Shown here piece by piece: positions 1 to 64,000 of a DNA stretch of 64,000 nt. Source of the DNA: Chitinophagaceae bacterium (lineage in GTDB: Bacteria; Bacteroidota; Bacteroidia; Chitinophagales; Chitinophagaceae); NCBI GenBank assembly GCA_016722465.1, contig JADKJC010000005.1:177145-241144 (forward strand), in the 5' to 3' direction. Below the pieces are notes generated by a model. It made no database searches. It was not told the DNA's origin and saw only the letters and a list, made by a program, of their open reading frames with translations. How positions within the stretch are numbered: position 1 is the stretch's first letter; each line of letters starts with the position of its first letter. Both the position numbers and the translations under genes were made by a program.

Positions 1-2165
1 AGTCCGCCAGCAAATAAATTTTCTTCAGGGGGTCGTGGGGGTCTGTTCATAATATCATCTTCCGCAGGCTCTGCAACAAGCGCCAGACCAGGCAAGCCGT
101 CTGTTACCAGGTTTATCCAGAGAATATGAATGGGAAGTAAAGGGATGGCAAGCCCTGCAATGCTTGCTACAAACATCGTTAGTATTTCACCAAGATTACA
201 TGACAGCACATACAAAATAAACTTCCGGATATTATCGTAAATCTTCCTGCCCTCTTTTACGGCTTTAACGATAGTTGTAAAATTATCATCAAGCAAAATC
301 ATATCTGCTGCTGCTTTCGATACATCCGTTCCTGTTATTCCCATTGCAATGCCAATATCTGATTGTTTTAAAGAAGGTGCATCATTAACCCCATCGCCCA
401 GCATTGCTACAAACTCTCCGTTGCCCTGTAAAGCTTTTACAATATTTAATTTTTGTTCAGGGGATACTCTTGCATACACAGCAGTATTTTCCACCAGCTG
501 CCCCAATGCCTCTTTAGACAGACCAGCCAGATCTGCACCGGTTTTTACACCCTGGTGACCGGCTTCTATCATACCCAAACTTACTGCAATAGCCGTAGCT
601 GTTAGTGCCTGGTCGCCGGTTATCATTACTGTTTTTATACCGGCCCCTTTGCATTGCTGAATAGCTGCGATCACCTCTTCCCTTGGTGGGTCTATCATAG
701 CAGCTATCCCTAAAAAATCAATCTCCTTTTCTATGGCAGTGTTTATTTCACCTGGATCGGTATCAAATATTTTGTATCCAAAAAACAATACCCTTAAGCC
801 AGCGGCAGCCCATTCTTTGTTCTTGTCAAGCCATCCCGGCACCGCTTCTTTATATTTCGAAGCCAGTACTTCAACAATCTTTAAAGGAGCGCCTTTCACA
901 AACAATATCCATGTATCACCACACTTATGCAGCGTACTCATCCGCATCCTTTGTGAATCAAAGGGCAGTTTTGCAACCAGCGGAAATTCTTTATCAGCCG
1001 TTTTTTTTGATAGCGCTTTATCCAACACAAAATCAACCAGGGCAGTTTCTGTAGAGTCTCCCAATATTCCTTCGTCAGCAAATTTCACTTCGTTACTCAA
1101 TAACATGGCATGCATCAATAAATGTTCCTTTCCCTGCTCAGCTTGCAATCTTTCCACCTTCATCACATTCTGTGTAAGGGTGCCTGTTTTATCACTGCAG
1201 ATATAGGTTACAGATCCAAGGGTTTCCACAGCCGGCAGCTTTCTTATCAATGCTTTTTGTTTTACCATGCTGGCAGCGCCCCTGGCCAATGCAATCGTAA
1301 TTACTGCTGGTAACGCTTCCGGCAATGCCGCCACTGCCAAAGCAAGGGCCGTAAGAAACATTAAAAAAACTGGCATACCCCGCCACAATCCAACTCCAAA
1401 AACCAGGAGGCAGATGACTATAACCACAATGGCCAGTTGCCTGCTGAATACAGCCAGCCTCTTTTGCAACGGTGTTTTTTGAACCCCTGCTTTTAATAAC
1501 CCCGCAATCTTTCCCAATTCTGTTTGCATGCCAATGGCCGTTACCACTGCCCTGGCAGAACCGTTACTCACATGTGTACCTTTAAAAACCATATTTAACT
1601 GGTCGCCTGGTACAAGATTGTGTGCATCAATAGCCTCAGTGATTTTTTCAATAGCATTACTTTCACCGGTAAGCGATGCTTCATCCGTTTTAAAAGAACT
1701 GATATGGATCAACCTTGCATCGGCTGGAACTACATCTCCTGTTACCAACAGGATCACATCCCCCGGCACCAGCTTTGCCGCCTCAATTCTGACAGGTTTA
1801 TTGTTGCGTACTACCAATGCAAATTGCGGTGCCATTTTTTGCAGGAGCCTTACAGATTTTTCTGCATTGTATTCCTGTGAATATCCCATCCAGGCATTTC
1901 CTGCAATGATGAACAGGATCACATAAGCATCCATGTGTTCACCCGAAACAAATGAAATAACTACTGCAATGAGCAGTATAATGATCATCACGTCGGTAAA
2001 CTGTGCCAGTAGTATCGACCACCTGCTTTTTTGTTTGGTTTCCGTCAGCACATTTTCTCCAAACTTCCGTTGCAATAAAGCAACAGATTCCTCTTTCAAA
2101 CCCGAATCGGAAGTGCTGAATTGTGCTGTTATCTGTGCGGTATTTAACTGGTAGTAGGTTTCCAT
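1..2165 (-). CDS. Cation-transporting P-type ATPase (P2-type, Ca2+-ATPase-like), 3' end outside window
   Basis: Membrane pump that couples ATP hydrolysis, through a phospho-aspartate, to cation export. About 721 codons are visible from the ATG at 2163-2165 and the frame runs off the left edge. An N-terminal cation-ATPase domain is followed by TM helices, the actuator motif TGES at residue 166, the phosphorylation motif DKTGTLT with the Asp near residue 325, an N-domain with VKGAP, then MITGD and [10 protein letters not shown] of the hinge region, and the start of the C-terminal TM bundle. The P2-type layout, a TM segment with PEALP before DKTGT and no N-terminal heavy-metal domain, suggests Ca2+ or Mn2+. 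The substrate is inferred, not shown. Confidence 0.9.
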
Positions 2166-2424
2166 TATTCTGTACACCTGAAAAAGATGCTTTTTTTACA
2201 GCTTACAGGTTCAGGTAAAGTTGTTTTTTTTACTCCCTAAACTATTACATAATGCTTTAAAAGAATTACATCATTCACAGTTTTTAAGAACAAATTAGTA
2301 CCCAAATACCGGGTTTGTAAGGAATAGGTATACAGTTAATTTCGGTTTGGTGCAAGTAAGTATGAAGAATAACGGTGTTAATTCATTTTCCCGGGTGGCT
2401 GTCCGGCATTTAAAAGGGGATTTA

Positions 2425-2598
2425 TTAATGCATTGCCTCGGCATCGTCTGCTTCGGCATCCATCTCTTTTGGTTTCCGGCTATCATCCCTATTGATTGTT
2501 TGTTCAAAGTCCCGCTCATCTTTCAGGTTCCGCAATATGAGAAATATTACCAGGATTGCCAATACAAGGCCAACAAGAATTATTACAGTCCAGTTCAT
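2425..2598 (-). CDS. Small single-pass membrane protein (57 aa)
   Basis: Begins MNWTVIIL and has one hydrophobic helix (about residues 3-23) followed by a charged tail rich in Asp, Glu, Lys and Arg. The start at 2598 was preferred over a longer reading because it places the helix at the N-terminus and has a purine stretch (TTTTAGGA) just upstream. Small inner-membrane proteins of this shape are common in Bacteroidota. No function is known to me. Confidence 0.55.
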   Translation of the reverse strand: MNWTVIILVGLVLAILVIFLILRNLKDERDFEQTINRDDSRKPKEMDAEADDAEAMH

Positions 2599-2750
2599 TC
2601 CTAAAAGTTTACAGCAAAATAACGCTGTAAAAAGCATTCCTGTGTTAAATTATTATTAGCAGGCATCCTGTTCTGAAAACTTAACATTGCAAAACCATCC
2701 GATATATTATTTTTACGTTAATTAATTATTATTAACCAACCAAAAAGAAT

Positions 2751-3041
2751 ATGGCAACCAGTACATCCAGCAACAAAAAACAAACTTCAGCAAAAGAAAT
2801 CCTCAGCAACCAGATTATTTCATTGTTACAGCCTGTAAAAGAAACCCTGAAAAAAGATTTAGGAGAAAAGAAGCTTGACAAGCGGATTAAAAAAGCAGCC
2901 AGGCTATTAGTGCACGGCATTAAACCAAGGGCTGCGGTAAAAAAGCCAGCGAAGAAAGCACCAGTTAAAAAAGCAGGCAAAAGGAAAAGCATACCTGTGG
3001 CGGTAAAAAAATCACCGGTTGTAAAACCAGCAAAATCATAA
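2751..3041 (+). CDS. Small Lys/Ala/Pro-rich basic protein, histone-H1-like tail (96 aa)
   Basis: The N-terminal half (residues 1-55) is a predicted helical region. The C-terminal 40 residues are KKPAKKAP-type repeats typical of bacterial H1-like, nucleic-acid-binding tails. Start ATG follows an AT-rich leader with an AAAAAGAAT stretch. It probably binds nucleic acid non-specifically, inferred from composition only. A second, unrelated basic-repeat protein lies in the cassette array at 56833-56985. Confidence 0.65.
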   Translation: MATSTSSNKKQTSAKEILSNQIISLLQPVKETLKKDLGEKKLDKRIKKAARLLVHGIKPRAAVKKPAKKAPVKKAGKRKSIPVAVKKSPVVKPAKS

Positions 3042-3289
3042 ACAAAAACCATTTTTTTGACATGTCGTTTACCCCTGCTTCATTAGTTTTACCTTTTGCA
3101 GCAGGAGTAAACTAAATCAGTTGCAACAACCGCCCTTCATACAGCATCGCAATAAATATTACTTTACTGATCTTTATACCACTCCAAACAGCGGCTTCTG
3201 CTTTCGTGTACTTTTCATCTGTATCTAACAGAAATAAAATGATAATTTAAAGACAACATTTACATAATATAGCCCTGCACAAATATTTC

Positions 3290-3297
3290 TACTTTTG
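3290..3297 (+). promoter_or_regulatory. Candidate Bacteroidota -7 box (TACTTTTG)
   Basis: TACTTTTG matches the TAnnTTTG -7 element of Bacteroidota promoters and lies about 115 nt upstream of the broken T9SS gene at 3411. I see no good -33 TTTG, so this is only a candidate. Nothing else was recognised in 3042-3410. Confidence 0.35.
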
Positions 3298-3410
3298 TAC
3301 TCTACCAATTAATAAACCGTTACAGGCTATAGTTTGAATACGACTGTAACAATTAACCATTATTCCCAGCGACTGCAATATATTATTTAATTTTTCAAGA
3401 CATTAAGCTT

Positions 3411-4495
3411 ATGAAAAAGTTACTCGCATTTTTCTACTACTTACCTGTATTAAATCTTATAGCCAGTTGATCGCAGATCCGGCAATTGGCCAGGTAAGCT
3501 TTACAAACATTTCCGGCAGCGTGATTCCCGACAGTTTACCGTTGGGTTATGTTGCACAATTAAACATTCCCATCAAGAACTTAAGCGTTTCCAATGATAT
3601 ACCTGCCGGAAGCTGTAAAATAAAAATCGGGCTCGGCAGTAAAATAATCCTGGAGCCAGGCTTTATCCTTAGCCTTGCAAATACCAGCCAGTACTTTGAC
3701 TGGACAGCAGAATTAAACAGCGGGCAGGTGCAGCTTACGGGTGAACTAAAATTTCCCCTGCCTGCCAATTTTTATGACACCGCTAAATTTAATATACAAG
3801 GTAATATACTGGACTATTCTACTGTTACTACCAACTTCCTCATAACCAATCACAATACACCGGTTATACTTTCTGATAACGACCCTGCCAATAATTCTTC
3901 ATTCAGGCCCTACAAAATAATACCACCGGTTCCAACTCCGGTAAATTTCAGCAGCGTACTTGCTGTAAAAAATAATTGTTCAGTTGATGTTTTATTCAGA
4001 ACAGAAAATGAGATAAATGTTACTCATTTTGATATTGAGATCAGTAAAGACGGCATTCACTTCATTAAGACCGGAGCAATTAACGCTGCACAGCTTACCA
4101 ATTATAAATTCAGTTTTCCAATTACTCCTGCTGTTTCATCACCGGTTTTATACCTCCGTATAAAATCAGTTGATTTGGATGGCAGTTATAAATACAGCAT
4201 CACTAAAACGCTGAATGCAGAGTGTAACAGTAAAGGCACTTTAGGTATATATCCAAATCCTGTAAAAGGTCTTGAATACATTACGGTGAGGTCATCGGGC
4301 GGGTTGTTAAACGGTAAATACCGGGCAACACTGTATGATATTACCGGCCGTTATATTTCAGGAAAGGAACTATCACTGGATAACCAGCAGCAATTCGCTT
4401 ACCCTCTGGGTAATATTTCTTCCGGACAATAGCTGTTGAAAATAATAAACCTGGCTGATGGACAGCATTCAATATTTGAAATACAAAAATTTTAA
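3411..4495 (+). pseudogene. Broken T9SS-secreted protein, paralogue of 5856-6995
   Basis: ATG at 3411 starts a signal peptide (MKKLLA) that is out of frame with the rest. One missing base around the T5 run near 3430 would join it to IFLLLTC and then the ADPAIGQVSF domain. The body (3467-4432) matches the intact protein at 5856-6995 throughout: IPAGSCKIKIG, FLITNHNT, EISKDG, and the T9SS type-A sorting domain with IYPNPV. A TAG at 4430-4432 stops it, but the frame continues with LLKIINLADGQ to a TAA at 4493-4495, so a Tyr codon has probably become a stop. Two lesions point to a pseudogene. A sequencing error could explain the first. Confidence 0.8.
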
Positions 4496-4574
4496 ACCCA
4501 ATAATACTTACATGAAAAAGGTAAGTATGCATACGATATTAAAATAAATTGGCCCCAGCCTATTCTTAATTTTT

Positions 4575-4610
4575 AAATAGGGTTTCAATATTCGTATTGA
4601 AACCCTATTT
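4575..4610. terminator. Perfect 16-bp inverted repeat with TTCG loop
   Basis: AAATAGGGTTTCAATA, loop TTCG, then its exact complement ending in CCCTATTT. Flanking A and T stretches suggest a bidirectional intrinsic terminator after the broken T9SS gene. The stem ends in A/T pairs on both sides. Confidence 0.75.
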
Positions 4611-4990
4611 CAATTTAGTAACAAAGAGAGCCCCCTTCAGCAAGCTTTTATTATCAGGCATATGTTTTGGCAATTCGATCGCTTCCGCTCACGGCTATAG
4701 AAATTTACTGAACACTTTTGAAAACCTGCAATTGCTTATTATACAACTGCCTGTTCGTCTTGTACTATCTTCACTTACCATGGTGTGATTGCCACTGTTT
4801 GAAGCGTCGTTAATGCAGTTGCTGATCTGCCAGAAGAAAAGGAGGAAAGAATATTAGTGTACCCAATTTTATTCTGAAGGGATTTACTATTGGATATCGC
4901 TTATAACTGGAGTAAAGTTATTAAAACCAATGCTGAAAAGATTTTTGCTGAAGATAGCTCAGCGAAATGCCTTACTGAACTTAAAACCGT
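4611..4990. other. 380-bp stretch without a recognisable gene
   Basis: Only short open frames are present. A stretch at about 4855-5010 reads on the + strand as a short protein-like peptide (NWSKVIKTNAEKIFAED) ending in a stop. It may be a gene remnant. I could not assign it. Confidence 0.4.
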
Positions 4991-5518
4991 TCACGCAAAT
5001 AAGTTGTGCCTATGAAGTTTGGTGATTTCAGATTCGTTGTAGATAAATCCATCTTTAATATTGCCCTCTTCTGTTAACCAGTCTCTGTAACCCCAAAAAG
5101 TATTAAAATGAGACCGGGCAACTTCAACACTTACCAGCGGGGAGCCGGGTAACCTTTTTAAAATAGAAAGTGCAGGGGATATCTTTTTTATAATAGCGGT
5201 AATTGACAGTTCATTCTCCAGTTGCTGAACAATCCTTGCGATCTCTCTTACATGCAGAAAGCGGCTTTCTGTTTTTATAATAAACAGTATTTTGTTACGG
5301 GTAGGTTCTGCAGGATTATAATGCTGGTATTTCTGAACGAGAGCCTGTATAATATCCAGGAAATTATTATTGGGTTCACCTGGACAATCAATGAACAGTT
5401 CATCACCATTAATAATACTGGAATGCTGATAGGCAACAATAGCATGCTCCACTACTTTTAATTTCAATATTAATTGCTCCCTCTCCTTCTCAAGCAGTTT
5501 TATCAGGGCATTATTCAT
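4991..5518 (-). CDS. Unknown protein, coiled-coil N-terminus and winged-helix-like domain (175 aa)
   Basis: Residues 1-30 form a charged helix (KLLEKEREQLILKLK) that looks like a coiled coil. Residues 70-130 contain FLHVREIARIV and ISPALSILKR, a pattern resembling a winged-helix or HARE-HTH-like fold. No signal peptide or TM segment, so probably cytoplasmic. A role in DNA binding is only a suggestion from the helix pattern. It stands alone with no co-oriented neighbour close by. Confidence 0.6.
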   Translation of the reverse strand: MNNALIKLLEKEREQLILKLKVVEHAIVAYQHSSIINGDELFIDCPGEPNNNFLDIIQALVQKYQHYNPAEPTRNKILFIIKTESRFLHVREIARIVQQLENELSITAIIKKISPALSILKRLPGSPLVSVEVARSHFNTFWGYRDWLTEEGNIKDGFIYNESEITKLHRHNLFA

Positions 5519-5782
5519 ACCAAAAAGGGTTGATTAGGCTGGTGATATCATCTGCCAGGTTTTGTTTTTTTATACAGCTATTTTTCTGCAATAAACAAAA
5601 ACCAGCTATGTTCAAAATTAATGTATCGGCACGTCTGCCTTTGTTATGAAATCATCACCAAATCATTAACAAAGCAATAGAAAAATGACTGGTACAATCT
5701 AAACTACACCGCAGCAATCAAAAAGTAAACAGGAAGAAAATGGGAAAGAAATATATTGCTGTTTAAGCACCATAAATAAAAA

Positions 5783-5812
5783 GGCATGCACAAGCTTTCG
5801 CTTATGCATGCC
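5783..5812 (-). terminator. Intrinsic terminator after the T9SS gene
   Basis: A 13-bp stem (GGCATGCACAAGC / GCTTATGCATGCC, one mismatch) around a TTTCG loop, followed on the minus strand by TTTTTA. It lies 44 nt downstream of the stop at 5856. Confidence 0.8.
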
Positions 5813-5855
5813 GTACTTTTTGCTCAACATCTCAAAGGGACAATTAAATTATTAT

Positions 5856-6995
5856 TTACAACTTTTCAAACTTTAATAAACCAATTTGAACGTTATCTGC
5901 AGTTGACATTTGTATCAGGTATTTACCTGCAGCAATGTTAACAAGCTCAAGCGGAAAATTCTGTACACCGGCAAGGCTCACATCTTTTACAAGAACCGTT
6001 TTGCCTGACATATCCATCATTTTCACTTTGTATTTACCATTGAAAGAACCTTGTGCAGCAGCGATCATCACTTTATCCACTCCCGAAGCCGGGCTTGGAT
6101 ACACACTCAATTTTACCGGCTGTACTTTACAAAGCCCATTGGTATTTTTTACATTGCTGTACAATATCTTTCCGTTTCTTTCAACAGATTTAATCCTTAC
6201 AAACAGTTTATCTACCTGCAGACCTGAAGGAATTTCAAATGATGCATTGTAAGACAAATTGCCTGCTGCACTCAGCGAAGCAACTTTTTCAAAAGATGCA
6301 CCATCTTTGCTTATTTCCACTTCATATTTTACCAGGTTGATTTCCCTGTCAGTAGAAAAAGAAACGTTCAAAGAACATCCTTCCTTTACCACATCAGTGA
6401 TAGTGGTTACAGAAACCGGCGCCTGCCTGTTGGTAACCGTATACTGAAGAAAAGATGAATTATTGGTACCATCTTCATCAGACAATACTGTAAAAGTGTT
6501 GTGATTGGTAATTAGGAAATTAGCAGTGATGGTTGATTTGCCAACTACGGTGCCTTTAACTTTTAAAGCCACCTCCACATTCGTAATATTGGCTGGCAAT
6601 GCTTCGATCAATTCGCCGGTTATCTGTAACTGTCCGCTGTTCATGGATGATGACCATTGAAAATAGCTGTTCATTGCAGTTGCATTCAGATCGAATGAAG
6701 GATCAAGTACCAGCTTAGAACCAAAACCAATTTTGATTTTGCAACTACCAGCAGGCAATGCCTGGCCATGGCTGTTGTTCAGCACTGGTATCTTTAACTT
6801 AACCAGCTCATTAGGCTGTATGTAAGCTTCATCCAACTGGAAACCTGCCATGTCAGTAAAGCTGATGGTTCCAAGCTTTGGATCAGCCATTACTGCCCTA
6901 CCCTGCTGCGCCATTCCGTGCAAAGAACAAAACAGCACGGAAGATGCCAACAAACTCCTGGTAAGCAGTTGTTTGATTTTTGAATTTGATTTCAT
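5856..6995 (-). CDS. Secreted protein with T9SS type-A sorting domain (379 aa)
   Basis: Signal peptide at residues 1-29, cut near HGMAQQ. Residues 37-190 form a beta-rich domain with ADPKLGTISFT, LPAGSCKIKIGFGSK and FLITNHNT that recurs in the gene at 3411 and in the C-terminal half of 7063-9943. A second beta domain (about 200-285) contains VSFSTDREINLVKYEVEISK. The last 80 residues are a T9SS sorting domain (LSVYPSPASG ... GKYLIQM). Exported and probably surface-anchored. The ligand is unknown. This is the intact member of a local paralogue family. Confidence 0.85.
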   Translation of the reverse strand: MKSNSKIKQLLTRSLLASSVLFCSLHGMAQQGRAVMADPKLGTISFTDMAGFQLDEAYIQPNELVKLKIPVLNNSHGQALPAGSCKIKIGFGSKLVLDPSFDLNATAMNSYFQWSSSMNSGQLQITGELIEALPANITNVEVALKVKGTVVGKSTITANFLITNHNTFTVLSDEDGTNNSSFLQYTVTNRQAPVSVTTITDVVKEGCSLNVSFSTDREINLVKYEVEISKDGASFEKVASLSAAGNLSYNASFEIPSGLQVDKLFVRIKSVERNGKILYSNVKNTNGLCKVQPVKLSVYPSPASGVDKVMIAAAQGSFNGKYKVKMMDMSGKTVLVKDVSLAGVQNFPLELVNIAAGKYLIQMSTADNVQIGLLKFEKL

Positions 6996-7062
6996 GTTAT
7001 TTAATTTATTTTTTGAAAAATAACCAAAGGGATTTTTAAGGTCCCTTTGGTATTCATATCAA

Positions 7063-8409
7063 TTACTCAGCAGTAAACACGATTGAATTCAGGTTGTTAT
7101 TCAAAATCACTTCACCGTTTGCTCTCCTTAACCTTGCACTCAATGGGAATATAGAGATATCGGATGTGTTCCTTGTAAGGGTAACAGCCACTCTTACCAA
7201 TTGATTACAAAGCAATGTACCCGGGTTAGCTGGTACCAATGGATCAGTAAGGATGATTGAAACAAATGCAGGATCGCTGTTGTCAATTTTCCACCTTGTA
7301 TTATCCAATGCATAAGTAGTAGCACCAACTACAGTAGAAAACAGGGTTGGGTTGAAGTTGATGGTAAAACCTGCTACTTTAGTAATCCTTAGCGTATCGC
7401 CCACAGCAGAGTTACCATTAATTTCAGCAATGTTGTACACGATCGTCTGGGTTACACCTGGAGTAGTGAACAGGTTTCCTGTGTAGTCTGAACCCAAAGT
7501 GATATCAGGTATACCGCCTGTAGGCTGTGTAATTACAACTGAAGGAGTTGTAGCAGTACAGCCATTGTTATCAGTAACTGTTACTGTATAGGTTCCAGCA
7601 GAAAGGTTGGTAAATATACCGTTGAGTGCACCAGTTGTATTAACTGTAGGACCGGCAATGGTATAAGTGTAAGGAGCAGTACCACCTGAACCACTTATAG
7701 TGATAGTTCCGTCAGTTGCATTAAAGCAGTTATTGTTTGTGCTGCTGATGCTTGCACCAGGAATAGTTAATACAGTTGGTTGAGTAATGATTACTGTATT
7801 TACAGAACTACAACTAGAAAGAGGAGCATCGCTTGGAGCAGATGCAGTGATAGTGTATGTACCTGGAGCCAGGTTAGAAAGTGTATAGTTATTTACACCA
7901 GATGCGATGTTCTGAGTATTGGTATATCCTGAAGGACCTGTTGTTGTAACAGTTGTACCAGAAGTTACCGTTACATTGATAATACCATTTCCTGCACCAT
8001 TACAGGTTACATTAACCTGTGTGTTGCTGAGGGTGATTGGGAAGGTATACTGTAAAGTTGCACTGTTGTTATTCAAATCATCATCAGCTAATGTCTGTAA
8101 TGCGTTAGTGATTACAATGTTTGAAACCACATTAGACCTACATGCTGAATCACCTTTTACCCTGAAGGTAGCGATGCCGTTAAAGTCGGCAGGAATAGGT
8201 GTAGTTAATGATTGTGTACCAGTGATGATAACATTACCACCAACAACAGCAGAAGTCCATGTGAAATAGGTGCTCAATGGAGCAGAAGCCAATACAAAAC
8301 CTGGAGCAAGTACCAGTTTCTTACCAAGGTTAATGGTAAAGTTGATAGTACCGGCTGGAACAGGGTTAGCCTGGTTTAAGTTAAAGAATGGAATATTGAT
8401 ATCATACAA
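7063..8409 (-). CDS. Downstream part of a frameshifted SprB-repeat surface protein
   Basis: This frame continues the gene at 8402-9943. At about 8402-8412 the upstream frame ends in APSTAFV and this one goes on with YDINIPFF. The same fold (IPAGS..INLGKKLVLAPGF, then an LADDD..NNNSATLQYT segment) is uninterrupted in the paralogue 5856-6995, so one base is missing and the true product is about 960 aa. It contains the ADP-x-GxxxFT-type domain, then SprB-like repeats (CNGAGNGIINVTV; CFNATDGTITISGSGG ... TVTVTDNNGC), then a beta domain. No T9SS domain is visible at its end, which reads LNNNLNSIVFTAE. Its own start would be a TTG and is not credible as an independent gene. Confidence 0.7.
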   Translation of the reverse strand: MYDINIPFFNLNQANPVPAGTINFTINLGKKLVLAPGFVLASAPLSTYFTWTSAVVGGNVIITGTQSLTTPIPADFNGIATFRVKGDSACRSNVVSNIVITNALQTLADDDLNNNSATLQYTFPITLSNTQVNVTCNGAGNGIINVTVTSGTTVTTTGPSGYTNTQNIASGVNNYTLSNLAPGTYTITASAPSDAPLSSCSSVNTVIITQPTVLTIPGASISSTNNNCFNATDGTITISGSGGTAPYTYTIAGPTVNTTGALNGIFTNLSAGTYTVTVTDNNGCTATTPSVVITQPTGGIPDITLGSDYTGNLFTTPGVTQTIVYNIAEINGNSAVGDTLRITKVAGFTINFNPTLFSTVVGATTYALDNTRWKIDNSDPAFVSIILTDPLVPANPGTLLCNQLVRVAVTLTRNTSDISIFPLSARLRRANGEVILNNNLNSIVFTAE

Positions 8410-9943
8410 AAGCAGTTGAAGGAGCTAACTGCAAAGTGTTGGCATTTTGTACACCACCACCTGTAGTAGTAAAGTACATACCACCTACAGCAGGATCAGC
8501 AGTAGCGATACCTGGGTTTGCCAGATTAACAGCTGCAGTTGCTGCAGAAGCACAACCGTTAGCATCAGTAACAGTGAATGTGTAGCTGCCTGCTAATAAA
8601 CTGGAGAATACACCAGAAGCAGCACCGCTTGCATTGATTGTAGTACCAGTAGTAGTTACATATGCATAAGCTCCTGTACCACCTGTAGCATTTACAGTGA
8701 TAGCACCTGTACCACCTGGAAGAGCGATTGGAGTACTAACAGCAGCAGTAGCTGAAACAGCTGCTGGCTGAGAAACGGTAACTGAAGTAGAAACTGAACA
8801 ACCTGGGTTGCTAACTTCCCTTGCAGTAACTGTATAAGTTCCGGCAACAACAGCAGTAAACACGTTGCTTGACTGGTAAGCACCAGCGCCAAGCCTGTAT
8901 TCAACACCAGCACCAGTTAAACCAACCGGAGTTGCAGTGATTGTAGTTGTACCACCATTACATAAAATTGTTCCTGCAGCAGCAGATACTGAAGTAAGGA
9001 TACATGCAGCTGGATCATTAATTGTAACAGAAGTAGTTCCTGTACAACCATTGGCGTCAGTTACTGTAAAGCTGTAGGTACCAGCAGTGCGGTTAAATGT
9101 ACCTGTTCCGGTATAAGGAGAAGTGCCGCCTGTAGCGTTGATTGTAATAACACCAGTACCGCCAACAGTTGGGATAGGAGTTGTAACAGAACCAGCAGCA
9201 GCAACAGCAGTTGGCTGAGATACTGTTATTGAACCAGTAGCAGAGCAAGCAGTATTAGCTGCTTCCCTTACAGTATATGTATAAGCTCCTGCAGCTACGC
9301 CTGTAAATGCGCCGCTTGACTGGAAGGCACCACCAATACTGTATTCCAATGTACTTGTAGCACCACTTGTAGCAGCACTAACAGTTAAAGTAGTTGTACC
9401 ACCATTACATGCAATAATACCTGGTGTAGCATTTGCACCTGTAATATTACAAGCTGCGCCGGCTACTACCTGAAACCCTGCAGTAGCAGCATCATCAGCA
9501 GTATTATTACCAGCAAGTGAACCAGGAGCTGTACAGTTTGTTCTGAAAGTTGTTTGTCCTGAAATTACACCTGTAGTTGCTGTAGCTCCACCAAGTAAAG
9601 CAATGGTGAAAGTTGAAGCTCCACCAACGGGAATGGCTGTACCACTGTTACAAATGTTAACAGTTTGAGCATTCAGAGAAGTGAATGTGTATCCCGAAAT
9701 CGTTTGGGGAGCAGGGATGCTGATTGATGTGGGAACAGTTACCTGCACCTGCAGCCTTCCTGCCGGGATAGTAGAAGTTGGGCCAGTGTTATTTAAAGTA
9801 ATCTGTAGTGTACCAGACCCGTTTATGATAACATCGCCTGAATTAAGCGTAAGCATATTCAGGGACACATTTGCCTGTGCAGCAACTTCCTGATTCAGGA
9901 AAGCGCCCACAAACAAAAGCATAATTAATTTAATAAGTTTCAT
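8402..9943 (-). CDS. N-terminal part of a frameshifted SprB-repeat surface protein (513 aa)
   Basis: Signal peptide at residues 1-22 (MKLIKLIMLLFVGAFLNQEV). An N-terminal domain begins NVSLNMLTLNSG and recurs as stand-alone proteins at 19615 and 20157. Two or more SprB-like repeats follow (CNGGTTTLTVSAATSG ... YTVREAAN; then SYTFTVTDANGC). SprB repeats are typical of large T9SS-exported adhesins used in surface attachment or gliding. The frame stops at 8402, where a one-base deletion appears to separate it from 7063-8409. Probably one gene if the frameshift is an error or is corrected. Confidence 0.75.
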   Translation of the reverse strand: MKLIKLIMLLFVGAFLNQEVAAQANVSLNMLTLNSGDVIINGSGTLQITLNNTGPTSTIPAGRLQVQVTVPTSISIPAPQTISGYTFTSLNAQTVNICNSGTAIPVGGASTFTIALLGGATATTGVISGQTTFRTNCTAPGSLAGNNTADDAATAGFQVVAGAACNITGANATPGIIACNGGTTTLTVSAATSGATSTLEYSIGGAFQSSGAFTGVAAGAYTYTVREAANTACSATGSITVSQPTAVAAAGSVTTPIPTVGGTGVITINATGGTSPYTGTGTFNRTAGTYSFTVTDANGCTGTTSVTINDPAACILTSVSAAAGTILCNGGTTTITATPVGLTGAGVEYRLGAGAYQSSNVFTAVVAGTYTVTAREVSNPGCSVSTSVTVSQPAAVSATAAVSTPIALPGGTGAITVNATGGTGAYAYVTTTGTTINASGAASGVFSSLLAGSYTFTVTDANGCASAATAAVNLANPGIATADPAVGGMYFTTTGGGVQNANTLQLAPSTAFV

Positions 9944-9982
9944 ATTTTCTAAGTTTTAATATTTTTTCCGGTTAATATTTTT

Positions 9983-10783
9983 TTAGTTAGTACCAAAAGC
10001 CTGGAGAGCACCATTGTTAAGCGGTGTTGCATCCAAACCACCACTAAGTGTTACACCAAGGCTCTGGCTTGTGCCATTAGGCGTTGTGTTAGGACGTGTA
10101 ACATTGAAGCCAAGCTGTACAAAACCGAATTTAGGTATTACAACACCTGGTTTTGAAGTAGCGATTATGCTAACGCCATCATCTTTAAATAACCAGTCAC
10201 CATTAGTATAAGCGCCTTCAGCATTTGAACCGTTTGTGCCAGACTGGTTAGTGCCAGTAAGCGTTAAACCAGGCACTGTAACTGTGTATCCTGAAAGTTT
10301 GGCTATAGAAATAACAATAGCGCCACTTGAAGCACCACCACCATTTTCAAGAACAAAAATGCCAATACCCTTTGTTTGGAGTGAATTGAACAGGTTACCA
10401 GTGATAAGAACACCTGGAGACAGGTCAACACCAGCATTCAGATTGTTAGCATCAGTTACCACAGCACCATCACCGCCAGTATTTGGCCTGTAGTCAGGGG
10501 CAGTAAAGCTCCATGCATTAGTAAGCAGGCTGCAGGTATTTACTGAATCGATTGCATAAGCAGCAGCAGCAGGGTTTGTAAATAATTTGTTACGTGTATT
10601 CAAATCTTCATAAGCCAGCGACTTAGATGCATTGTAAGGAGCAGTCCATGTACTGGTGAAATCACCGGCAATGATATTGTTCCTGAATACTGCCGAATCC
10701 TCATCAAAGTTTACCAACGTATTGGCGTCACCAACCAATACACCTCTCCAGTTGTTCATGAAAATACTGTTGTAGATTTTCAT
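9983..10783 (-). CDS. Downstream part of a frameshifted secreted beta-helix-like protein
   Basis: This frame is open upstream of the ATG at 10783 to about 10910 and there continues the protein at 10879-11817 (TSSAFYNITQIGAFRC). Content: MKIYNSIFMNNWRGVLVGD, then AYEDLNTRNKLFTNP and a C-terminal beta-rich half ending in FGFVQLGFNVTRPNT. The family is a surface or outer-membrane-associated protein of Bacteroidota of roughly 600 aa. Function unknown. Confidence 0.65.
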   Translation of the reverse strand: MKIYNSIFMNNWRGVLVGDANTLVNFDEDSAVFRNNIIAGDFTSTWTAPYNASKSLAYEDLNTRNKLFTNPAAAAYAIDSVNTCSLLTNAWSFTAPDYRPNTGGDGAVVTDANNLNAGVDLSPGVLITGNLFNSLQTKGIGIFVLENGGGASSGAIVISIAKLSGYTVTVPGLTLTGTNQSGTNGSNAEGAYTNGDWLFKDDGVSIIATSKPGVVIPKFGFVQLGFNVTRPNTTPNGTSQSLGVTLSGGLDATPLNNGALQAFGTN

Positions 10784-10878
10784 GTCAGTATTTCTCCTGA
10801 AACGTGCACCTCTTCTAAAGCCGTCAGCAGTTGGCTGAACACCTGTAGCAGCAGTATTACTTGCACACCTGAAGGCAC

Positions 10879-11817
10879 CTATTTGTGTAATGTTGTAAAA
10901 AGCCGAGCTTGTTTTGGAGCAAGCGTTCTTGTAGCGCCACTTGCCTCATTGTCTGATTCAAAACCTTCTGAAGTTGATACAGCAACCACATCAGCAAGTG
11001 CCGGATCTTTAACGCTCAAACCAAATTGTACGGTACCACTAAAACCATTATCAGTATCAAAATCATCATCCAGGTTCCTGTAAGCAACAAGGTGTTTACA
11101 GTTTACAGAACCGCCAAACCATTCAAATGCATCATCATTGGTAAAAGAAACCTGTACATAATCAATGGTGGTACCGTTACCTACAGAACCCATTGTAAGG
11201 CCATTGATTTCATTGTTTGTAGCAAACAAATAACCTCCATACTCAATACGTACATATTTCAATATACCTGAGTTATCGGCATCATCATTACCACCGTGGA
11301 ATACACGGCTGTTTGGCTGTGCAATACCTTCAATAGCATTTTGTGTACCCAGGTTGTGCTTGGCCCTTCCCAAAAGAATAATACCACCCCACTGGCCTTT
11401 TGCCCTTGAACCTACAGCAGCTTCTGTTGTAAACACGATTGGCTGGCACTGTGTACCTTCGGCAATCAGTTTACCGCCTCTTTGAACAACCAGTGAAGAA
11501 AAAGCTGTCAGGTCATCCCCTTTTATAATTGTACCAGGCTGGATGGTAAGCGTAGCAAGAGAATCAACATAAACAAGTCCTTGTAAAAGATATACGTTGT
11601 TACTTGTCCAGGTAACATTACCTGTAATAACACCAGAAACGTTCACATTAGATGCCGGGTAAACAGTGTTTTGCGGATCCCAGTTAGTCCAGTTTTCTGT
11701 CCACATACGTGTGGGGGCAGGAGCAAAAGCACCGCGGTAAGAGGTTAACTCTACCTGTGCATCAGCCAATACTACTGTAAGCAGTAATGGTAAAATAAGT
11801 AATAAGTTCTTTTTCAT
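10879..11817 (-). CDS. N-terminal part of a frameshifted secreted beta-helix-like protein (312 aa)
   Basis: Signal peptide at residues 1-20 (MKKNLLLILPLLLTVVLADA). Repeated short beta-strands (LTIQPGTIIKGDD, GKLIAEGTQCQPIVFT, GGIILLGRAKHN, ILKYVRIEYGG) fit a right-handed parallel beta-helix. Near 10905-10920 the coding frame changes at an A4 run (CCAAAACAAG). One more A would join it smoothly to the frame of 9983-10783. It lies directly upstream of the SprB-type gene in the same orientation. Confidence 0.7.
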   Translation of the reverse strand: MKKNLLLILPLLLTVVLADAQVELTSYRGAFAPAPTRMWTENWTNWDPQNTVYPASNVNVSGVITGNVTWTSNNVYLLQGLVYVDSLATLTIQPGTIIKGDDLTAFSSLVVQRGGKLIAEGTQCQPIVFTTEAAVGSRAKGQWGGIILLGRAKHNLGTQNAIEGIAQPNSRVFHGGNDDADNSGILKYVRIEYGGYLFATNNEINGLTMGSVGNGTTIDYVQVSFTNDDAFEWFGGSVNCKHLVAYRNLDDDFDTDNGFSGTVQFGLSVKDPALADVVAVSTSEGFESDNEASGATRTLAPKQARLFTTLHK

Positions 11818-12609
11818 TTTCTTTTTGTTTTGTGATTAAGTGTGTTTAATTTTTTTGGTTTAAAAGTGGATGTTTGTTTTCTTCATTCTTAATTTTAAAA
11901 TTTTAGTGGTTTTGAAATTTTAGTTTAATATTTTTTAGTACCGGATGGAGATTTTACTAAAAGGGATTTGAAAAGCTTTATCGGCAAATAAATAAAAGGC
12001 AACAAGCAGAATGGCTGTGAGTGAAGCCAGGACAGAGGAATTGCATTTAAAAGATAAGGCATAGTTTATTCGTTTACCATTTTAAAAAAAAATGATATTA
12101 TGTAACTCCCTGAAGGAGAAACGAGAATTGTTTTGCTAAAATCTATCTACTACCGATAGTGTTTTCGTTTTGGTATTGGACTTAAAGAAGTTCCCGGGTT
12201 CAGATACAGTTGTAAGATATTTTAATCAGTTTTTTATTAGCGATGACAAACCTAATGTAAAATGTTAAAATGCCACAGTAACCACCTGTTAACAAAAAGA
12301 CACCAAATTGTTAAGCGTAAAAACATTGAAACAGTCCTCATTATTTTTCAAGGAAGAGGAATAATTTCCTGTGCTGAATTAAAAAAAAAGATTGCCCACG
12401 GGGCAAAAAAAATAATACCACTATATTGACAAACTGCTGCCAGGCTCTATAAGGCGAATGCGGTTCCCATTCATATTCCGGCGGCATTGCCGGATCCTTC
12501 TCCTTACATTTAGCAGGTATACCTTTAAATCATCCCTGTTCTTTTTGTCATTCTAATATAAATAAAATGGAGCTGGGAAAAGCTAAAATACATTCCTGCT
12601 AAAATACAG
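11818..12609. other. 790-bp intergenic region
   Basis: No protein-coding signal on either strand. It must hold the promoter of the minus-strand gene at 11817 and the terminator of the minus-strand group that ends at 12610 (hairpin at 12392-12406). The rest is AT-rich and unremarkable. Confidence 0.5.
12392..12406 (-). terminator. Intrinsic terminator after the glycosyltransferase group
   Basis: Stem TTGCCC/GGGCAA with a 3-nt loop. On the minus strand it is followed by TC and nine T, about 200 nt after the stop at 12610. An A-run on the other side means it could also work in the opposite direction. Confidence 0.6.
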
Positions 12610-13770
12610 TTATACGATTACGTGAGCTCTTCTTTTTATTTTAAGTATCCCAAGAAAAAAGCTGGAAAATAATAGCTGGGTTCCCAGCAGGATCAGGGTA
12701 GCGCTGGGTACTACAATCCGCAGGATTTCTCTATACTCAAGATTTCCGAATTTAGCCTGCTGCCATATGTAAAAAGCGTAAATGGAACCAGCAAGTCCAG
12801 ATAAAAAAACAAGTAACCCAATCAGTATCCCGCTTTCGAGGGTGAACAATTTTTCTATCTTATCATCAAACTTATTCTTTGGCAAGAACCCTTCTTCGGT
12901 GGCGTAGGTTCTTGTAAACATGCCCAGTGTTAAACAGGAAAAACCGGTAATAATAAATACGCCTCCAAAAAGAAGTGTATTGGCATCAAGATGAATGCCC
13001 CTGATAATTTCAAAAGGGTTAAGGATGGTTAGTAACATAAGGACAAGGCCGGTAAAAAAAAGAAAGCACCCAGGGATATAAAAAAGCCATTTAGGAGAGT
13101 GCATCAAATAAAAGCGCAGATTCCTCCAGCCATCCGGCCAGGTTTTTAAATGGGGCTTCCTTGATCTGCCATCTACTGATAAGGTTGTGGGCACTTCTGC
13201 AATTTTAAAATGAAAGAGTGATGCTTTCACAATCATCTCACTTGCAAATTCCATCCCTAAAGTCTGCAAATGTAACCGGGTAACAATGTCTTGCTTAAAC
13301 CCCCGTAAAGCACATTGTATATCACCTATTGTTGATTTGAAAAACAATCTTCCGATAAACGAAAGCAACGGTGTTCCAAAATACCTGTGAACAGGAGGCA
13401 TGGCTCCTTTGGCAATCCCTCCTTTAAACCTGTTGCCCATTACCAGATCGAAACCCTGCCGCAGCTTATCTAAAAAAGGAGTTAATGAAGAGAAATCATA
13501 ACTGTCATCACTATCCCCCATAATAACGTACTTTCCCTTTGCATTTAAGATGCCTGAAATTAAAGCTGCTCCATATCCCTTACCAGGTGTATTGATAACC
13601 CTCGCTCCCAAATCTGCAGCTATTTTTTGAGAACCATCCGTACTCCCATTGTCTGAAATCAATATCTCTGCTTCAACAGCATTTTTCAATATCCAGTCAT
13701 GGGCTTTTTTAATACAGGTGCCGATTGTTTCAGCCTCATTTAAACAAGGCATTAAAATTGTTAACTCCAT
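12610..13770 (-). CDS. Family 2 glycosyltransferase, dolichol-phosphate-mannose-synthase-like, with C-terminal TM helices
   Basis: 386 aa. The GT-A domain occupies residues 1-215: LMPCLNEAETIGTCI, ISDNGSTDGS and the metal-binding DSDDSYDF. Then about four TM helices, including FYIPGCFLFFTGLVLML. This layout is known for enzymes that move a sugar from a nucleotide to a polyprenyl phosphate at the inner membrane. The gene lies 7 nt after the methyltransferase and is the last of a minus-strand group, followed by a terminator at 12392. The sugar is unknown. Confidence 0.85.
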   Translation of the reverse strand: MELTILMPCLNEAETIGTCIKKAHDWILKNAVEAEILISDNGSTDGSQKIAADLGARVINTPGKGYGAALISGILNAKGKYVIMGDSDDSYDFSSLTPFLDKLRQGFDLVMGNRFKGGIAKGAMPPVHRYFGTPLLSFIGRLFFKSTIGDIQCALRGFKQDIVTRLHLQTLGMEFASEMIVKASLFHFKIAEVPTTLSVDGRSRKPHLKTWPDGWRNLRFYLMHSPKWLFYIPGCFLFFTGLVLMLLTILNPFEIIRGIHLDANTLLFGGVFIITGFSCLTLGMFTRTYATEEGFLPKNKFDDKIEKLFTLESGILIGLLVFLSGLAGSIYAFYIWQQAKFGNLEYREILRIVVPSATLILLGTQLLFSSFFLGILKIKRRAHVIV

Positions 13771-13777
13771 ACGCTGA

Positions 13778-14380
13778 TCATTTCACAATTTCCAGCAAAC
13801 AAATAAAATGAAGTTTGCGGCCAAATAATATATTAAACGGGAAAGGATACAATGGCAGGCTTGTCTTTTTATTCACCATTTTCAACCCCAAATTTTTAAA
13901 AACTGTCTCCCATTCTTCCTCTTTCAAATAATTGTATTCCAGTGCAACTCCATGGGGCTTATTACCCACCTTATCCATAAATTTTAAAATCTTAAAATCA
14001 AATTCAGTTTTGTAAAGGTGATCCTTGACCAGGATATATTTACGGGATACACGTTTAGCTTCTTCAAGCAGTTTTTCAATATGTATCACATGATGCAAAA
14101 CATCTATAAACATGCAACAGTCATAACTGTCATCATTGTAAGGTATGTGTTCACCATTATAAAGTTCAACGGGTATACAACTGTTTGGCCTTGCCATAAT
14201 ATCGATTCCCGAAATCTCTATCCGTGGATTACTATCCATCATTAATTTACTGATTGTACCATCACCGCTTCCAACATCAAGCAAGGTATTTATCCCGGAA
14301 TTAATCAAAGACAACAATTCACCGGAAAGCACTTTGGTTCTTTTTCGAAAGACGAACTTATAATGCAATTCTTTTATCAT
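13778..14380 (-). CDS. Class I SAM-dependent methyltransferase (200 aa)
   Basis: Motif I LLDVGSGDGTISKLM (residues 34-48) binds S-adenosylmethionine. DDSYDCCMFIDVLHHV is the motif II/III region of methyltransferase type 11. No signal peptide. It sits between a membrane protein and a GT2 enzyme (gaps of 21 and 7 nt), which suggests a shared role in polyprenyl-linked glycan or lipid modification. The substrate is unknown. Confidence 0.82.
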   Translation of the reverse strand: MIKELHYKFVFRKRTKVLSGELLSLINSGINTLLDVGSGDGTISKLMMDSNPRIEISGIDIMARPNSCIPVELYNGEHIPYNDDSYDCCMFIDVLHHVIHIEKLLEEAKRVSRKYILVKDHLYKTEFDFKILKFMDKVGNKPHGVALEYNYLKEEEWETVFKNLGLKMVNKKTSLPLYPFPFNILFGRKLHFICLLEIVK

Positions 14381-14401
14381 TTCTGTGCAATACTATTTTT
14401 T

Positions 14402-16357
14402 TCACTTTGCCTTATCTTCACATATTTGTGCCAGGTCATATATTTTTTTATCATTAAAGTACAATGCAAGGTTTTTATAAATATTAGGGGTTTGTATTGT
14501 AGATTTTTCAATCCCTGTAACTGAATAGCTGAGGGCGGCACTATCAAAGCCATTGGTAAAACAATAGGTTGCCTTATTTTGATCGGCAATTGAAAAAGAC
14601 TGCTTTTGCCATAATCCTTTAATCAATACCATTACCCCTTTTGATTTTGGTTTTTGGATACTTTCATTGATACGGCCCAATACAGCTACATCAACATTAT
14701 TCAGTATAGTCTTATCTGTTAGTGCAGGTACCAGGGGATAGGCAGCCGACTTCAAATAGATAACAGCCAGGCCATCAAAATATACAGGCTTATATCCCGA
14801 ATGCTCCTTTTGCAAAATAAAATAGTACCACCAGTTAGACGCTTTTACGTAAGGGAAAATAACAATGTCGGGGTTGTATTCAACCAGGAGTTTCTTTATG
14901 CCGTTTTTTTCTGTAAGGCTTTCAACATATTTATTAAAAAAATCTTCTGGAAGCACATCCATACGGCCATCAATAAAAACCTTTTCATTAAAGTGTGCCA
15001 TCAGGTAACCACCAAAGTCAAGATGATTAAGCATTCTTCCTTTAAGCTGGTTTTTATTTAAAAAAGCAGTTGCCTGCACTGGTAACTGGTCAGTATCTTC
15101 GGTAAAGCCAAAGCGGTAAGGAGAATGCCTGAAAAGGGAATAACCATCTGTAATGCTTGTAATGCTTATGACAACCGCCGCAATAATTGCTGTAAGGGTA
15201 AAGCGCTTATATAATTTTTGACTTGAGGCGAACCCTGCATCAATTACGTTACTGTCTTCCTTATTTTTCTTCTTCAGAGGGGATGATGCAGACTGATTCG
15301 CCTTCTTGTGTTTCCTGCCATTTACCCAATCCATAGTATATTTCACAATCAATGGCAAACTTACCATTAAAAAATAACCGTAATTTTTATGTGCCAGGTA
15401 TAAAACAAAAAGATAAGCTGCCATCAGAAGCGCATCTGTAAATTGCTTTTTTATGAATGACCGGGCTATGGAAAATACAGAAAAAAGTGCTGAAAGGTGA
15501 ATGATCAAAAGCGGGCTGGTAAAATATTTTGAACCCAGCATCCCGATTTCTTTTGCTGTAAATGGCGATTGTAATTCTGCAAAATATGCTTTCACCATAC
15601 TGCTGCCCGATAAAAGCCCAAACTGCAGAAAAGGGTAAATCAATCCTTCTAAAAAATAAGGGTTTATTAAAAATGCGGCAAATGCCATCACCGAAAACCA
15701 AAAAAGCCTTTTATCTATCTTACCATTTTCCAAATAAATCCCTGCGTTATAAATAGCTATCGTTGCTAATCCCAATATTGAAAGGCTATGGGTGTTCACC
15801 CATACAAGCATTATTATCGGTAAAAAGTAAAGGGATTTTTTATTGCCGTTTCTTTTGTAAAACTCCAAACAAATCAGGACAAGGTTTAAATATATCCAGG
15901 AAAGTACGTGCGGTCGCACTTCAAATGTTAATGGTTGAACCAACAATAATACAATGAATGCAAAAAGACCAAGGCTGATATTAGTTCTGCTAATCCCGGT
16001 GTTTTTTGAAAACCGAAACCAAACCAATGCTATTGACACAGTTATTAATGCGGCATTAATAATAACTAAAGGTTTTTCACCTGTATGATATAATGAATAC
16101 ACAAATAACTGAAAAAGCCACTGAAGATTAAAATATTTATTTCCGGTAGATCCGTAGTCGAAAGAATCAGTATAAATAAATTGTTTATTCTCCAGCATCC
16201 ACTGGGCCGATTTTAAGTGAAACCCAAGATCCGGGCTGTATATCCTTACCAGCCCCATGATAAAAACCATTATAAGCACCATGCCTGCTGCTATCACACC
16301 CAGGTTCAATCCAAAATACTTTGGCTTTGTTGGCAATACATATTTAGTACTTTCCAT
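14402..16357 (-). CDS. Polytopic membrane protein, GT-C-like (651 aa)
   Basis: About ten TM helices in residues 20-345 and 395-415. An early periplasmic loop contains YSPDLGFHLKSAQWML, resembling the Asp-containing first loop of GT-C glycosyltransferases. A soluble C-terminal domain (about 420-650) contains NHLDFGGYLMAHF and FIDGRMDVLP, seen in uncharacterised Bacteroidota membrane proteins. With the adjacent methyltransferase and GT2 it probably acts on lipid-linked sugars. This is inferred from topology and context. Confidence 0.7.
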   Translation of the reverse strand: MESTKYVLPTKPKYFGLNLGVIAAGMVLIMVFIMGLVRIYSPDLGFHLKSAQWMLENKQFIYTDSFDYGSTGNKYFNLQWLFQLFVYSLYHTGEKPLVIINAALITVSIALVWFRFSKNTGISRTNISLGLFAFIVLLLVQPLTFEVRPHVLSWIYLNLVLICLEFYKRNGNKKSLYFLPIIMLVWVNTHSLSILGLATIAIYNAGIYLENGKIDKRLFWFSVMAFAAFLINPYFLEGLIYPFLQFGLLSGSSMVKAYFAELQSPFTAKEIGMLGSKYFTSPLLIIHLSALFSVFSIARSFIKKQFTDALLMAAYLFVLYLAHKNYGYFLMVSLPLIVKYTMDWVNGRKHKKANQSASSPLKKKNKEDSNVIDAGFASSQKLYKRFTLTAIIAAVVISITSITDGYSLFRHSPYRFGFTEDTDQLPVQATAFLNKNQLKGRMLNHLDFGGYLMAHFNEKVFIDGRMDVLPEDFFNKYVESLTEKNGIKKLLVEYNPDIVIFPYVKASNWWYYFILQKEHSGYKPVYFDGLAVIYLKSAAYPLVPALTDKTILNNVDVAVLGRINESIQKPKSKGVMVLIKGLWQKQSFSIADQNKATYCFTNGFDSAALSYSVTGIEKSTIQTPNIYKNLALYFNDKKIYDLAQICEDKAK

Positions 16358-16425
16358 GCAGGTAATACAATGACAAAGAGGTATTGAGTTCTAAAGTGTT
16401 GTTACCATTAAATCGCATCAAACCA

Positions 16426-19302
16426 TCAGAATTTATAAGTGGCACTTAAGCTGAAAATTTTAGGCGCTATGCTTGATGAAAAAAGCCTGTCGATTTCAGT
16501 ATATGATTTACTCTTATCATAATCTAAATAATAGTTGATTTTTTGCGCCAGTATATCACGGGCATTAAATTTAACCTCCAGTTTTTCTTTCAGGAAAGTT
16601 TTTGCAATTTGAAGATCCACTATAGTTCTTGCCCTTTCATAAATATTTGCCAGATTATAGGTTCCCGGAAGATATACCCTGTCCCCTACCCTGTTTACTG
16701 ACAAAGTGGATGACAACCCAAGCTTCTCATCATTATAACCAAGGCTTGTGTTGATAAGATAGGGAGACTGGCCCTGCAAGGCCCTGTTGGTAACAAGCTG
16801 CTCGGGGTTAAAGTCATAAAGTTTCAATAATTTTATTTCAGATCTTGTAATAGCAGCATTTGCAGATAAAGTAAACTTATTCAGGATTGAACTTTCTCTT
16901 TTTACTCCCAGCAGTGTTGAAATCAGCGTTCTGAATTCCAATTCCATACCATACACTTTAGCTGATGTGGTGTTTACAAATATGGTTTGTGAAGATGTTT
17001 CAGGTATTTGGATGATTTCAATAGGATTTGCAAAATCTTTATAAAATGCAGAAACAGAAAACACCTGTGCCTTACCCGGGTAAAATTCATACCGGAAATC
17101 GTAGTTCTTTATTTTTGATCTTCTGAGGTACCTGTATCCGTTATAGGAAAATCCTGAAACATATTCAAAAAACAGGAATGGTGCAAGCTCCCTGAATTCT
17201 GGCCTGTTAACCGTTTCGGCAAAAGACAGCCTGATATTCATTTTTGGTGTAAGGGCGTAAACTAAATTTACTGATGGCAACCAGTCTGTAACGGTTGAAT
17301 CAACCCTCGCAGGTTTATTGGTCTGGCCATCGATAAAATTTAATTTTTGATTAAACGATTCTAATCTTACTCCTACTATTACCCTGAATTTTTTTAAAAA
17401 CCGCTGGTCGCTCATAAAGTAAGCATGAGCCAAAGATGAACTTGCATCATAGTTGGAATTGGACAGCGTACCATCAGCCAATGTAAATCCACCTTTCCCA
17501 TCATCTTTTTTTCCAAGATTTTCCGGTAAAAAAATCTTATCCGGTGTCAAAAGAAATAGTGAATAATCAAAATTCACTCCTTCATTGTATGGGGTAAGCC
17601 CGAGTGTTCTGCTGGTGAAATCCCTTTCACGTTTCTGAAATCCAGCGCCAACTTTTACCAAGTTTTGAGTATTGCCTAAAAACTTATAAGGCTGGGTAAT
17701 GTCAACTTTTATGTTCTTAATACTCTCATTTGATCTTGTTGAAAACATGGTGCCACTGCCAACTGTTTGGCTGGGCGGCGTGGAAAAAAAAGCATAAATG
17801 TCATCAGGAAAATTCCTGTTTACACTGTATGATGTACGGGCAAGATTGGGAATTTTTCTTTCAACCTTACTATAGGAAGCAAGCCAGTTGATTTTAGCTT
17901 TAAAACTTCCAACCTGGTGCTCACCGAGTAATTGTGATGAAAATATTTGGTTGGAGGTAAACCACCTTACATCATCCTTTACAAAATTATCCGGCTCATT
18001 CTGATCATCATAGGCACCAATTCTGCTGATTACCTGGTTATCTGAGTTTATACTTAAGTTATTTCTCCAGCTAATACTATTCCTGTTATCCAGTTTAAAT
18101 GAAAAATTAGCCAAAGCTGCCAATACAACTTCATCATTATAAGTAGAATCCTTGTATTTATTGACCTGAATCGGTATTTCCCCAGGAAGAGGGGTTTCGG
18201 TTGGCGTAAAGGCAAAACTATTTCTTTCACCTTCTTTAAAAGTAAATGTTTTGTTGTAAGTAACTGAAAACAATGCCCCAAAAAAATCTTTTCCTTTACG
18301 TTCGATATTAAGGCCCTGAGAAATTTGAAAATTGAAATTGGGCGATGTTGTTTTCCTTGAAATTCCCCATTTATAATTTCCATACAATTTTGCAAGCTCC
18401 GCTTTTTGTACAGCCGTCAAAGCACGTAATTCAGTTGGTGAAGAAGGTACGCCATCAGGAATGGCTCTCGAACCATCATCAATCCCAAGCCAGTCTTTAC
18501 CTCCCCTTGTATCAGAATATTTACGGTCTTTCCCTGTAAGCACTGAATTATATGACCCCCCAATGCTTATCGAAGTGAAATTTTTACTGGGAATAGATTT
18601 AGTAGTGATGTCTATTATACCACCTGCAAATTCTCCCGTCTTATCGGGTGTGGCTGTTTTGTAAATAATAAGGTTGTCAAGTATTGAAGATGGAAATATG
18701 TCAAAAGCAAAAGCCTTTCTGTCACTTTCTGAACTGGGCAATGGCGCTCCATTTATAAATGCTGCATTGTACCTGTCATTCAATCCACGTATCACTGCAA
18801 AGCGGTCGTCCTGAATACTGGCTCCGCTTATTCTTTTTAAAACATCACTGGTATTCCTGTCCGGTGTTTTCCTGATTGCCTCAGAAGATATACCATCACT
18901 CACACTGGCGCTGTTTTTTTGTGCCACGAGTAAGGAAGCCACTGTTTCCCTTCTCAGGTTAACTTTAGTAGTTATCACTACCTCACCTACAGCCTTTTCT
19001 TCCAGAGAAATGGTAACGGCTGTATTGTCGTTATTTTTAACAACGATTTCTTCAATTATTTTTTCTTTATACCCACCATAACTGCATTTAATTGAATAAG
19101 TGCCGGGTTCAAGTTTACTGAAAGTGAATATCCCGTTTTGATCAGCCGCAATCATTTTCGATTTTTCAACAAGCGTAACTGTAGCACTTGGTAATACCTG
19201 GCCCGAAGAAGCACTGATAACTTTGCCGGTAATTTTACCAGTTTGTGCAACAAGAAAATTTGGAAGTACAATGAAAAGAAGAAAACAAAAGAAGTTTCTC
19301 AT
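16426..19302 (-). CDS. TonB-dependent outer-membrane receptor with carboxypeptidase-regulatory-like domain
   Basis: The ATG at 19300-19302 (MRNFFCFLLF) is preferred to an upstream TTG because it starts the signal peptide. Order: signal peptide, a carboxypeptidase-regulatory-like Ig domain (GKITGKVISASSGQVLPSAT ... YGGYKE), plug (SDVLKRISGASIQDDRFAVI, IRGLNDRYN, GGIIDITTKS), then a 22-strand-type barrel ending with an aromatic residue (SLSATYKF). Imports a ligand across the outer membrane using TonB energy. No SusD partner is adjacent, so a polysaccharide substrate is not implied. First gene of the minus-strand group running to 12610. Confidence 0.9.
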   Translation of the reverse strand: MRNFFCFLLFIVLPNFLVAQTGKITGKVISASSGQVLPSATVTLVEKSKMIAADQNGIFTFSKLEPGTYSIKCSYGGYKEKIIEEIVVKNNDNTAVTISLEEKAVGEVVITTKVNLRRETVASLLVAQKNSASVSDGISSEAIRKTPDRNTSDVLKRISGASIQDDRFAVIRGLNDRYNAAFINGAPLPSSESDRKAFAFDIFPSSILDNLIIYKTATPDKTGEFAGGIIDITTKSIPSKNFTSISIGGSYNSVLTGKDRKYSDTRGGKDWLGIDDGSRAIPDGVPSSPTELRALTAVQKAELAKLYGNYKWGISRKTTSPNFNFQISQGLNIERKGKDFFGALFSVTYNKTFTFKEGERNSFAFTPTETPLPGEIPIQVNKYKDSTYNDEVVLAALANFSFKLDNRNSISWRNNLSINSDNQVISRIGAYDDQNEPDNFVKDDVRWFTSNQIFSSQLLGEHQVGSFKAKINWLASYSKVERKIPNLARTSYSVNRNFPDDIYAFFSTPPSQTVGSGTMFSTRSNESIKNIKVDITQPYKFLGNTQNLVKVGAGFQKRERDFTSRTLGLTPYNEGVNFDYSLFLLTPDKIFLPENLGKKDDGKGGFTLADGTLSNSNYDASSSLAHAYFMSDQRFLKKFRVIVGVRLESFNQKLNFIDGQTNKPARVDSTVTDWLPSVNLVYALTPKMNIRLSFAETVNRPEFRELAPFLFFEYVSGFSYNGYRYLRRSKIKNYDFRYEFYPGKAQVFSVSAFYKDFANPIEIIQIPETSSQTIFVNTTSAKVYGMELEFRTLISTLLGVKRESSILNKFTLSANAAITRSEIKLLKLYDFNPEQLVTNRALQGQSPYLINTSLGYNDEKLGLSSTLSVNRVGDRVYLPGTYNLANIYERARTIVDLQIAKTFLKEKLEVKFNARDILAQKINYYLDYDKSKSYTEIDRLFSSSIAPKIFSLSATYKF

Positions 19303-19614
19303 GTAACAGTTTTTTTTTTGCAAAGGAAGCCGATAAAGGCCTCATCAATGTCAACAAATTGTTATGCAAATATTATCTCTTTTGTTTTCAGCATACTATG
19401 CAGCCTAAGGTTTAGAGCTTACTTTATAAAGATGGGTTCTGGAAACAATTAGTTAATAATTACTTAATAGGTTTAAGGGAATTCTGTACACTGCATAACA
19501 TAGTTTCGCAACAAAAAAAGAAAGGTTGTTTTATTATTCAGAGAGTAAAAAAACTATTTTTTACCATCATACTTTTTAAGCAACCCAGGCAGACACACAA
19601 TTAAATAATGAAAA

Positions 19615-20115
19615 ATGAAAGTATCCGGATTAATTATTCCTTTTTTTTCAGGCATTCTTTTTTATACCCCAGCAGTATCACAAAATGTTTCAATAAACGT
19701 ATTAACCCGAAACTCTGGAATTGTAGAAATAGGCAAAACTATTTTTTTTGAAGTTACAATCAACAACACCAATCCTGCTTCACTTGTTGGGATATATAAA
19801 TTAAAGGCGCAAATCAGTGCTCCTGATTCTATAGTAACAATACAAAAGACCGGTCACAATTTACCAACAGGATGGGAGATAGTAAACAATACCGATGGCA
19901 CTATAACACTTTCAAACGGGAAGGATATCATTGCTCCAAATGATTCCCGGACTTTATTAATAGCCATACAGGGAAAAAACATTGGAGGACCTGCTACTCT
20001 TTCTGGTCAATTATCCTTTTCTAATGGCATTTCACCAGGAACAGAGCCTGGTTCCTTAAAAGAAGATAACCCTGCAGATAATTATTCAACATCCTCCTGT
20101 AAGGTTATAAACTAA
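19615..20115 (+). CDS. Small secreted protein with the NVS-N-L-NSG domain (166 aa)
   Basis: Signal peptide at residues 1-22. The rest is one domain (NVSINVLTRNSGIVEIG ... ATLSGQLSF ... DNPADNYS) also found at the N-terminus of 8402-9943 and of the next gene, 20157. No T9SS sorting domain, so it may be periplasmic, released or truncated. Forty-one nt separate it from 20157, suggesting co-transcription. Function unknown. Confidence 0.7.
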   Translation: MKVSGLIIPFFSGILFYTPAVSQNVSINVLTRNSGIVEIGKTIFFEVTINNTNPASLVGIYKLKAQISAPDSIVTIQKTGHNLPTGWEIVNNTDGTITLSNGKDIIAPNDSRTLLIAIQGKNIGGPATLSGQLSFSNGISPGTEPGSLKEDNPADNYSTSSCKVIN

Positions 20116-20156
20116 TAAAGAGGTGGTTTTAATAAATCAATTAAACGCATTCAAAA

Positions 20157-21215
20157 ATGAAAAATAAATTTAAAAAAATTATCCTTTTCGCTGTTGGATA
20201 TTTTGCTTTATCTGCTGCATTTGCCCAGAATGTATCTGTAAATATGTTAGTACTTAATTCAGGAGCCATCCCTCTTGGAGGAAATGGCACTTTAAAAGCG
20301 ACTATTAATGCAACTCCCGGCACTGCCGGCCAAAGTACGCCAGTCCCTACAGGCAAAGTAAATCTTTCAGTAACAGTGCCTCCAAGTCTTCTCATTTCCG
20401 CAACACAAAACAATATACCCACCGGATGGACAGTTAGAAATAACGATGGCAGTGTGATAAACCTTTGCAATAACTCAACTACTATTGCTGTAAATACAGC
20501 CATTGATTTACTAATTGATTTGCAGGGCATAACAGTTACATCTGGTGCCCCAACAATGTCCGGTCAACTTACTTTTAAAACCAATTGTACAGCTCCCGGC
20601 AGTTTGAGTGGCGACAATCCATCCGACAATAGCAGCCAGGCAGGATATTTTGTATCAAACACAACACCAATAACCCTATTTAATTTTACTGCCGCATTGG
20701 TAAATTGCCAGCCTTCATTAAAGTGGATAACTGAAAATGAAATTAACAGCGACCGGTTTGAAATTGAAAGAAGGAATCAAAATGCTTCTGATTGGGAGTT
20801 AGTTGGGGATATTGCTGCTAGTGGCAACAGTGCTGTTAAAGTTATCTATAGCTACACAGATAACAATGTACCGGCTGTATCAGAAAAATTATTGTACCGC
20901 TTAAAGATGATTGACCAAAACGGACGTTATAAATATTCTGAAGTGTTGCCTGTATTTATCAATTGCAAAACCACGCAGCTACATATCTATCCTAACCCGG
21001 TGCAAAACGGCTATTTGAATGTAAGCCTTACCGGCAACAATGAAAATGCTGATGCTGCACTCGTTTCTCCATCTGGACAGGTTATTTTGAAAATGAACCT
21101 GAACAGGGGCAGCAATACATTGTATGTTGGCAACATTGCCAGCGGAGTATATGTGCTGAATGTAAATTTCAAAGACGGAAACAGCAAAAAGATAAAAGTG
21201 GTGATTGAGAATTAA
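20157..21215 (+). CDS. Secreted protein with NVS-N-L-NSG domain and T9SS type-A sorting domain (352 aa)
   Basis: Signal peptide (MKNKFKKIILFAVGYFALSA) with cleavage near FAQN. Domain 1 (residues 25-165) has NVSVNMLVLNSG and a closing GDNPSDNSSQAGYF motif. Domain 2 (172-270) has LKWITENEINSDRFEIER, a fibronectin-like strand pattern. The C-terminal sorting domain reads LHIYPNPVQNGYLNV ... GVYVLNV. Intact and likely surface-exposed. Paralogue of 19615 and of the SprB-type protein. Confidence 0.85.
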   Translation: MKNKFKKIILFAVGYFALSAAFAQNVSVNMLVLNSGAIPLGGNGTLKATINATPGTAGQSTPVPTGKVNLSVTVPPSLLISATQNNIPTGWTVRNNDGSVINLCNNSTTIAVNTAIDLLIDLQGITVTSGAPTMSGQLTFKTNCTAPGSLSGDNPSDNSSQAGYFVSNTTPITLFNFTAALVNCQPSLKWITENEINSDRFEIERRNQNASDWELVGDIAASGNSAVKVIYSYTDNNVPAVSEKLLYRLKMIDQNGRYKYSEVLPVFINCKTTQLHIYPNPVQNGYLNVSLTGNNENADAALVSPSGQVILKMNLNRGSNTLYVGNIASGVYVLNVNFKDGNSKKIKVVIEN

Positions 21216-21768
21216 TTGCCCGGGAATTTAAAAAAGGTAATACAGAAAAAGTTGTTTCTTTCGACATTAAAGAAACCGCATTTAAGCAAAATTATAAATG
21301 CTGTATATTATCTTTTAGCTCTTGTGCAATAAAACTAGCGTTGCCGCAGTTTACTATAACACTTATTGTAATATATATTGAATTTGTAGCTGCCATTCCT
21401 GGCAGCTTTTTTTTACACACTGCTTTGCAGAAAACTGGCAAAATGAAATGATCTCTATTTATATGTGGCTGTATATTGGTCCCGGCAAAATGTCTGCCGA
21501 ACAATTCCATTCTAATTTATACCAGCGAAAAAAACTGGGAAAAACCTTTAGCTTATCGTTACTGGCAACCTTACCACTGGATATACTGATCGTGTACCTG
21601 CTGATGAAGGTTTGACAAAGTTGCAGTACTCCTCCGGAAATGATTCTATCGATGCATTAAACAGGAAAGCAGCCTACCATTGGTATGTGGCGCTCGAAAT
21701 AACTTTTCCTTAATCATGGCTTCACGTAAAGTTTATACCAGTAGTGTTTCTTTGTAAAACCTCTCCAA
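21216..21768. other. 550-bp region with terminator and a gene remnant
   Basis: After the terminator near 21400, the stretch at about 21600-21714 encodes a protein-like peptide (KLQYSSGNDSIDALNRK ... YHWYVALEITFP) ending in TAA, without an upstream start. It resembles the last strands of an outer-membrane barrel and is probably a decayed gene end. No other gene was seen. Confidence 0.45.
21388..21414 (+). terminator. Intrinsic terminator
   Basis: Stem AGCTGCC / GGCAGCT with a 6-nt loop followed by a run of T, about 170 nt after the stop of the T9SS gene at 21215. Confidence 0.75.
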
Positions 21769-22887
21769 ATGAAACTACTCATCCCTGTTATTTTCATCTT
21801 CATTATCAGCAGTACATCATTCGCCCAATCACCTGCTAAAAACATCGTTATCATCACAATCGATGGTACCCGCTGGCAGGAAATATTCAGAGGCGCAGAT
21901 TCCGCTTTGCTCCACAACAGCAGTTATGTTAAAGATACCAGCCTGATGCTTCAGCAATACTGGCACAGCGATGCCGGAGAAAGAAGGCGCAGGCTGCTGC
22001 CTTTTTTCTGGCAGGTGATCGCACAACAGGGGCAACTGCTTGGCAACCGTGAACTGGGGAATGATGTAAATGTTGCTAACCTTTATAAAATTTCCTATCC
22101 TGGTTACAGCGAAATATTTACCGGCTATGCAGACAAACTATTCATACCCAACCTTGCAATAAACAATCCCCGCAGTAATATTTTGCAATGGCTCAATAAC
22201 CAGCCGGGTTATCAGGGTAAAGTAGCGGCCTTTTGTTCATGGCGGGTATTCCCCTTTATTCTCGATGAAAAGAGTGGTCAGCTTCCAGTGAATGCCGGTT
22301 ATGAAGCGCTGGATGATGATGACAGCACCAGTATTCTAATCAATGAGGTGCAACATAATATGGATGATAAAAATAATACCCGCCATGACATGCTCACCTA
22401 TGAGTGTGCAAAGAACTACCTGCAGCAAAAACATCCCCGTGTAATGTATCTGGGCCTGGGAGAAACAGATGAATTTGCACATCATGGTGACTATGACACC
22501 TACCTGCAAAAGATTCACCAGGCGGATGCCATGATTGCCGAGCTTTGGTATTTTGTACAAACTGACCCTTTTTATAAAAACAATACAACATTCATCATTA
22601 CTACGGACCATGGGCGTGGCAGCAGGGTTGGCAACTGGAAATCGCATGGCTTTTGGATAAAAGGCTCCGGGCAAACATGGCTGGCCATGCTCGGCCCTGG
22701 GGTTGCAGCAGAAGGTGAAAGCAAGAGCAATCAGCAGGTATATCAAAAGCAGGTAGCCGCCACTGTTGCGGCACTGCTGGGTGTACAGTTTACTGCCAGG
22801 CACCACATCGGGCAACCTCTTGCAATTGTCCCTGTTAAAGAAAAAGAAGCAGCCTGTGAAATACCAGCCGTCATTGTAAGCAGGTAA
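21769..22887 (+). CDS. Secreted alkaline-phosphatase-superfamily phosphoesterase (372 aa)
   Basis: Signal peptide at residues 1-19. The metal-binding pattern of the superfamily is present: IITIDGTRWQEIF (first Asp and nucleophile Thr), YPGYSEIFTG, LGLGETDEFAHHGDYDTY and FIITTDHGRG. Length and motifs fit periplasmic nucleotide-pyrophosphatase or phosphodiesterase-like enzymes. The substrate is unknown. The ATG follows shortly after a remnant of another gene. Followed 24 nt later by a GtrA-like gene, perhaps co-transcribed. Confidence 0.82.
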   Translation: MKLLIPVIFIFIISSTSFAQSPAKNIVIITIDGTRWQEIFRGADSALLHNSSYVKDTSLMLQQYWHSDAGERRRRLLPFFWQVIAQQGQLLGNRELGNDVNVANLYKISYPGYSEIFTGYADKLFIPNLAINNPRSNILQWLNNQPGYQGKVAAFCSWRVFPFILDEKSGQLPVNAGYEALDDDDSTSILINEVQHNMDDKNNTRHDMLTYECAKNYLQQKHPRVMYLGLGETDEFAHHGDYDTYLQKIHQADAMIAELWYFVQTDPFYKNNTTFIITTDHGRGSRVGNWKSHGFWIKGSGQTWLAMLGPGVAAEGESKSNQQVYQKQVAATVAALLGVQFTARHHIGQPLAIVPVKEKEAACEIPAVIVSR

Positions 22888-22911
22888 TTACGAATACTTC
22901 TGAAACCAACC

Positions 22912-23283
22912 ATGCATACTTTTATCAAAACACAGGCAGCTTTAATCGCAGGCTCAATGGCAGACTTTCTGCTCACCTGGGTATTGGTATATATTTTTAA
23001 CTACTGGTATGTTGGTGGTAATATGGCAGGCAATATAAGCGGTGCTGCCGCACAATTCCTGTTATCAAAATATTGGGTGTTTACAAAAACAGGGCAAACG
23101 CCAACCAGGCAACTATTTAAATTTACATTGATGTGGATGGGCAATATACTGCTAAGCGCTCTAGGTGTTTACCTGCTGACTAACTATGCCCATCTGCATT
23201 ATATGACTTCTAAATTACTCGTTTCTGCATCGCTGGGTGTTAGCTATACTTACCTGGTGAGTAAAAGGCTGGTTTTTAATTGA
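22912..23283 (+). CDS. GtrA-like membrane protein (123 aa)
   Basis: Four TM helices with the GtrA pattern AQFLLSKYWVF after helix 2 and YLVSKRLVF at the C-terminus. GtrA proteins are linked to moving or modifying polyprenyl-phosphate sugars in the inner membrane. The length is typical for the family. The substrate is unknown and the partner glycosyltransferase may be elsewhere (compare 12610). Confidence 0.85.
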   Translation: MHTFIKTQAALIAGSMADFLLTWVLVYIFNYWYVGGNMAGNISGAAAQFLLSKYWVFTKTGQTPTRQLFKFTLMWMGNILLSALGVYLLTNYAHLHYMTSKLLVSASLGVSYTYLVSKRLVFN

Positions 23284-23910
23284 TTTGTCTGAAGCTAAAA
23301 AATGAATCCAAAAAGAATGAAAGGTTACTTTAAAAGCTGAGACTGAATCACTCACTCTCAACCAGGTTAATTATTAAGGATAAAGAAAAAGTGCCCGGAT
23401 TTTTTCGCAGGACGAGAATGAAAAGGGTTCCATTTATGCAAGCCTTTATAAAAAGTAACACTATCTGGAATTAAAGATAGCATCCACAAAGAAGGTTGTT
23501 ACTAACGGATAGTTCATCCATGCATCAAGCCTGAACCTAAGACAATAAAAAGTTTATAATGAGAGTCAGGTATTGAGTTCAGGCGAAAACGGTTGGCATA
23601 TCAATAATTTTTGTTTGAAGAATGGCTTTAATTCTATATTTTTTTATATTGTGGTACAAGCCATGGCTATACTCCAAACTAACGTCCCACCCTGCTTGAA
23701 CCAAAATATCCGTTGCCTGCAACAAGCTCGGCGGTAGCTTCCGTGCAAGTTCTCAAAGTAGCAGGGACTGAGAAGAGGTCAACCTCAACTTTCCCAGCCT
23801 TGTAATTTCCGGGTTCTATAAAACCCTGTGTTAATCTATCATGGTAATAAATTTCACTCAACCAGGAATCAGTACCTTTATGTAACCGATTTAAACACTT
23901 TGGACTGTCA
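23284..23910. other. 630-bp region without a convincing gene
   Basis: No ORF with a recognisable product. On the minus strand a protein-like stretch at about 23680-23890 (WLSEIYYHDRLTQGFIEPG) overlaps the start of the next gene and may be a decayed gene. No terminator was identified. Confidence 0.4.
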
Positions 23911-24558
23911 ATGAAGCATCCTGTTCTACCATCTGAAGATTTTACCCTGAAGCAGGAAACAGTCCACAGTATCATTCATGCATTTGGCATCCTATTCGGC
24001 CTTACTGCCATTCCCGTTCTTACAGCTCTGGCCGCAAAAAACGCCAATATCCCCGGCATAGTTGGTGCAAGTATTTATGGCTTCAGTTTTTTAATGCTGT
24101 TCAGTTTTTCCACCCTGTACCATGGTTTTCAGCAACCCCATGTAAAACGTGTGCTGGAGAAATTCGACCACATCAGTATTTATTTTTTAATTGCCGGCAC
24201 TTATACGCCATTCCTCCTCATTTACCTCAACAATGCTTTTGGTATCACATTACTTTCAGTACTATGGGGCTTAACTATACTGGGCATTGTATTCAAGATG
24301 TTTTTCACCGGGCGGTTCAATATACTTTCTGTTATCGTCTATCTTTTAATGGGATGGATATTGTTTGTTGGTGGCAAACGTTTTTTTACTACTCTCCCCT
24401 TGGAAGTAATACTCTTTTTGATCATAGGTGGAGGCTTGTATACAATTGGCGTATTTTTTTACCTATGGAAAGGATTTGAGTGGCATCATGCTGTATGGCA
24501 TTTTTTTGTATTGATAGCGGCCATCTGTCATTATGTGGCTGTGCTGATAGCTGTTTAA
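23911..24558 (+). CDS. Hemolysin III / PAQR-like family membrane protein (215 aa)
   Basis: Seven TM helices. Family motifs: ETVHSIIHAFGILFG near the N-terminus, FSTLYHGF, FDHISIYFLIAGTYTPF and the C-terminal WHHAVWHFFVLIAAICHY, whose His residues form the metal site. HlyIII and PAQR proteins are inner-membrane proteins, possibly zinc-dependent hydrolases. A role in hemolysis is not implied. Stands alone. Confidence 0.88.
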   Translation: MKHPVLPSEDFTLKQETVHSIIHAFGILFGLTAIPVLTALAAKNANIPGIVGASIYGFSFLMLFSFSTLYHGFQQPHVKRVLEKFDHISIYFLIAGTYTPFLLIYLNNAFGITLLSVLWGLTILGIVFKMFFTGRFNILSVIVYLLMGWILFVGGKRFFTTLPLEVILFLIIGGGLYTIGVFFYLWKGFEWHHAVWHFFVLIAAICHYVAVLIAV

Positions 24559-24908
24559 TCCTGCCTTGCCATTATCAATCAATAATGTCGCCCCGGCTAC
24601 GTCGGCTGCTCAATAATGCCAGGCAGTTCACCCACTGTTAAACTGCTTTACATGGCAGGATTTGTTCTGTCTAAAACTTCCGTTAACTATATATAAAGCA
24701 AAACCGTAGATGCCAATTACAGGCCCCCTTCTTTCTTTTTATACTTATTGAACTAAGCACTAAACCTACCCTGGTTTATTACTAAACACTACCCATAGCT
24801 GGGAAGATAGGATACCGATTTCCTGGGCGGTTAGCTTAGTAGAACTAAAGGATAGGAAAGCTATTGATAAAATACAGAACAAGCAATACTCATAGTTTAT
24901 ACCTATAT

Positions 24909-24927
24909 ATTTATAAGATATATAAAT
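24909..24927. promoter_or_regulatory. Inverted repeat upstream of katG, possible PerR/Fur-type operator
   Basis: ATTTATA - 5 nt - TATAAAT, 60 nt before katG. The AT-rich 7-5-7 palindrome loosely resembles peroxide-regulator operators (TTATAATnATTATAA). Regulation by PerR or OxyR is inferred. The rest of 24559-24986 holds no gene. Confidence 0.3.
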
Positions 24928-24950
24928 AATGATTATCCTTAACATCGTTG

Positions 24951-24958
24951 TAAATTTG
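24951..24958 (+). promoter_or_regulatory. Candidate -7 box of katG (TAAATTTG)
   Basis: Matches TAnnTTTG, 29 nt before the katG ATG. The -33 element is not obvious. Confidence 0.45.
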
Positions 24959-24959
24959 A

Positions 24960-27227
<2,268 letters not shown>

Positions 27228-27246
27228 TTGCGGCGCTGTGTTATGT

Positions 27247-27286
27247 AATTAAAAAGGTGGTCTGTTGCCAGGCCACCTTTTTAATT
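27247..27286 (+). terminator. katG terminator
   Basis: 14-bp perfect stem AATTAAAAAGGTGG / CCACCTTTTTAATT, 20 nt after the katG stop. The symmetric A/T tails make it bidirectional. Confidence 0.9.
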
Positions 27287-27364
27287 AATTTAACGAACAG
27301 ATACCCCTGTATGAGTATTGGTTTGAACAAGTGAAAAATTAAACTACTATCGGCCAGAAGCCGA

Positions 27365-27795
27365 CTAAAGACCCTCGGCTACAGTGAACTCTTCATCACT
27401 TTGATTATTATCTTGGCTTTTGATATACTCCAATATAACTTCATCGGTGATGTTGTCTGACGTGGCCACAAAATAACCTCGAACCTACAAATTACGACCC
27501 CAAAATTCTTTGCTCAATGACTTGTTTTCCATCAGTAGCTTATATGAACTCTTTCCTTTTAAGTATTGTACCAACTTACTTATGGCCAAATGTGGTGGAA
27601 CCGATACAAACAAATGGACATGATCCCGTGACACATGGCCCTTCAAAATCTCAACTTCATGTTCCTTGTAAATTCCATGTAACAGTTCCCGAACACGCTT
27701 TGCTACAACTCCACTTAGCACTTTCTTACGATACTTCGTGATCAATACAATATGATACTTACAGTGATAAGTACTGTGAGATGTTTACGATAATT
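27365..27795 (-). pseudogene. tnpA: IS200/IS605-family TnpA (Y1 HUH transposase), inactivated
   Basis: Reads HCKYHIVLITKYRKKVL, then the HUH motif DHVHLFVSVPPH, then LVQYLKGKSSYKLL and FWGRNL, all typical of IS200 TnpA. A TAG at 27485-27487 replaces the Trp codon usual in this position, after which the frame continues (VRGYFVATSDNITDEVILEYI) to 27365. The 5' end is also out of frame: QNYRK is not in phase with STYHC. With at least two lesions it cannot make an active transposase. The sequence near 27820-27840 (GGCGAGGAATTTCCCCC) may be one end of the element. It lies between katG and the first cassette site. Confidence 0.85.
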
Positions 27796-27880
27796 TTGCA
27801 CCTCACAAAGATTTTAAACTAAAGGCGAGGAATTTCCCCCAGAAGCAGACATTAATTCTGTTCGTGGAATATGGGGAATT

Positions 27881-28080
27881 GCCACTAACGGCCAGGGCTT
27901 GTTGCAGGTGTGGAATTAGAATTCCGTCCGCCCATAACCGCTGATGATTGAAATTATTTGTTGAAGTTAAAATTTAAAGCTGAGAGTTGACCGTCCAGCC
28001 CGAACTGAAATTGATTAGCGATTTACCGCTGATTGTACTTCCCTACAGCCACACTTGCGTTCAAACCCCATGTTAGTGGC
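27881..28080 (-). repeat. attC-like site S1 (array end)
   Basis: 200 bp. Left end GCCACTAAC, right end GTTAGTGGC: one of only two sites whose own two ends are exactly complementary (the other is S19). Inner stem GGGCTTG / CAAACCC and GGTGTGG / CCACACTT. It is the last site of the array on the katG side. Confidence 0.88.
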
Positions 28081-28086
28081 TGCCGT

Positions 28087-29055
28087 TTATTCTATTGTTA
28101 TCATTCTTTTCGCTTTTTTATTCCAAAGTATTATTCTTTGTTCCATACTTGATGTAATAATTCTGTTTCCTTTTTCATTCCAAGAAACTCCCCATAAATA
28201 GTCTTTTGAATCACCTTCTGAAATAAGGTTTCCCTTTGTGTCCCAAATTCTTAATGCGTCGCTTGCTGATGCAAGTCTATCTCCTTTTAGATTCCAAGTC
28301 AAATTCCTATACTCGCCCTTACTAATATCAATTGATTTTATAAGTTCGCCTTGTTCGTTCCAATATTGAAGTAATGATTTGTCTTTTTCGTCTCCGTAAT
28401 CACCTGTCACAAAAAAATCCCCTGATTTGTGCCAGGCAATACTTAACAACATAACATCTTCGGGTCTATGTTTGATTGATTTTATTAAATTGCCATTAAT
28501 GTCTAAAAAGCGTATTTTGTCAGTAACTGTTGTGAGGATATTTTTTTTGGGATGCCAAGCAATAGCAGTTATACCTTTAGTTGAATTAATTTGATTAACA
28601 AATTTCCTAATCAATTCACCTTTTGTGTTATAGATCAAGACCAGACCATCATTGTCAGCAATGGCTAAATATTCACCTGTGTAATTCCAGTCAACGCCTC
28701 TTGCTCCTTCTGTCGAAATTTCGTTTAATCTAATTTTTTCATTCGTTTCTAAATTGAGAATAAATGATTTTTCGTCAGACATTTGTGTTGTTACAGCAAC
28801 AATATTCATTGAAGGATGCCACTTTATACGTGTAATTGTGTTCTTTACTGGGAATGAATTGTATATTTCCAGATTTCCTTCTTTGTAAATTTTTAAAGTG
28901 TCAACATTACCCCCAATTGCAATATACTTTCCATTAGGACTCCAATCTGTTGTCCAAAGAATTTCCTTCGTCAATGTATTTTGTCCAAAAATCTGATTAG
29001 ATAAAACAATAATCAAAAAATTTAGGGTAGCTAATATTTTAATTCTTTTTGTCAT
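28087..29055 (-). CDS. Secreted WD40-like beta-propeller protein (322 aa), cassette C1
   Basis: Signal peptide at residues 1-24, then six to seven repeats of about 42 residues with W/S-P-x-GxxIA and LRIWDTKGN patterns (WSPNGKYIAIGG, WHPKKNILTTVTD, WNEKGNRIITSS). Probably a periplasmic or exported protein-interaction scaffold. No enzyme domain. It fills the cassette nearly end to end: the stop is 7 nt from S1 and the start 24 nt from S2. Confidence 0.8.
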   Translation of the reverse strand: MTKRIKILATLNFLIIVLSNQIFGQNTLTKEILWTTDWSPNGKYIAIGGNVDTLKIYKEGNLEIYNSFPVKNTITRIKWHPSMNIVAVTTQMSDEKSFILNLETNEKIRLNEISTEGARGVDWNYTGEYLAIADNDGLVLIYNTKGELIRKFVNQINSTKGITAIAWHPKKNILTTVTDKIRFLDINGNLIKSIKHRPEDVMLLSIAWHKSGDFFVTGDYGDEKDKSLLQYWNEQGELIKSIDISKGEYRNLTWNLKGDRLASASDALRIWDTKGNLISEGDSKDYLWGVSWNEKGNRIITSSMEQRIILWNKKAKRMITIE

Positions 29056-29078
29056 TTTGTACGCTGTCTTTTAGGATT

Positions 29079-29229
29079 ACCGCTAACGAACAGGTATTGC
29101 TGCAGGTGGGATATTTTATAATGTCCTGCCCCAGAACTAAAGCTGATTGATAAATTCTGTTGAAGTTAATGCCTAAAGCCAAATTACTAACGTCCTGCCC
29201 CGCTTGCCAGCAATACCCATGTTAGCAGC
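29079..29229 (-). repeat. attC-like site S2 (short form)
   Basis: 151 bp, lacking about 50 bp of the centre. Left ACCGCTAAC, right GTTAGCAGC. Stem GGTATTGC / GCAATACC. The arm match across C1 is weak (7 of 9). Confidence 0.88.
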
Positions 29230-29240
29230 TATTTTTCTTT

Positions 29241-30509
29241 CTACTTCAGTTTTTTAAAAATGAGTAGTCCAATTATAGTAAATATTATTGCTCCTCCAAT
29301 GATAAATATTTTCTTTTTCAACCTATTACCCTTGTCGTATTTTTCGTTCATTAACTTGTTAGCCTTTAAATAGATAAAATTATTTTCATAGTCAATAATA
29401 ACATTAAATCTTTTCAATACGTCATTCCCAATGATTAACCTGTCATAAGGTTGTTTATCATTTGGGTTTTGTAAATCTATGGGAACGTCTTTTAATTCAT
29501 AATCTCCAATAAATAGTTTAGGTACGATAACCATTGCTGTTTTTCCATTAGTTGAGTTGCTTCTATGCCCAACTACTTTCATTGTTCCATACAAACTGTT
29601 GGTTTTCGCAAATTCATTGTCTACTAATAAACAGTTGTCGAAACCATTGTCGAACATAAACCAATTTTTAGCTTTGGTGCTACCGTTGTCAATTATAACT
29701 GGAATGTATGGAACTCCATCTCTAATTTGCATTTCAACTTTTATATAATCTTTGCTAATCGTCGGAAGTGTTTTGTGTATTACAATAATATTGTTGTCGT
29801 AATTCAATTCTATTATCTTGTCTTGTAAGATGCTGTTTCCTATAATGCCTTTACAGCCCCAGTTTGTATATTTTGTGGAAAACATACCCACACTATCCCA
29901 AATTAAATTTCCTATTTGGATTTGATTGTTTTTACTTGCTTTTACAGTTTCTGTCCCTTTTAGACTGCCCATTTCTGCTGTTCCGGCCCAAATTATTTTA
30001 CAATTATCAGCCATACTTTCTTTTATAATACAAGATGTTGTACCCAAATCAAATTGAAAATTAGTTAGCTCGTTGTTGTTAATTTTGGCTTTGATGTAAG
30101 TTTTATTGTCCAACCCAAGTGAAAAAGGAATCGTATCTACAGTAGTGATGCAATCATTGCAAGCTTTACGATAGTCTATTACTTTTGCTGGAATTGTGGT
30201 TACTCTGGTAAGGCAACTGTCTTTTCCGTTTAATAGAATTATAAAATCGTGTGTTTCATTAAACTTGATGTCAAATGAAATAGTATCTAAATCTGTGTAA
30301 AAAGTTACCTTGTGAGGTTTCTTTGGATTTTCAACTTCATAAAAGTCAGGTTTTTTTTCTGGCATTATAAACCAATAGCCTTTTCTATAGTGCTCTCCAT
30401 CTAAAACACTCACATTTTTTGAGTTAGCTCTGATAATTGGTACTTGACTTTGTGCAAAAACTATTTGTGCAACAAAAAGAAGCGCAAAGAATATTTGAAT
30501 TCTTGTCAT
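29241..30509 (-). CDS. Exported retropepsin-like aspartyl-protease-fold protein with C-terminal TM (422 aa), cassette C2
   Basis: Signal peptide (residues 1-19), a beta-rich N-terminal part, then two pepsin-like lobes. The usual D-T/S-G sites read FDLGTTS and FDNGFDN, so the catalytic triads are altered. A TM helix (IFIIGGAIIFTIIGLLIF) and a basic tail close it. It is a clear paralogue of 43453-44760 in cassette C7, which keeps DSG and DTG. Possibly a non-catalytic or weakened protease. Upstream, 30510-30704 holds no gene and no site, and an IS3 element follows. Confidence 0.75.
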   Translation of the reverse strand: MTRIQIFFALLFVAQIVFAQSQVPIIRANSKNVSVLDGEHYRKGYWFIMPEKKPDFYEVENPKKPHKVTFYTDLDTISFDIKFNETHDFIILLNGKDSCLTRVTTIPAKVIDYRKACNDCITTVDTIPFSLGLDNKTYIKAKINNNELTNFQFDLGTTSCIIKESMADNCKIIWAGTAEMGSLKGTETVKASKNNQIQIGNLIWDSVGMFSTKYTNWGCKGIIGNSILQDKIIELNYDNNIIVIHKTLPTISKDYIKVEMQIRDGVPYIPVIIDNGSTKAKNWFMFDNGFDNCLLVDNEFAKTNSLYGTMKVVGHRSNSTNGKTAMVIVPKLFIGDYELKDVPIDLQNPNDKQPYDRLIIGNDVLKRFNVIIDYENNFIYLKANKLMNEKYDKGNRLKKKIFIIGGAIIFTIIGLLIFKKLK

Positions 30510-30724
30510 AGAATATTGTTTGTCAAAATTGAGTCAATTTTTAATAATGTAGTTTGCCCGTATGCAGTTACTGTAAGTAAAAAAACAGGCAAAGTAAATT
30601 TTGTTTTAGATATAACATTCGTTTTTTTGCTTAGTTTTCATTTAACTCTTTCATATATCAACGATGAAAAAGTCCTAATCCCAATCCTTATACACTCTTC
30701 ATCAACCATAAAATTGGGAGTTAA

Positions 30725-31603
30725 CTACCCCCATTTATCGATCAACTCTAAAGTAGAATTTTCAGGCATTGTTTGATACTTTATAATTACTTCATCCGGT
30801 GTCTTTCCGTTAAGAGAACTATGTGGCCTGAAGCAATTGTATTCCTTTCTCCAGGGTTCAATTTTATCAACGGCATCATCCTGTGATAAGAACCATGTTG
30901 TATTCAAACACTCATCCCTAAAGCTGCCGCTAAAAGATTCTATGAACGGCTTGTCTGTTTGTTTTCCTGGTCTTGAGAAATCTAAAGTTACATGATTTGT
31001 TTGTGCCCATCGGTCAAAATCCTTGCTGGTAAATTAACTGCCGTTATCTACTTGTATTCGTTTGGGTACAATACCGTATTGCATTTTTAATGATTCCATT
31101 ACTTCTGCTACGTTGATTCCTTTGAATGTGCTTTTCACATTTATTGCATAACAATAACGACTAAAATTATCGACTATAGTTAACGCCCTTAGTTTCCTGC
31201 CGTTATACAGCTGATCATGTACAAAATCCATGGACCAGCATTCGTTTAAATTTGAGACCTCCGGACGTTCCAGGCGATAAGCCGCAGCTTTTGAGCGGTG
31301 CGGTCTTTTGTTTCTCAGGTTGAGTCCTTCCTCACGATAGATGCGACGTACACGCTTGTGATTGGCCGGCCATCCCTCCTGCCGCAGAAGCGTGTAAATA
31401 CGCTCGGATCCATACCGTACCCTTGAAACTACAATCCCTTTTATCCGCTCTCTTAAAGGCTCTTCATCCCGTCTAGTCGACTGGTATCTTAGTGCCGCCC
31501 GTCCAATCATTATCACCATGCAGGAACGCCTGGCCGATACCTTGTAATTTTCAATTAAGTTTAACGCAAGGGATCTAAGCAGCCGAAGCTTCAGGCATTT
31601 TTT
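30725..31603 (-). pseudogene. IS3-family OrfB (DDE integrase), nonsense mutant
   Basis: Reached by a -1 shift at the A9 run near 31597-31605. HTH_21-like region (RYGSERIYTLLRQEGW), then the rve core: WSMDFVHD (first D), IVDNFSRY, QVDNGS (second D) and the downstream FIESFSGSFRDE region with the catalytic E. The codon after DNGS is TAA (31034-31036) where DNGSEF is usual. The frame then continues to 30725, so a single substitution killed the transposase. Confidence 0.88.
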
Positions 31604-31863
31604 TTTAACACATCCTGCAGCATTTGTTTGTCAAGACTAAGATCAGCAACGATTTGCTTCAGCCGGTTGTTTTCTTCTTCAAGTTGCTTTAGTTTTCGCA
31701 ATTCACTTACACCCAGAGTTCCATATTTTTTCTTCCAGTTGTAAAATGTTGCATCACTGATACCCAGCTTACGGCAGACTTCTTCTACCTTAACGCCGTT
31801 GTCTGCCTGGCGCAACGCAAATACAATTTGTGCTTCTGTGAATTTTGTCTTTTTCATACGCAA
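31591..31863 (-). CDS. IS3-family OrfA (helix-turn-helix), 90 aa
   Basis: FTEAQIVFALRQADNGVKVEEV followed by CRKLGISDATFYNWKKKYG is the HTH of IS407-type OrfA, followed by a leucine-zipper region (LKQLEEENNRLKQIVADL). It ends at the A9 slippery run for production of OrfAB. Confidence 0.92.
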   Translation of the reverse strand: MRMKKTKFTEAQIVFALRQADNGVKVEEVCRKLGISDATFYNWKKKYGTLGVSELRKLKQLEEENNRLKQIVADLSLDKQMLQDVLKKNA

Positions 31864-31979
31864 TTTTCATTTTTTAAGTTATGAATAATTGCCCAATTTT
31901 TCTATTTTAGAATGGATCGGTTTTTTGGGAGGAGATCATTTACTTTCGAAAACTTGCTTCAACTAAGAGCAAAGCCGAA

Positions 31980-32471
31980 TTAATTGTCCGGCTCACCTGG
32001 ATAAGTTCCTTCGTTTAGTGTCAAAGGCATCGTTGTCTGATGATTGTTATAATTTGTTATTATACTTAATGGCAAGGGCTGATTTGTTGAAACTTTAAAC
32101 TTTGCTATCCATTGTAATCCTATTTGCTTGCAATATATTTTCTTGGCAATGCCTTTGTCAGAAAAGCCAATATAGATTACGGCATGCCTTAGTCTAAGTC
32201 TCCCTTTATTATTTCCAATGCCATCCTATTGTTGCAATTGAACTCGAATAATATACTTGTGAACGCTGTCATGTGTTGTACTCACTCTTTCGACACTATA
32301 AGACCAATAACATTTTGCATTAGGGAATGTTTTGACTGATTCTGGTACAGGAACTTCTTGAGCAATTACATGGTTAGAAACAAACAATAACCCGACTAAG
32401 AACATAAGAAGTACTTTCAGTTGTTTTCTTCTTCGGCTTTGGATTACTCTCACTATATTCTGTCTAACCAT
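31980..32471 (-). pseudogene. Small exported protein with internal stop, C2
   Basis: Starts MVRQNIVRVIQSRRRKQ, with an internal hydrophobic stretch (LLMFLVGLLFVSNHVIAQ) that looks like a signal sequence. A TAG at 32226-32228 interrupts it, but the frame continues for 81 codons (IGNNKGRLRLRHAVIYIGF ... YPGEPDN) to TAA at 31980-31982. Family unknown. One nonsense change separates it from an intact 163-aa gene. Confidence 0.6.
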
Positions 32472-32498
32472 AAAATTTGTAGAGTGTCATTGCAAATT

Positions 32499-32700
32499 GC
32501 CACCAACGAACAGGGCTTAGCGAAGTACGGGTATTAGTATTCCGTCTGCCCATAACCGCTGCCGATTGAAAATATTTTGTTGAAGTTAAGAATAAAATGT
32601 TCAGCGTTGCTTGTCATGCCCGAACCGAAATTGAAAGATGATTTACTGCTAATTGCACTTCCGTCCAGCCACACTTGCGTTCAACCCCACTGTTATAGGC
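32499..32700 (-). repeat. attC-like site S3
   Basis: 202 bp. Left GCCACCAAC, right GTTATAGGC. The left end does not match the right end of S2, unlike every other pair, which fits a lost site inside C2. Confidence 0.9.
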
Positions 32701-32787
32701 TGGCGTTCTTGCTTGTCATGAGTTACAATAACTTTTACAAATCCGCTTTTGTCAGTATGGAATACTATTTTGTGCTATTGAATAGTT

Positions 32788-34329
32788 TTATTTTTTAAAA
32801 TAAGATTCGTTAAAAAGAGCATTCAACTGATTTTGATTAATAAGGATTTTCATGGTTTTATTATTCAAATCAGCTATCGTCAGATTTCCCTCAGCGTCTA
32901 AGTATAATATTCTATTTGAAATCAAATTATATTTGAATTGGGTTGTGCTTATTCCTTCTACTTTTTGTTTGTGAGTGCCGTCTATTTTCATCGTCATTAT
33001 AATTCCTGGTGCTTGAATATACATAATGTTCTTTTCGTTCAGCCAAAATGGAGCGTAGTTATGTGTTGTGGTGTCGTTGGTAAGATTGGTGTGATAACTT
33101 CCATTTTTATCTGTTAAATATATCTGGTCTCTCTTATCACCCTTTTCCGAAGTATAAACAATCTTATCGCCCCTTGCATTCCAAACAGGGGTGTAGCATT
33201 TGAAGGTACTGTTTTTAGTAATTTGGTTTATCCTGCTTGTTTGAATATTGTAAGTACAAATTTCAACCTTTGCATTCGCCCCATTGCCTATTTGAATATT
33301 ATAAACAAGATTTCTCCCATCAGAAGACCAATTAACCGCATATTTTTTTAGCGTATCAATTACTAATAGTTTGCCTTCTTTTTCATTAAAGTTGTATAGA
33401 TAAATTTGGTCCTTACCATTGACCTGCTTGATATAAGCTACTGAATTTCCGTCAGGAGACACGGACAATCCTCCACCATCAATTGCCAAAAACTCAACTG
33501 TTTCTGACGGAATAATAAATTTGAATTTTTTTGGAATTGGAGGTGTATTTTCAGTCTTATCAATTTTAAGAATATTCAGTAGTATTGCTTTGCCATCAGG
33601 CATCCAAGTAAAAGCAGAAATTCGTTTTTCAAATAATGTATCTTCTTTTTGAGTAACGATATAATCAAGTGTCTCTGGCTTCCAGTTGTACATCATTACT
33701 TTAGCAACATCATTTGCGACATCTGAATTAAACATCTTCGACAATAGATATAGTGAGCCATCAATTCCAGCGGAAACACCCTCAGTAGTAATGATTCTGC
33801 CGTTATCAACAAATCTTTTGCCTTTTACTATATTAATTTTAGGATAGTTTTTAATTAAATTATCAAGAGCACGATAGTGGCTAGTTGCTGTCATTCCATC
33901 CAGAACCCCTGTTTTGGCAAGTAGGTTTAGTCCATTACATACCGACAAAACAAATTCTGCTTTCTCATTTACTTTTGATATCCACGCTACTAAATTTTCG
34001 TTGTTTACAAGTGCTAAATTATTACCACCTGGTATTATTAATATGTCTGGCATTGGGCAATCATCAATTATATATTGTGTGGTAATATTTAGAAAACTTT
34101 GACTGATTATTTTATTTGAATTTATTCCAACAGTATAAACATTAAAAGCGTCTTTACCATTAAAGTTGGCTTGTTGAAATACTTCTCCAGGTCCTGCAAA
34201 ATCTAAAAGTTCGACACCATCATATAACAGGATAGCAACATCTAAAGGTTTATAAGTACTATCAGCCTTAAATTGACCATATGAATTCATTGAAGTTGTA
34301 AGGAATAAGAAAAACAATATATTTTTCAT
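32788..34329 (-). CDS. Secreted DJ-1/PfpI-domain protein fused to a TolB-like propeller (513 aa), cassette C3
   Basis: Signal peptide (1-18). Residues 28-215 are a DJ-1/PfpI domain: the conserved Glu in LLDFAGPGEVFQ and nucleophile elbow VLSVCNGLNLLAKTG with its Cys, then GVSAGIDGSLYL. These resemble the amidase half of GlxA/AraC-type regulators, but the HTH is missing and is replaced by PD40/TolB propeller repeats (SVSPDGNSVAYI, WSSDGRNLVY, WNARGDKIVYTSEKG). An exported fusion is unusual. Last gene of the five-gene cassette C3. Confidence 0.78.
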   Translation of the reverse strand: MKNILFFLFLTTSMNSYGQFKADSTYKPLDVAILLYDGVELLDFAGPGEVFQQANFNGKDAFNVYTVGINSNKIISQSFLNITTQYIIDDCPMPDILIIPGGNNLALVNNENLVAWISKVNEKAEFVLSVCNGLNLLAKTGVLDGMTATSHYRALDNLIKNYPKINIVKGKRFVDNGRIITTEGVSAGIDGSLYLLSKMFNSDVANDVAKVMMYNWKPETLDYIVTQKEDTLFEKRISAFTWMPDGKAILLNILKIDKTENTPPIPKKFKFIIPSETVEFLAIDGGGLSVSPDGNSVAYIKQVNGKDQIYLYNFNEKEGKLLVIDTLKKYAVNWSSDGRNLVYNIQIGNGANAKVEICTYNIQTSRINQITKNSTFKCYTPVWNARGDKIVYTSEKGDKRDQIYLTDKNGSYHTNLTNDTTTHNYAPFWLNEKNIMYIQAPGIIMTMKIDGTHKQKVEGISTTQFKYNLISNRILYLDAEGNLTIADLNNKTMKILINQNQLNALFNESYFKK

Positions 34330-34404
34330 GATTTTATTAAAGACTATTTTTTTAATATTGATGCAAAGTTTTGATGACTTAAAAATGGTTGGTTTTTTAT
34401 TTAT

Positions 34405-35685
34405 TTACTTTTTTACAATTTTCCCTGCCTTTAAAACCGTATTGATATTCAAAGTATTTCTAATGTCAGTAACTGGATTCTCATTCAGAATAATCAAGTC
34501 AGCCATTTTATTTTCTTCAACTGTTCCGTATAATTTACTAATTCCTAAAAATAAAGTTGGGTTTATGGTTGCCATTTTTAGTATTTCAAATGGTGGAATT
34601 CCTAAATCTTGAAGCAAAGCCATTTCTTCGTGTAAGCTATAACCAGGATAAATAAATTGCATTCCAGCAAAATCAGTCCCCAATAGTAATGGTATTCCAT
34701 TATCATAGAATCTCTTGACAAGTTTTTTTTGATTTTTATATCTTTCTTGAGTTTGTAAAAGCTCCTCTTCAGTTAATATTTTGTTTTGTCTTTTTTTCTT
34801 TACTTGTTCCCATTCAGTTTTTAAATCATTGTCTAGTTCATTATAAAGTGAGTGTGCATAAAACACATTTTTAGCAAATTCAGCCTTTCGTTTATAAATT
34901 ATTAATGTAGGACAAATCCATGTATTATTTGATTTTGCAAGTCCAATAAATGCCGAAAGTCTGATTGTATCATTTTGCAAATCTTCCAATCGGTTTAAAT
35001 GCTCAAAACTTTTCTGACCCAATATTGAAGCTTCTTCTGGTGTTACATATTCAGAAACATGACCCGCAAAAGGAATCTTTTTTGCTTTTGAATAATTAGC
35101 AATACTATCTAAAACTGTCTTAGGCAGTAATGAGTAAACTTTTAAAAAATCAATTTTTTGAAAGTAAAGGCTATCTAAAACTTTTCTTACATTATTTTGT
35201 GTCAGAGGAACGCTAAAATCAAGGTGCACAGGCTTCTCTCCATCAAGAATAGGACCTGCACCAAATAATGTTGGACCGGAATGTGGATTACCTTTAACTT
35301 GATTTTTGAATTTAGTGAGAATCTTTATATCTCCTCCCATATCCCTAACCCCAGTAATACCGTAACTAAATAGAGTTGGATATAAATTATTCAAATTCTC
35401 TTTCCAACAAATATGTATATGCATATCCCAAAATCCTGACAAGATAAATTTCCCTGTTCCATCAATAATTGTATCTGAAACTATTTTTTTATATTTTTTA
35501 CTTCTCTCAATTTTCGCAATTCTTTCATCTTTTATATGGATTGTCTGTTTAGGAATTATTTTCAAATTCTGAACATCAATTACAGAAATGTTTTTAATAA
35601 CAATATCGTAAGTTGTTGACTGTGATAAACACGGTAGCCAGTTGAATAGGATTAGCGATAAAACAAATGATTTAGTCATATTCAT
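34405..35685 (-). CDS. Secreted amidohydrolase (imidazolonepropionase-like, 426 aa), cassette C3
   Basis: Signal peptide (1-21). Metal-dependent hydrolase with the HxH of WDMHIHICW, Lys in FLKVYS, His in FAGHVSEY and FEHLNRL, and Asp in LLGTDFAG, then a C-terminal MADLIILNENPVTDI strand typical of the amidohydrolase composite domain. Probably cleaves a cyclic amide or peptide in the periplasm. Lies 13 nt downstream of the propeller gene 35699. Confidence 0.85.
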   Translation of the reverse strand: MNMTKSFVLSLILFNWLPCLSQSTTYDIVIKNISVIDVQNLKIIPKQTIHIKDERIAKIERSKKYKKIVSDTIIDGTGKFILSGFWDMHIHICWKENLNNLYPTLFSYGITGVRDMGGDIKILTKFKNQVKGNPHSGPTLFGAGPILDGEKPVHLDFSVPLTQNNVRKVLDSLYFQKIDFLKVYSLLPKTVLDSIANYSKAKKIPFAGHVSEYVTPEEASILGQKSFEHLNRLEDLQNDTIRLSAFIGLAKSNNTWICPTLIIYKRKAEFAKNVFYAHSLYNELDNDLKTEWEQVKKKRQNKILTEEELLQTQERYKNQKKLVKRFYDNGIPLLLGTDFAGMQFIYPGYSLHEEMALLQDLGIPPFEILKMATINPTLFLGISKLYGTVEENKMADLIILNENPVTDIRNTLNINTVLKAGKIVKK

Positions 35686-35698
35686 AAAAGCCGTGTTA

Positions 35699-36601
35699 TT
35701 AAATTAATGAAATCCTTACAATTAGTTCTCCACTAAGTGATACTACTTTGATGCAATGCTCTTTTTGGTCAATGTAAGCTATCATTTTGCCGTTTGCAGA
35801 AATTCGGGCATAAAATGATTCTGCTTGAAGAAATAGCTTTTTATGATTTCCTTTGGGTGAATTAGAAAAGATGTGATTTATTTCATTTCTTCTTTGGGTA
35901 TAGATGATTTTATTTTTAGAAATCCAGCTTGGATAGAAATTCTGCAAACTATCATTTGATATATTTACTTTATTTGAACCGTCTGCATTCATTACATATA
36001 ATTGGTCTTTCAATTTAGATACTCCTAGATAATACACAATTTTCTTACCGTTTGGCGACCATTGAGGACTATTATAACTTGAATCAGAAGTTGAAAATGT
36101 TAATCTTTTCAATCCTGTAGAATCAATATTTACAACATATATATCAGCTTTTCCATTTCGAGTTGAATTAAAAAGGATTTTTTTACCATTAGGAGAAAAT
36201 GAGGCAATGTAATCAACTTTGGGATGTGAGGTGATTCTATTAATTTTCTCACCATTAATATCATAAATATAAATGTCACGATTGCCATTATGAATTTTAC
36301 CCGTAGCAATATTTTTTCCAGAAGGAGAAACTGCCACATAGTATGCAGAATCAATGAATTTAGTGGTTATTTTATTCTTAAAATCATACTTATAAATGCT
36401 CCAATTTTCAGGCTTGAAATCTGAATAGTCAGGGTTGTGCCATAAACCCGAAAAATAAATTGTCTGTCCATCTGGAGACCAACACAAATCCTGTATGCCT
36501 GCCATAAGAGTGTCTCTACGTGAAGAGGCTAGAGCATTTTCGCTTTGTATAAAAAAGAAAAGCACAATAGACCAAATAGTTGAGATGAAAATAGATTTCA
36601 T
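35699..36601 (-). CDS. Secreted TolB/PD40-type beta-propeller (300 aa), cassette C3
   Basis: Signal peptide (about 1-25). PD40 repeats: LCWSPDGQTIYFSG, VSPSGKNIATG, FSPNGKKILFNSTRNGKAD, WSPNGKKIVYYLG. Similar to the propeller half of 32788, so the two may have arisen by duplication within this cassette. A binding role is likely and no enzyme motif is present. Confidence 0.78.
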   Translation of the reverse strand: MKSIFISTIWSIVLFFFIQSENALASSRRDTLMAGIQDLCWSPDGQTIYFSGLWHNPDYSDFKPENWSIYKYDFKNKITTKFIDSAYYVAVSPSGKNIATGKIHNGNRDIYIYDINGEKINRITSHPKVDYIASFSPNGKKILFNSTRNGKADIYVVNIDSTGLKRLTFSTSDSSYNSPQWSPNGKKIVYYLGVSKLKDQLYVMNADGSNKVNISNDSLQNFYPSWISKNKIIYTQRRNEINHIFSNSPKGNHKKLFLQAESFYARISANGKMIAYIDQKEHCIKVVSLSGELIVRISLI

Positions 36602-36658
36602 TACTGTTTTTTTAGAACATTTATAATTGCAGTTTTTTACAGTAACAAATAAAATCCA

Positions 36659-37066
36659 CTATTTCCATACACCTAAAATTGTTCCCATGACTGTGAATGA
36701 TACAACCATATAACCTCCATTAATTAAAACATATTTCATCGGTCTGTTTTCAAATAAAGCGATAATTGCTATTGCAAATGCGACCCATCCAAAACCAGTC
36801 ATAAAGCCTGCAATGGCTCCGAATGTTACATTTTCTTTGCCGATAAACATAGCCAGATTAACTGACATTATCAGAGAGAAAAGAAACGATAGTCCAAATA
36901 CTACCGGCATATTTCGCTTCTTTAAGTCTTCATTTGTGAAGTTGTTAGCAGTCATCCATGGTTTCTCAAAAACGGAGTACCAGATGCCACCAATGATAAA
37001 AGTTGATAAAGCTGCAACAGTTATTGCGAGCCAGTTAAGATTTTGAATTACTTCTGCAAAGTTCAT
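36659..37066 (-). CDS. DUF1761-family membrane protein (135 aa), cassette C3
   Basis: Four TM helices with the family signature GGIWYSVFEKPWM in the first loop and MTGFGWVAFAI. Inner membrane, function unknown. Its own -7 box candidate lies at 37092-37099. Confidence 0.82.
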   Translation of the reverse strand: MNFAEVIQNLNWLAITVAALSTFIIGGIWYSVFEKPWMTANNFTNEDLKKRNMPVVFGLSFLFSLIMSVNLAMFIGKENVTFGAIAGFMTGFGWVAFAIAIIALFENRPMKYVLINGGYMVVSFTVMGTILGVWK

Positions 37067-37091
37067 TTTATAAGAATTTTAAAATTTATTC

Positions 37092-37099
37092 GCAAAAGT
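37092..37099 (-). promoter_or_regulatory. Candidate -7 box (TACTTTTG) inside cassette C3
   Basis: TACTTTTG on the minus strand, 26 nt before the ATG at 37066, fits TAnnTTTG. It suggests that genes in this cassette do not rely only on an array promoter. Confidence 0.45.
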
Positions 37100-37131
37100 A
37101 GAGGACTCTTTTTTTACATGATAGTAAAAAA

Positions 37132-37962
37132 TTAACCTTTTCTGTCCATGGGAAAAAAATTGGTTCGCTCTTTTGTAAATTCCATTTTAAGAAATTCCTG
37201 TGGATTGAAACCCGAAAAAAGGGAAAACTCTTTAATAAAGTGGGATTGGTCTGAGTAATCGCAACTGTATGCTACATCTGTCCATGATAGCCTTTCTTTT
37301 TTATTAATTATTTTCAGAATTTCATTAAATCGCAAAATGCGGTGATAATATTTGGGTGTTAGCCCAACATATTTCTTGAAGTGATCAATTAATTGTTTTT
37401 GAGTAGCAGGATAACTGTCAATTATTTTATTTAAGTTGGAGACAGCTTCTTTTTGAAGTCGTTCTATAAAAGCCAATAAATATTCAGGTGCTTGTTTTTT
37501 GTTGTCAAACCTGTTTTCTAACCAATTTGAAACAAGATTGAATTTTGCTTGCGGGTTTTCTGCAACAAAAACTTTTTCTCTCAATTCCATTACTTCCTTT
37601 CCAAATACTTCTTTCGCTGAAACTACTTTATCGTTCAGTTCTTGAAGAGGGCAATGCAAAAAAGGAAACGCCCCTGCAGGTTTAAACTGAATAGCAAGCA
37701 TTTCGGAATGTTGATGTGCAGAAATAGAAATAAAATTTCTATGTGTTCCCGAAACCCAAACTTTTGAGAATGTTTTCAGCGGCTTTAATGTTTCATTGTC
37801 AAATGTGTTACGTGGAATATTGTCCAATTCAAAAACTACAAAAACATGCCCTGTAGGTACAATTCTTTCTATTGAATGGTCAGGAGTAAAACCCTTAAAA
37901 TAAAGGATTGACTCAATGTTTTTTTCAAGATTTGCTGGTAGCTTATAGTGTTCAAAAATCAT
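37132..37962 (-). CDS. AraC-family transcription regulator (276 aa), cassette C3
   Basis: N-terminal sensing domain (residues 1-150, with IVPTGHVFVVFEL) and C-terminal double HTH: LIDHFKKYVGLTPKYYHRIL and WTDVAYSCDYSDQSHFIKEF, ending in GFNPQEFL. Cytoplasmic. First gene of the five-gene cassette, with 64 nt to the DUF1761 gene, so it may control the cassette. The ligand is unknown. Confidence 0.88.
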   Translation of the reverse strand: MIFEHYKLPANLEKNIESILYFKGFTPDHSIERIVPTGHVFVVFELDNIPRNTFDNETLKPLKTFSKVWVSGTHRNFISISAHQHSEMLAIQFKPAGAFPFLHCPLQELNDKVVSAKEVFGKEVMELREKVFVAENPQAKFNLVSNWLENRFDNKKQAPEYLLAFIERLQKEAVSNLNKIIDSYPATQKQLIDHFKKYVGLTPKYYHRILRFNEILKIINKKERLSWTDVAYSCDYSDQSHFIKEFSLFSGFNPQEFLKMEFTKERTNFFPMDRKG

Positions 37963-38051
37963 AATGCTATGGTTGAAGAAATAACTTATTACAATTGGTC
38001 AAGTGTCTTTTTTTTGTTGTTTAATAGTTTAGCAGGTCATCTGTTACGCTT

Positions 38052-38201
38052 GACTATAACGGGCAGGCTTTGGGCAGGTGTGGCATTAGTATTCCGTCCG
38101 CCCCACAACCGCTGCTGATTGAAAATATGAAGTTGAAGTTAAAAACTAAAGTTGAAAGTTGTTTGTCAAGCCACACTTGCACAAAACCCAATGTTACCAG
38201 C
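38052..38201 (-). repeat. attC-like site S4 (short form)
   Basis: 150 bp, centre shortened as in S2. Left GACTATAAC pairs with S3 right GTTATAGGC (8 of 9). Right GTTACCAGC. The stem includes GGTGTGG / CCACACTTGC. Confidence 0.88.
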
Positions 38202-38242
38202 AGTGTTTTCTTCCTTCGTCATTGTTGGGTTTTCGTGTCATT

Positions 38243-38707
38243 TTATTTCTCACATATTTCCTTCAATTTGTCGAGAGCTTTTGGGTAGGTCTCGTTCATA
38301 TAATCCAGAAAATCTTCTGTAAGGTCTAAGTCAACTGTAACTGTTGTAGTTCCGTTTTTTTCTACGAACGTATAATTTTCAAATCCATTTGCCCATTTTT
38401 CTACTTCTGGTCCTTCCGTTATTTCTACATTCGCTTTTACAAGTCCGTAATGGCGAATTGAAACAAATTGGTTGAGAATGTTGTCAAATATTTCGGAAAC
38501 CATACCGCCCTTTTCTCCCTTCTCATCAGTTCCTACGAATAACATTTTGCTACCCTTATTCCAACTCCCCTCATAGGTAGATGTCGGATTGAACAAAGCA
38601 GTCCATTGTTCATAAGTTGATTTGTTACTAAAGCCCAGCATTGAATCATATACCTTATTTACCGGGGCATTTATTTTTACGTTGAATTGCAGTTTTTTCA
38701 TAAGCAT
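38243..38707 (-). CDS. SRPBCC/AHSA1-like ligand-binding protein (154 aa), cassette C4
   Basis: Start-like fold: FNVKINAPVNKVYDSMLG at the N-terminus, W..LFNPTSTYEGSW, FVGTDEKGEKGGMVSEI, VTVDLDLTEDFLDYM at the end. Cytoplasmic. The ATG overlaps the stop of 38707-39141 by one base (TAATG), so the two are translationally coupled. An internal ATG two codons on is also possible. Confidence 0.85.
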   Translation of the reverse strand: MLMKKLQFNVKINAPVNKVYDSMLGFSNKSTYEQWTALFNPTSTYEGSWNKGSKMLFVGTDEKGEKGGMVSEIFDNILNQFVSIRHYGLVKANVEITEGPEVEKWANGFENYTFVEKNGTTTVTVDLDLTEDFLDYMNETYPKALDKLKEICEK

Positions 38708-39141
38708 TAGGTATTGGGTAAGTTTATTTTTTCTAATCGTCCTTTTCTTTTCACTATGTTTTTATAGTCCCACTGAATTTCTCTTGATTTTTTAAGCCAA
38801 CGCTTCAAATCGTTTTTTTTGATGTCAGAAATTTTGTTGAAGAAAACAGAAGCGTCTTTAAATTTTTCGCCTCTTACATTTAATTTTTCTTCGTCAAAGT
38901 CTGCACCACTCCAAAACATAAGTCTGATACCTGCTTTTTGTTTGCTATATCCCACAATTGGGTTGCCGTCTAAAAACCAAACAGGGTGAGAATGCCAAAT
39001 CTTATTTTCTGCTTCGGTCAGTTCATTGTCAATAATTGCCCCGAGTTGGTCGCAAATTTCTTTGTCGTCCAAAGTTTGTTTGTCATTGTATGCTCCAATT
39101 TCTTTGTTCATTTCTGTCGTGATTGTTTGGTCGTCTAACAT
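38707..39141 (-). CDS. DUF1801 (YdhG-like) protein (144 aa), cassette C4
   Basis: IWHSHPVWFLDGNPIVGYS and KAGIRLMFWSGADF are the core of DUF1801. Cytoplasmic, function unknown. SRPBCC and DUF1801 pairs are common in Bacteroidota. The first ATG (39139-39141) lies only 2 nt from the edge of site S5. The ATG at 39111, with a purine-rich AGAA before it, may be the true start. Confidence 0.8.
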   Translation of the reverse strand: MLDDQTITTEMNKEIGAYNDKQTLDDKEICDQLGAIIDNELTEAENKIWHSHPVWFLDGNPIVGYSKQKAGIRLMFWSGADFDEEKLNVRGEKFKDASVFFNKISDIKKNDLKRWLKKSREIQWDYKNIVKRKGRLEKINLPNT

Positions 39142-39142
39142 T

Positions 39143-39341
39143 GCTGGTAACGACCGAGTATTGGCGAAGGCTGGGAAATAGAATTCCGTCCGCCCACAAC
39201 CGCTGATGATTGAAAATATTTTGCTGAAGTTAAGAACTAAAGCTCAACGTTGTTTGTCCTGCCCGAACCAAAGCAGAGCAATGAAAAACCGCCGATTGGA
39301 CTTCCGTCTGCCGAGCTTTTGCCAATACTTTTGTTGGCAGA
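39143..39341 (-). repeat. attC-like site S5
   Basis: 199 bp. Left GCTGGTAAC is the exact complement of S4 right. Right GTTGGCAGA. Stem GTATTGGC / GCCAATAC with GAAGGCTGG / CCGAGCTTTT. Confidence 0.92.
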
Positions 39342-39356
39342 AGTGCATTTTGGTAG

Positions 39357-40210
39357 TCATTCTAAAAACTGGTTATACTTTTTTACTAGCAAAATCAATT
39401 CAGGTTCTTTAACTGTGAGAGATACAATTTTCTCATTTTCAAATTGAAATGTAATTTCTACAGATGGCGTTCCATTGTAAGTAAATTTATTTTCACTAAT
39501 TTTAAGTAGTGAGCCGCCAAACTTTCCAAGTTTGCCAAATAAAAGCTTTTTTCGGCTATTTACTTTCACAGAAAAACCGTCTGATTCGCCTTCGCCATAT
39601 CTATAATCGCCAACATATTTTTGTTTTTCCGCATCATCAAGTTCCTGATATTTTGGACTATCAGCATCACCCAATTGGATAAATACGTAACTAACTTATC
39701 TGCTTGTTTTGACTTGTTATTTTGTATTCCATTTTTCGAGTGTTGCAACAAACTAATACCGTGAGGTCCTGCTATTCGCTGTAAACCTGGCGTAAATTCA
39801 ATTATACTTTTTACAGCTTCGTAATTGCCTAACATTGCGAAAGTGAAAATGTCTGGTCTTGCACCCATTGAAAGCAAGTAATCTGCAATATCTTTTCTGC
39901 CTGTATGCGATGCCGCACCAATTGCAGTTTCCCAATCACCAAAACCCCAGTCCAGGTGGCTCTTGCTAATTTGGTCTTTTGTTAACTAAAACTTTTAGCC
40001 TTTCTAAATCAAATGTGATACACCAACAACTTCAGCAACAAGTTCTTCTTTTATTGCCGGGTATCTACTGTCTTTCTCGATTTCTGGGGTTATTTTTTCA
40101 ATAGACAAAATTTCTTTTCCATAAATCAGGTTGGGAATAGAAACTGTAAGCATTCCAAATAGAGTGCTTTTTAGTGCAATTCTCCTAGAAATTGATTTTT
40201 TATTATTCAT
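39357..40210 (-). pseudogene. Tat-leader ankyrin-repeat protein with several frameshifts, cassette C5
   Basis: The N-terminal part (40004-40210) begins MNNKKSISRRIALKSTLFG, a twin-arginine-like leader. Fragments in three frames then read in order FDLERLKVLVNKRPN, LARATW, DWGFGDWETAIGAASHTGRKDIADYLLSMGA (ankyrin repeats), and after another shift near 39680 LGDADSPKYQELDDAEKQKYVGDYRYG with a C-terminal beta domain. At least four one-base changes in 850 bp. The cassette ends are still perfectly matched despite this decay. Confidence 0.7.
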
Positions 40211-40259
40211 TATTTTACATTAAGATGTAATTGCTTTATAAGAGGTGTCCGTTTGCATT

Positions 40260-40444
40260 TCTGCCAACGTCCGAGCATTGCGAAGGCGTGCTGTTTCCGG
40301 AACAGAAGCCGAGTTAAAAAATAAAATACAAGTTAACAACTAATGTTCAGGAGAATTCCGTCAAGCCCGGATACAGTACAATAGAGGTTTATAGCCGAGT
40401 ATTCTTCCGTCTGCCAAGCTTTTGCAAATACTTTTGTTAGCGGC
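40260..40444 (-). repeat. attC-like site S6
   Basis: 185 bp. Left TCTGCCAAC complements S5 right exactly, and pairing runs 15 nt (TGCATT outside). Right GTTAGCGGC. Confidence 0.92.
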
Positions 40445-40460
40445 TGGTTTGGCACAAGTA

Positions 40461-41135
40461 TTATTTTAGTTGTTCAGATTTCTTCCAAAGCCATAAGGCA
40501 ATAATAGCTCGCATAAAGGGCTGATAAGTAAAACTATATTTTTCAATAAAGGCATCGATTGCTGGTTGCTTCCAGAAACTATTTCCTAAAGATATGAAGC
40601 AACAGATGCTCCAAATAATCAGCATTACTGATAACAATTTAGTAAATCCAGATTCACCGACTAAACTTAATCCATAGCAGAGATTGCCTAATCCAAACGC
40701 AAAAATAAAAACACCGAAAAGTGGCGCAGTAAGAAGACCTGCGTTTGAAATAGTAAATTTTAAACTTTCTTTGATTACTGGATCGGTAAGCACCAAATAT
40801 TGTTGTCTTAGTTCATTCAAATAAAATAGGACAAACATTTGCCTAGTAATTTCTGCTATTGCAAATACCGAAAAAAATAGAAATCCTAATACAGAAAAGC
40901 CAGGTGATTTTTTAATTTGCAACATTGCGAAACCCCACATTGAAATTATCACGAGAAGACAATGCATGATAACCCACCATCGATTAATTATGTATGTGTT
41001 GTTTCGAAACAATAGTATTCGTTCGTCAAAAGTAGCTGGCGGATCTGGAAAAAATAAATGGATTCCTAGTGTAGTAGCTAAACTCAGAAAGCAGCAAACC
41101 GAGGCAAATTTTATAAAATCCTTTTTAATAATCAT
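40461..41135 (-). CDS. Polytopic membrane protein, DUF4386-like (224 aa), cassette C6
   Basis: Six TM helices: residues 10-28, 50-72, 80-98, 130-150, 160-182 and near 195-215. The layout, with a long loop after the first helix (FPDPPATFDERILLFRNN), resembles DUF4386. Inner membrane, function unknown. Only gene in its cassette. Confidence 0.6.
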   Translation of the reverse strand: MIIKKDFIKFASVCCFLSLATTLGIHLFFPDPPATFDERILLFRNNTYIINRWWVIMHCLLVIISMWGFAMLQIKKSPGFSVLGFLFFSVFAIAEITRQMFVLFYLNELRQQYLVLTDPVIKESLKFTISNAGLLTAPLFGVFIFAFGLGNLCYGLSLVGESGFTKLLSVMLIIWSICCFISLGNSFWKQPAIDAFIEKYSFTYQPFMRAIIALWLWKKSEQLK

Positions 41136-41271
41136 GGCGATTCAAACTACTTATTCTTATTTGCATTCAAGAAAAAATGTGGTTTAAGAGTTCGTTGATG
41201 TGAAGGTCGGTTTTTACTTATTAGGAGTGGTACATATACTGTCTCAGGAGTAGCATTAGGCTAAAAAACTT

Positions 41272-41472
41272 GCCGCTAACGGCCCAGGGCTTGACGCAGG
41301 TGTGGGATTAGAATTCCGTCCGCCCGGTACCGCTGACGATTGAAAATATTTTGTTCAAGTTAAAACTAATGTCGAGAGTTAACCGTCCTGCCCGAACCGC
41401 TGCTGGGACTTTTACAACTGCTGATTTTACTTCCGTCCAGCCACACTTGCGTTCAAACCCACTGTTAGCGGT
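41272..41472 (-). repeat. attC-like site S7
   Basis: 201 bp. Left GCCGCTAAC is the exact complement of S6 right. Right GTTAGCGGT. Confidence 0.92.
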
Positions 41473-41494
41473 TCGTTGTTCTCCTCGGTGTTCA

Positions 41495-42925
41495 TTATTT
41501 TTTATTAAACGCTGGCAATATATATTTCGCATTCAGTTCGTTACTTGACGATTGCATATTATAATGTCCTGCTGTAATGACTGTAACCAGGTTCAGTTCT
41601 CTGAAAATATAAATTTTTTGTCCACCGTTGCCTTGTGCCAATTTTCCATAATATCTTACTCCATTGACGTCTAAATATTTAGTCCACCACAAATAACCGT
41701 AGTCAAGCCCTGCAATTACGGAATGTTTATCTAATGATTGCTCCACCCATTCTTTTGGAATTACCTGTTTCCCATTCCACAATCCCTTGTTAAGATATAG
41801 CAAACCAAATTTTGCGATATCTCTTGATCTTAAATTTACTTGACAAAATGTTTCTCCACTCGATGGGTCAAGTTTAAAATTCCAAGCAAAACTCTTAATT
41901 CCAATCCCCTTAAAAAGTGTTTGTGTTGCAAATTCTGGCAAAGTCATTTTTGTTGCTTTTTCAATAATTCTCCCCATAATGATTGGGTTACTCGAACAAT
42001 ATTGACCTATTCCACCTGCACTATCAACCATTGGCAAATCAAGAGAATACTGAATCCAATCTTTCTCGTAAGCCATTTGTGATTCATTTCCCACTGCTTT
42101 TGGATTGTAAACATCACAATCTAATCCACTCTGATTGGTCAACAAATTTTCTATTGTGATTTGTTTTTTTAAATCTAAATTATTTTTAAAAGTGTATTCA
42201 GGAAAATAAGGAAGCACCTTTTCATTTTTACTTTTAATATAGCCTTTTTCAATGGCAATACCTGTGAGTGCCGAAATAATACTTTTGGTTGCAGAACGAA
42301 GTTCGTGCAGTTTATTTTTATTGTGTTCGTAAAAATATTCTTCAAACACCAACTTGCCATCTTTGATTATCAAAACGCTATGAACATTAGGAAAAGTGCC
42401 ATCAACGATTTTTTGCACCATTTCGTTGAGTAGTTGTTTGTCTAACCCTGTGTTATCTAAATTACCTGTTTTCAAACCGTCATTGTCATTCTTGGGTTGC
42501 TGGTAAGAATAGGTGAAATTTTTAGGAATATTAAGTCTTGGATACCACATTTGTTTAGGAAAACTTACTTTTTGTGGCAATAAATTAAAGGTGTCTTTTC
42601 CTGCTTTATAGCCAATAACTTTATTTTGGCTATTCCTTAAAAAGACAACGCTGTCTTTTACCGGGTTTAAAAACAGGTCCTTTCCTATCGTAGTAAATGG
42701 GTACCTACTTTCATTAATAATGCAAAGTAGGGTAGTGTCAATTGGTGATGCTGCAATTTTCAGAGTTGTGTTGTTGATGTACTCATATAGTCCTTCATAT
42801 TCTTTCAATTCTTTATAGGAAAGGGAATATTTCTTTGCAATTTTAGGCGATATTAGATTACCGTCCTGTGCAGTAGCAGGACAAATTTTGAATAGTATAA
42901 AACAGATGATTACTAATTTTTTCAT
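41495..42925 (-). CDS. Secreted serine hydrolase, beta-lactamase (class C) family, cassette C7
   Basis: Start at the ATG of MKKLVIICF, which begins a signal peptide; a longer TTG start exists. An N-terminal DUF3471-like strand region (YEGLYEYINNT) precedes the hydrolase domain: SxxK in RSATKSIISAL, YCSSN near the active-site Tyr, and GNGGQKIYIF at the end. The family includes peptidases and esterases, so antibiotic resistance should not be assumed. Overlaps the upstream 42945 gene region closely. A second family member is in C18. Confidence 0.82.
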   Translation of the reverse strand: MKKLVIICFILFKICPATAQDGNLISPKIAKKYSLSYKELKEYEGLYEYINNTTLKIAASPIDTTLLCIINESRYPFTTIGKDLFLNPVKDSVVFLRNSQNKVIGYKAGKDTFNLLPQKVSFPKQMWYPRLNIPKNFTYSYQQPKNDNDGLKTGNLDNTGLDKQLLNEMVQKIVDGTFPNVHSVLIIKDGKLVFEEYFYEHNKNKLHELRSATKSIISALTGIAIEKGYIKSKNEKVLPYFPEYTFKNNLDLKKQITIENLLTNQSGLDCDVYNPKAVGNESQMAYEKDWIQYSLDLPMVDSAGGIGQYCSSNPIIMGRIIEKATKMTLPEFATQTLFKGIGIKSFAWNFKLDPSSGETFCQVNLRSRDIAKFGLLYLNKGLWNGKQVIPKEWVEQSLDKHSVIAGLDYGYLWWTKYLDVNGVRYYGKLAQGNGGQKIYIFRELNLVTVITAGHYNMQSSSNELNAKYILPAFNKK

Positions 42926-42944
42926 TATATATTTTTCGATAAAT

Positions 42945-43445
42945 TTAATGCAGACTAACAACTCGTCTTATTTTCCATTCATTATTTTTGAATTCCCAAA
43001 TAACCATAAACCGCCCAACTTTTGAAGGTGTACCAACTTGTTCTTGATTATTACGAAATTTGTGCAAACCAATTTCAATTGCTCCAAAATCTTTTATAGG
43101 ATATACTTCAATGCTACCTTTCACAAGTTCTCTTGTTACTTTTCCACAAATATTTTTTTTAGTAGCGTTAATAATATCTTGTTTTGAAGTCATCAAACCG
43201 CCTTGGTCGTGATAAAATTCTATATTTTCAGAAAAGAAAGAGCCGTACTTATCAAGATTGGTAGAGCAAGTGTTGTAGGCATCAAAGAAAAGGCTGTCTA
43301 ATTTTACAATTTTTTCATAGAGTTGCTGGTCGTCTGGTTTATAGTTTTTTGTTATTGGATAGGTCATATTTTTTGTAATGCTACAAGAACTCAAAAGCAT
43401 AGCAAAACTTGGAAAAAGCAGTAAAGCAAACCTGATAGATTTCAT
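42945..43445 (-). CDS. Lipoprotein with SnoaL/DUF4440-like domain (166 aa), cassette C7
   Basis: Lipobox MLLSSC at residues 16-21. The NTF2-like domain follows: YEKIVKLDSLFFDAYNTC, FFSENIEFYHDQGGLMTSK and a closing FMVIWEFKNNEWKIRRVVSLH. Anchored in a membrane. Function unknown. Tight spacing to both neighbours (7 nt upstream) indicates one transcript. Confidence 0.82.
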   Translation of the reverse strand: MKSIRFALLLFPSFAMLLSSCSITKNMTYPITKNYKPDDQQLYEKIVKLDSLFFDAYNTCSTNLDKYGSFFSENIEFYHDQGGLMTSKQDIINATKKNICGKVTRELVKGSIEVYPIKDFGAIEIGLHKFRNNQEQVGTPSKVGRFMVIWEFKNNEWKIRRVVSLH

Positions 43446-43452
43446 AAGATTT

Positions 43453-44760
43453 TTAATTTGAGTTTATAGTTTTATTTTTTCTTCTTTTATATAGAAAAAA
43501 TCCACAAAGTAAAAGAACTAATGCTATTGATCCTCCTATAATTGAATACATTAGGGTTTCATCTTTTTCCTTAAAACTCAAATTCATTAAATTATTTGGT
43601 TTTAAATAAATTGTTGCATTTGGATAGTCAATAAATGTATTAAACCTTTTAAGAACATTATTGCCAATAATTCCTGCTTCGCCATAAAAACTTTTGTCGG
43701 AACTTGCTATATGTATAGGCACATTAGGAATAGCAAAACCAAATAATTTTAAGATTGGTAATTCAACTATTTCATTTTGGAAAAAACCTTTTCCATTTCC
43801 CGTTGCATTACTCTTTCCTAAATTTTTCATTGTACCATAAAGATTGCTATTAGTTGCATAGTCACCACCAACTTCAATGGTTAAACTGCCACCTGTATCA
43901 AATAAATACCAAGCTGTAAAATCTTTTGTTCCATTGTTTAATGTTGCTTGTATGAATGTGCCATTCAAATCGTGTTTTATGTTTTGCTTTGAATAACCTG
44001 TAATATTCGCTGGTATTTTATTATGAACAATTAAAAGGTTTTTTTCGTAGTCTATTTCTATAACTTTATCTTCAAAAATATTATAGCCAAGAACCCCGTC
44101 AGTATTTATTGAACCTTTATAGTCAATGTATGTAAAAGAAAGATTTTTCCAATTCAAAGATGAAAGTTGCAAATGGTTTGAGCTACTTGTTTGCTCAACA
44201 GTAAAACCTGATGAGCCTTCTCCATCAGTTTGACCATCTAATTTTATCTTTGCAATTTTTTGTCCTCTTTCATTTATTACACAAGTTCCTGCACCTGAAT
44301 CAAAAATAAAATCCAAGATTTCCGTATTATTCACTTTGCCTTTTATGTGAATATAATGGTCGTTTCCAAGCGTAAAAGGAATAGTATCACTTGTTATACT
44401 ACAATTTTTACAGTTTTTGTAATAAGAAGGAATGGCAGTCGAAATTTGAGCATAACATGTGTCTTTTGAATTTAAAAGTATCTTAAAATCATATTTATTG
44501 TTTGGTTTCACATCAAATGAAATGCTGTCAATGTCAGTGTAGAATGTTACTTTCCTATTTTGATTGATTTTTGCAATGTGAAATACAACTGGTTTTACAT
44601 CTTTTTGTAAATACTCCCACCATTTTGTTATTGGGTTTGTGCCGTCTTTTATAGCAACCTTTTGAGATGTAGCCTTTACTAATTTTGTCTTTTCTTGTGC
44701 AAAAGTCTGATTTGAAAAAATGATTAACACTAAAAAAAGAGTTGCAATGTTTGCTTTCAT
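43453..44760 (-). CDS. Exported retropepsin-like aspartyl protease with C-terminal TM (435 aa), cassette C7
   Basis: Signal peptide (1-21), N-terminal beta region (VTFYTDIDSISFDV), then two lobes with FDSGAGTCV (DSG) and YLFDTGGSLTIEV (DTG), both carrying the catalytic Asp. C-terminal TM helix (LMYSIIGGSIALVLLLCGFF) and basic tail. Same layout as 29241-30509, with catalytic motifs intact here. First gene of its cassette. Confidence 0.82.
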   Translation of the reverse strand: MKANIATLFLVLIIFSNQTFAQEKTKLVKATSQKVAIKDGTNPITKWWEYLQKDVKPVVFHIAKINQNRKVTFYTDIDSISFDVKPNNKYDFKILLNSKDTCYAQISTAIPSYYKNCKNCSITSDTIPFTLGNDHYIHIKGKVNNTEILDFIFDSGAGTCVINERGQKIAKIKLDGQTDGEGSSGFTVEQTSSSNHLQLSSLNWKNLSFTYIDYKGSINTDGVLGYNIFEDKVIEIDYEKNLLIVHNKIPANITGYSKQNIKHDLNGTFIQATLNNGTKDFTAWYLFDTGGSLTIEVGGDYATNSNLYGTMKNLGKSNATGNGKGFFQNEIVELPILKLFGFAIPNVPIHIASSDKSFYGEAGIIGNNVLKRFNTFIDYPNATIYLKPNNLMNLSFKEKDETLMYSIIGGSIALVLLLCGFFLYKRRKNKTINSN

Positions 44761-44829
44761 GTAGACTATAAGTTTTTTCTGATAATTTATTTGTCTGTTT
44801 CTTGTTGGTTTGGGTGTCGCTCTACAATG

Positions 44830-45030
44830 ACCGCTAACGGCCAGGTATTGCTGCAGGCGGGATATTCATTGAACGTCCAGCCCGGAACAACTGTTGATTG
44901 AAAATATTTTGTTGAAGATAACAACTAAAGCCAAATAGTTATTCGTCAGGCCCGAGCAAAAGTACAGCGTTGCAAACTGCTGAAGTTTCAATGTCCAGCC
45001 CCGCTTGCCAGCAATACCAATGTTAGCAGA
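44830..45030 (-). repeat. attC-like site S8
   Basis: 201 bp. Left ACCGCTAAC complements S7 right. Right GTTAGCAGA. Stem GGTATTGCTG / CAGCAATACC. The same sequence subtype as S2 and S17. Confidence 0.92.
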
Positions 45031-45057
45031 AGACATTTTCTTGATTTTATGAATTTC

Positions 45058-45672
45058 TTACTTTAAGCCAAATCGCCGTTTTATATCATCAAAATCTTTA
45101 AACGAGGTTTCAGAAAAAATGACACCAAATTTTTGATTCAAGGAATTTAATTCCTTGATTTTCACTTCGGATCCTTCTGGAAATCCATTTTTTTCCGTCA
45201 ACTCAAAGAAGATTCTTTCAAGGTATTGCTCAAACGGTTGATTAAAATACATATCAATGAAACGCAAAGAAGTTTCACCTGAATTCCAAAAAGTGTGTTG
45301 AATTAAACGTGGACGTAAATGCCAGCCCCCTGCCTTTACTTCAACAATATCATTGCCAACCAATACACTTGCTGTTCCCTCTAACACGAACATTAGTTCA
45401 TCTAATTCCTTATGGTAATGTGGTGGAGGTCCCATGGTTTTAGGAGCAACTGCAGTTTCAACATTTGAATACACTCCCCCTGTCATCTCTGAACGGATCC
45501 AGGTGCGAATATTTAATCCCCCATTATGCTCCAATGGAGGTAAGGGTGGAAGTAAAACCGGTTGTACATCATCTGAGTAGACAGAATTAACAGGATTACT
45601 TAAGGCAGCTGTGGAAATTAAACCGATACTTGCCAATAATCCAGATTTTTGTAAAAAGTCTCTTCTTTGCAT
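45058..45672 (-). CDS. Cupin-domain protein with Tat-like leader (204 aa), cassette C8
   Basis: Start at 45672 (MQRRDFLQKSG), chosen because a longer reading runs through site S9. The leader RRDFLQKSGLLASIG suggests Tat export. Cupin motif 1 is PPPHYHKELDELMFVLEG and motif 2 is HLRPRLIQHTFWNSG. Metal-binding His and Glu residues are present. Enzyme or binding role unknown. Single gene in its cassette. Confidence 0.85.
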   Translation of the reverse strand: MQRRDFLQKSGLLASIGLISTAALSNPVNSVYSDDVQPVLLPPLPPLEHNGGLNIRTWIRSEMTGGVYSNVETAVAPKTMGPPPHYHKELDELMFVLEGTASVLVGNDIVEVKAGGWHLRPRLIQHTFWNSGETSLRFIDMYFNQPFEQYLERIFFELTEKNGFPEGSEVKIKELNSLNQKFGVIFSETSFKDFDDIKRRFGLK

Positions 45673-45702
45673 GGTTAGTAATTTAATGCTGGTAAATTGT
45701 TT

Positions 45703-45906
45703 TCTGCTAACGAACGAGTATTGCCGCAGATGGGATATTTGTTTCTGTGTCCGCCCACAACTGCAGCCGAATAATGATTTAAAAGTACAAGTTAACACCT
45801 AACTGACGAATAGAATTCCGCCAAGCCGGGATGCAGTACAATAGCGATTTGCAGCTGATTGACCTTCCGTCAAGCCCCATTTGCCGGCAATACTTTTGTT
45901 GCCTGC
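45703..45906 (-). repeat. attC-like site S9
   Basis: 204 bp. Left TCTGCTAAC complements S8 right. Right GTTGCCTGC. Subtype shared with S13 and S20 (GGATGCAGTACAATAGCGAT in the centre). Confidence 0.92.
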
Positions 45907-46019
45907 TGGCTTTTTACAAGTTGTTAAGTGTCTTGTATTTAAAAGTTGGCTATTTTCACAGGTTGAGCCAATTAAATGAATGTTGCATTTCATAAACTAA
46001 CTTTTGTCAAATGGCAATT

Positions 46020-47788
46020 TTAATAAGTTCTCCTAAGACGGAAATTGACACTTACTGCATGTTGGGTTAATGTATTGCCAGCACCTCCCGTAAAGGGAAT
46101 CGACTCATATCGTCCACTTATAAATTCCCCTACCCGACCATATTCTGTAACATTAATTGGGAATGATGTATTTGATTGGTATCCGTATGGCAAATCCCAT
46201 ATTTGAACAGTAGAACTGGAAGCATGAATACCCAGTGTTGTATCTCCGGCAATGCCGAAATTGGACAGAGAGGAACAACAACCCGATAGAACACTAAAAC
46301 TTGTTACGTTTCCATATCTATCATATCCTGCAGAACCACCCACATCAGTCAATACGACCGGAACTCTTCCATCAATAGAATACGCAAAATATTCATAGGT
46401 GCTAAGAGCGCACGCATGTATGTCAGCAACTATATTCTCCCCTTTCTGCACATTTTTATTTATCATGTTGCTTTGCATGCCTGCTGTCAAATCTACAGCC
46501 AATAACGTCAATATAACATTATCATCACAAATTGGCGTAGCAAAATCATATGCCCCTGAATTAAAAAATTGCTTAGAATAACCATTACCATATTTAACCA
46601 GCATATAACCATTTAGTACAGGATTGTTAGTACAGGTTTGTACTGTTCCTTTAACTTCTGCAATATTTGCATCAGCCGGTAACACAATATTGCCCAATGC
46701 AATATCACCGTTGCTGGCACTAATTTCCTTGGTAAAAAAAGGCGTGCAATTTTGACCTTCTAATAACACTTCTAATTTGATGTTTGTATTTATTAGCACT
46801 CTTCCTGAGACAAAGCCTTCGTCAGAAGTATACGAACCTGCACTGTTTATTGTATTAGATAAGTCAGTCAACTTCACCAGAACATTGGATAGAGGTTTCC
46901 CTGAAGCACTTAAAATACTGGCTTGCAGATTGACGAATGTTGCTGGCATATCACAGTTCCAGAAAGTAAAATGAGATACTTCTGCCGAATAACTACTGCC
47001 AGCTTTCACAGCGGTGCCTTCTTCCTTCCAAAAGCCACTTACTTCGTCGAAATACCACAATGGAATAGTGGTAGGCGCAGATGCAACGGAACTTGCCGGT
47101 AACGGAAAACTCAATATTGCTTTTTTGCCATCCGCAATTTGCAGCATTTCACCAGATGTACCTGTCAACTCTACTGCAGCCATGCCATAGGAAGTAAGAC
47201 CTTTTACTACGCCGTTTGTGTTAATTCCTCTTAAATCGCCAGGCATAATTTTATGCAGTTCACTCGATGTTGGATCTAGCCATGCAGCAGCCACCGTAAC
47301 GACACCCGAATATGCAGCGCCAGTAGAGGCATTCTTTATAGCATTGCCGGGGAAAGTGACCTGTAGGCCTTGGGGTGAAATGACTAAGCCTCCATCAGAT
47401 GCATTGATATTCCCAATAGTTTTTCGTAGCAATAATTTTATTCTTAGAAAGTTCTTTTTGTTTTGTGTTGCTTTATATGTTTTAATACACTTGAAATAAC
47501 CTGGGTAACTTACTGCTACAGTTGCCGCGTCTTTTACTACCTGAACGTTCTTAAATTCGAAATATCCATATTGGTCTGTGATTGATGTCTCACTACCGCA
47601 TTTCACATCGGCACCCATTACAGGTGCATTATTTTCATTGGTCACAAAACCAGAAACAGTACTATTAATTTTTGTGACATAGTCTGGAAACTGATCTGGA
47701 ATTGAGGCATTATCATGACTGCTGTCTGTCTTTTGCAAGAAATCATTACAGTTATTAGAAAAATAGCTGTGAGCTTTAACGCATTCAT
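46020..47788 (-). CDS. Lipoprotein with carboxypeptidase-regulatory-like domain, frameshift near the N-terminus, cassette C9
   Basis: The main frame ends at 46020 and is open to 47738. Just upstream, ATG at 47786-47788 starts a lipoprotein signal (MNALKLTAIFLITVMISCK) in another phase. One extra A in the A4 run near 47735 would join it to KTDSSHDNASIPDQ. Residues after it form a regulatory Ig domain (VSGFVTNENNAPVMGADVKC ... GYFEFKN) and further beta domains (PIDGRVPVVLTDVGG). Surface or periplasmic lipoprotein of unknown role. C9 also contains a degraded site. Confidence 0.72.
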
Positions 47789-47947
47789 TTTAGAGGGGTA
47801 AAGAAATGCTTTCATAAAAAAGTGTTGCTTGGTTAAGAATAATTAATCACTTAATTTGGTAATTGCCTATCTTCAAGAGCTCTTTTGGAGCTTATCGTTG
47901 CCTAGCTTTCATATTAAAGATGAGCATTTAGAATTAGAGTTTGGCAC

Positions 47948-48101
47948 TATTCGTCAAGCCGTGAACTAAATTATAAAGAAACTACCGCTGCCGATTGTTT
48001 CAATGTCGAACCCACGTGGTCAAAAATTTCAACTTACTCATTTAACTTTTGAACTTGCAATACTTATGAAATTATTTTTCAACTATTATTTTGTTAGCCC
48101 A
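47948..48101 (-). repeat. Degraded attC-like site inside cassette C9
   Basis: A half-site like the right half of S18: TTCGTCAAGCC, then ACCGCTGCCGATTG, then CAATGTC, and later a TTTTGTTAGCCC end near 48090-48101. The left half and the stem are gone. A remnant of a dead recombination site within a current cassette. Confidence 0.55.
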
Positions 48102-48120
48102 CGAAATGTTAATTAAGCTA

Positions 48121-48320
48121 GCAGGCAACGAACAGGGCTTGGCGAAGGTGTGGAATTAGAATTCCGTCCGACCACAACCGCTGCTGATTGAAAATATTTT
48201 GTTGAATTTAAGAACTAATGTCGAAATTTGTTTGTCCAGCCCGAACTGAAGATTGGATATTTGCTGCTGCTGATTTTACTTCCGTCCAGCCACACTTTAG
48301 CCAAACCCCTTGTTGTACGC
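48121..48320 (-). repeat. attC-like site S10
   Basis: 200 bp. Left GCAGGCAAC complements S9 right, with pairing over 15 nt (AAGCTA outside). Right GTTGTACGC. Stem GGGCTTGGC / GCCAAACCC, GGTGTGG / CCACACTT. Confidence 0.92.
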
Positions 48321-48327
48321 CGCTTTG

Positions 48328-48986
48328 TCAACGGACTTTTTGCATTAACGCCAATAGTCCGTTTTTTGTTCCTTCAAAATAATTCCCTTTTTTAAATTCA
48401 GGAAGTATAATGTCGTCCATGATCTTCTTTGTTTCAGCGTCCGTCAACTTTGCTTCAATACCATAGCCGTTATTTATTCTTATTTTTCTTAGTCCTGTGC
48501 TTATACCAATTAATATTCCATTGTTTTTGTACTTTTTACCAATGCCCCAATAGTTTGCAATTGCCAATGTTAAACTGTCAAAACTTTCTTTTGTTGTCCA
48601 GGAACTCTCAATGGTTACAATAGCAATTTCATTTGTCGTCTCTTTTTCAAATTCACTGATAATTGAGTCCAACTCTGATATTTGGTGGTCTGAAAAAATG
48701 TGTTCATAATCGCTTATCCAGCCTCTCCATAACCGAAAATAGAAGTGTCGCCTATTGATTTTAAAAAAGCCGTATCTCTTAATAAGCTGTCAACAATTGT
48801 CAAAATGCTATCTCCATAAATTTTTGCAAGCTGGTTTAAAAATGCAGTGTCTTGAAGTGGATTTTGGTTACCATCAACGGTTTTTGTTATTACAGTTTCT
48901 TTTGACTTTTTCCCTTTTGGCTTTTGTCCATAGGAAGTGTCAAAAAAAGCAATGCAAAAAAATAGTATGATTAGTAGACGGGTCAT
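48328..48986 (-). pseudogene. TPM-domain (YgcG/Psb32-like) exported protein, frameshifted, cassette C10
   Basis: The N-terminal frame (48714-48986) has a signal peptide and ends SIFGYGEAG. The next frame continues GWISDYEHIFS..LDSIISEFEKET, then the TPM core VTIESSWTTKESFD, YWGIGKKYKNNGILIGIS and IRINNGYGIEAKL. TPM proteins are extracytoplasmic domains linked to membrane-protein or phosphatase functions. One base is missing near 48715. Confidence 0.78.
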
Positions 48987-48995
48987 TTTAAAGTG

Positions 48996-49201
48996 GCGTA
49001 CAACGAAAAGGGCTTTGCGCTGCTGGGGAATTAGAATTCCTTCCGCCTGGCTTACGTCCGCCCAATTGATAAATTAAAGATAATGATTTGCACATTGCTG
49101 AACAGAATTCCGTCCAGCCGGAACCACTGCTGAGAAATGTTACAATTGCTGATACACTGCTTCCGTCAAGCCCCAGTAGAGCAAAACCCCATGTTGGGCG
49201 T
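48996..49201 (-). repeat. attC-like site S11
   Basis: 206 bp. Left GCGTACAAC complements S10 right over 15 nt. Right GTTGGGCGT. Stem GGGCTTTGC / GCAAAACCC. Confidence 0.92.
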
Positions 49202-49207
49202 TCGCCT

Positions 49208-49933
49208 TTATCCTGCCATATGATTCCACATCAAATTATCTAAATGTCTCTCGGATAAATTGGGATAACCTTTTTGTCTCAAGATTTTTACAGCATTTTC
49301 AACAATGAGGTAAGCTTCGTCTGTACTTACAATTAAACCAGTTGCATTTTCAATGCAGCGTATTATCCATCTGTCAGGTTTAATTTGGTTTTTAGTGCCA
49401 GTTGTCATAAAAAAATAGCGTAGAGATATTCCGCTTTTTTGTCCTGGAATTTCTTTTATTTTATTGTGAAATGCAGCGTTGTTATAAACTTTTCTGATGT
49501 CTTGAAAGGTCTCGACATCAAAATCTTTTAGTGTCTTGATAAATCTTACAGATGCATCTGCTTTCAAAATGCCATTTGTAGGTGATGTCCTTTGTCGATT
49601 CTCAAAGATTTTTGATGCTAATGTTTGCGGTTTAATATCTTTTATAAGTTTATAAATTTCAGAAACGGTTTTTTGATTTCTCTTTGGGGGAATTTGTCCT
49701 CTACGAGTGTGCCCTTTTTCAATATCAAAATAATTGCAAAAACGCTGAACTGCATTTTCAACAGCAACATATTTTGTATTAATTGAGTAAACAGCATTTA
49801 TAGCACAAAGTGGAACACAAGAAAAATAATCCTCAAATTGATCAGGTTCTTCAAAATCTAAATTCTGGATGCAATACTTAACAAAATCAGAATATGCTTT
49901 CTTGGGTATTGATTTTTCTGAATGATCTTTCAT
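49208..49933 (-). CDS. Unknown cytoplasmic protein, possible HhH-GPD-like fold (241 aa), cassette C11
   Basis: No signal peptide. The C-terminal half has EIPGQKSGISLRYFFMTTGTKN followed by PDRWIIRCIE, reminiscent of the HhH plus catalytic Asp region of DNA glycosylases, and a closing LDNLMWNHMAG. The N-terminal half (CVPLCAINAVYSINTKYVAVENAV) is unassigned. A DNA-repair or defence role is possible but unproven. Confidence 0.6.
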   Translation of the reverse strand: MKDHSEKSIPKKAYSDFVKYCIQNLDFEEPDQFEDYFSCVPLCAINAVYSINTKYVAVENAVQRFCNYFDIEKGHTRRGQIPPKRNQKTVSEIYKLIKDIKPQTLASKIFENRQRTSPTNGILKADASVRFIKTLKDFDVETFQDIRKVYNNAAFHNKIKEIPGQKSGISLRYFFMTTGTKNQIKPDRWIIRCIENATGLIVSTDEAYLIVENAVKILRQKGYPNLSERHLDNLMWNHMAG

Positions 49934-49970
49934 TTGTTTTTATTTTAGAAACGGAATGTCAAATAAGGTG

Positions 49971-50172
49971 ACGCCCAACGGCCAGGTATTGCCGATGGTG
50001 GGGGATTCGAATTCCGTCTGCCGACAGCCGCTGCTGATTGAAAAAAATTAATATGAAATTAAGAACCAAAGTTCAAAGTTGCTTTGTCCAGCCCGAACTG
50101 AAGATTGGCGTTTTACTGCTGCTGATTGTTCTTCCGTCCAGCCCCAATTGCAGCAATACTTTTGTTGTACGC
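49971..50172 (-). repeat. attC-like site S12
   Basis: 202 bp. Left ACGCCCAAC complements S11 right, then continues with one extra T on the right side. Right GTTGTACGC. Confidence 0.92.
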
Positions 50173-50174
50173 CG

Positions 50175-50441
50175 TTATGCTACTCTAGAATTATAAGTTT
50201 TGATTGATCTAATTGAAGAGTCTTTGATAGAAAGTTGTTCTTCTATATCAAAATCGTCTTGGAGTCCGAGCCAAAACTTTGCAGAATTTCCAAAATATTT
50301 ACTAAACCTTAAAGCAGTATCAGCTGTAACTCGTCGATTTCCTTTAATGATTTCGGAAATACGTGTCTGAGGTATCTCAACATCTTTCGCAAGCCTATAT
50401 GCGGAAATATTCAATGGTAAAAGAAACTCTTCAAGAAGCAC
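50175..50441 (-). CDS. higA: HigA-family antitoxin (XRE HTH), cassette C12
   Basis: HTH of the HigA family: AYRLAKDVEIPQTRISEIIKGNRRVTADTALRFSKYFG, then FWLGLQ. As called it starts at a GTG (LLEEFLLPL). Family members begin with NIHPGEVLLEEF, and those codons lie just upstream out of frame: ATG at 50473-50475, then MAKLK, with one extra A in an A6 run. The true start is probably 50475. Neutralises HigB and represses its promoter in the family. Downstream of higB, the usual order. Confidence 0.85.
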   Translation of the reverse strand: MLLEEFLLPLNISAYRLAKDVEIPQTRISEIIKGNRRVTADTALRFSKYFGNSAKFWLGLQDDFDIEEQLSIKDSSIRSIKTYNSRVA

Positions 50442-50485
50442 TTCACCTGGATGTATATTTTTTAAGCTTTGCCATTTTGTTTATT

Positions 50486-50767
50486 TTAATGATAGTCAAT
50501 TATTTCAACTTCGAAAGCATTGCCAGAATTCCACTTGAAAATTATTCGCCACTGATCATTTATACGAATACTATAGAATTCTTTCAATTTTCCAGCAAGC
50601 TTTTCAAGGCGATTCGAAGGTGGAATCCGTAAATCAGAAAGGTCAATAGAGTTATTAAGCATTCTCAATTTCCTTCTTCCAATATTTTGAATTTCCACTG
50701 GTAATTTTTTGACTCGAATCCCGTTCCAAACTTTTTCAGTTTCTGAATTCCCGAATGAAATTATCAT
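50486..50767 (-). CDS. higB: HigB-family toxin (RelE-like mRNA interferase), cassette C12
   Basis: 93 aa, with RRKLRMLNNSIDLSDLRIPPSNRLEKLAG and the C-terminal YSIRINDQWRIIFKW, the RelE/HigB core that cuts mRNA on the ribosome. Followed directly by higA. A -7 box candidate (TACTTTTG) at 50790-50797 gives it its own promoter. Toxin-antitoxin pairs are frequent in long integron arrays, where they are thought to stabilise them. Confidence 0.92.
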   Translation of the reverse strand: MIISFGNSETEKVWNGIRVKKLPVEIQNIGRRKLRMLNNSIDLSDLRIPPSNRLEKLAGKLKEFYSIRINDQWRIIFKWNSGNAFEVEIIDYH

Positions 50768-50789
50768 GCCTTTCTTATATTACTAACGT

Positions 50790-50797
50790 CAAAAGTA
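50790..50797 (-). promoter_or_regulatory. Candidate higBA -7 box (TACTTTTG)
   Basis: TACTTTTG on the minus strand, 23 nt before the higB ATG, inside the cassette and outside site S13. Fits TAnnTTTG. Confidence 0.5.
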
Positions 50798-50843
50798 AGT
50801 ATTTTAGTTGTAAATAAAAAGTGACTTGAATTAAAAAGTAATG

Positions 50844-51046
50844 GCGGACAACGAACCAGTATTGCCGCAGATGGAATATTTGATGCTGTGTCTGCCCACA
50901 ACCGCAGTTGAATAATGACTTAAAAGTACAAGTTAACAACTAACTGGCGAACAGAATTCCGTCAAGCCCGGATGCAGTACAATAGCGATTTGCAGCTGAT
51001 TGTACTTCCGTCAAGCCCCATTTGAGGCAATACTTTTGTTGTGCGT
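50844..51046 (-). repeat. attC-like site S13
   Basis: 203 bp. Left GCGGACAAC versus S12 right GTTGTACGC (8 of 9). Right GTTGTGCGT. Subtype of S9 and S20. Confidence 0.92.
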
Positions 51047-51062
51047 TCGTGCTATTTCAAAC

Positions 51063-52004
51063 CTAAAGTTCATTTTTGTAAAACCACCATTGATAATTTA
51101 TTTTTGATGATCCTTTTTCTTTGCCGTATTGTGATTTTTCCATTTTATTGTCCACATAGTAATTCATGCCGCCTACAATAATTCCGTCTTGCTTTACTAT
51201 TACTTCAATATGTTGTTTAATTTTTAATAAATTGATTTTTTTACCCTCAATCATTTTTAAAAGCACTTTTCGTTTTTCGTTCTTCTTCATATAAAAAGAC
51301 TGACCACCAGTACTTATTATAGTTAGCTTCCAATCATTTTTAGATAATAATTCAGGCAGATTTATAATTATTTCAACTGATACTTTTCTGTTGAAACTAT
51401 TTCTGATCCAAAATGGCCGGTTGTCAAAATAAGTAACCAAACCCATAGGAAGCAATACACTGATAGGAGCTACATTTCTCTGACCAATATTATTATCATG
51501 TGGAACAAGTCGCCATTCTGGAATTGGTCCTGAAACACGGCCCAAAACGTTTGGCGAGTCTTCATCTGCGAAAACTACAAAAAACATACACTCATGACCA
51601 ACTTGTGAAGGAGTCCATTCAAATGGACCAGCTATCACCCCTGCATTGTCCTGACCGGCTATATCTGGGGCACTTAAGTATGGAGTGTCCATTTGCATCC
51701 AATCGTCGGGATAGACTAATCCAACTCCCGGCAGGCAATGAAATCCCAAAACCCCTACATTTGCCGCTGTGCTATATCCCCTGTTCTTAATTTTTACAAA
51801 GGCATAGTTAGTTCTGTTTACTATTGGTTCCTGATGAACTCCACCTCCATCTCCCATAGTTAAATCAATGCGGTTCCAAATATCCTGGCAATTCCAATGA
51901 ACAGGCTGATAATTGTATTCACCCTGCCTGCCGTCATCAATATACACATCAACAAAAGGAGGCCCTCCTGGTGGATGAGTCACTCCTTCATATAAGAAAG
52001 ACAA
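51063..52004 (-). CDS. C-terminal part of the metallopeptidase-like protein, C13 (frameshifted)
   Basis: In the family the frame would follow 52015-53823 directly: one T fewer in the T5 run near 52018 gives RWAFEKQDLSFLYEGVTHPP without a break. As called it would need a TTG start. It contains VDVYIDDGRQGEY, VNRTNYAFVKIKNRG (CARDB-like strand) and FFVVFADEDSPN. Probably the C-terminal half of one protein of about 920 aa. Confidence 0.65.
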   Translation of the reverse strand: MSFLYEGVTHPPGGPPFVDVYIDDGRQGEYNYQPVHWNCQDIWNRIDLTMGDGGGVHQEPIVNRTNYAFVKIKNRGYSTAANVGVLGFHCLPGVGLVYPDDWMQMDTPYLSAPDIAGQDNAGVIAGPFEWTPSQVGHECMFFVVFADEDSPNVLGRVSGPIPEWRLVPHDNNIGQRNVAPISVLLPMGLVTYFDNRPFWIRNSFNRKVSVEIIINLPELLSKNDWKLTIISTGGQSFYMKKNEKRKVLLKMIEGKKINLLKIKQHIEVIVKQDGIIVGGMNYYVDNKMEKSQYGKEKGSSKINYQWWFYKNEL

Positions 52005-52014
52005 GTCCTGCTTT

Positions 52015-53823
52015 TCAAAAAGCCCATCGAATTACCTTCATGTAAGCACCTCCGGCATGTGTTTCCAATGGATTTTGGGAAATCCAATCAGTTGCATCGG
52101 CATTTTCCATTGCAATCTCAAACTCTAAAGCAGTAGAAGGATTTGAAGATGGTGTTAATAACCCGATAGCCTTTAGAATTAAATACACAGAAAAACGGGC
52201 AGCAAATTTCTGTGAATTAATATCAGTTGAATCGCCTCCGATAGAGCGATACAACCGGAAAAGTGTTGTAGACAGGATCTGTTCACTATTATAACCCCCG
52301 GTTGCTAAACTACCACTCCACCCCCAATTTGCAGCAGGAGAACGGTCATGACGCCTTTTTGGATTTACAGATGAGTTGAGATTAATAAATGGAAACGTAT
52401 CGAATCTATCCGGGGCAAGTGTGCCAGAGTCATTTAATATAACTGCAAAACTGTCACCCGCACTATGAGAGAAACCTAAAGTTGCACCTCCTACATGACA
52501 ATATAAAATTCCATGACCGGCAAGTTCGTGAAGAACCATTCTCTGATCAATTGCGATACCAAGCGGATTAGATGTATTGGATAAGTCAGCCAAAGCAAAG
52601 GATACCGTATCTATTCCTGGTAATCCTAATGATCCAGAAAATGTTCCAAGGCATTGTGCATTGATTGTATTGCCGTTATTAGTTCCCGGGATATTACCCA
52701 TTCCACGATGGTCACATCTGATAGGGAAAACAGTTCCTCCGAAATAAGCCATACCAAAACCCATGTCTAAAACCATCTGAAAGAAATTATTGCAATGATA
52801 ATAAGCATTAACTGCGGCAAATTCATTTGTCCGGGGATTATAATCGAAATCATAGGGATAGCCAGCCGATGTAACAGGAGGAGGAATTGAAGGAAATTCA
52901 AAATCCTGAACTGTAACAAAAGTTCCGGTTAGTGACTGAACCCCGAAGGCAGGAGGATCTAAATTTCCAAGCACTACTAAATCCCTTATATTATCTAATG
53001 CACTCAAATTTGTTTCAGATGGTGCAAACCCTGTTCCTTTTGTAATAGGGTCTCTTTCAAAAACCCATGCATTATCGGCAAAGGCACGTAGGTATAAAAT
53101 TGTGGCTGTACCGGGCTCAATAAATGCCCTCCAAAGTAAGATCTGACCGGATGGCAACGGGTATTCAAATATTATCTCCTTCACAATATAAAAGTTGCCC
53201 TCCCTGATTGAATTTGGAACAGCATTTAACGGGAGTACAAATTCTGCACCTGTAAGTAAATCACTTCCGGTTTTTTTCTTACTGGTAATTGGAAGAATAG
53301 TTCTGTTATTTGCCTCGAATTTATATATTAGCAACCTTGTGCTTTGAATTTTAATGTCCTTCTTTTTCCTGCCTGTTTTAAATAATTTATGAATATCTGA
53401 ACCTTCAATTTTTGCATTAAGCAATTTCTTGGTTATAGGTAAAACTTCGATGTTGTCATAGGCGGACGAAATAGAACTTAGTATTCGCTTCTTTTTTTTA
53501 TCAAAATATACTGATATGGCAGATTCCCAAACTGGCAGACCAAAATAAGTTTGAACAAATACCATTGTTACAGAACCCATTATTTTTTTCCGTGTCTCGA
53601 ATCGAAAGGAAGATTTTTCATTAGTATATTTTCCTTCTAATGGAAAGGACATTTTCTTAATCTCATCTTTGTAGAGATGATAGTATTCTGCGTTCTTTTT
53701 CAAGTAATTTATTGCATCTTGCAAAAACGAAACTCCTTTTGCCTGAATTGGTGAGGCATTGTGATTCAAATGTCGAATTATTCTTGAAGCATCTGGTTTC
53801 TTAACTATATTACTCTTTGCCAT
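52015..53823 (-). CDS. Metallopeptidase-like protein (602 aa as called), cassette C13
   Basis: N-terminal FTP-like propeptide region (residues 40-250), then a catalytic-like domain with HELAGHGILYCHVGG and downstream FSHSAGDSFAVIL, a pattern known from thermolysin/fungalysin-like proteins in which H-E and a second His bind zinc. The spacing is HExxxH rather than HExxH, so activity is uncertain. No signal peptide is evident. Continues in frame +1 into 51063-52004. Confidence 0.7.
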   Translation of the reverse strand: MAKSNIVKKPDASRIIRHLNHNASPIQAKGVSFLQDAINYLKKNAEYYHLYKDEIKKMSFPLEGKYTNEKSSFRFETRKKIMGSVTMVFVQTYFGLPVWESAISVYFDKKKKRILSSISSAYDNIEVLPITKKLLNAKIEGSDIHKLFKTGRKKKDIKIQSTRLLIYKFEANNRTILPITSKKKTGSDLLTGAEFVLPLNAVPNSIREGNFYIVKEIIFEYPLPSGQILLWRAFIEPGTATILYLRAFADNAWVFERDPITKGTGFAPSETNLSALDNIRDLVVLGNLDPPAFGVQSLTGTFVTVQDFEFPSIPPPVTSAGYPYDFDYNPRTNEFAAVNAYYHCNNFFQMVLDMGFGMAYFGGTVFPIRCDHRGMGNIPGTNNGNTINAQCLGTFSGSLGLPGIDTVSFALADLSNTSNPLGIAIDQRMVLHELAGHGILYCHVGGATLGFSHSAGDSFAVILNDSGTLAPDRFDTFPFINLNSSVNPKRRHDRSPAANWGWSGSLATGGYNSEQILSTTLFRLYRSIGGDSTDINSQKFAARFSVYLILKAIGLLTPSSNPSTALEFEIAMENADATDWISQNPLETHAGGAYMKVIRWAF

Positions 53824-53907
53824 AATTTATTATTTTCAATATCTATAGTAAAATACTTTGAGTTAATTCCATATTGTTTGTTGGAACTCGAAGTATCCCA
53901 AAGCATG

Positions 53908-54104
53908 ACGCACAACGACCGAGTATTGGCGAAGGTTTGGTATTAGTATTCCGTCCGCCGGTACCGATGCTGATTAAAATTGATTGTTGAAGCTAAGATT
54001 TTCTGCTCAAAGTTGCTTGTCAAGCCGGAACTGAAGTACAGTTGCGCCTAACTGCAGATTGTTCTTCCGTCCGCCAAACTTTTGCCAATACTTTTGTTGT
54101 GTGT
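53908..54104 (-). repeat. attC-like site S14
   Basis: 197 bp. Left ACGCACAAC complements S13 right. Right GTTGTGTGT. Stem GTATTGGC / GCCAATAC as in S5. Confidence 0.92.
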
Positions 54105-54132
54105 AGGGCTTTATTGTAGCGCCTAATAAGTT

Positions 54133-55007
54133 TTATAATGATTTGAACCAGTCAGTGTTTATTTCGACAGTTTCTGTGAATATCGTTGAAAGCCCAAGCT
54201 TTAATTCTTTTAGTTTATCACATAGTATTTCACCGTCAATGAGATCGATTGGTGGTGCTCCGTCTCTTGTGGCTTCTTTAACTGCCTCCCTAGTAAATGT
54301 CCCAGTTGTAATAACTAATCCTTTATCTGCTCTTCCTTGCATTGCTCCTCTAAAGTCTCTTATTTGACTTGGTGTCACTGAACCTTTATAACGTTTGCAT
54401 TGAAAGATAACATGAAAACTTAGAAGTCCACTTACTCGAACAATTCCCTTTCCATCTATACCGCCATCACCAGATTTTCCAGTTACTTCAACCTGAAAAA
54501 AGCCACTTTCTCTAAGAAGTCTTTGAGCTAAACGTTCAAACGCAGCAGGTGTAATATTATAAAGAATGTTTAATAGATTTTCTTTCCAGTCTTCTTTATT
54601 TTCAAGCTCTTCTTCTGTTTGTTCCTGTAAATCTTTTTTGCTTGTTTTTGTTTTGACTGTCTTGTTTTTAAAGCTCTCTCGATAGCTTCTAACAATATCA
54701 TCTGTGTCAACCTTGAAAATGTCAATTTGTGCATTTGTCAATGCCCAAATACCTCTTGCCGAGTTTTCAAGAAGCCCAGCTTTCTTCAAATAAGTTCTAG
54801 TCCAAGCCAGTCGATACTCAGCTTCAGTTCGACCGTCCTCGCCATGGGGAATTGAAAGTTGCTCTTCAGTAAGCTTTGTGATTTCATAAATCTTCTCATT
54901 TATTTCTTCAATAGAACCAGAACCCCTAATTCGATTAAAGCGTTTAATAGAGGAATAATGAATTCGTCGAATGTTGGAAGATTAGTTGAGTTTCTTTTTC
55001 GTCCCAT
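54133..55007 (-). pseudogene. mrr: Mrr-type restriction endonuclease, one frameshift, cassette C14
   Basis: The N-terminal Mrr_N winged helix starts at ATG 55005-55007 (MGRKRNSTNLPTFDEF), runs to NALIELG, then shifts at a G4 run near 54927. With one more G it continues GSGSIEEINEKIYEITKL. The Mrr catalytic domain has ESGFFQVEVTGKSGDGGIDGKGIV, then FQCKRYKG (D-x-G..QxK) and TTGTFTREAVKEATRDG. Cleaves modified DNA in the family. If the shift is an error the gene is intact at about 290 aa. The downstream frame 54133-54789 is uninterrupted. Confidence 0.85.
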
Positions 55008-55036
55008 GAATTAGATTGAAATGTTGAATTAGCCTT

Positions 55037-55236
55037 ACACACAACGTCCGACGGCTTAGCGATGTGGTGGAATTGTTGCTGTGTCTGCCCACAACCGCTG
55101 CTGATTGAAATTATTTTATTGAAGATAACAAATAAAGTTCAGCGTTGCTTGTCCAGCCTGGACCACTGCCTGGCTTTGCAAATTGTTGATTGTACTTCCG
55201 TCCAGCCACCATATTGCTAAACCGCATGTTACCAGC
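55037..55236 (-). repeat. attC-like site S15
   Basis: 200 bp. Left ACACACAAC complements S14 right over 15 nt. Right GTTACCAGC. Confidence 0.92.
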
Positions 55237-55249
55237 AGTTAATTGTCCT

Positions 55250-55813
55250 TTAGTTGTGTTTTGTAGTGTCAATTGTTCCATCGCTGTTCCAGTAGGACCA
55301 ATCGGTTTGTTTTCCATCATTCAAATATGTCCCCCTGGCTTTAATTTGGCCGTTTTCATAAAACTCTGTCCATTCTCCTTCTTTTTTCCCATTGGCTCTA
55401 ATGCCAGTGAATGATGGTTTACCGTCTTTATGAAACCAAGTTGACAAACCATTAAATTCTCCATCCTTCGATTCTCCTTTAAAAAGAGTCTGCTGTCCTT
55501 CGTAAAATTCATATGTAAACCCACTTCTTTTGCCATCAATATGTGGCAGTAAAGCCGAGACATTTAAATTATCATGAAAATAAACTTGCGTTCCGTTTTT
55601 AACTCCATTTTCGTAGGGAACAATCTCCATGATTCTCCCCAAACTGTCATACTCAATTTCATAGTATGTGTTCTTGTTGTCAATGGTCTTGTAAATTGTG
55701 GTCTTTGGTTGTCCATTGCTAAAAGACTCTTGAACAGTTACTCTGTTGTTCTTGCTTGAACAACTGAAAAGTATAACTGTCACTGTCGTTAGTATTGAGA
55801 TTGTCTTCCTCAT
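55250..55813 (-). CDS. MORN_2 (YwqK-like) repeat lipoprotein (187 aa), cassette C15
   Basis: Lipobox LFSC at residues 15-18. Repeats: FSNGQPKTTIYK, YENGVKNGTQVYF, SKDGEFNGLSTWFHKDGKP, FYENGQIKARGTYLNDGK, all MORN_2. Membrane-anchored. The family is sometimes called an antitoxin component, but the function is unclear. The ATG lies only 5 nt from the edge of site S16. Confidence 0.85.
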   Translation of the reverse strand: MRKTISILTTVTVILFSCSSKNNRVTVQESFSNGQPKTTIYKTIDNKNTYYEIEYDSLGRIMEIVPYENGVKNGTQVYFHDNLNVSALLPHIDGKRSGFTYEFYEGQQTLFKGESKDGEFNGLSTWFHKDGKPSFTGIRANGKKEGEWTEFYENGQIKARGTYLNDGKQTDWSYWNSDGTIDTTKHN

Positions 55814-55817
55814 AATT

Positions 55818-56017
55818 GCTGGTAACGAACAGGTATTGCCGATGGTGGGGGATTAGTATTCCGTCCGCCGACAACCGCTGCTGATTGAAAATGTTTTGAT
55901 GAAGTTAAGATTAAATGATCAGTGTTGTTTGTCCAGCCCGAACTGAAGATTGGCTTTTTACTGCTGCTGATTGTACTTCCGTCCAGCCCCACTATTGGCA
56001 ATACCCATGTTGTAGGC
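55818..56017 (-). repeat. attC-like site S16
   Basis: 200 bp. Left GCTGGTAAC complements S15 right (14 nt paired). Right GTTGTAGGC. Stem GGTATTGCC / GGCAATACC. Confidence 0.92.
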
Positions 56018-56106
56018 AGTTTGCTTTCGACAGTATCAACAAGAGAACCAATTCCGTCATTTTTTTGAATAATTACGTATTTGACAGCAAGGAGAAGCGA
56101 AAAGAA

Positions 56107-56550
56107 TTATTCTTTTTTCCTGATATCGCCAAAGTATGTCTTTTTTACAACGCACGATAATGGATCATATGGAATTTCTTCAGCTCTCCAATTAATTGTT
56201 CCCTTAGAGGTAACAACAACATAATCATTTAGATGTAATCTCAATAGTGTATCCGTTAAAGTATCATTAGTATTATACTCGGAAATATTATCACACAATT
56301 GTAGTACCCTTATGGTATCTCCTTTGTTAGTTAGTATGATAGCATTAGACGCAGTAGAAATTCCACCACAAGCAGTTAATGGCTGCATATAGAATAAAAT
56401 TTTGCCTTCCACTTTACTTTTTAACGATAAATATTTCCAGCCTTTTTGACAATTAAGAAGCCTATTTGCTTCTTTGAAAAGTTCCTCGTCTGTTTGAGAG
56501 ACGGCTATTTTTGAAGAAAGTATAATCGCACACAATAAAACACTTTTCAT
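56107..56550 (-). CDS. Small secreted protein of unknown function (147 aa), cassette C16
   Basis: Signal peptide (1-18). The mature part has LLNCQKGWKYLSLKSKVEGK, LTACGGISTASNAIIL and a C-terminal PYDPLSCVVKKTYFG; it contains several Cys residues that could form disulfides. No family recognised. Only gene in its cassette. Confidence 0.6.
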   Translation of the reverse strand: MKSVLLCAIILSSKIAVSQTDEELFKEANRLLNCQKGWKYLSLKSKVEGKILFYMQPLTACGGISTASNAIILTNKGDTIRVLQLCDNISEYNTNDTLTDTLLRLHLNDYVVVTSKGTINWRAEEIPYDPLSCVVKKTYFGDIRKKE

Positions 56551-56619
56551 AATTTAATTTGTCAATATAGCTTAAAACAAAAAATGATTATTTGAAACTC
56601 AGAAGGCTAATGTCAAATT

Positions 56620-56818
56620 GCCTACAACGAGCAGGTATTGCTGCAGGTGGGATATTTTATAACGTCCAGCCCGGAACCGCTGCCCAATTGAAAAACTAAA
56701 GTTGAAGTTAACAACAAAAGCCAAATAGATATTCGTCTGCCGGAACTGAAGTACAGCGATGCACACAGCCGATGTTTAAACGTCCAGCCCCACTTGCAGC
56801 AATACTTATGTTAGCTGA
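56620..56818 (-). repeat. attC-like site S17
   Basis: 199 bp. Left GCCTACAAC complements S16 right over 15 nt. Right GTTAGCTGA. Subtype of S2 and S8. Confidence 0.92.
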
Positions 56819-56832
56819 AGTGCCGGTGTACT

Positions 56833-56985
56833 CTATCTTTTCCCTTTATGTGCCGTTTTCTTGTGAGAAGCTTTTTTAGTAGAAGCTTTTTTAGTAGAAG
56901 TTTTTTTAGTAGAACCTTTTTTTACTCGTGTACCTCCGCCTCTTGTGGTTCCATTAGGTTTAGGCGAACTCTTTTTTGTTGCCAT
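56833..56985 (-). CDS. Lys/Ser/Thr-rich repeat peptide (50 aa), cassette C17
   Basis: ATG at 56983-56985, TAG at 56833-56835. Begins MATKKSSPKPNGTTRGGG; the C-terminal half repeats STKKAS/STKKTS and ends HKGKR. The DNA beneath has a 15-bp tandem repeat (about 56876-56930). Highly basic, so nucleic-acid binding is possible. The Met start has an AT-rich leader. A small gene, easily missed. Confidence 0.6.
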   Translation of the reverse strand: MATKKSSPKPNGTTRGGGTRVKKGSTKKTSTKKASTKKASHKKTAHKGKR

Positions 56986-57012
56986 AATTTTTAATTAATA
57001 ATTAATAAAAAT

Positions 57013-57798
57013 TTATTTTGGATATGAATACTTGAAAGTGTCTTGATAAATATCTGTATAAGTATAATCAATAGTTATTTTATTAAATGCCTCGATAGCG
57101 TTATTTAAGTTGCGCAAATTTGAATTAGCAATGGTATATACATCATATTCATCTTTTGACGAGACAGTTAGGTGATTCAAATCATACCATTCTGGAACAT
57201 ATTTTTTCCAAAAAATCAGTTTGTCTTTTTCGATGAGTTCAGTAAGACTTGACCAATTATTAACCGAGATTCCATTATAAGTTATTTTTTGGTCTATTAT
57301 AAGGGCAGGCCCAATTCCCTTGTTTTGAAGTGTAATACTAATTTTTGGATATGTTTCACTTATATTTTTTTCTATATTAAGAAAAGGGCGAACTGACAAT
57401 TTATTATGATTTATAGTATTTTCTAACTGAGTTTTATTTAATTCGGAAGTTTTCTTGAATTGGTAAATTCCAAAGCCTAATGAAGATAGTGATACTATAA
57501 ATGCAAAAATTGAGATTCGGATTGGTATTAAAAGTCTGAATTTTTCTCTTTTTTGTTTATTAAGGAAATCCTTATAAGTTCCACTTCCTACTACTTCATA
57601 ACCTTTGTCTGTTAAAGTCCTAATAAAGGTATTTCCTTCACCTAATACCTATTTACAATAACCTTTCCGCTCAATGAACTCCATTACATCATCGTCCATT
57701 TGCCGCAGCTCAGTAATTGTTTTACCTTCTCGATTATCACACCTAATGCTATCTAAAGCAATTATGATTTTCTCTTGTCTATCTTTTGCTAGATTCAT
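57013..57798 (-). pseudogene. Membrane protein with N-terminal helical domain, internal stop, cassette C17
   Basis: From ATG 57796-57798: MNLAKDRQEKIIIALDSIRC, then RQMDDDVMEFIERKGYC, then a TAG at 57649-57651, after which the frame continues VLGEGNTFIRTLTDKGYEVVG. One TM helix follows (LLIPIRISIFAFIVSLSSLG) and an extracytoplasmic domain, SVRPFLNIEKNISETYPKIS. About 262 aa if intact. Family unknown. The N-terminal part looks winged-helix-like. A caller without the 5' part starts at 57399. Confidence 0.65.
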
Positions 57799-57819
57799 GA
57801 TGGTTATAGTTTTGGCATT

Positions 57820-58023
57820 TCAGCTAACGGACAGGTATTGCCGATGGTGGGGAATTTTATATTCGTCCGACCGGAACTGCTGCCTGGCTTTTTTGATAAA
57901 GTTAAATATTAAGAACTAAAGCTGGGCTTTGTTCGTCAAGCCCTGAACTGAAGCACAGCATAATTACCGCTGCTGATTGCTCCAATGTCCAGCCCCACTA
58001 TTGGCAATACCAATGTTGTACGT
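57820..58023 (-). repeat. attC-like site S18
   Basis: 204 bp. Left TCAGCTAAC complements S17 right over 15 nt. Right GTTGTACGT. Confidence 0.92.
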
Positions 58024-58042
58024 TTGTGCCTTGCATTTTGAT

Positions 58043-59428
58043 TTAATCTATTCGTTTAAATTCCCCAGTGTTTTCTTGTGACCAAATGACTTTTGTTGCT
58101 TTGCCATTTTCAACAACAAATTGTAATGTTGTTCGTATTCTTTTAACCTCCGGCAACAGGAACAATGTTTCGTTTTGAGCAAAAAGAACCATATTAGTTC
58201 CTGTTCCGTTAGACAAAGTACAATACAGTCTGCCATCACCTCCCTTTTGTATTGTCATTGACTGATTATACTGGTCGTTTTTATATGTGCCCACATAGCG
58301 ATTTAATAATTCGTCTCGCAAAGTAATTTCCTTTATCAATGGCTTACCTAACATTAACTTCACAATGTCGTAACAGAGTTCTTGTTCATCATTATTACTT
58401 TGCCGACAATTAAATAAACCTGTTATAAAAATGTTCTCATTGGGCAGAAATATTTCTTCTGCTCTAAACCCAAAAATGTTCCCTCCATGTTCAATTGTTT
58501 TACTTTCATCAATGTTTCTGATAAACCATCCATAACCATATTCAGATATTTTTCCATCAGACAGCTTGAATGATTGATGAGCTTTCTCAATTGTTTCTTT
58601 CTTCAATATTTTTCCATTGTATAATGCATTGTTCCATTTGTTCAAGTCTTCCGTGTTTGACATTAAGGCTCCTGCACTGTAAAAAGTTGACATACTAATA
58701 AAGTCTGCATTGCTGTACGAGGTATCTGTTTTTTCATAACCATTTGCTCTATTGGGAATTATTTTAGCCGGTTTGTCGTAATAAGTATTTGTCAATCCAA
58801 TGGGGTCAAAAATGTTATTCTTAAGGTATTCAGCATATGACAATCCCGAAACTTGTTCAATAATATAGCCGAGTAGAAAATAGTTGGAGTTGCTGTATTC
58901 AAATTTTGAAAAAGGTGTAAATACTATTTGTTGTTTCTTGATGCTGTCTACTATTTGTTTTGTGGATATGTCTATACGAAAAGGGTTAGGTAAATTGAGT
59001 TCAAGATTGAGATAGTCGGGAATGCCAGATGTCTGTGTTAACAGATTTTCTATTGTAATGGTCTGTCCTTTCGGCGGAAAATCTTTTATGAATTTTTGAA
59101 TACTATCATTCAATGAAACTCTGCCTTGTTCAACTAATTGTAAAATTGAAACAGCAGTAAATTGTTTTGTAATAGAACCAATTCTGAAAATCATGTCTGG
59201 CTTTGCCGGTACGTTTAATTCAAGATTAGCAGTGCCAAATGCTTTCTGATAAAATATCTGCCCGTTTTTTGAAATAAGTATTGCACAACCAGGTGAAATT
59301 CTGTTAAGTCTGCTTTTAATTACTTCGTCAATGCTTTTAACTAAATACTTATCCTCTTTACTCTGTGCAAAAGAAAATGTCAAAGTAAGTAATGAAACTA
59401 AAGAAAGGAAGTAAATCTTTTTGGGCAT
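58043..59428 (-). CDS. Secreted serine hydrolase, beta-lactamase (class C) family (461 aa), cassette C18
   Basis: Signal peptide (1-22). Active-site motifs: SITKQFTAVSIL (SxxK), YSNSNYFLLGYIIE (YxN) and EHGGNIFGFRAEEI (HxG). A C-terminal beta domain (YVGTYKNDQ) as in DUF3471. Periplasmic peptidase or esterase. Only gene in its cassette. Confidence 0.88.
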   Translation of the reverse strand: MPKKIYFLSLVSLLTLTFSFAQSKEDKYLVKSIDEVIKSRLNRISPGCAILISKNGQIFYQKAFGTANLELNVPAKPDMIFRIGSITKQFTAVSILQLVEQGRVSLNDSIQKFIKDFPPKGQTITIENLLTQTSGIPDYLNLELNLPNPFRIDISTKQIVDSIKKQQIVFTPFSKFEYSNSNYFLLGYIIEQVSGLSYAEYLKNNIFDPIGLTNTYYDKPAKIIPNRANGYEKTDTSYSNADFISMSTFYSAGALMSNTEDLNKWNNALYNGKILKKETIEKAHQSFKLSDGKISEYGYGWFIRNIDESKTIEHGGNIFGFRAEEIFLPNENIFITGLFNCRQSNNDEQELCYDIVKLMLGKPLIKEITLRDELLNRYVGTYKNDQYNQSMTIQKGGDGRLYCTLSNGTGTNMVLFAQNETLFLLPEVKRIRTTLQFVVENGKATKVIWSQENTGEFKRID

Positions 59429-59458
59429 ATTTAGACTATTGAAGTGTCAATTGGCATA

Positions 59459-59658
59459 ACGTACAACGAACAGGGCTTGCTAAGGGCTGGAATTCATCGC
59501 TCGTCCGCCCGGAACCGCTGCTGACTAAAGATATAAAAGTACAGGTTAACAAACAAAAGCCCAGCGATGTTTGTCCAGCCCAGATGAAGCACAACAGCGA
59601 TAAAATGACCATTGCTCCAATGTCCAGCCAGCCTTGCAGCAAACCCAATGTTGTACGT
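59459..59658 (-). repeat. attC-like site S19
   Basis: 200 bp. Left ACGTACAAC complements S18 right. Right GTTGTACGT. Because C18 and C19 carry the same 9-nt end, this site is also self-complementary at its outer ends. Confidence 0.92.
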
Positions 59659-59692
59659 TCGCCTTTTATCAGTCACCTTTTTTAATGATAGA

Positions 59693-60124
59693 TTAATTTT
59701 CCCTTTTTCGTCCGAGCCCCCATAATCTTTGGTTTGTAATTTCGTCTATAAACCACAAGTTTTTTGTTGTCGGGTCAATAACACATTTGCTTGACAAGTA
59801 ATATTTTATTTCTTTTGGATTAATGTCAAGCCAATTAAGGTAAAGTGTGTCATTACTCTGAGAATAGCGCCCAAAATTTTCTCCTTGTTTAATAGTTACA
59901 ATAAGCCATAATTTCTGATAGAATTTAAAATAGCCATTCTCTTTAAGAACTAAATAACCGTCCTGCAGTTCATTGGCCATGCCTGTGTAGGTCGCAATTA
60001 CTTTTGACTTTCTAAACTCTCTTTTATCGAAAGTTTTATTCACAGCTGCACAAGAACAGAGTGTCGAAGCGAAAAGAAAATATTTAATTAACTGCTTTTT
60101 TTTCACAAGTTTATTTCGGAGCAA
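59693..60124 (-). CDS. Small lipoprotein of unknown function (143 aa), cassette C19
   Basis: Charged N-terminus, hydrophobic stretch and lipobox STLCSC near residues 20-25. The mature part has YTGMANELQDGYLVLKENGYFKFYQKLW and closes WFIDEITNQRLWGLG, a beta-rich lipocalin-like pattern. Family not recognised. Only gene of its cassette. Confidence 0.65.
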   Translation of the reverse strand: MLRNKLVKKKQLIKYFLFASTLCSCAAVNKTFDKREFRKSKVIATYTGMANELQDGYLVLKENGYFKFYQKLWLIVTIKQGENFGRYSQSNDTLYLNWLDINPKEIKYYLSSKCVIDPTTKNLWFIDEITNQRLWGLGRKREN

Positions 60125-60142
60125 AGATGCTTTTTAAAGGTG

Positions 60143-60346
60143 ACGTACAACGAACCAGTATTGCCGCAGATGGGATATTTGATGCTGTGTCTGCCCGCAA
60201 CCGCAGCCGAATAATTAATTAAAAGTACAAGTTAACAATCAACTGCCAAGTAGAATTCCGTCAAGCCGGGATGCAGTACAATAGCGATTTGCAGCTGATT
60301 GACCTTCCGTCAAGCCCCATTTGCCGGCAATACTTTTGTTGGTGGC
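60143..60346 (-). repeat. attC-like site S20
   Basis: 204 bp. Left ACGTACAAC complements S19 right. Right GTTGGTGGC. Subtype of S9 and S13. Confidence 0.92.
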
Positions 60347-60361
60347 AGTGCTTTAGCATGA

Positions 60362-61057
60362 TTACTTGTTGATAAAGGAATCCAATCTTTTCATGATACT
60401 CCTTGCGGCATTTAGGCTTTTTTTGTCTGATTCAACTGTTTCTAAGTCTTTATTGGCAACTCTTTTCAAGTATAGTATTGAAGGTATAGTATCAAGCATT
60501 TGTACTTTAGAAACGTAAATGGTGGTGTCCTTTTTTTCTGAGTATTTAAATCTATAGATTGTCTTCAAATAAATCAATGAGTCTGTATCAACATTACATC
60601 CCTTTAACTCGATTTCATTTTCATCTCCAAACTGTTTAATGAAGTATTTGTATGCAATTTGCAAATGATTGCCGTTAACTGTTGGTGGTTTAAAATTCAG
60701 GAAATCTCTATTTTTCTCTACATTACCTTTTTCGGGAGTAAAGAGATGAGGGTAAATTGCGAAAAAGGTTATAAGTAATATTCCACATATACATGAAACT
60801 GACAAGCCTATATTATAACAAAGATTTTTTGTTGCCTCTTTTTCTCTCCATAGAAATATGCATAGGCCTAAGAAAAGGCCAATCAAAACAAAGAATAGAG
60901 AGTAAACCCATATCCATGGTTGCAGAATTACTGCAAAAAAAGTTTTCCTGCCGAATAAAGTGATAAGACCAATTACAAGTATTGTGGATAGAAGAAACTT
61001 TACGCTTTTGCTGAGTAGAAACATGTTTTTATTTTGATGTTCATTGAGCATTACCAA
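60362..61057 (-). CDS. Membrane protein of unknown function (231 aa), cassette C20
   Basis: Three TM helices in residues 15-110 (FLLSTILVIGLITLFG, WIWVYSLFFVLIGLFLGLCIF, IGLSVSCICGILLITFFA), then an extracytoplasmic domain with PTVNGNHLQIAYKYF and DKKSLNAARSIMKRLDSF. The start could be the internal Met of MFLLSKS. Family unknown. Confidence 0.6.
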   Translation of the reverse strand: MVMLNEHQNKNMFLLSKSVKFLLSTILVIGLITLFGRKTFFAVILQPWIWVYSLFFVLIGLFLGLCIFLWREKEATKNLCYNIGLSVSCICGILLITFFAIYPHLFTPEKGNVEKNRDFLNFKPPTVNGNHLQIAYKYFIKQFGDENEIELKGCNVDTDSLIYLKTIYRFKYSEKKDTTIYVSKVQMLDTIPSILYLKRVANKDLETVESDKKSLNAARSIMKRLDSFINK

Positions 61058-61089
61058 AGCTTAATTTATAATTAAAAGTTCATTGTTAT

Positions 61090-61205
61090 TGATGAAGCCA
61101 AATTTATAATGTACAGCTGATTACCTAAGTCAAATAGCGAAACAAAAGTTGATGCTGCAGTTTGTCCAGCCAGTTATTGCCAAAACGCATATGGGGGGTA
61201 GTGCT
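61090..61205 (-). repeat. Degraded attC-like site between the two genes of C20
   Basis: Right-half remnant: TTTGTCCAGCCA, TTATTGCCAAAACGCAT, then ATGGGGGGTAGTGC where GTTGGTGGCAGTGC would stand, i.e. the GTT core is lost. The left half is absent. The tag AGTGC is the same as at S20 right. It explains why two genes share one interval. Confidence 0.55.
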
Positions 61206-61250
61206 GTCCAGTTTTACTTTCATTGTTTTCTGTTAAATTAATTATGGTCT

Positions 61251-61700
61251 TTACACTTGGCCGGTCTTCCTTGTCTTATTTTTTAAAAGTATTGTCTGAA
61301 TTGTTATGATGCCGATAATAATGAAACTAACTAATTTAAGTAAATAATAACCTACTGTCATTGTAGAGCTAATAAACATATAGTGTCCGTCATTAAGATT
61401 CTCACAAGGTTTATTAATTGCAAAAACTAATAGTAAAATTGATGTCAATGCAATAAAGAAATGTATCAAAAAAAGTCTTGTTTGTGTCTTGACTTTAAAA
61501 AATGTTTGTACAAGAATAATGATAATTGGAAACAAAAATAAGTATGAAGCATCAGCAAGTAATTTTCGTTTCGTTATTGCCATTGATGCATCGTGCATCC
61601 AATAAGCTTCACATTCTTGAATTGATGTCAAAGTATAAATTGTCAAAAAGCAAACTACCGTTAAATAGAAAAGTATTAATTGTCTATTGCTTATTTTCAT
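61251..61700 (-). CDS. Small membrane protein (149 aa), cassette C20
   Basis: Four TM helices (LILFYLTVVCFLTIYTL, YLFLFPIIIILVQTFF, FLIHFFIALTSILLLVF, YYLLKLVSFIIIGIITI). Function unknown. Closest to S21. Separated from 60362 by the degraded site, so it may once have been its own cassette. Confidence 0.6.
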   Translation of the reverse strand: MKISNRQLILFYLTVVCFLTIYTLTSIQECEAYWMHDASMAITKRKLLADASYLFLFPIIIILVQTFFKVKTQTRLFLIHFFIALTSILLLVFAINKPCENLNDGHYMFISSTMTVGYYLLKLVSFIIIGIITIQTILLKNKTRKTGQV

Positions 61701-61736
61701 TTGTCTTTGTCATTTTCAGGGTGGTCATTTTGCATT

Positions 61737-61936
61737 GCCACCAACGACCGAGTATTGGCGAAGGCTGGGAAATAGAATTCCGTCTGCCCACAACCGCTGC
61801 CGATTGAAAATATTTTGTTGAAGTTAAGAATAAAAAGTTCAGCGTTGCTTGTCCTGCCCGAACTGAAGCAGAGCAATGAAAAACCGTCGATTGATCTTCC
61901 GTCTGCCCAGCTTTTGCCAATACTTTTGTTAGCGGT
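61737..61936 (-). repeat. attC-like site S21
   Basis: 200 bp. Left GCCACCAAC complements S20 right over 14 nt. Right GTTAGCGGT. The TAA stop of the C21 reading frame lies inside its right end. Confidence 0.92.
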
Positions 61937-63170
61937 AGTTTTTGTCGGCCTGTTTAAATAAGTCTGTAAAATACTGTTCAGCTTCAATTGATGTAAAAGG
62001 TAGCTTGTCCTTCCTAAACTTTTCATTCATTATTTTAACCAATTCATTTGCCTTGTCGTAATTTGATTGGGCTATTAAATTATAAATATTGTTGTAGTAG
62101 CACCAACGAAAACCATTTAACACTATTATCGCATCCCTTGATTTTATTATGTCGTCCTTTTGTACTTTGTCAATATTATACTGTTTTATGTTGTTGTGGA
62201 TTGTAAAAACATTAGAATTCCAATCTATCACTTTTGGTATAACTCGATTTACTAATCCTTCGTCCACCAAATAAGGCGAAAGAAACAAATTGTAGGTTGA
62301 GTCAGAATTGTTGCTAAAATAGATTGTTCGGGAAAAAAGATTTTGCTGAAAATGTCAAATAAATCCTGTCGCCTTTAAGTATGTAATTGTCCATATAAGT
62401 TGGTCGTAATTCCCAACTAAAGGTTTGCGTTGTGTCAATAGAATTGATAACCGTAACCGCTTGAGATTGCCATTGTTTATACTCAATGGTGTGAATGACC
62501 GCATCTGAAAACTCATTTTTAAATTCCGTTCCGCCTTTAAATATTTTGGATACCAAATTGTGTTTATCAGATTTGCATCAACTACTGTAATGTCAGTCCG
62601 ATAATTTTCAACTGTCTGTAAGTACCAAATTGGAATTGTAATATTGTCTCCGTAAGTAACAAAATTGCATTTTTGTCGCAACTGTTTAAAAGCTGTCTAT
62701 TGAATTCTAAAATTGGTTCTATGAAAACCACCTCTTTTTGCCTTCTGAAAAAGCCCACTTTGCTGAATCAGCAAGTTTTCGGTTTAAATATGCTTCCAGC
62801 CAAACTTCCCAAATCGAAGTTAATTTTGCGTATGGGTCTAAAATGAAAAGTTCTCCTTGTAAACTGGTTCCAATCTATTAACTTCTTCAAATTGTTCGTT
62901 GGCTTTAATGGTTGGCTTTTTAAGTTGATTACATTCCTTTGCCACATCAGCATTTAGTCTGTCAATAGCGTAACCTAAAAATTATCTGAACTCGTTTTTG
63001 GATTTTGCTTTACCTGATTGCTTAAAATTCTAAAAGCTTTGGAATGATCTGCTGTGTCCTTTTGCTTGCAACTTAAATTCATATTTTCCATTATAACTGT
63101 CTCAACAGTTGTTTGTCGCCAGCAAAAACATAGTGTCGAAATAAAAAGTGATACGATTGAAATGAAGGGG
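61929..63170 (-). pseudogene. DUF2723-like membrane-protein fragment, several frameshifts, cassette C21
   Basis: Pieces in different frames read in order: TLCFCWRQTTVETVIMENMN (near 63130), then [52 protein letters not shown] and [15 protein letters not shown], then FLSPYLVDEGLVNRVIPKVI to the stop at 61929. The GDN..PIWYLQ.VENYRTD motif is that of the C-terminal domain of DUF2723 (O-mannosyltransferase-like) proteins. The membrane part of that family is missing, so this is a fragment as well as frameshifted. Confidence 0.65.
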
Positions 63171-63179
63171 CTCAAAATT

Positions 63180-63380
63180 ACCGCTAACGGCCAAGGTATT
63201 TGCGAAGGCTGGGTAATAGAATTCCGTCCGCCCACAACCAATGCCGATTGAAATTATTTTGTTGAAGATAACAATTACAGATGATTGTTGCTGTGTCTGC
63301 CCGAACCGAAATTGATTAAAGATTTACTGCCGATTGTACTTCCGTCTGCCCAGCTTTTGCAAGATACCCGTGTTAGCTGA
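63180..63380 (-). repeat. attC-like site S22
   Basis: 201 bp. Left ACCGCTAAC complements S21 right over 15 nt. Right GTTAGCTGA. Confidence 0.92.
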
Positions 63381-63389
63381 TGTTTTGCT

Positions 63390-63842
63390 CTAACTTTCTA
63401 TTACTCTTCTTACAAAATCGGAGAATTCATTCTTATGAAAATCACTAGAAAATGATTCGGAGTGTTTTAAAAAATAGTGAGTGCAAATCTGATCTAAATT
63501 CCAATTGTTTTTAGAATGAAAATTTTGTATTTCAACTATAATTTCATCCATTTGATCATCATGCTGCTTGGCTCGATTTAAAGCTTCAGTGTCACCACGA
63601 AAAAGCTTTCTAAGTTCCCTTGCTGTGAGCTCTATCGAAAGATAACTAGTATCAACCGGTACTTTCTTAATTCGATCTTTTGGAACCTTACCTGTTCCGC
63701 TGCAAAACGCACATGATCCTGGATTCCATTTCAGATACCGTTTTAGTCGTTTAATGTCAGCCCAATCAACAAAACCTTTTCCAAGGCATCTTGGGCATTC
63801 CACTTTTTCAGTTTTTTTAAATAAATTATTAAAAAATGACAT
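63390..63842 (-). CDS. Zinc-ribbon protein with DnaJ-like CxxCxGxG motifs (150 aa), cassette C22
   Basis: CPRCLGKGFVDW (residues 16-27) and CAFCSGTGKVP (44-54) form one DnaJ-type zinc site. The rest is helical (LSIELTARELRKLFRGD, EIIVEIQNFHSKNNW) with no J-domain. Cytoplasmic. Role unknown; protein or nucleic-acid binding is possible. Confidence 0.7.
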   Translation of the reverse strand: MSFFNNLFKKTEKVECPRCLGKGFVDWADIKRLKRYLKWNPGSCAFCSGTGKVPKDRIKKVPVDTSYLSIELTARELRKLFRGDTEALNRAKQHDDQMDEIIVEIQNFHSKNNWNLDQICTHYFLKHSESFSSDFHKNEFSDFVRRVIES

Positions 63843-63885
63843 TGTAATTAGTGTTCTTTTTTAAAGGGTGGTCGCCAATAAAATA

Positions 63886-64000
63886 TCAGCTAACGGACAG
63901 GGCTTGCCGAAGGTGTGGAATTAGAATTCCGTCCGACCACAACCGCCGTTGATTAAAATTATTTTGTTGAAATTAGGAACTAAAGTCGAAATTTGTTTGT
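63886..64000 (-). repeat. attC-like site S23, cut by the window edge
   Basis: Left TCAGCTAAC complements S22 right over 15 nt, then GGACAGGGCTTGCCGAAGG. The right half is outside the window, so the array continues. Confidence 0.9.

Follow-up and report, generated by a model that had tools for sequence, protein, structure and literature searches.

The window, meaning the whole 64-kb stretch of DNA analysed here, contains an integron-like array that extends from position 27887 to 64000 and comprises 22 gene cassettes lying between 23 related sites. The features are listed below with coordinates and strand.

27485-27745: Y1_Tnp fragment, about 140 bp left of site 1
27887-28074 (+): site 1, distal array end
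28075-29084 (-): cassette body 1, WD40-repeat protein (28087-29055; Pfam)
29085-29223 (+): site 2, short form, 139 nt
29224-32504 (-): cassette body 2, aspartyl-protease-like protein (29241-30509) and transposase fragment, HTH_21 + rve (31034-31519)
32505-32694 (+): site 3
32695-38057 (-): cassette body 3, 5.4 kb, DJ-1/PfpI + PD40 protein, amidohydrolase, PD40 protein, DUF1761, AraC-type regulator
38058-38195 (+): site 4, short form, 138 nt
38196-39148 (-): cassette body 4, 154-aa ORF without Pfam match and DUF1801 protein
39149-39335 (+): site 5
39336-40265 (-): cassette body 5, short ORFs
40266-40438 (+): site 6
40439-41277 (-): cassette body 6, 224-aa ORF without Pfam match
41278-41466 (+): site 7
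41467-44835 (-): cassette body 7, beta-lactamase-family serine hydrolase, DUF4440, aspartyl protease
44836-45024 (+): site 8
45025-45708 (-): cassette body 8, cupin protein
45709-45900 (+): site 9
45901-48126 (-): cassette body 9, carboxypeptidase-regulatory-like domain protein; partial site copy at 47926-48019
48127-48314 (+): site 10
48315-49001 (-): cassette body 10, TPM-domain protein and 90-aa ORF
49002-49195 (+): site 11
49196-49976 (-): cassette body 11, 241-aa ORF without Pfam match
49977-50166 (+): site 12
50167-50849 (-): cassette body 12, HigB-like toxin (50486-50767) and HTH partner (50175-50441)
50850-51040 (+): site 13
51041-53913 (-): cassette body 13, 313-aa and 602-aa ORFs without Pfam match
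53914-54098 (+): site 14
54099-55042 (-): cassette body 14, Mrr_cat restriction-endonuclease-like protein (54133-54789)
55043-55230 (+): site 15
55231-55823 (-): cassette body 15, MORN-repeat protein
55824-56011 (+): site 16
56012-56625 (-): cassette body 16, 147-aa ORF without Pfam match
56626-56812 (+): site 17
56813-57825 (-): cassette body 17, TTG-started 128-aa ORF (57013-57399) without Pfam match; no ATG ORF of 80 aa
57826-58017 (+): site 18
58018-59464 (-): cassette body 18, beta-lactamase-family serine hydrolase
59465-59652 (+): site 19
59653-60148 (-): cassette body 19, 143-aa ORF (TTG) without Pfam match
60149-60340 (+): site 20
60341-61742 (-): cassette body 20, 231-aa and 149-aa ORFs without Pfam match
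61743-61930 (+): site 21
61931-63185 (-): cassette body 21, short ORFs
63186-63374 (+): site 22
63375-63891 (-): cassette body 22, 150-aa ORF (63390-63842)
63892-64000 (+): site 23, truncated at window end; array runs on rightward, with attI and recombinase expected there from relatives

The 22 complete sites measure 138-194 nt from AAC to GTT (median 188), and the 23rd is cut off at 64000; the original prediction of 23 related sites of about 200 bp was therefore right in number and slightly high in size. All sites had also been described as ending in AAC on the left and GTTR on the right, and this holds for 22/22, with both triplets invariant in an independent alignment, albeit partly by construction because the sites were located with patterns containing those letters. 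A model built from the 22 sites re-detects all of them, as it must, in addition to the 23rd and the partial copy inside cassette body 9. The interior site pattern has 12 matches at three mismatches or fewer, as against a mean of 0 in 100 shuffles. Every one of the 19 cassettes with an ATG-started ORF of at least 80 aa has its longest such ORF on the minus strand (3/22 cassettes have none), and the Pfam matches of the cassette proteins bear out the description of the genes as unrelated in function. Within the window, an Rfam scan at gathering scores gave no match, no tRNA was found, and neither a recombinase or integrase gene nor an attI is visible.

The predicted architecture of a site consists of AAC/GTT with seven paired bases, a short unpaired spacer, and a stem of about 19 bp; it thus has the R and L stems and unpaired spacer of attC, with the R box paired in the free cassette. 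The two ends of each window segment are complementary to each other at a mean of 7.1 of 9 bases, compared with 3.9 for the flanks of one site, a level reached by none of 100,000 permutations. At other loci, the ends of 168 segments match at 5.86 of 8 bases versus 3.29 within a site (0/20,000 permutations); this set includes overlapping loci, and the mean for the 158 segments without them is 5.85. Such mutual complementarity of segment ends is exactly what capture of a circle through an attC-type site predicts. Dispersed palindromic repeats of the REP or IS200/IS605 kind, lying by chance between genes and possibly mobilised by a Y1 transposase, would suit both the abundance of the repeats and the Y1_Tnp fragment beside site 1, but this origin is highly improbable: it would not make segment ends pair with each other, keep the genes one-way, or give the identical AAC-to-AAC segments seen in other species. 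A Y1-transposase repeat family was dropped as a candidate once the end complementarity had been found, and REP/RAYT or IS200-type repeats independent of the segments do not fit segment ends that form matched pairs.

The paired stem first noticed inside each site is borne out, with 91.9% of cells paired compared with 75.2% after shuffling and 34-51% after sliding. Stem pairs with changes on both sides number 12, which 22/500 shuffles reached, while the other four measures were reached by 0/500; the structure used was derived from the same alignment that was tested. Whole-site folding energy, calculated for one site, was not unusual relative to shuffles (z -1.40 and 0.03) and gives no support alone, and hence the case for the stem rests on covariation and on strand comparison. 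Predicted fold stability favours the strand opposite the genes in 238 of 279 unique sites and the other strand in 39, a bottom-strand preference shared by 18/22 window sites (predicted energies), and the predicted arms of a site reach -14.8 kcal/mol when its own and -8.7 when swapped. Cassette ORFs run opposite to the site strand in 19/19 cases in the window and 149/151 at other loci (L061, L069, L070, L073, and L083 were left out of the 279-site strand and ORF-orientation analysis), and 0/119 loci have sites on both strands. As regards the extra-helical base in the L″ of attC, sites 2, 8, 9, and 20 have a bulged 3′-arm base in their predicted folds, and most sites do not. AAC and GTTR are constant, whereas further positions vary with respect to the attC consensus RYYYAAC / GTTRRRY. 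The R-box bases are variable yet complementary between cassette ends; because of this, and because the stem covaries, pairing within one strand is what is kept.

The site family occurs in more than 100 stretches of Bacteroidota genomes, and viral contigs gave no exact match to the site pattern. Several pattern matches carry odd labels, namely L044 (Achromobacter; the model finds no site), L032, L033, L062, L078, and L098, and the metagenome-derived ones among them may be misbinned.

In relatives whose array start can be seen, it is usually accompanied, on the predicted side, by a tyrosine recombinase gene and an attI-like site. The 41 recombinase loci contain 24 attI-like sites, of which L201 is doubtful and the others lie 70-328 bp from the recombinase 3′ end; their consensus over 24 loci, with capitals for positions on which half or more agree, is AACTcgTtTATATacGC. 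An exact 7/7 cassette-end pair is present at the 3′ side of the recombinase in 17/41 loci and at the 5′ side in 1/41, with 0.6 expected by shuffling; among the 17, L141 pairs at another AAC than the attI-like one. The exact-pair test was also positive in 2/18 Xer/IntI loci. Both tests covered 41 of 54 recombinase loci, with L154-L159, L162-L165, and L167-L169 omitted (low score, pieces, repeats). In six further site genomes, 6/6 recombinase matches of at least 423 bits (in 5/6 genomes) are located 0.7-4.5 kb from sites, and all six are on the predicted side and strand relative to them. Across recombinase loci of all scores, 12/30 lie no more than about 1.5 kb from a site, two of them being weak matches, a count that includes both near-identical G003 copies (L141 and L159); L155 and L165 represent parts of a single gene. 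Most of the recombinase genes seen point toward the array, and broken or shortened recombinase genes adjoin sites in G002, G004, G007, G009, and G010. The recombinase that had been sought next to the array is therefore found in relatives, at the attI-like site, and not in the window.

According to PMC7790495, the I2 region is needed for cassette capture, confers single-strand recombination, and occurs in no other protein; in IntI, this region docks extra-helical bases and blocks second strand exchange. The I2-region motif is present in 10/10 canonical IntI and 0/29 family recombinases, and the IntI-specific region of about 40 residues is absent from the array recombinases; the intI with I2 insertion that marks a canonical integron is thus not what relatives carry at their arrays. 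The family matches TIGR02249 in two pieces (about 2-180 and 239-315), scoring 157-184 bits for four proteins (one of them a shortened frame) and 81 for a fragment, against a cut-off of 265. No match over this cut-off was found in the 17 chosen array genomes (11 + 6). Sediminibacterium sp. C3 (G406), whose family recombinase gene is at C4:2912606-2913493, has arrays and no such match. Identity of the array recombinase with canonical IntI was dropped given the sub-threshold, two-piece match and the 0/11 array genomes over the cut-off. In a tree, IntI forms one clade (100/100) with the family outside it; a sister relation is not claimed because the tree, containing 29 family members (L129, L208, and L210, with no usable frame, were skipped), has a midpoint root and a long-branch warning.

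Canonical IntI over the TIGR02249 cut-off occurs in 105/395 genomes of a phylum sample, with no enrichment among site-bearing genomes (5/31 versus 100/364 others, Fisher p 0.21); in those five, it could act in trans. Family members at E 1e-80 occur in 95/395 genomes and are enriched with sites (16/31 versus 79/364, p 0.0005), the first 5-6 candidates per genome being scored. At the same threshold and scoring, 15/31 site-bearing genomes are without a member and 79/364 genomes without a site match have one, so that these thresholds show no tight pairing of site with enzyme. The complete, array-bearing chromosome G001 contains neither a family recombinase nor canonical IntI. Within 1.5 kb on either side of 10 canonical IntI genes, the site model gave no match at E up to 1. 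An ordinary integron, in which cassette movement is due to a canonical I2-bearing IntI encoded past the window or at another place in the genome, and in which the I2-less recombinases next to the arrays play no part, would accord with the attC-like look of the sites and with how common canonical IntI is, site-bearing genomes included. We consider this improbable, however, as the 17 array genomes have no TIGR02249 match over the cut-off, enrichment with sites belongs to the family, the site model matches nothing beside canonical IntI genes, and the I2-less gene is what adjoins the attI-like site.

Xer proteins act in chromosome dimer resolution at dif. Where the best 120 relatives of the family have a readable name, it is XerD or tyrosine-type recombinase. 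For each of the five proteins scanned, the top curated model is XerA (NF040815), at no more than 207 bits and under its cut-off of 220, and XerA structures (4a8e, 5hxy) came first in a fold search, followed by the integron integrase 2a3v; the predicted structure used for this search has medium quality (pLDDT 76, pTM 0.55), and this PDB ranking is only a pointer. In contrast to Xer, the family ends in an SPLD-type motif, as in aligned canonical IntI, and sits at attI-like sites. This resemblance, and the lack of the region with which IntI docks extra-helical bases and blocks the second exchange, would suit a cassette system of the same kind acting on double-stranded sites in a Xer-like manner, with the hairpin used for extrusion, transcription termination, or another purpose. 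That alternative is unlikely, although less so than an ordinary integron, given R-box bases that vary while staying complementary, a covarying stem, and the same strand being favoured in 238 of the 277 sites that differ (predicted energies).

Evidence for cassette exchange comes from two Sediminibacterium species, in which the platform is conserved up to the attI AAC and the arrays differ from the AAC outward. A 1110-bp cassette is identical in both species from AAC to next AAC, in different surroundings. A segment of 1396 bp was likewise found identical between AAC and next AAC in differing surroundings. Gain, loss, or exchange of cassettes with ends at G|TT, for which the original prediction had proposed to look among strains, is thus seen between related species other than the window's own; cassette content differs at the predicted points, which is at odds with a fixed segment order or with ordinary dispersed repeats. 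A comparison of the window cassette bodies with a partial set of the loci found no cassettes in common. A further stretch common to both Sediminibacterium species (99.5%, 1521 bp) runs from the end of the S. salmoneum record to 32 bases into the next site.

The array system resembles a sedentary chromosomal integron of the Vibrio type in its long one-way series of cassettes, AAC-to-GTT sites with a predicted hairpin, strand bias, R boxes paired within the cassette, an attI adjoining the recombinase, cassettes exchanged at GTT, and a toxin-antitoxin cassette. It differs in that the recombinase is without I2, lies outside the IntI clade, and is mostly transcribed toward the array, that the R-box bases after GTTR vary, and that the sites are longer (median 188 nt in the window versus 57-142 nt given in PMC2727003). 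Integrons are on record for Bacteroidota in PMC8618304 and PMC9024848, and canonical IntI is common in the phylum sample; the earlier remark that no long array was known in this group is to be qualified accordingly, though no site of the present family lies beside the 10 canonical IntI genes checked. In the open PubMed Central literature, a scope outside which preprints and most subscription papers fall, no description of an I2-less cassette system was found.

Our reading of the array system is an I2-less variant of the integron. Its matched cassette ends, its platform with attI and recombinase, and its identical cassettes in different surroundings make it an integron by layout and by behaviour. 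The original prediction left a choice between a chromosomal integron and an independent system of the same logic; it is supported, and the second wording fits best, because the recombinase is related to IntI but is without its defining insertion. Very probably, the window holds a cassette array whose attC-like sites are likely recombined as folded single strands, at AA|C (= G|TT), by an IntI-related, I2-less tyrosine recombinase. Its gene is predicted beyond the right window end, where a family recombinase would be expected 0.1-0.3 kb from an attI of the AACTYGTTTATA type. The free cassette would be circular, with the R box of its site fully paired; this circle would be joined to the array at attI by the recombinase, and the cassette would carry its own site at its 3′ end, such that cassettes would accumulate one-way behind the recombinase.

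It is likely that this represents a second route to a gene-capturing integron. With somewhat less assurance, we favour the broader view that Bacteroidota own a second integron class, an I2-less recombinase lineage, each with its own attI, that captures cassettes via folded single-stranded sites and represents either a pre-I2 evolutionary stage or an independent invention of hairpin recombination. A cassette system working without I2 would make the origin of integrons testable, because sequenced Sediminibacterium isolates offer both enzymes and sites. IntI-based searches may also leave a large pool of mobile genes uncounted, given that the family is present in 95/395 genomes and its named relatives are called XerD or tyrosine-type recombinase.

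Many other matches in the two-species comparison are repeated introns. Group II introns in relatives are inserted within the site AAC, directly after AA, in 7/7 copies with both ends readable. Group IIC-attC introns are likewise retroelements that insert at the GTT of a site (TTGT/T, in PMC7923331); unlike these, the introns in the relatives studied here are on the same strand as the cassette genes.

Twenty-two segments, or cassettes, bounded by 23 related attC-like sites run from position 27887 to the end of the window, and the 22 complete sites measure 138–194 nt from AAC to GTT. Two features lie to the left of the array:

24987–27227, peroxidase gene
27485–27745, Y1 (IS200-type) transposase fragment, ~140 bp left of site 1

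GC content is 0.29–0.39 in the array, against 0.45 over the 2 kb immediately to its left and 0.36–0.45 in the remaining left part. In all 19 cassettes possessing an ATG-started ORF of at least 80 aa, the longest such ORF is on the minus strand; the other 3 of the 22 have none. By Pfam, cassette contents are mutually unrelated and include WD40 and PD40 proteins, aspartyl proteases, an amidohydrolase, serine hydrolases, an AraC-type regulator, a restriction-endonuclease-like protein, and a HigB-like toxin with its HTH partner, with some cassette ORFs having no match in Pfam. Within the body of cassette 9, positions 47926–48019 partially match the site interior but lack the AAC/GTT ends, which could reflect site decay or cassette fusion.

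Inward of AAC and GTT, each site comprises a brief unpaired stretch followed by a stem of ~19 bp. When scored on an alignment built without reference to structure, standard pairs occupy 91.9% of stem cells, as against 75.2% in shuffled and 34%–51% in slid alignments. Changes on both sides occur in 12 of 18 stem pairs, a number attained by 22 of 500 shuffles; the other four stem measures were attained by no shuffle (n = 500). Across 279 unique sites, predicted energies are −14.8 kcal/mol for a site's own arms and −8.7 kcal/mol for swapped arms, and the strand predicted to be more stable is that opposite the genes in 238 and the other in 39 (18 of 22 sites in the window favour the opposite strand). 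Counting against the fold, whole-site folding energy had no advantage over shuffles in the single site tried.

The bases immediately outside AAC and GTT differ between the sites of the window. The right flank of one site pairs with the left flank of the next at a mean of 7.1 of 9 bases over the 22 segments, compared with 3.9 of 9 between flanks of the same site and 3.4 of 9 for other combinations, and none of 100,000 permutations matched this pairing. In 168 segments of other loci, pairing across segments is 5.86 of 8 versus 3.29 within sites (0 of 20,000 permutations), and 5.85 of 8 in the 158 segments left once overlapping loci are removed. By position, bases 1–7 pair at 70%–93%, the eighth at 2%, and the next four, an AT-rich stretch, at 61%–73%; excerpts of PMC2727003 indicate that R pairing in integrons may reach past 7 nt, to 9–11. 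A former circular state of each segment, in which the two sides of its single site paired, would account for the matching ends; a dispersed repeat fails to account for pairing across segments. The outermost site (site 1; 27879–28083) has flanks that pair with each other ungapped (gccact/agtggc), and is among the 4 of 22 sites with at least 6 of 9 bases paired between their own flanks.

In integrons the integrase is found upstream of the array's first cassette, so its counterpart here is expected to the right of position 64000. At the expected place in relatives (loci L133–L136) are reading frames for tyrosine recombinases, 330, 340, and 392 aa long, together with a shortened 251-aa frame and further broken copies. 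In six further site-bearing genomes, all six recombinase matches of at least 423 bits, which are spread over five of these genomes, sit 0.7–4.5 kb from sites, lie on the side predicted, and point toward the sites. An attI-like site, in which a cassette end is joined to the conserved AT-rich AACTcgTtTATATacGC, is present on the recombinase 3′ side in 24 of 41 loci (one doubtful). A perfect 7-base end pair, the mark of a first cassette, occurs on the 3′ side in 17 of 41 (one at another AAC) and on the 5′ side in 1 of 41, with a shuffle expectation of 0.6; the test is also positive in 2 of 18 Xer and canonical IntI loci.

These recombinases are related to IntI, but the profile for canonical integron integrases, TIGR02249, aligns to them in two pieces (about 2–180 and 239–315), far below cut-off. 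Set beside canonical IntI of the same phylum, the family lacks ~40 residues (in most rows, gaps of 27 and 14) corresponding to the I2 region. The WxWQxVFP stretch falls within the missing part, and this motif is found in 0 of 29 family proteins and 10 of 10 canonical IntI. Canonical IntI form a single clade with the family outside it, and XerC/XerD stand apart from both (each 100/100), in a tree for which the tool warned of long branches. The family is enriched in site-bearing genomes (16/31 versus 79/364, p 0.0005), the other half of which have no family member at E 1e-80; canonical IntI is not (5/31 versus 100/364, p 0.21). Canonical IntI exceeds the cut-off in none of 17 array genomes and in 105 of 395 genomes sampled from the phylum, the latter more than the level implied by the available portion of a complete-genome survey (PMC9024848). 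Many family recombinases carry an extra N-terminal WS.T.KGW..P-like stretch (approximately columns 30–90 of recombinase alignment A2), which others, such as the Sediminibacterium sp. C3 enzyme, lack.

Sediminibacterium sp. C3 and S. salmoneum have in common an identical 1110-bp block, set in differing surroundings, that begins at one site's AAC and stops at that of the following site. Ends of the same AAC-to-AAC type delimit 1396 identical bp in two metagenome-assembled genomes and a third block of ~1.57 kb (92% alike). Both Sediminibacterium species also have attI, the recombinase, and several kb of chromosome in common (88%–94%); likeness ends within 3 bases of the attI AAC, past which the arrays differ. 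Judged from these sequence comparisons, cassettes move; none of the window's cassettes turned up in the loci compared. Most likely, a free circular cassette would fold the strand opposite its gene into a hairpin that displays the site; the recombinase would join this hairpin at AA|C to attI or another site, and the cassette would enter with the site at the 3′ end of its gene. It is from the pairing and the strand bias only that we infer the single-strand step.

Group II introns recognised by their end sequences (nine copies) lie within the site AAC, immediately after AA, in all seven copies readable at both ends, and thus a second element targets the same point. Rfam gave 5 D1D4 matches across the five stretches searched. 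These introns are on the gene strand, in which they differ from the IIC-attC introns described in excerpts of PMC7923331. Repeated 1.9-kb copies with a reverse-transcriptase-like ORF are present in Sediminibacterium sp. C3 (contig C4, loci L214–L219) and in genome G002 (L124–L126).

The system works as integrons do, with attI, cassettes, and exchange all found in relatives, but its integrase is not of the canonical kind; hence, we call it a new integron variant, outside canonical integrons. Bacteroidota integrons are already on record in the portions available of PMC8618304 and PMC9024848, the latter an IntegronFinder 2.0 survey, which there lists for Bacteroidetes one complete integron, that of Salinibacter ruber. 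No account of this system was found in the open PubMed Central literature, which holds no preprints and few subscription papers.

A search with the interior pattern returned at least 120 stretches; among the matches listed, most were labelled Chitinophagaceae, Hymenobacter, or other Bacteroidota. Of the 120 stretches listed, 119 had site-model matches (340 in total), and none had sites on both strands within one locus. The site covariance model, R1, matched every one of the genomes picked for carrying such loci (sets of 11 and 6), and 31 of the 395 phylum genomes at E 1e-6, with filters that miss weak matches. Many of the 41 recombinase loci, taken from this phylum sample, lack an R1 match, which suggests that systems of this kind extend beyond this site family. 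A Niabella genome (G007, C2:211879–251412) carries a long array of the same site type with shorter sites (~130 nt), beside which the recombinase is frameshifted and transcribed in the opposite direction. Second recombinases with lower scores (~250 bits) lie between sites within arrays, as if carried like cassettes, in Sediminibacterium sp. C3 (C4:2908251–2909111) and genome G411 (C230:15226–16095).
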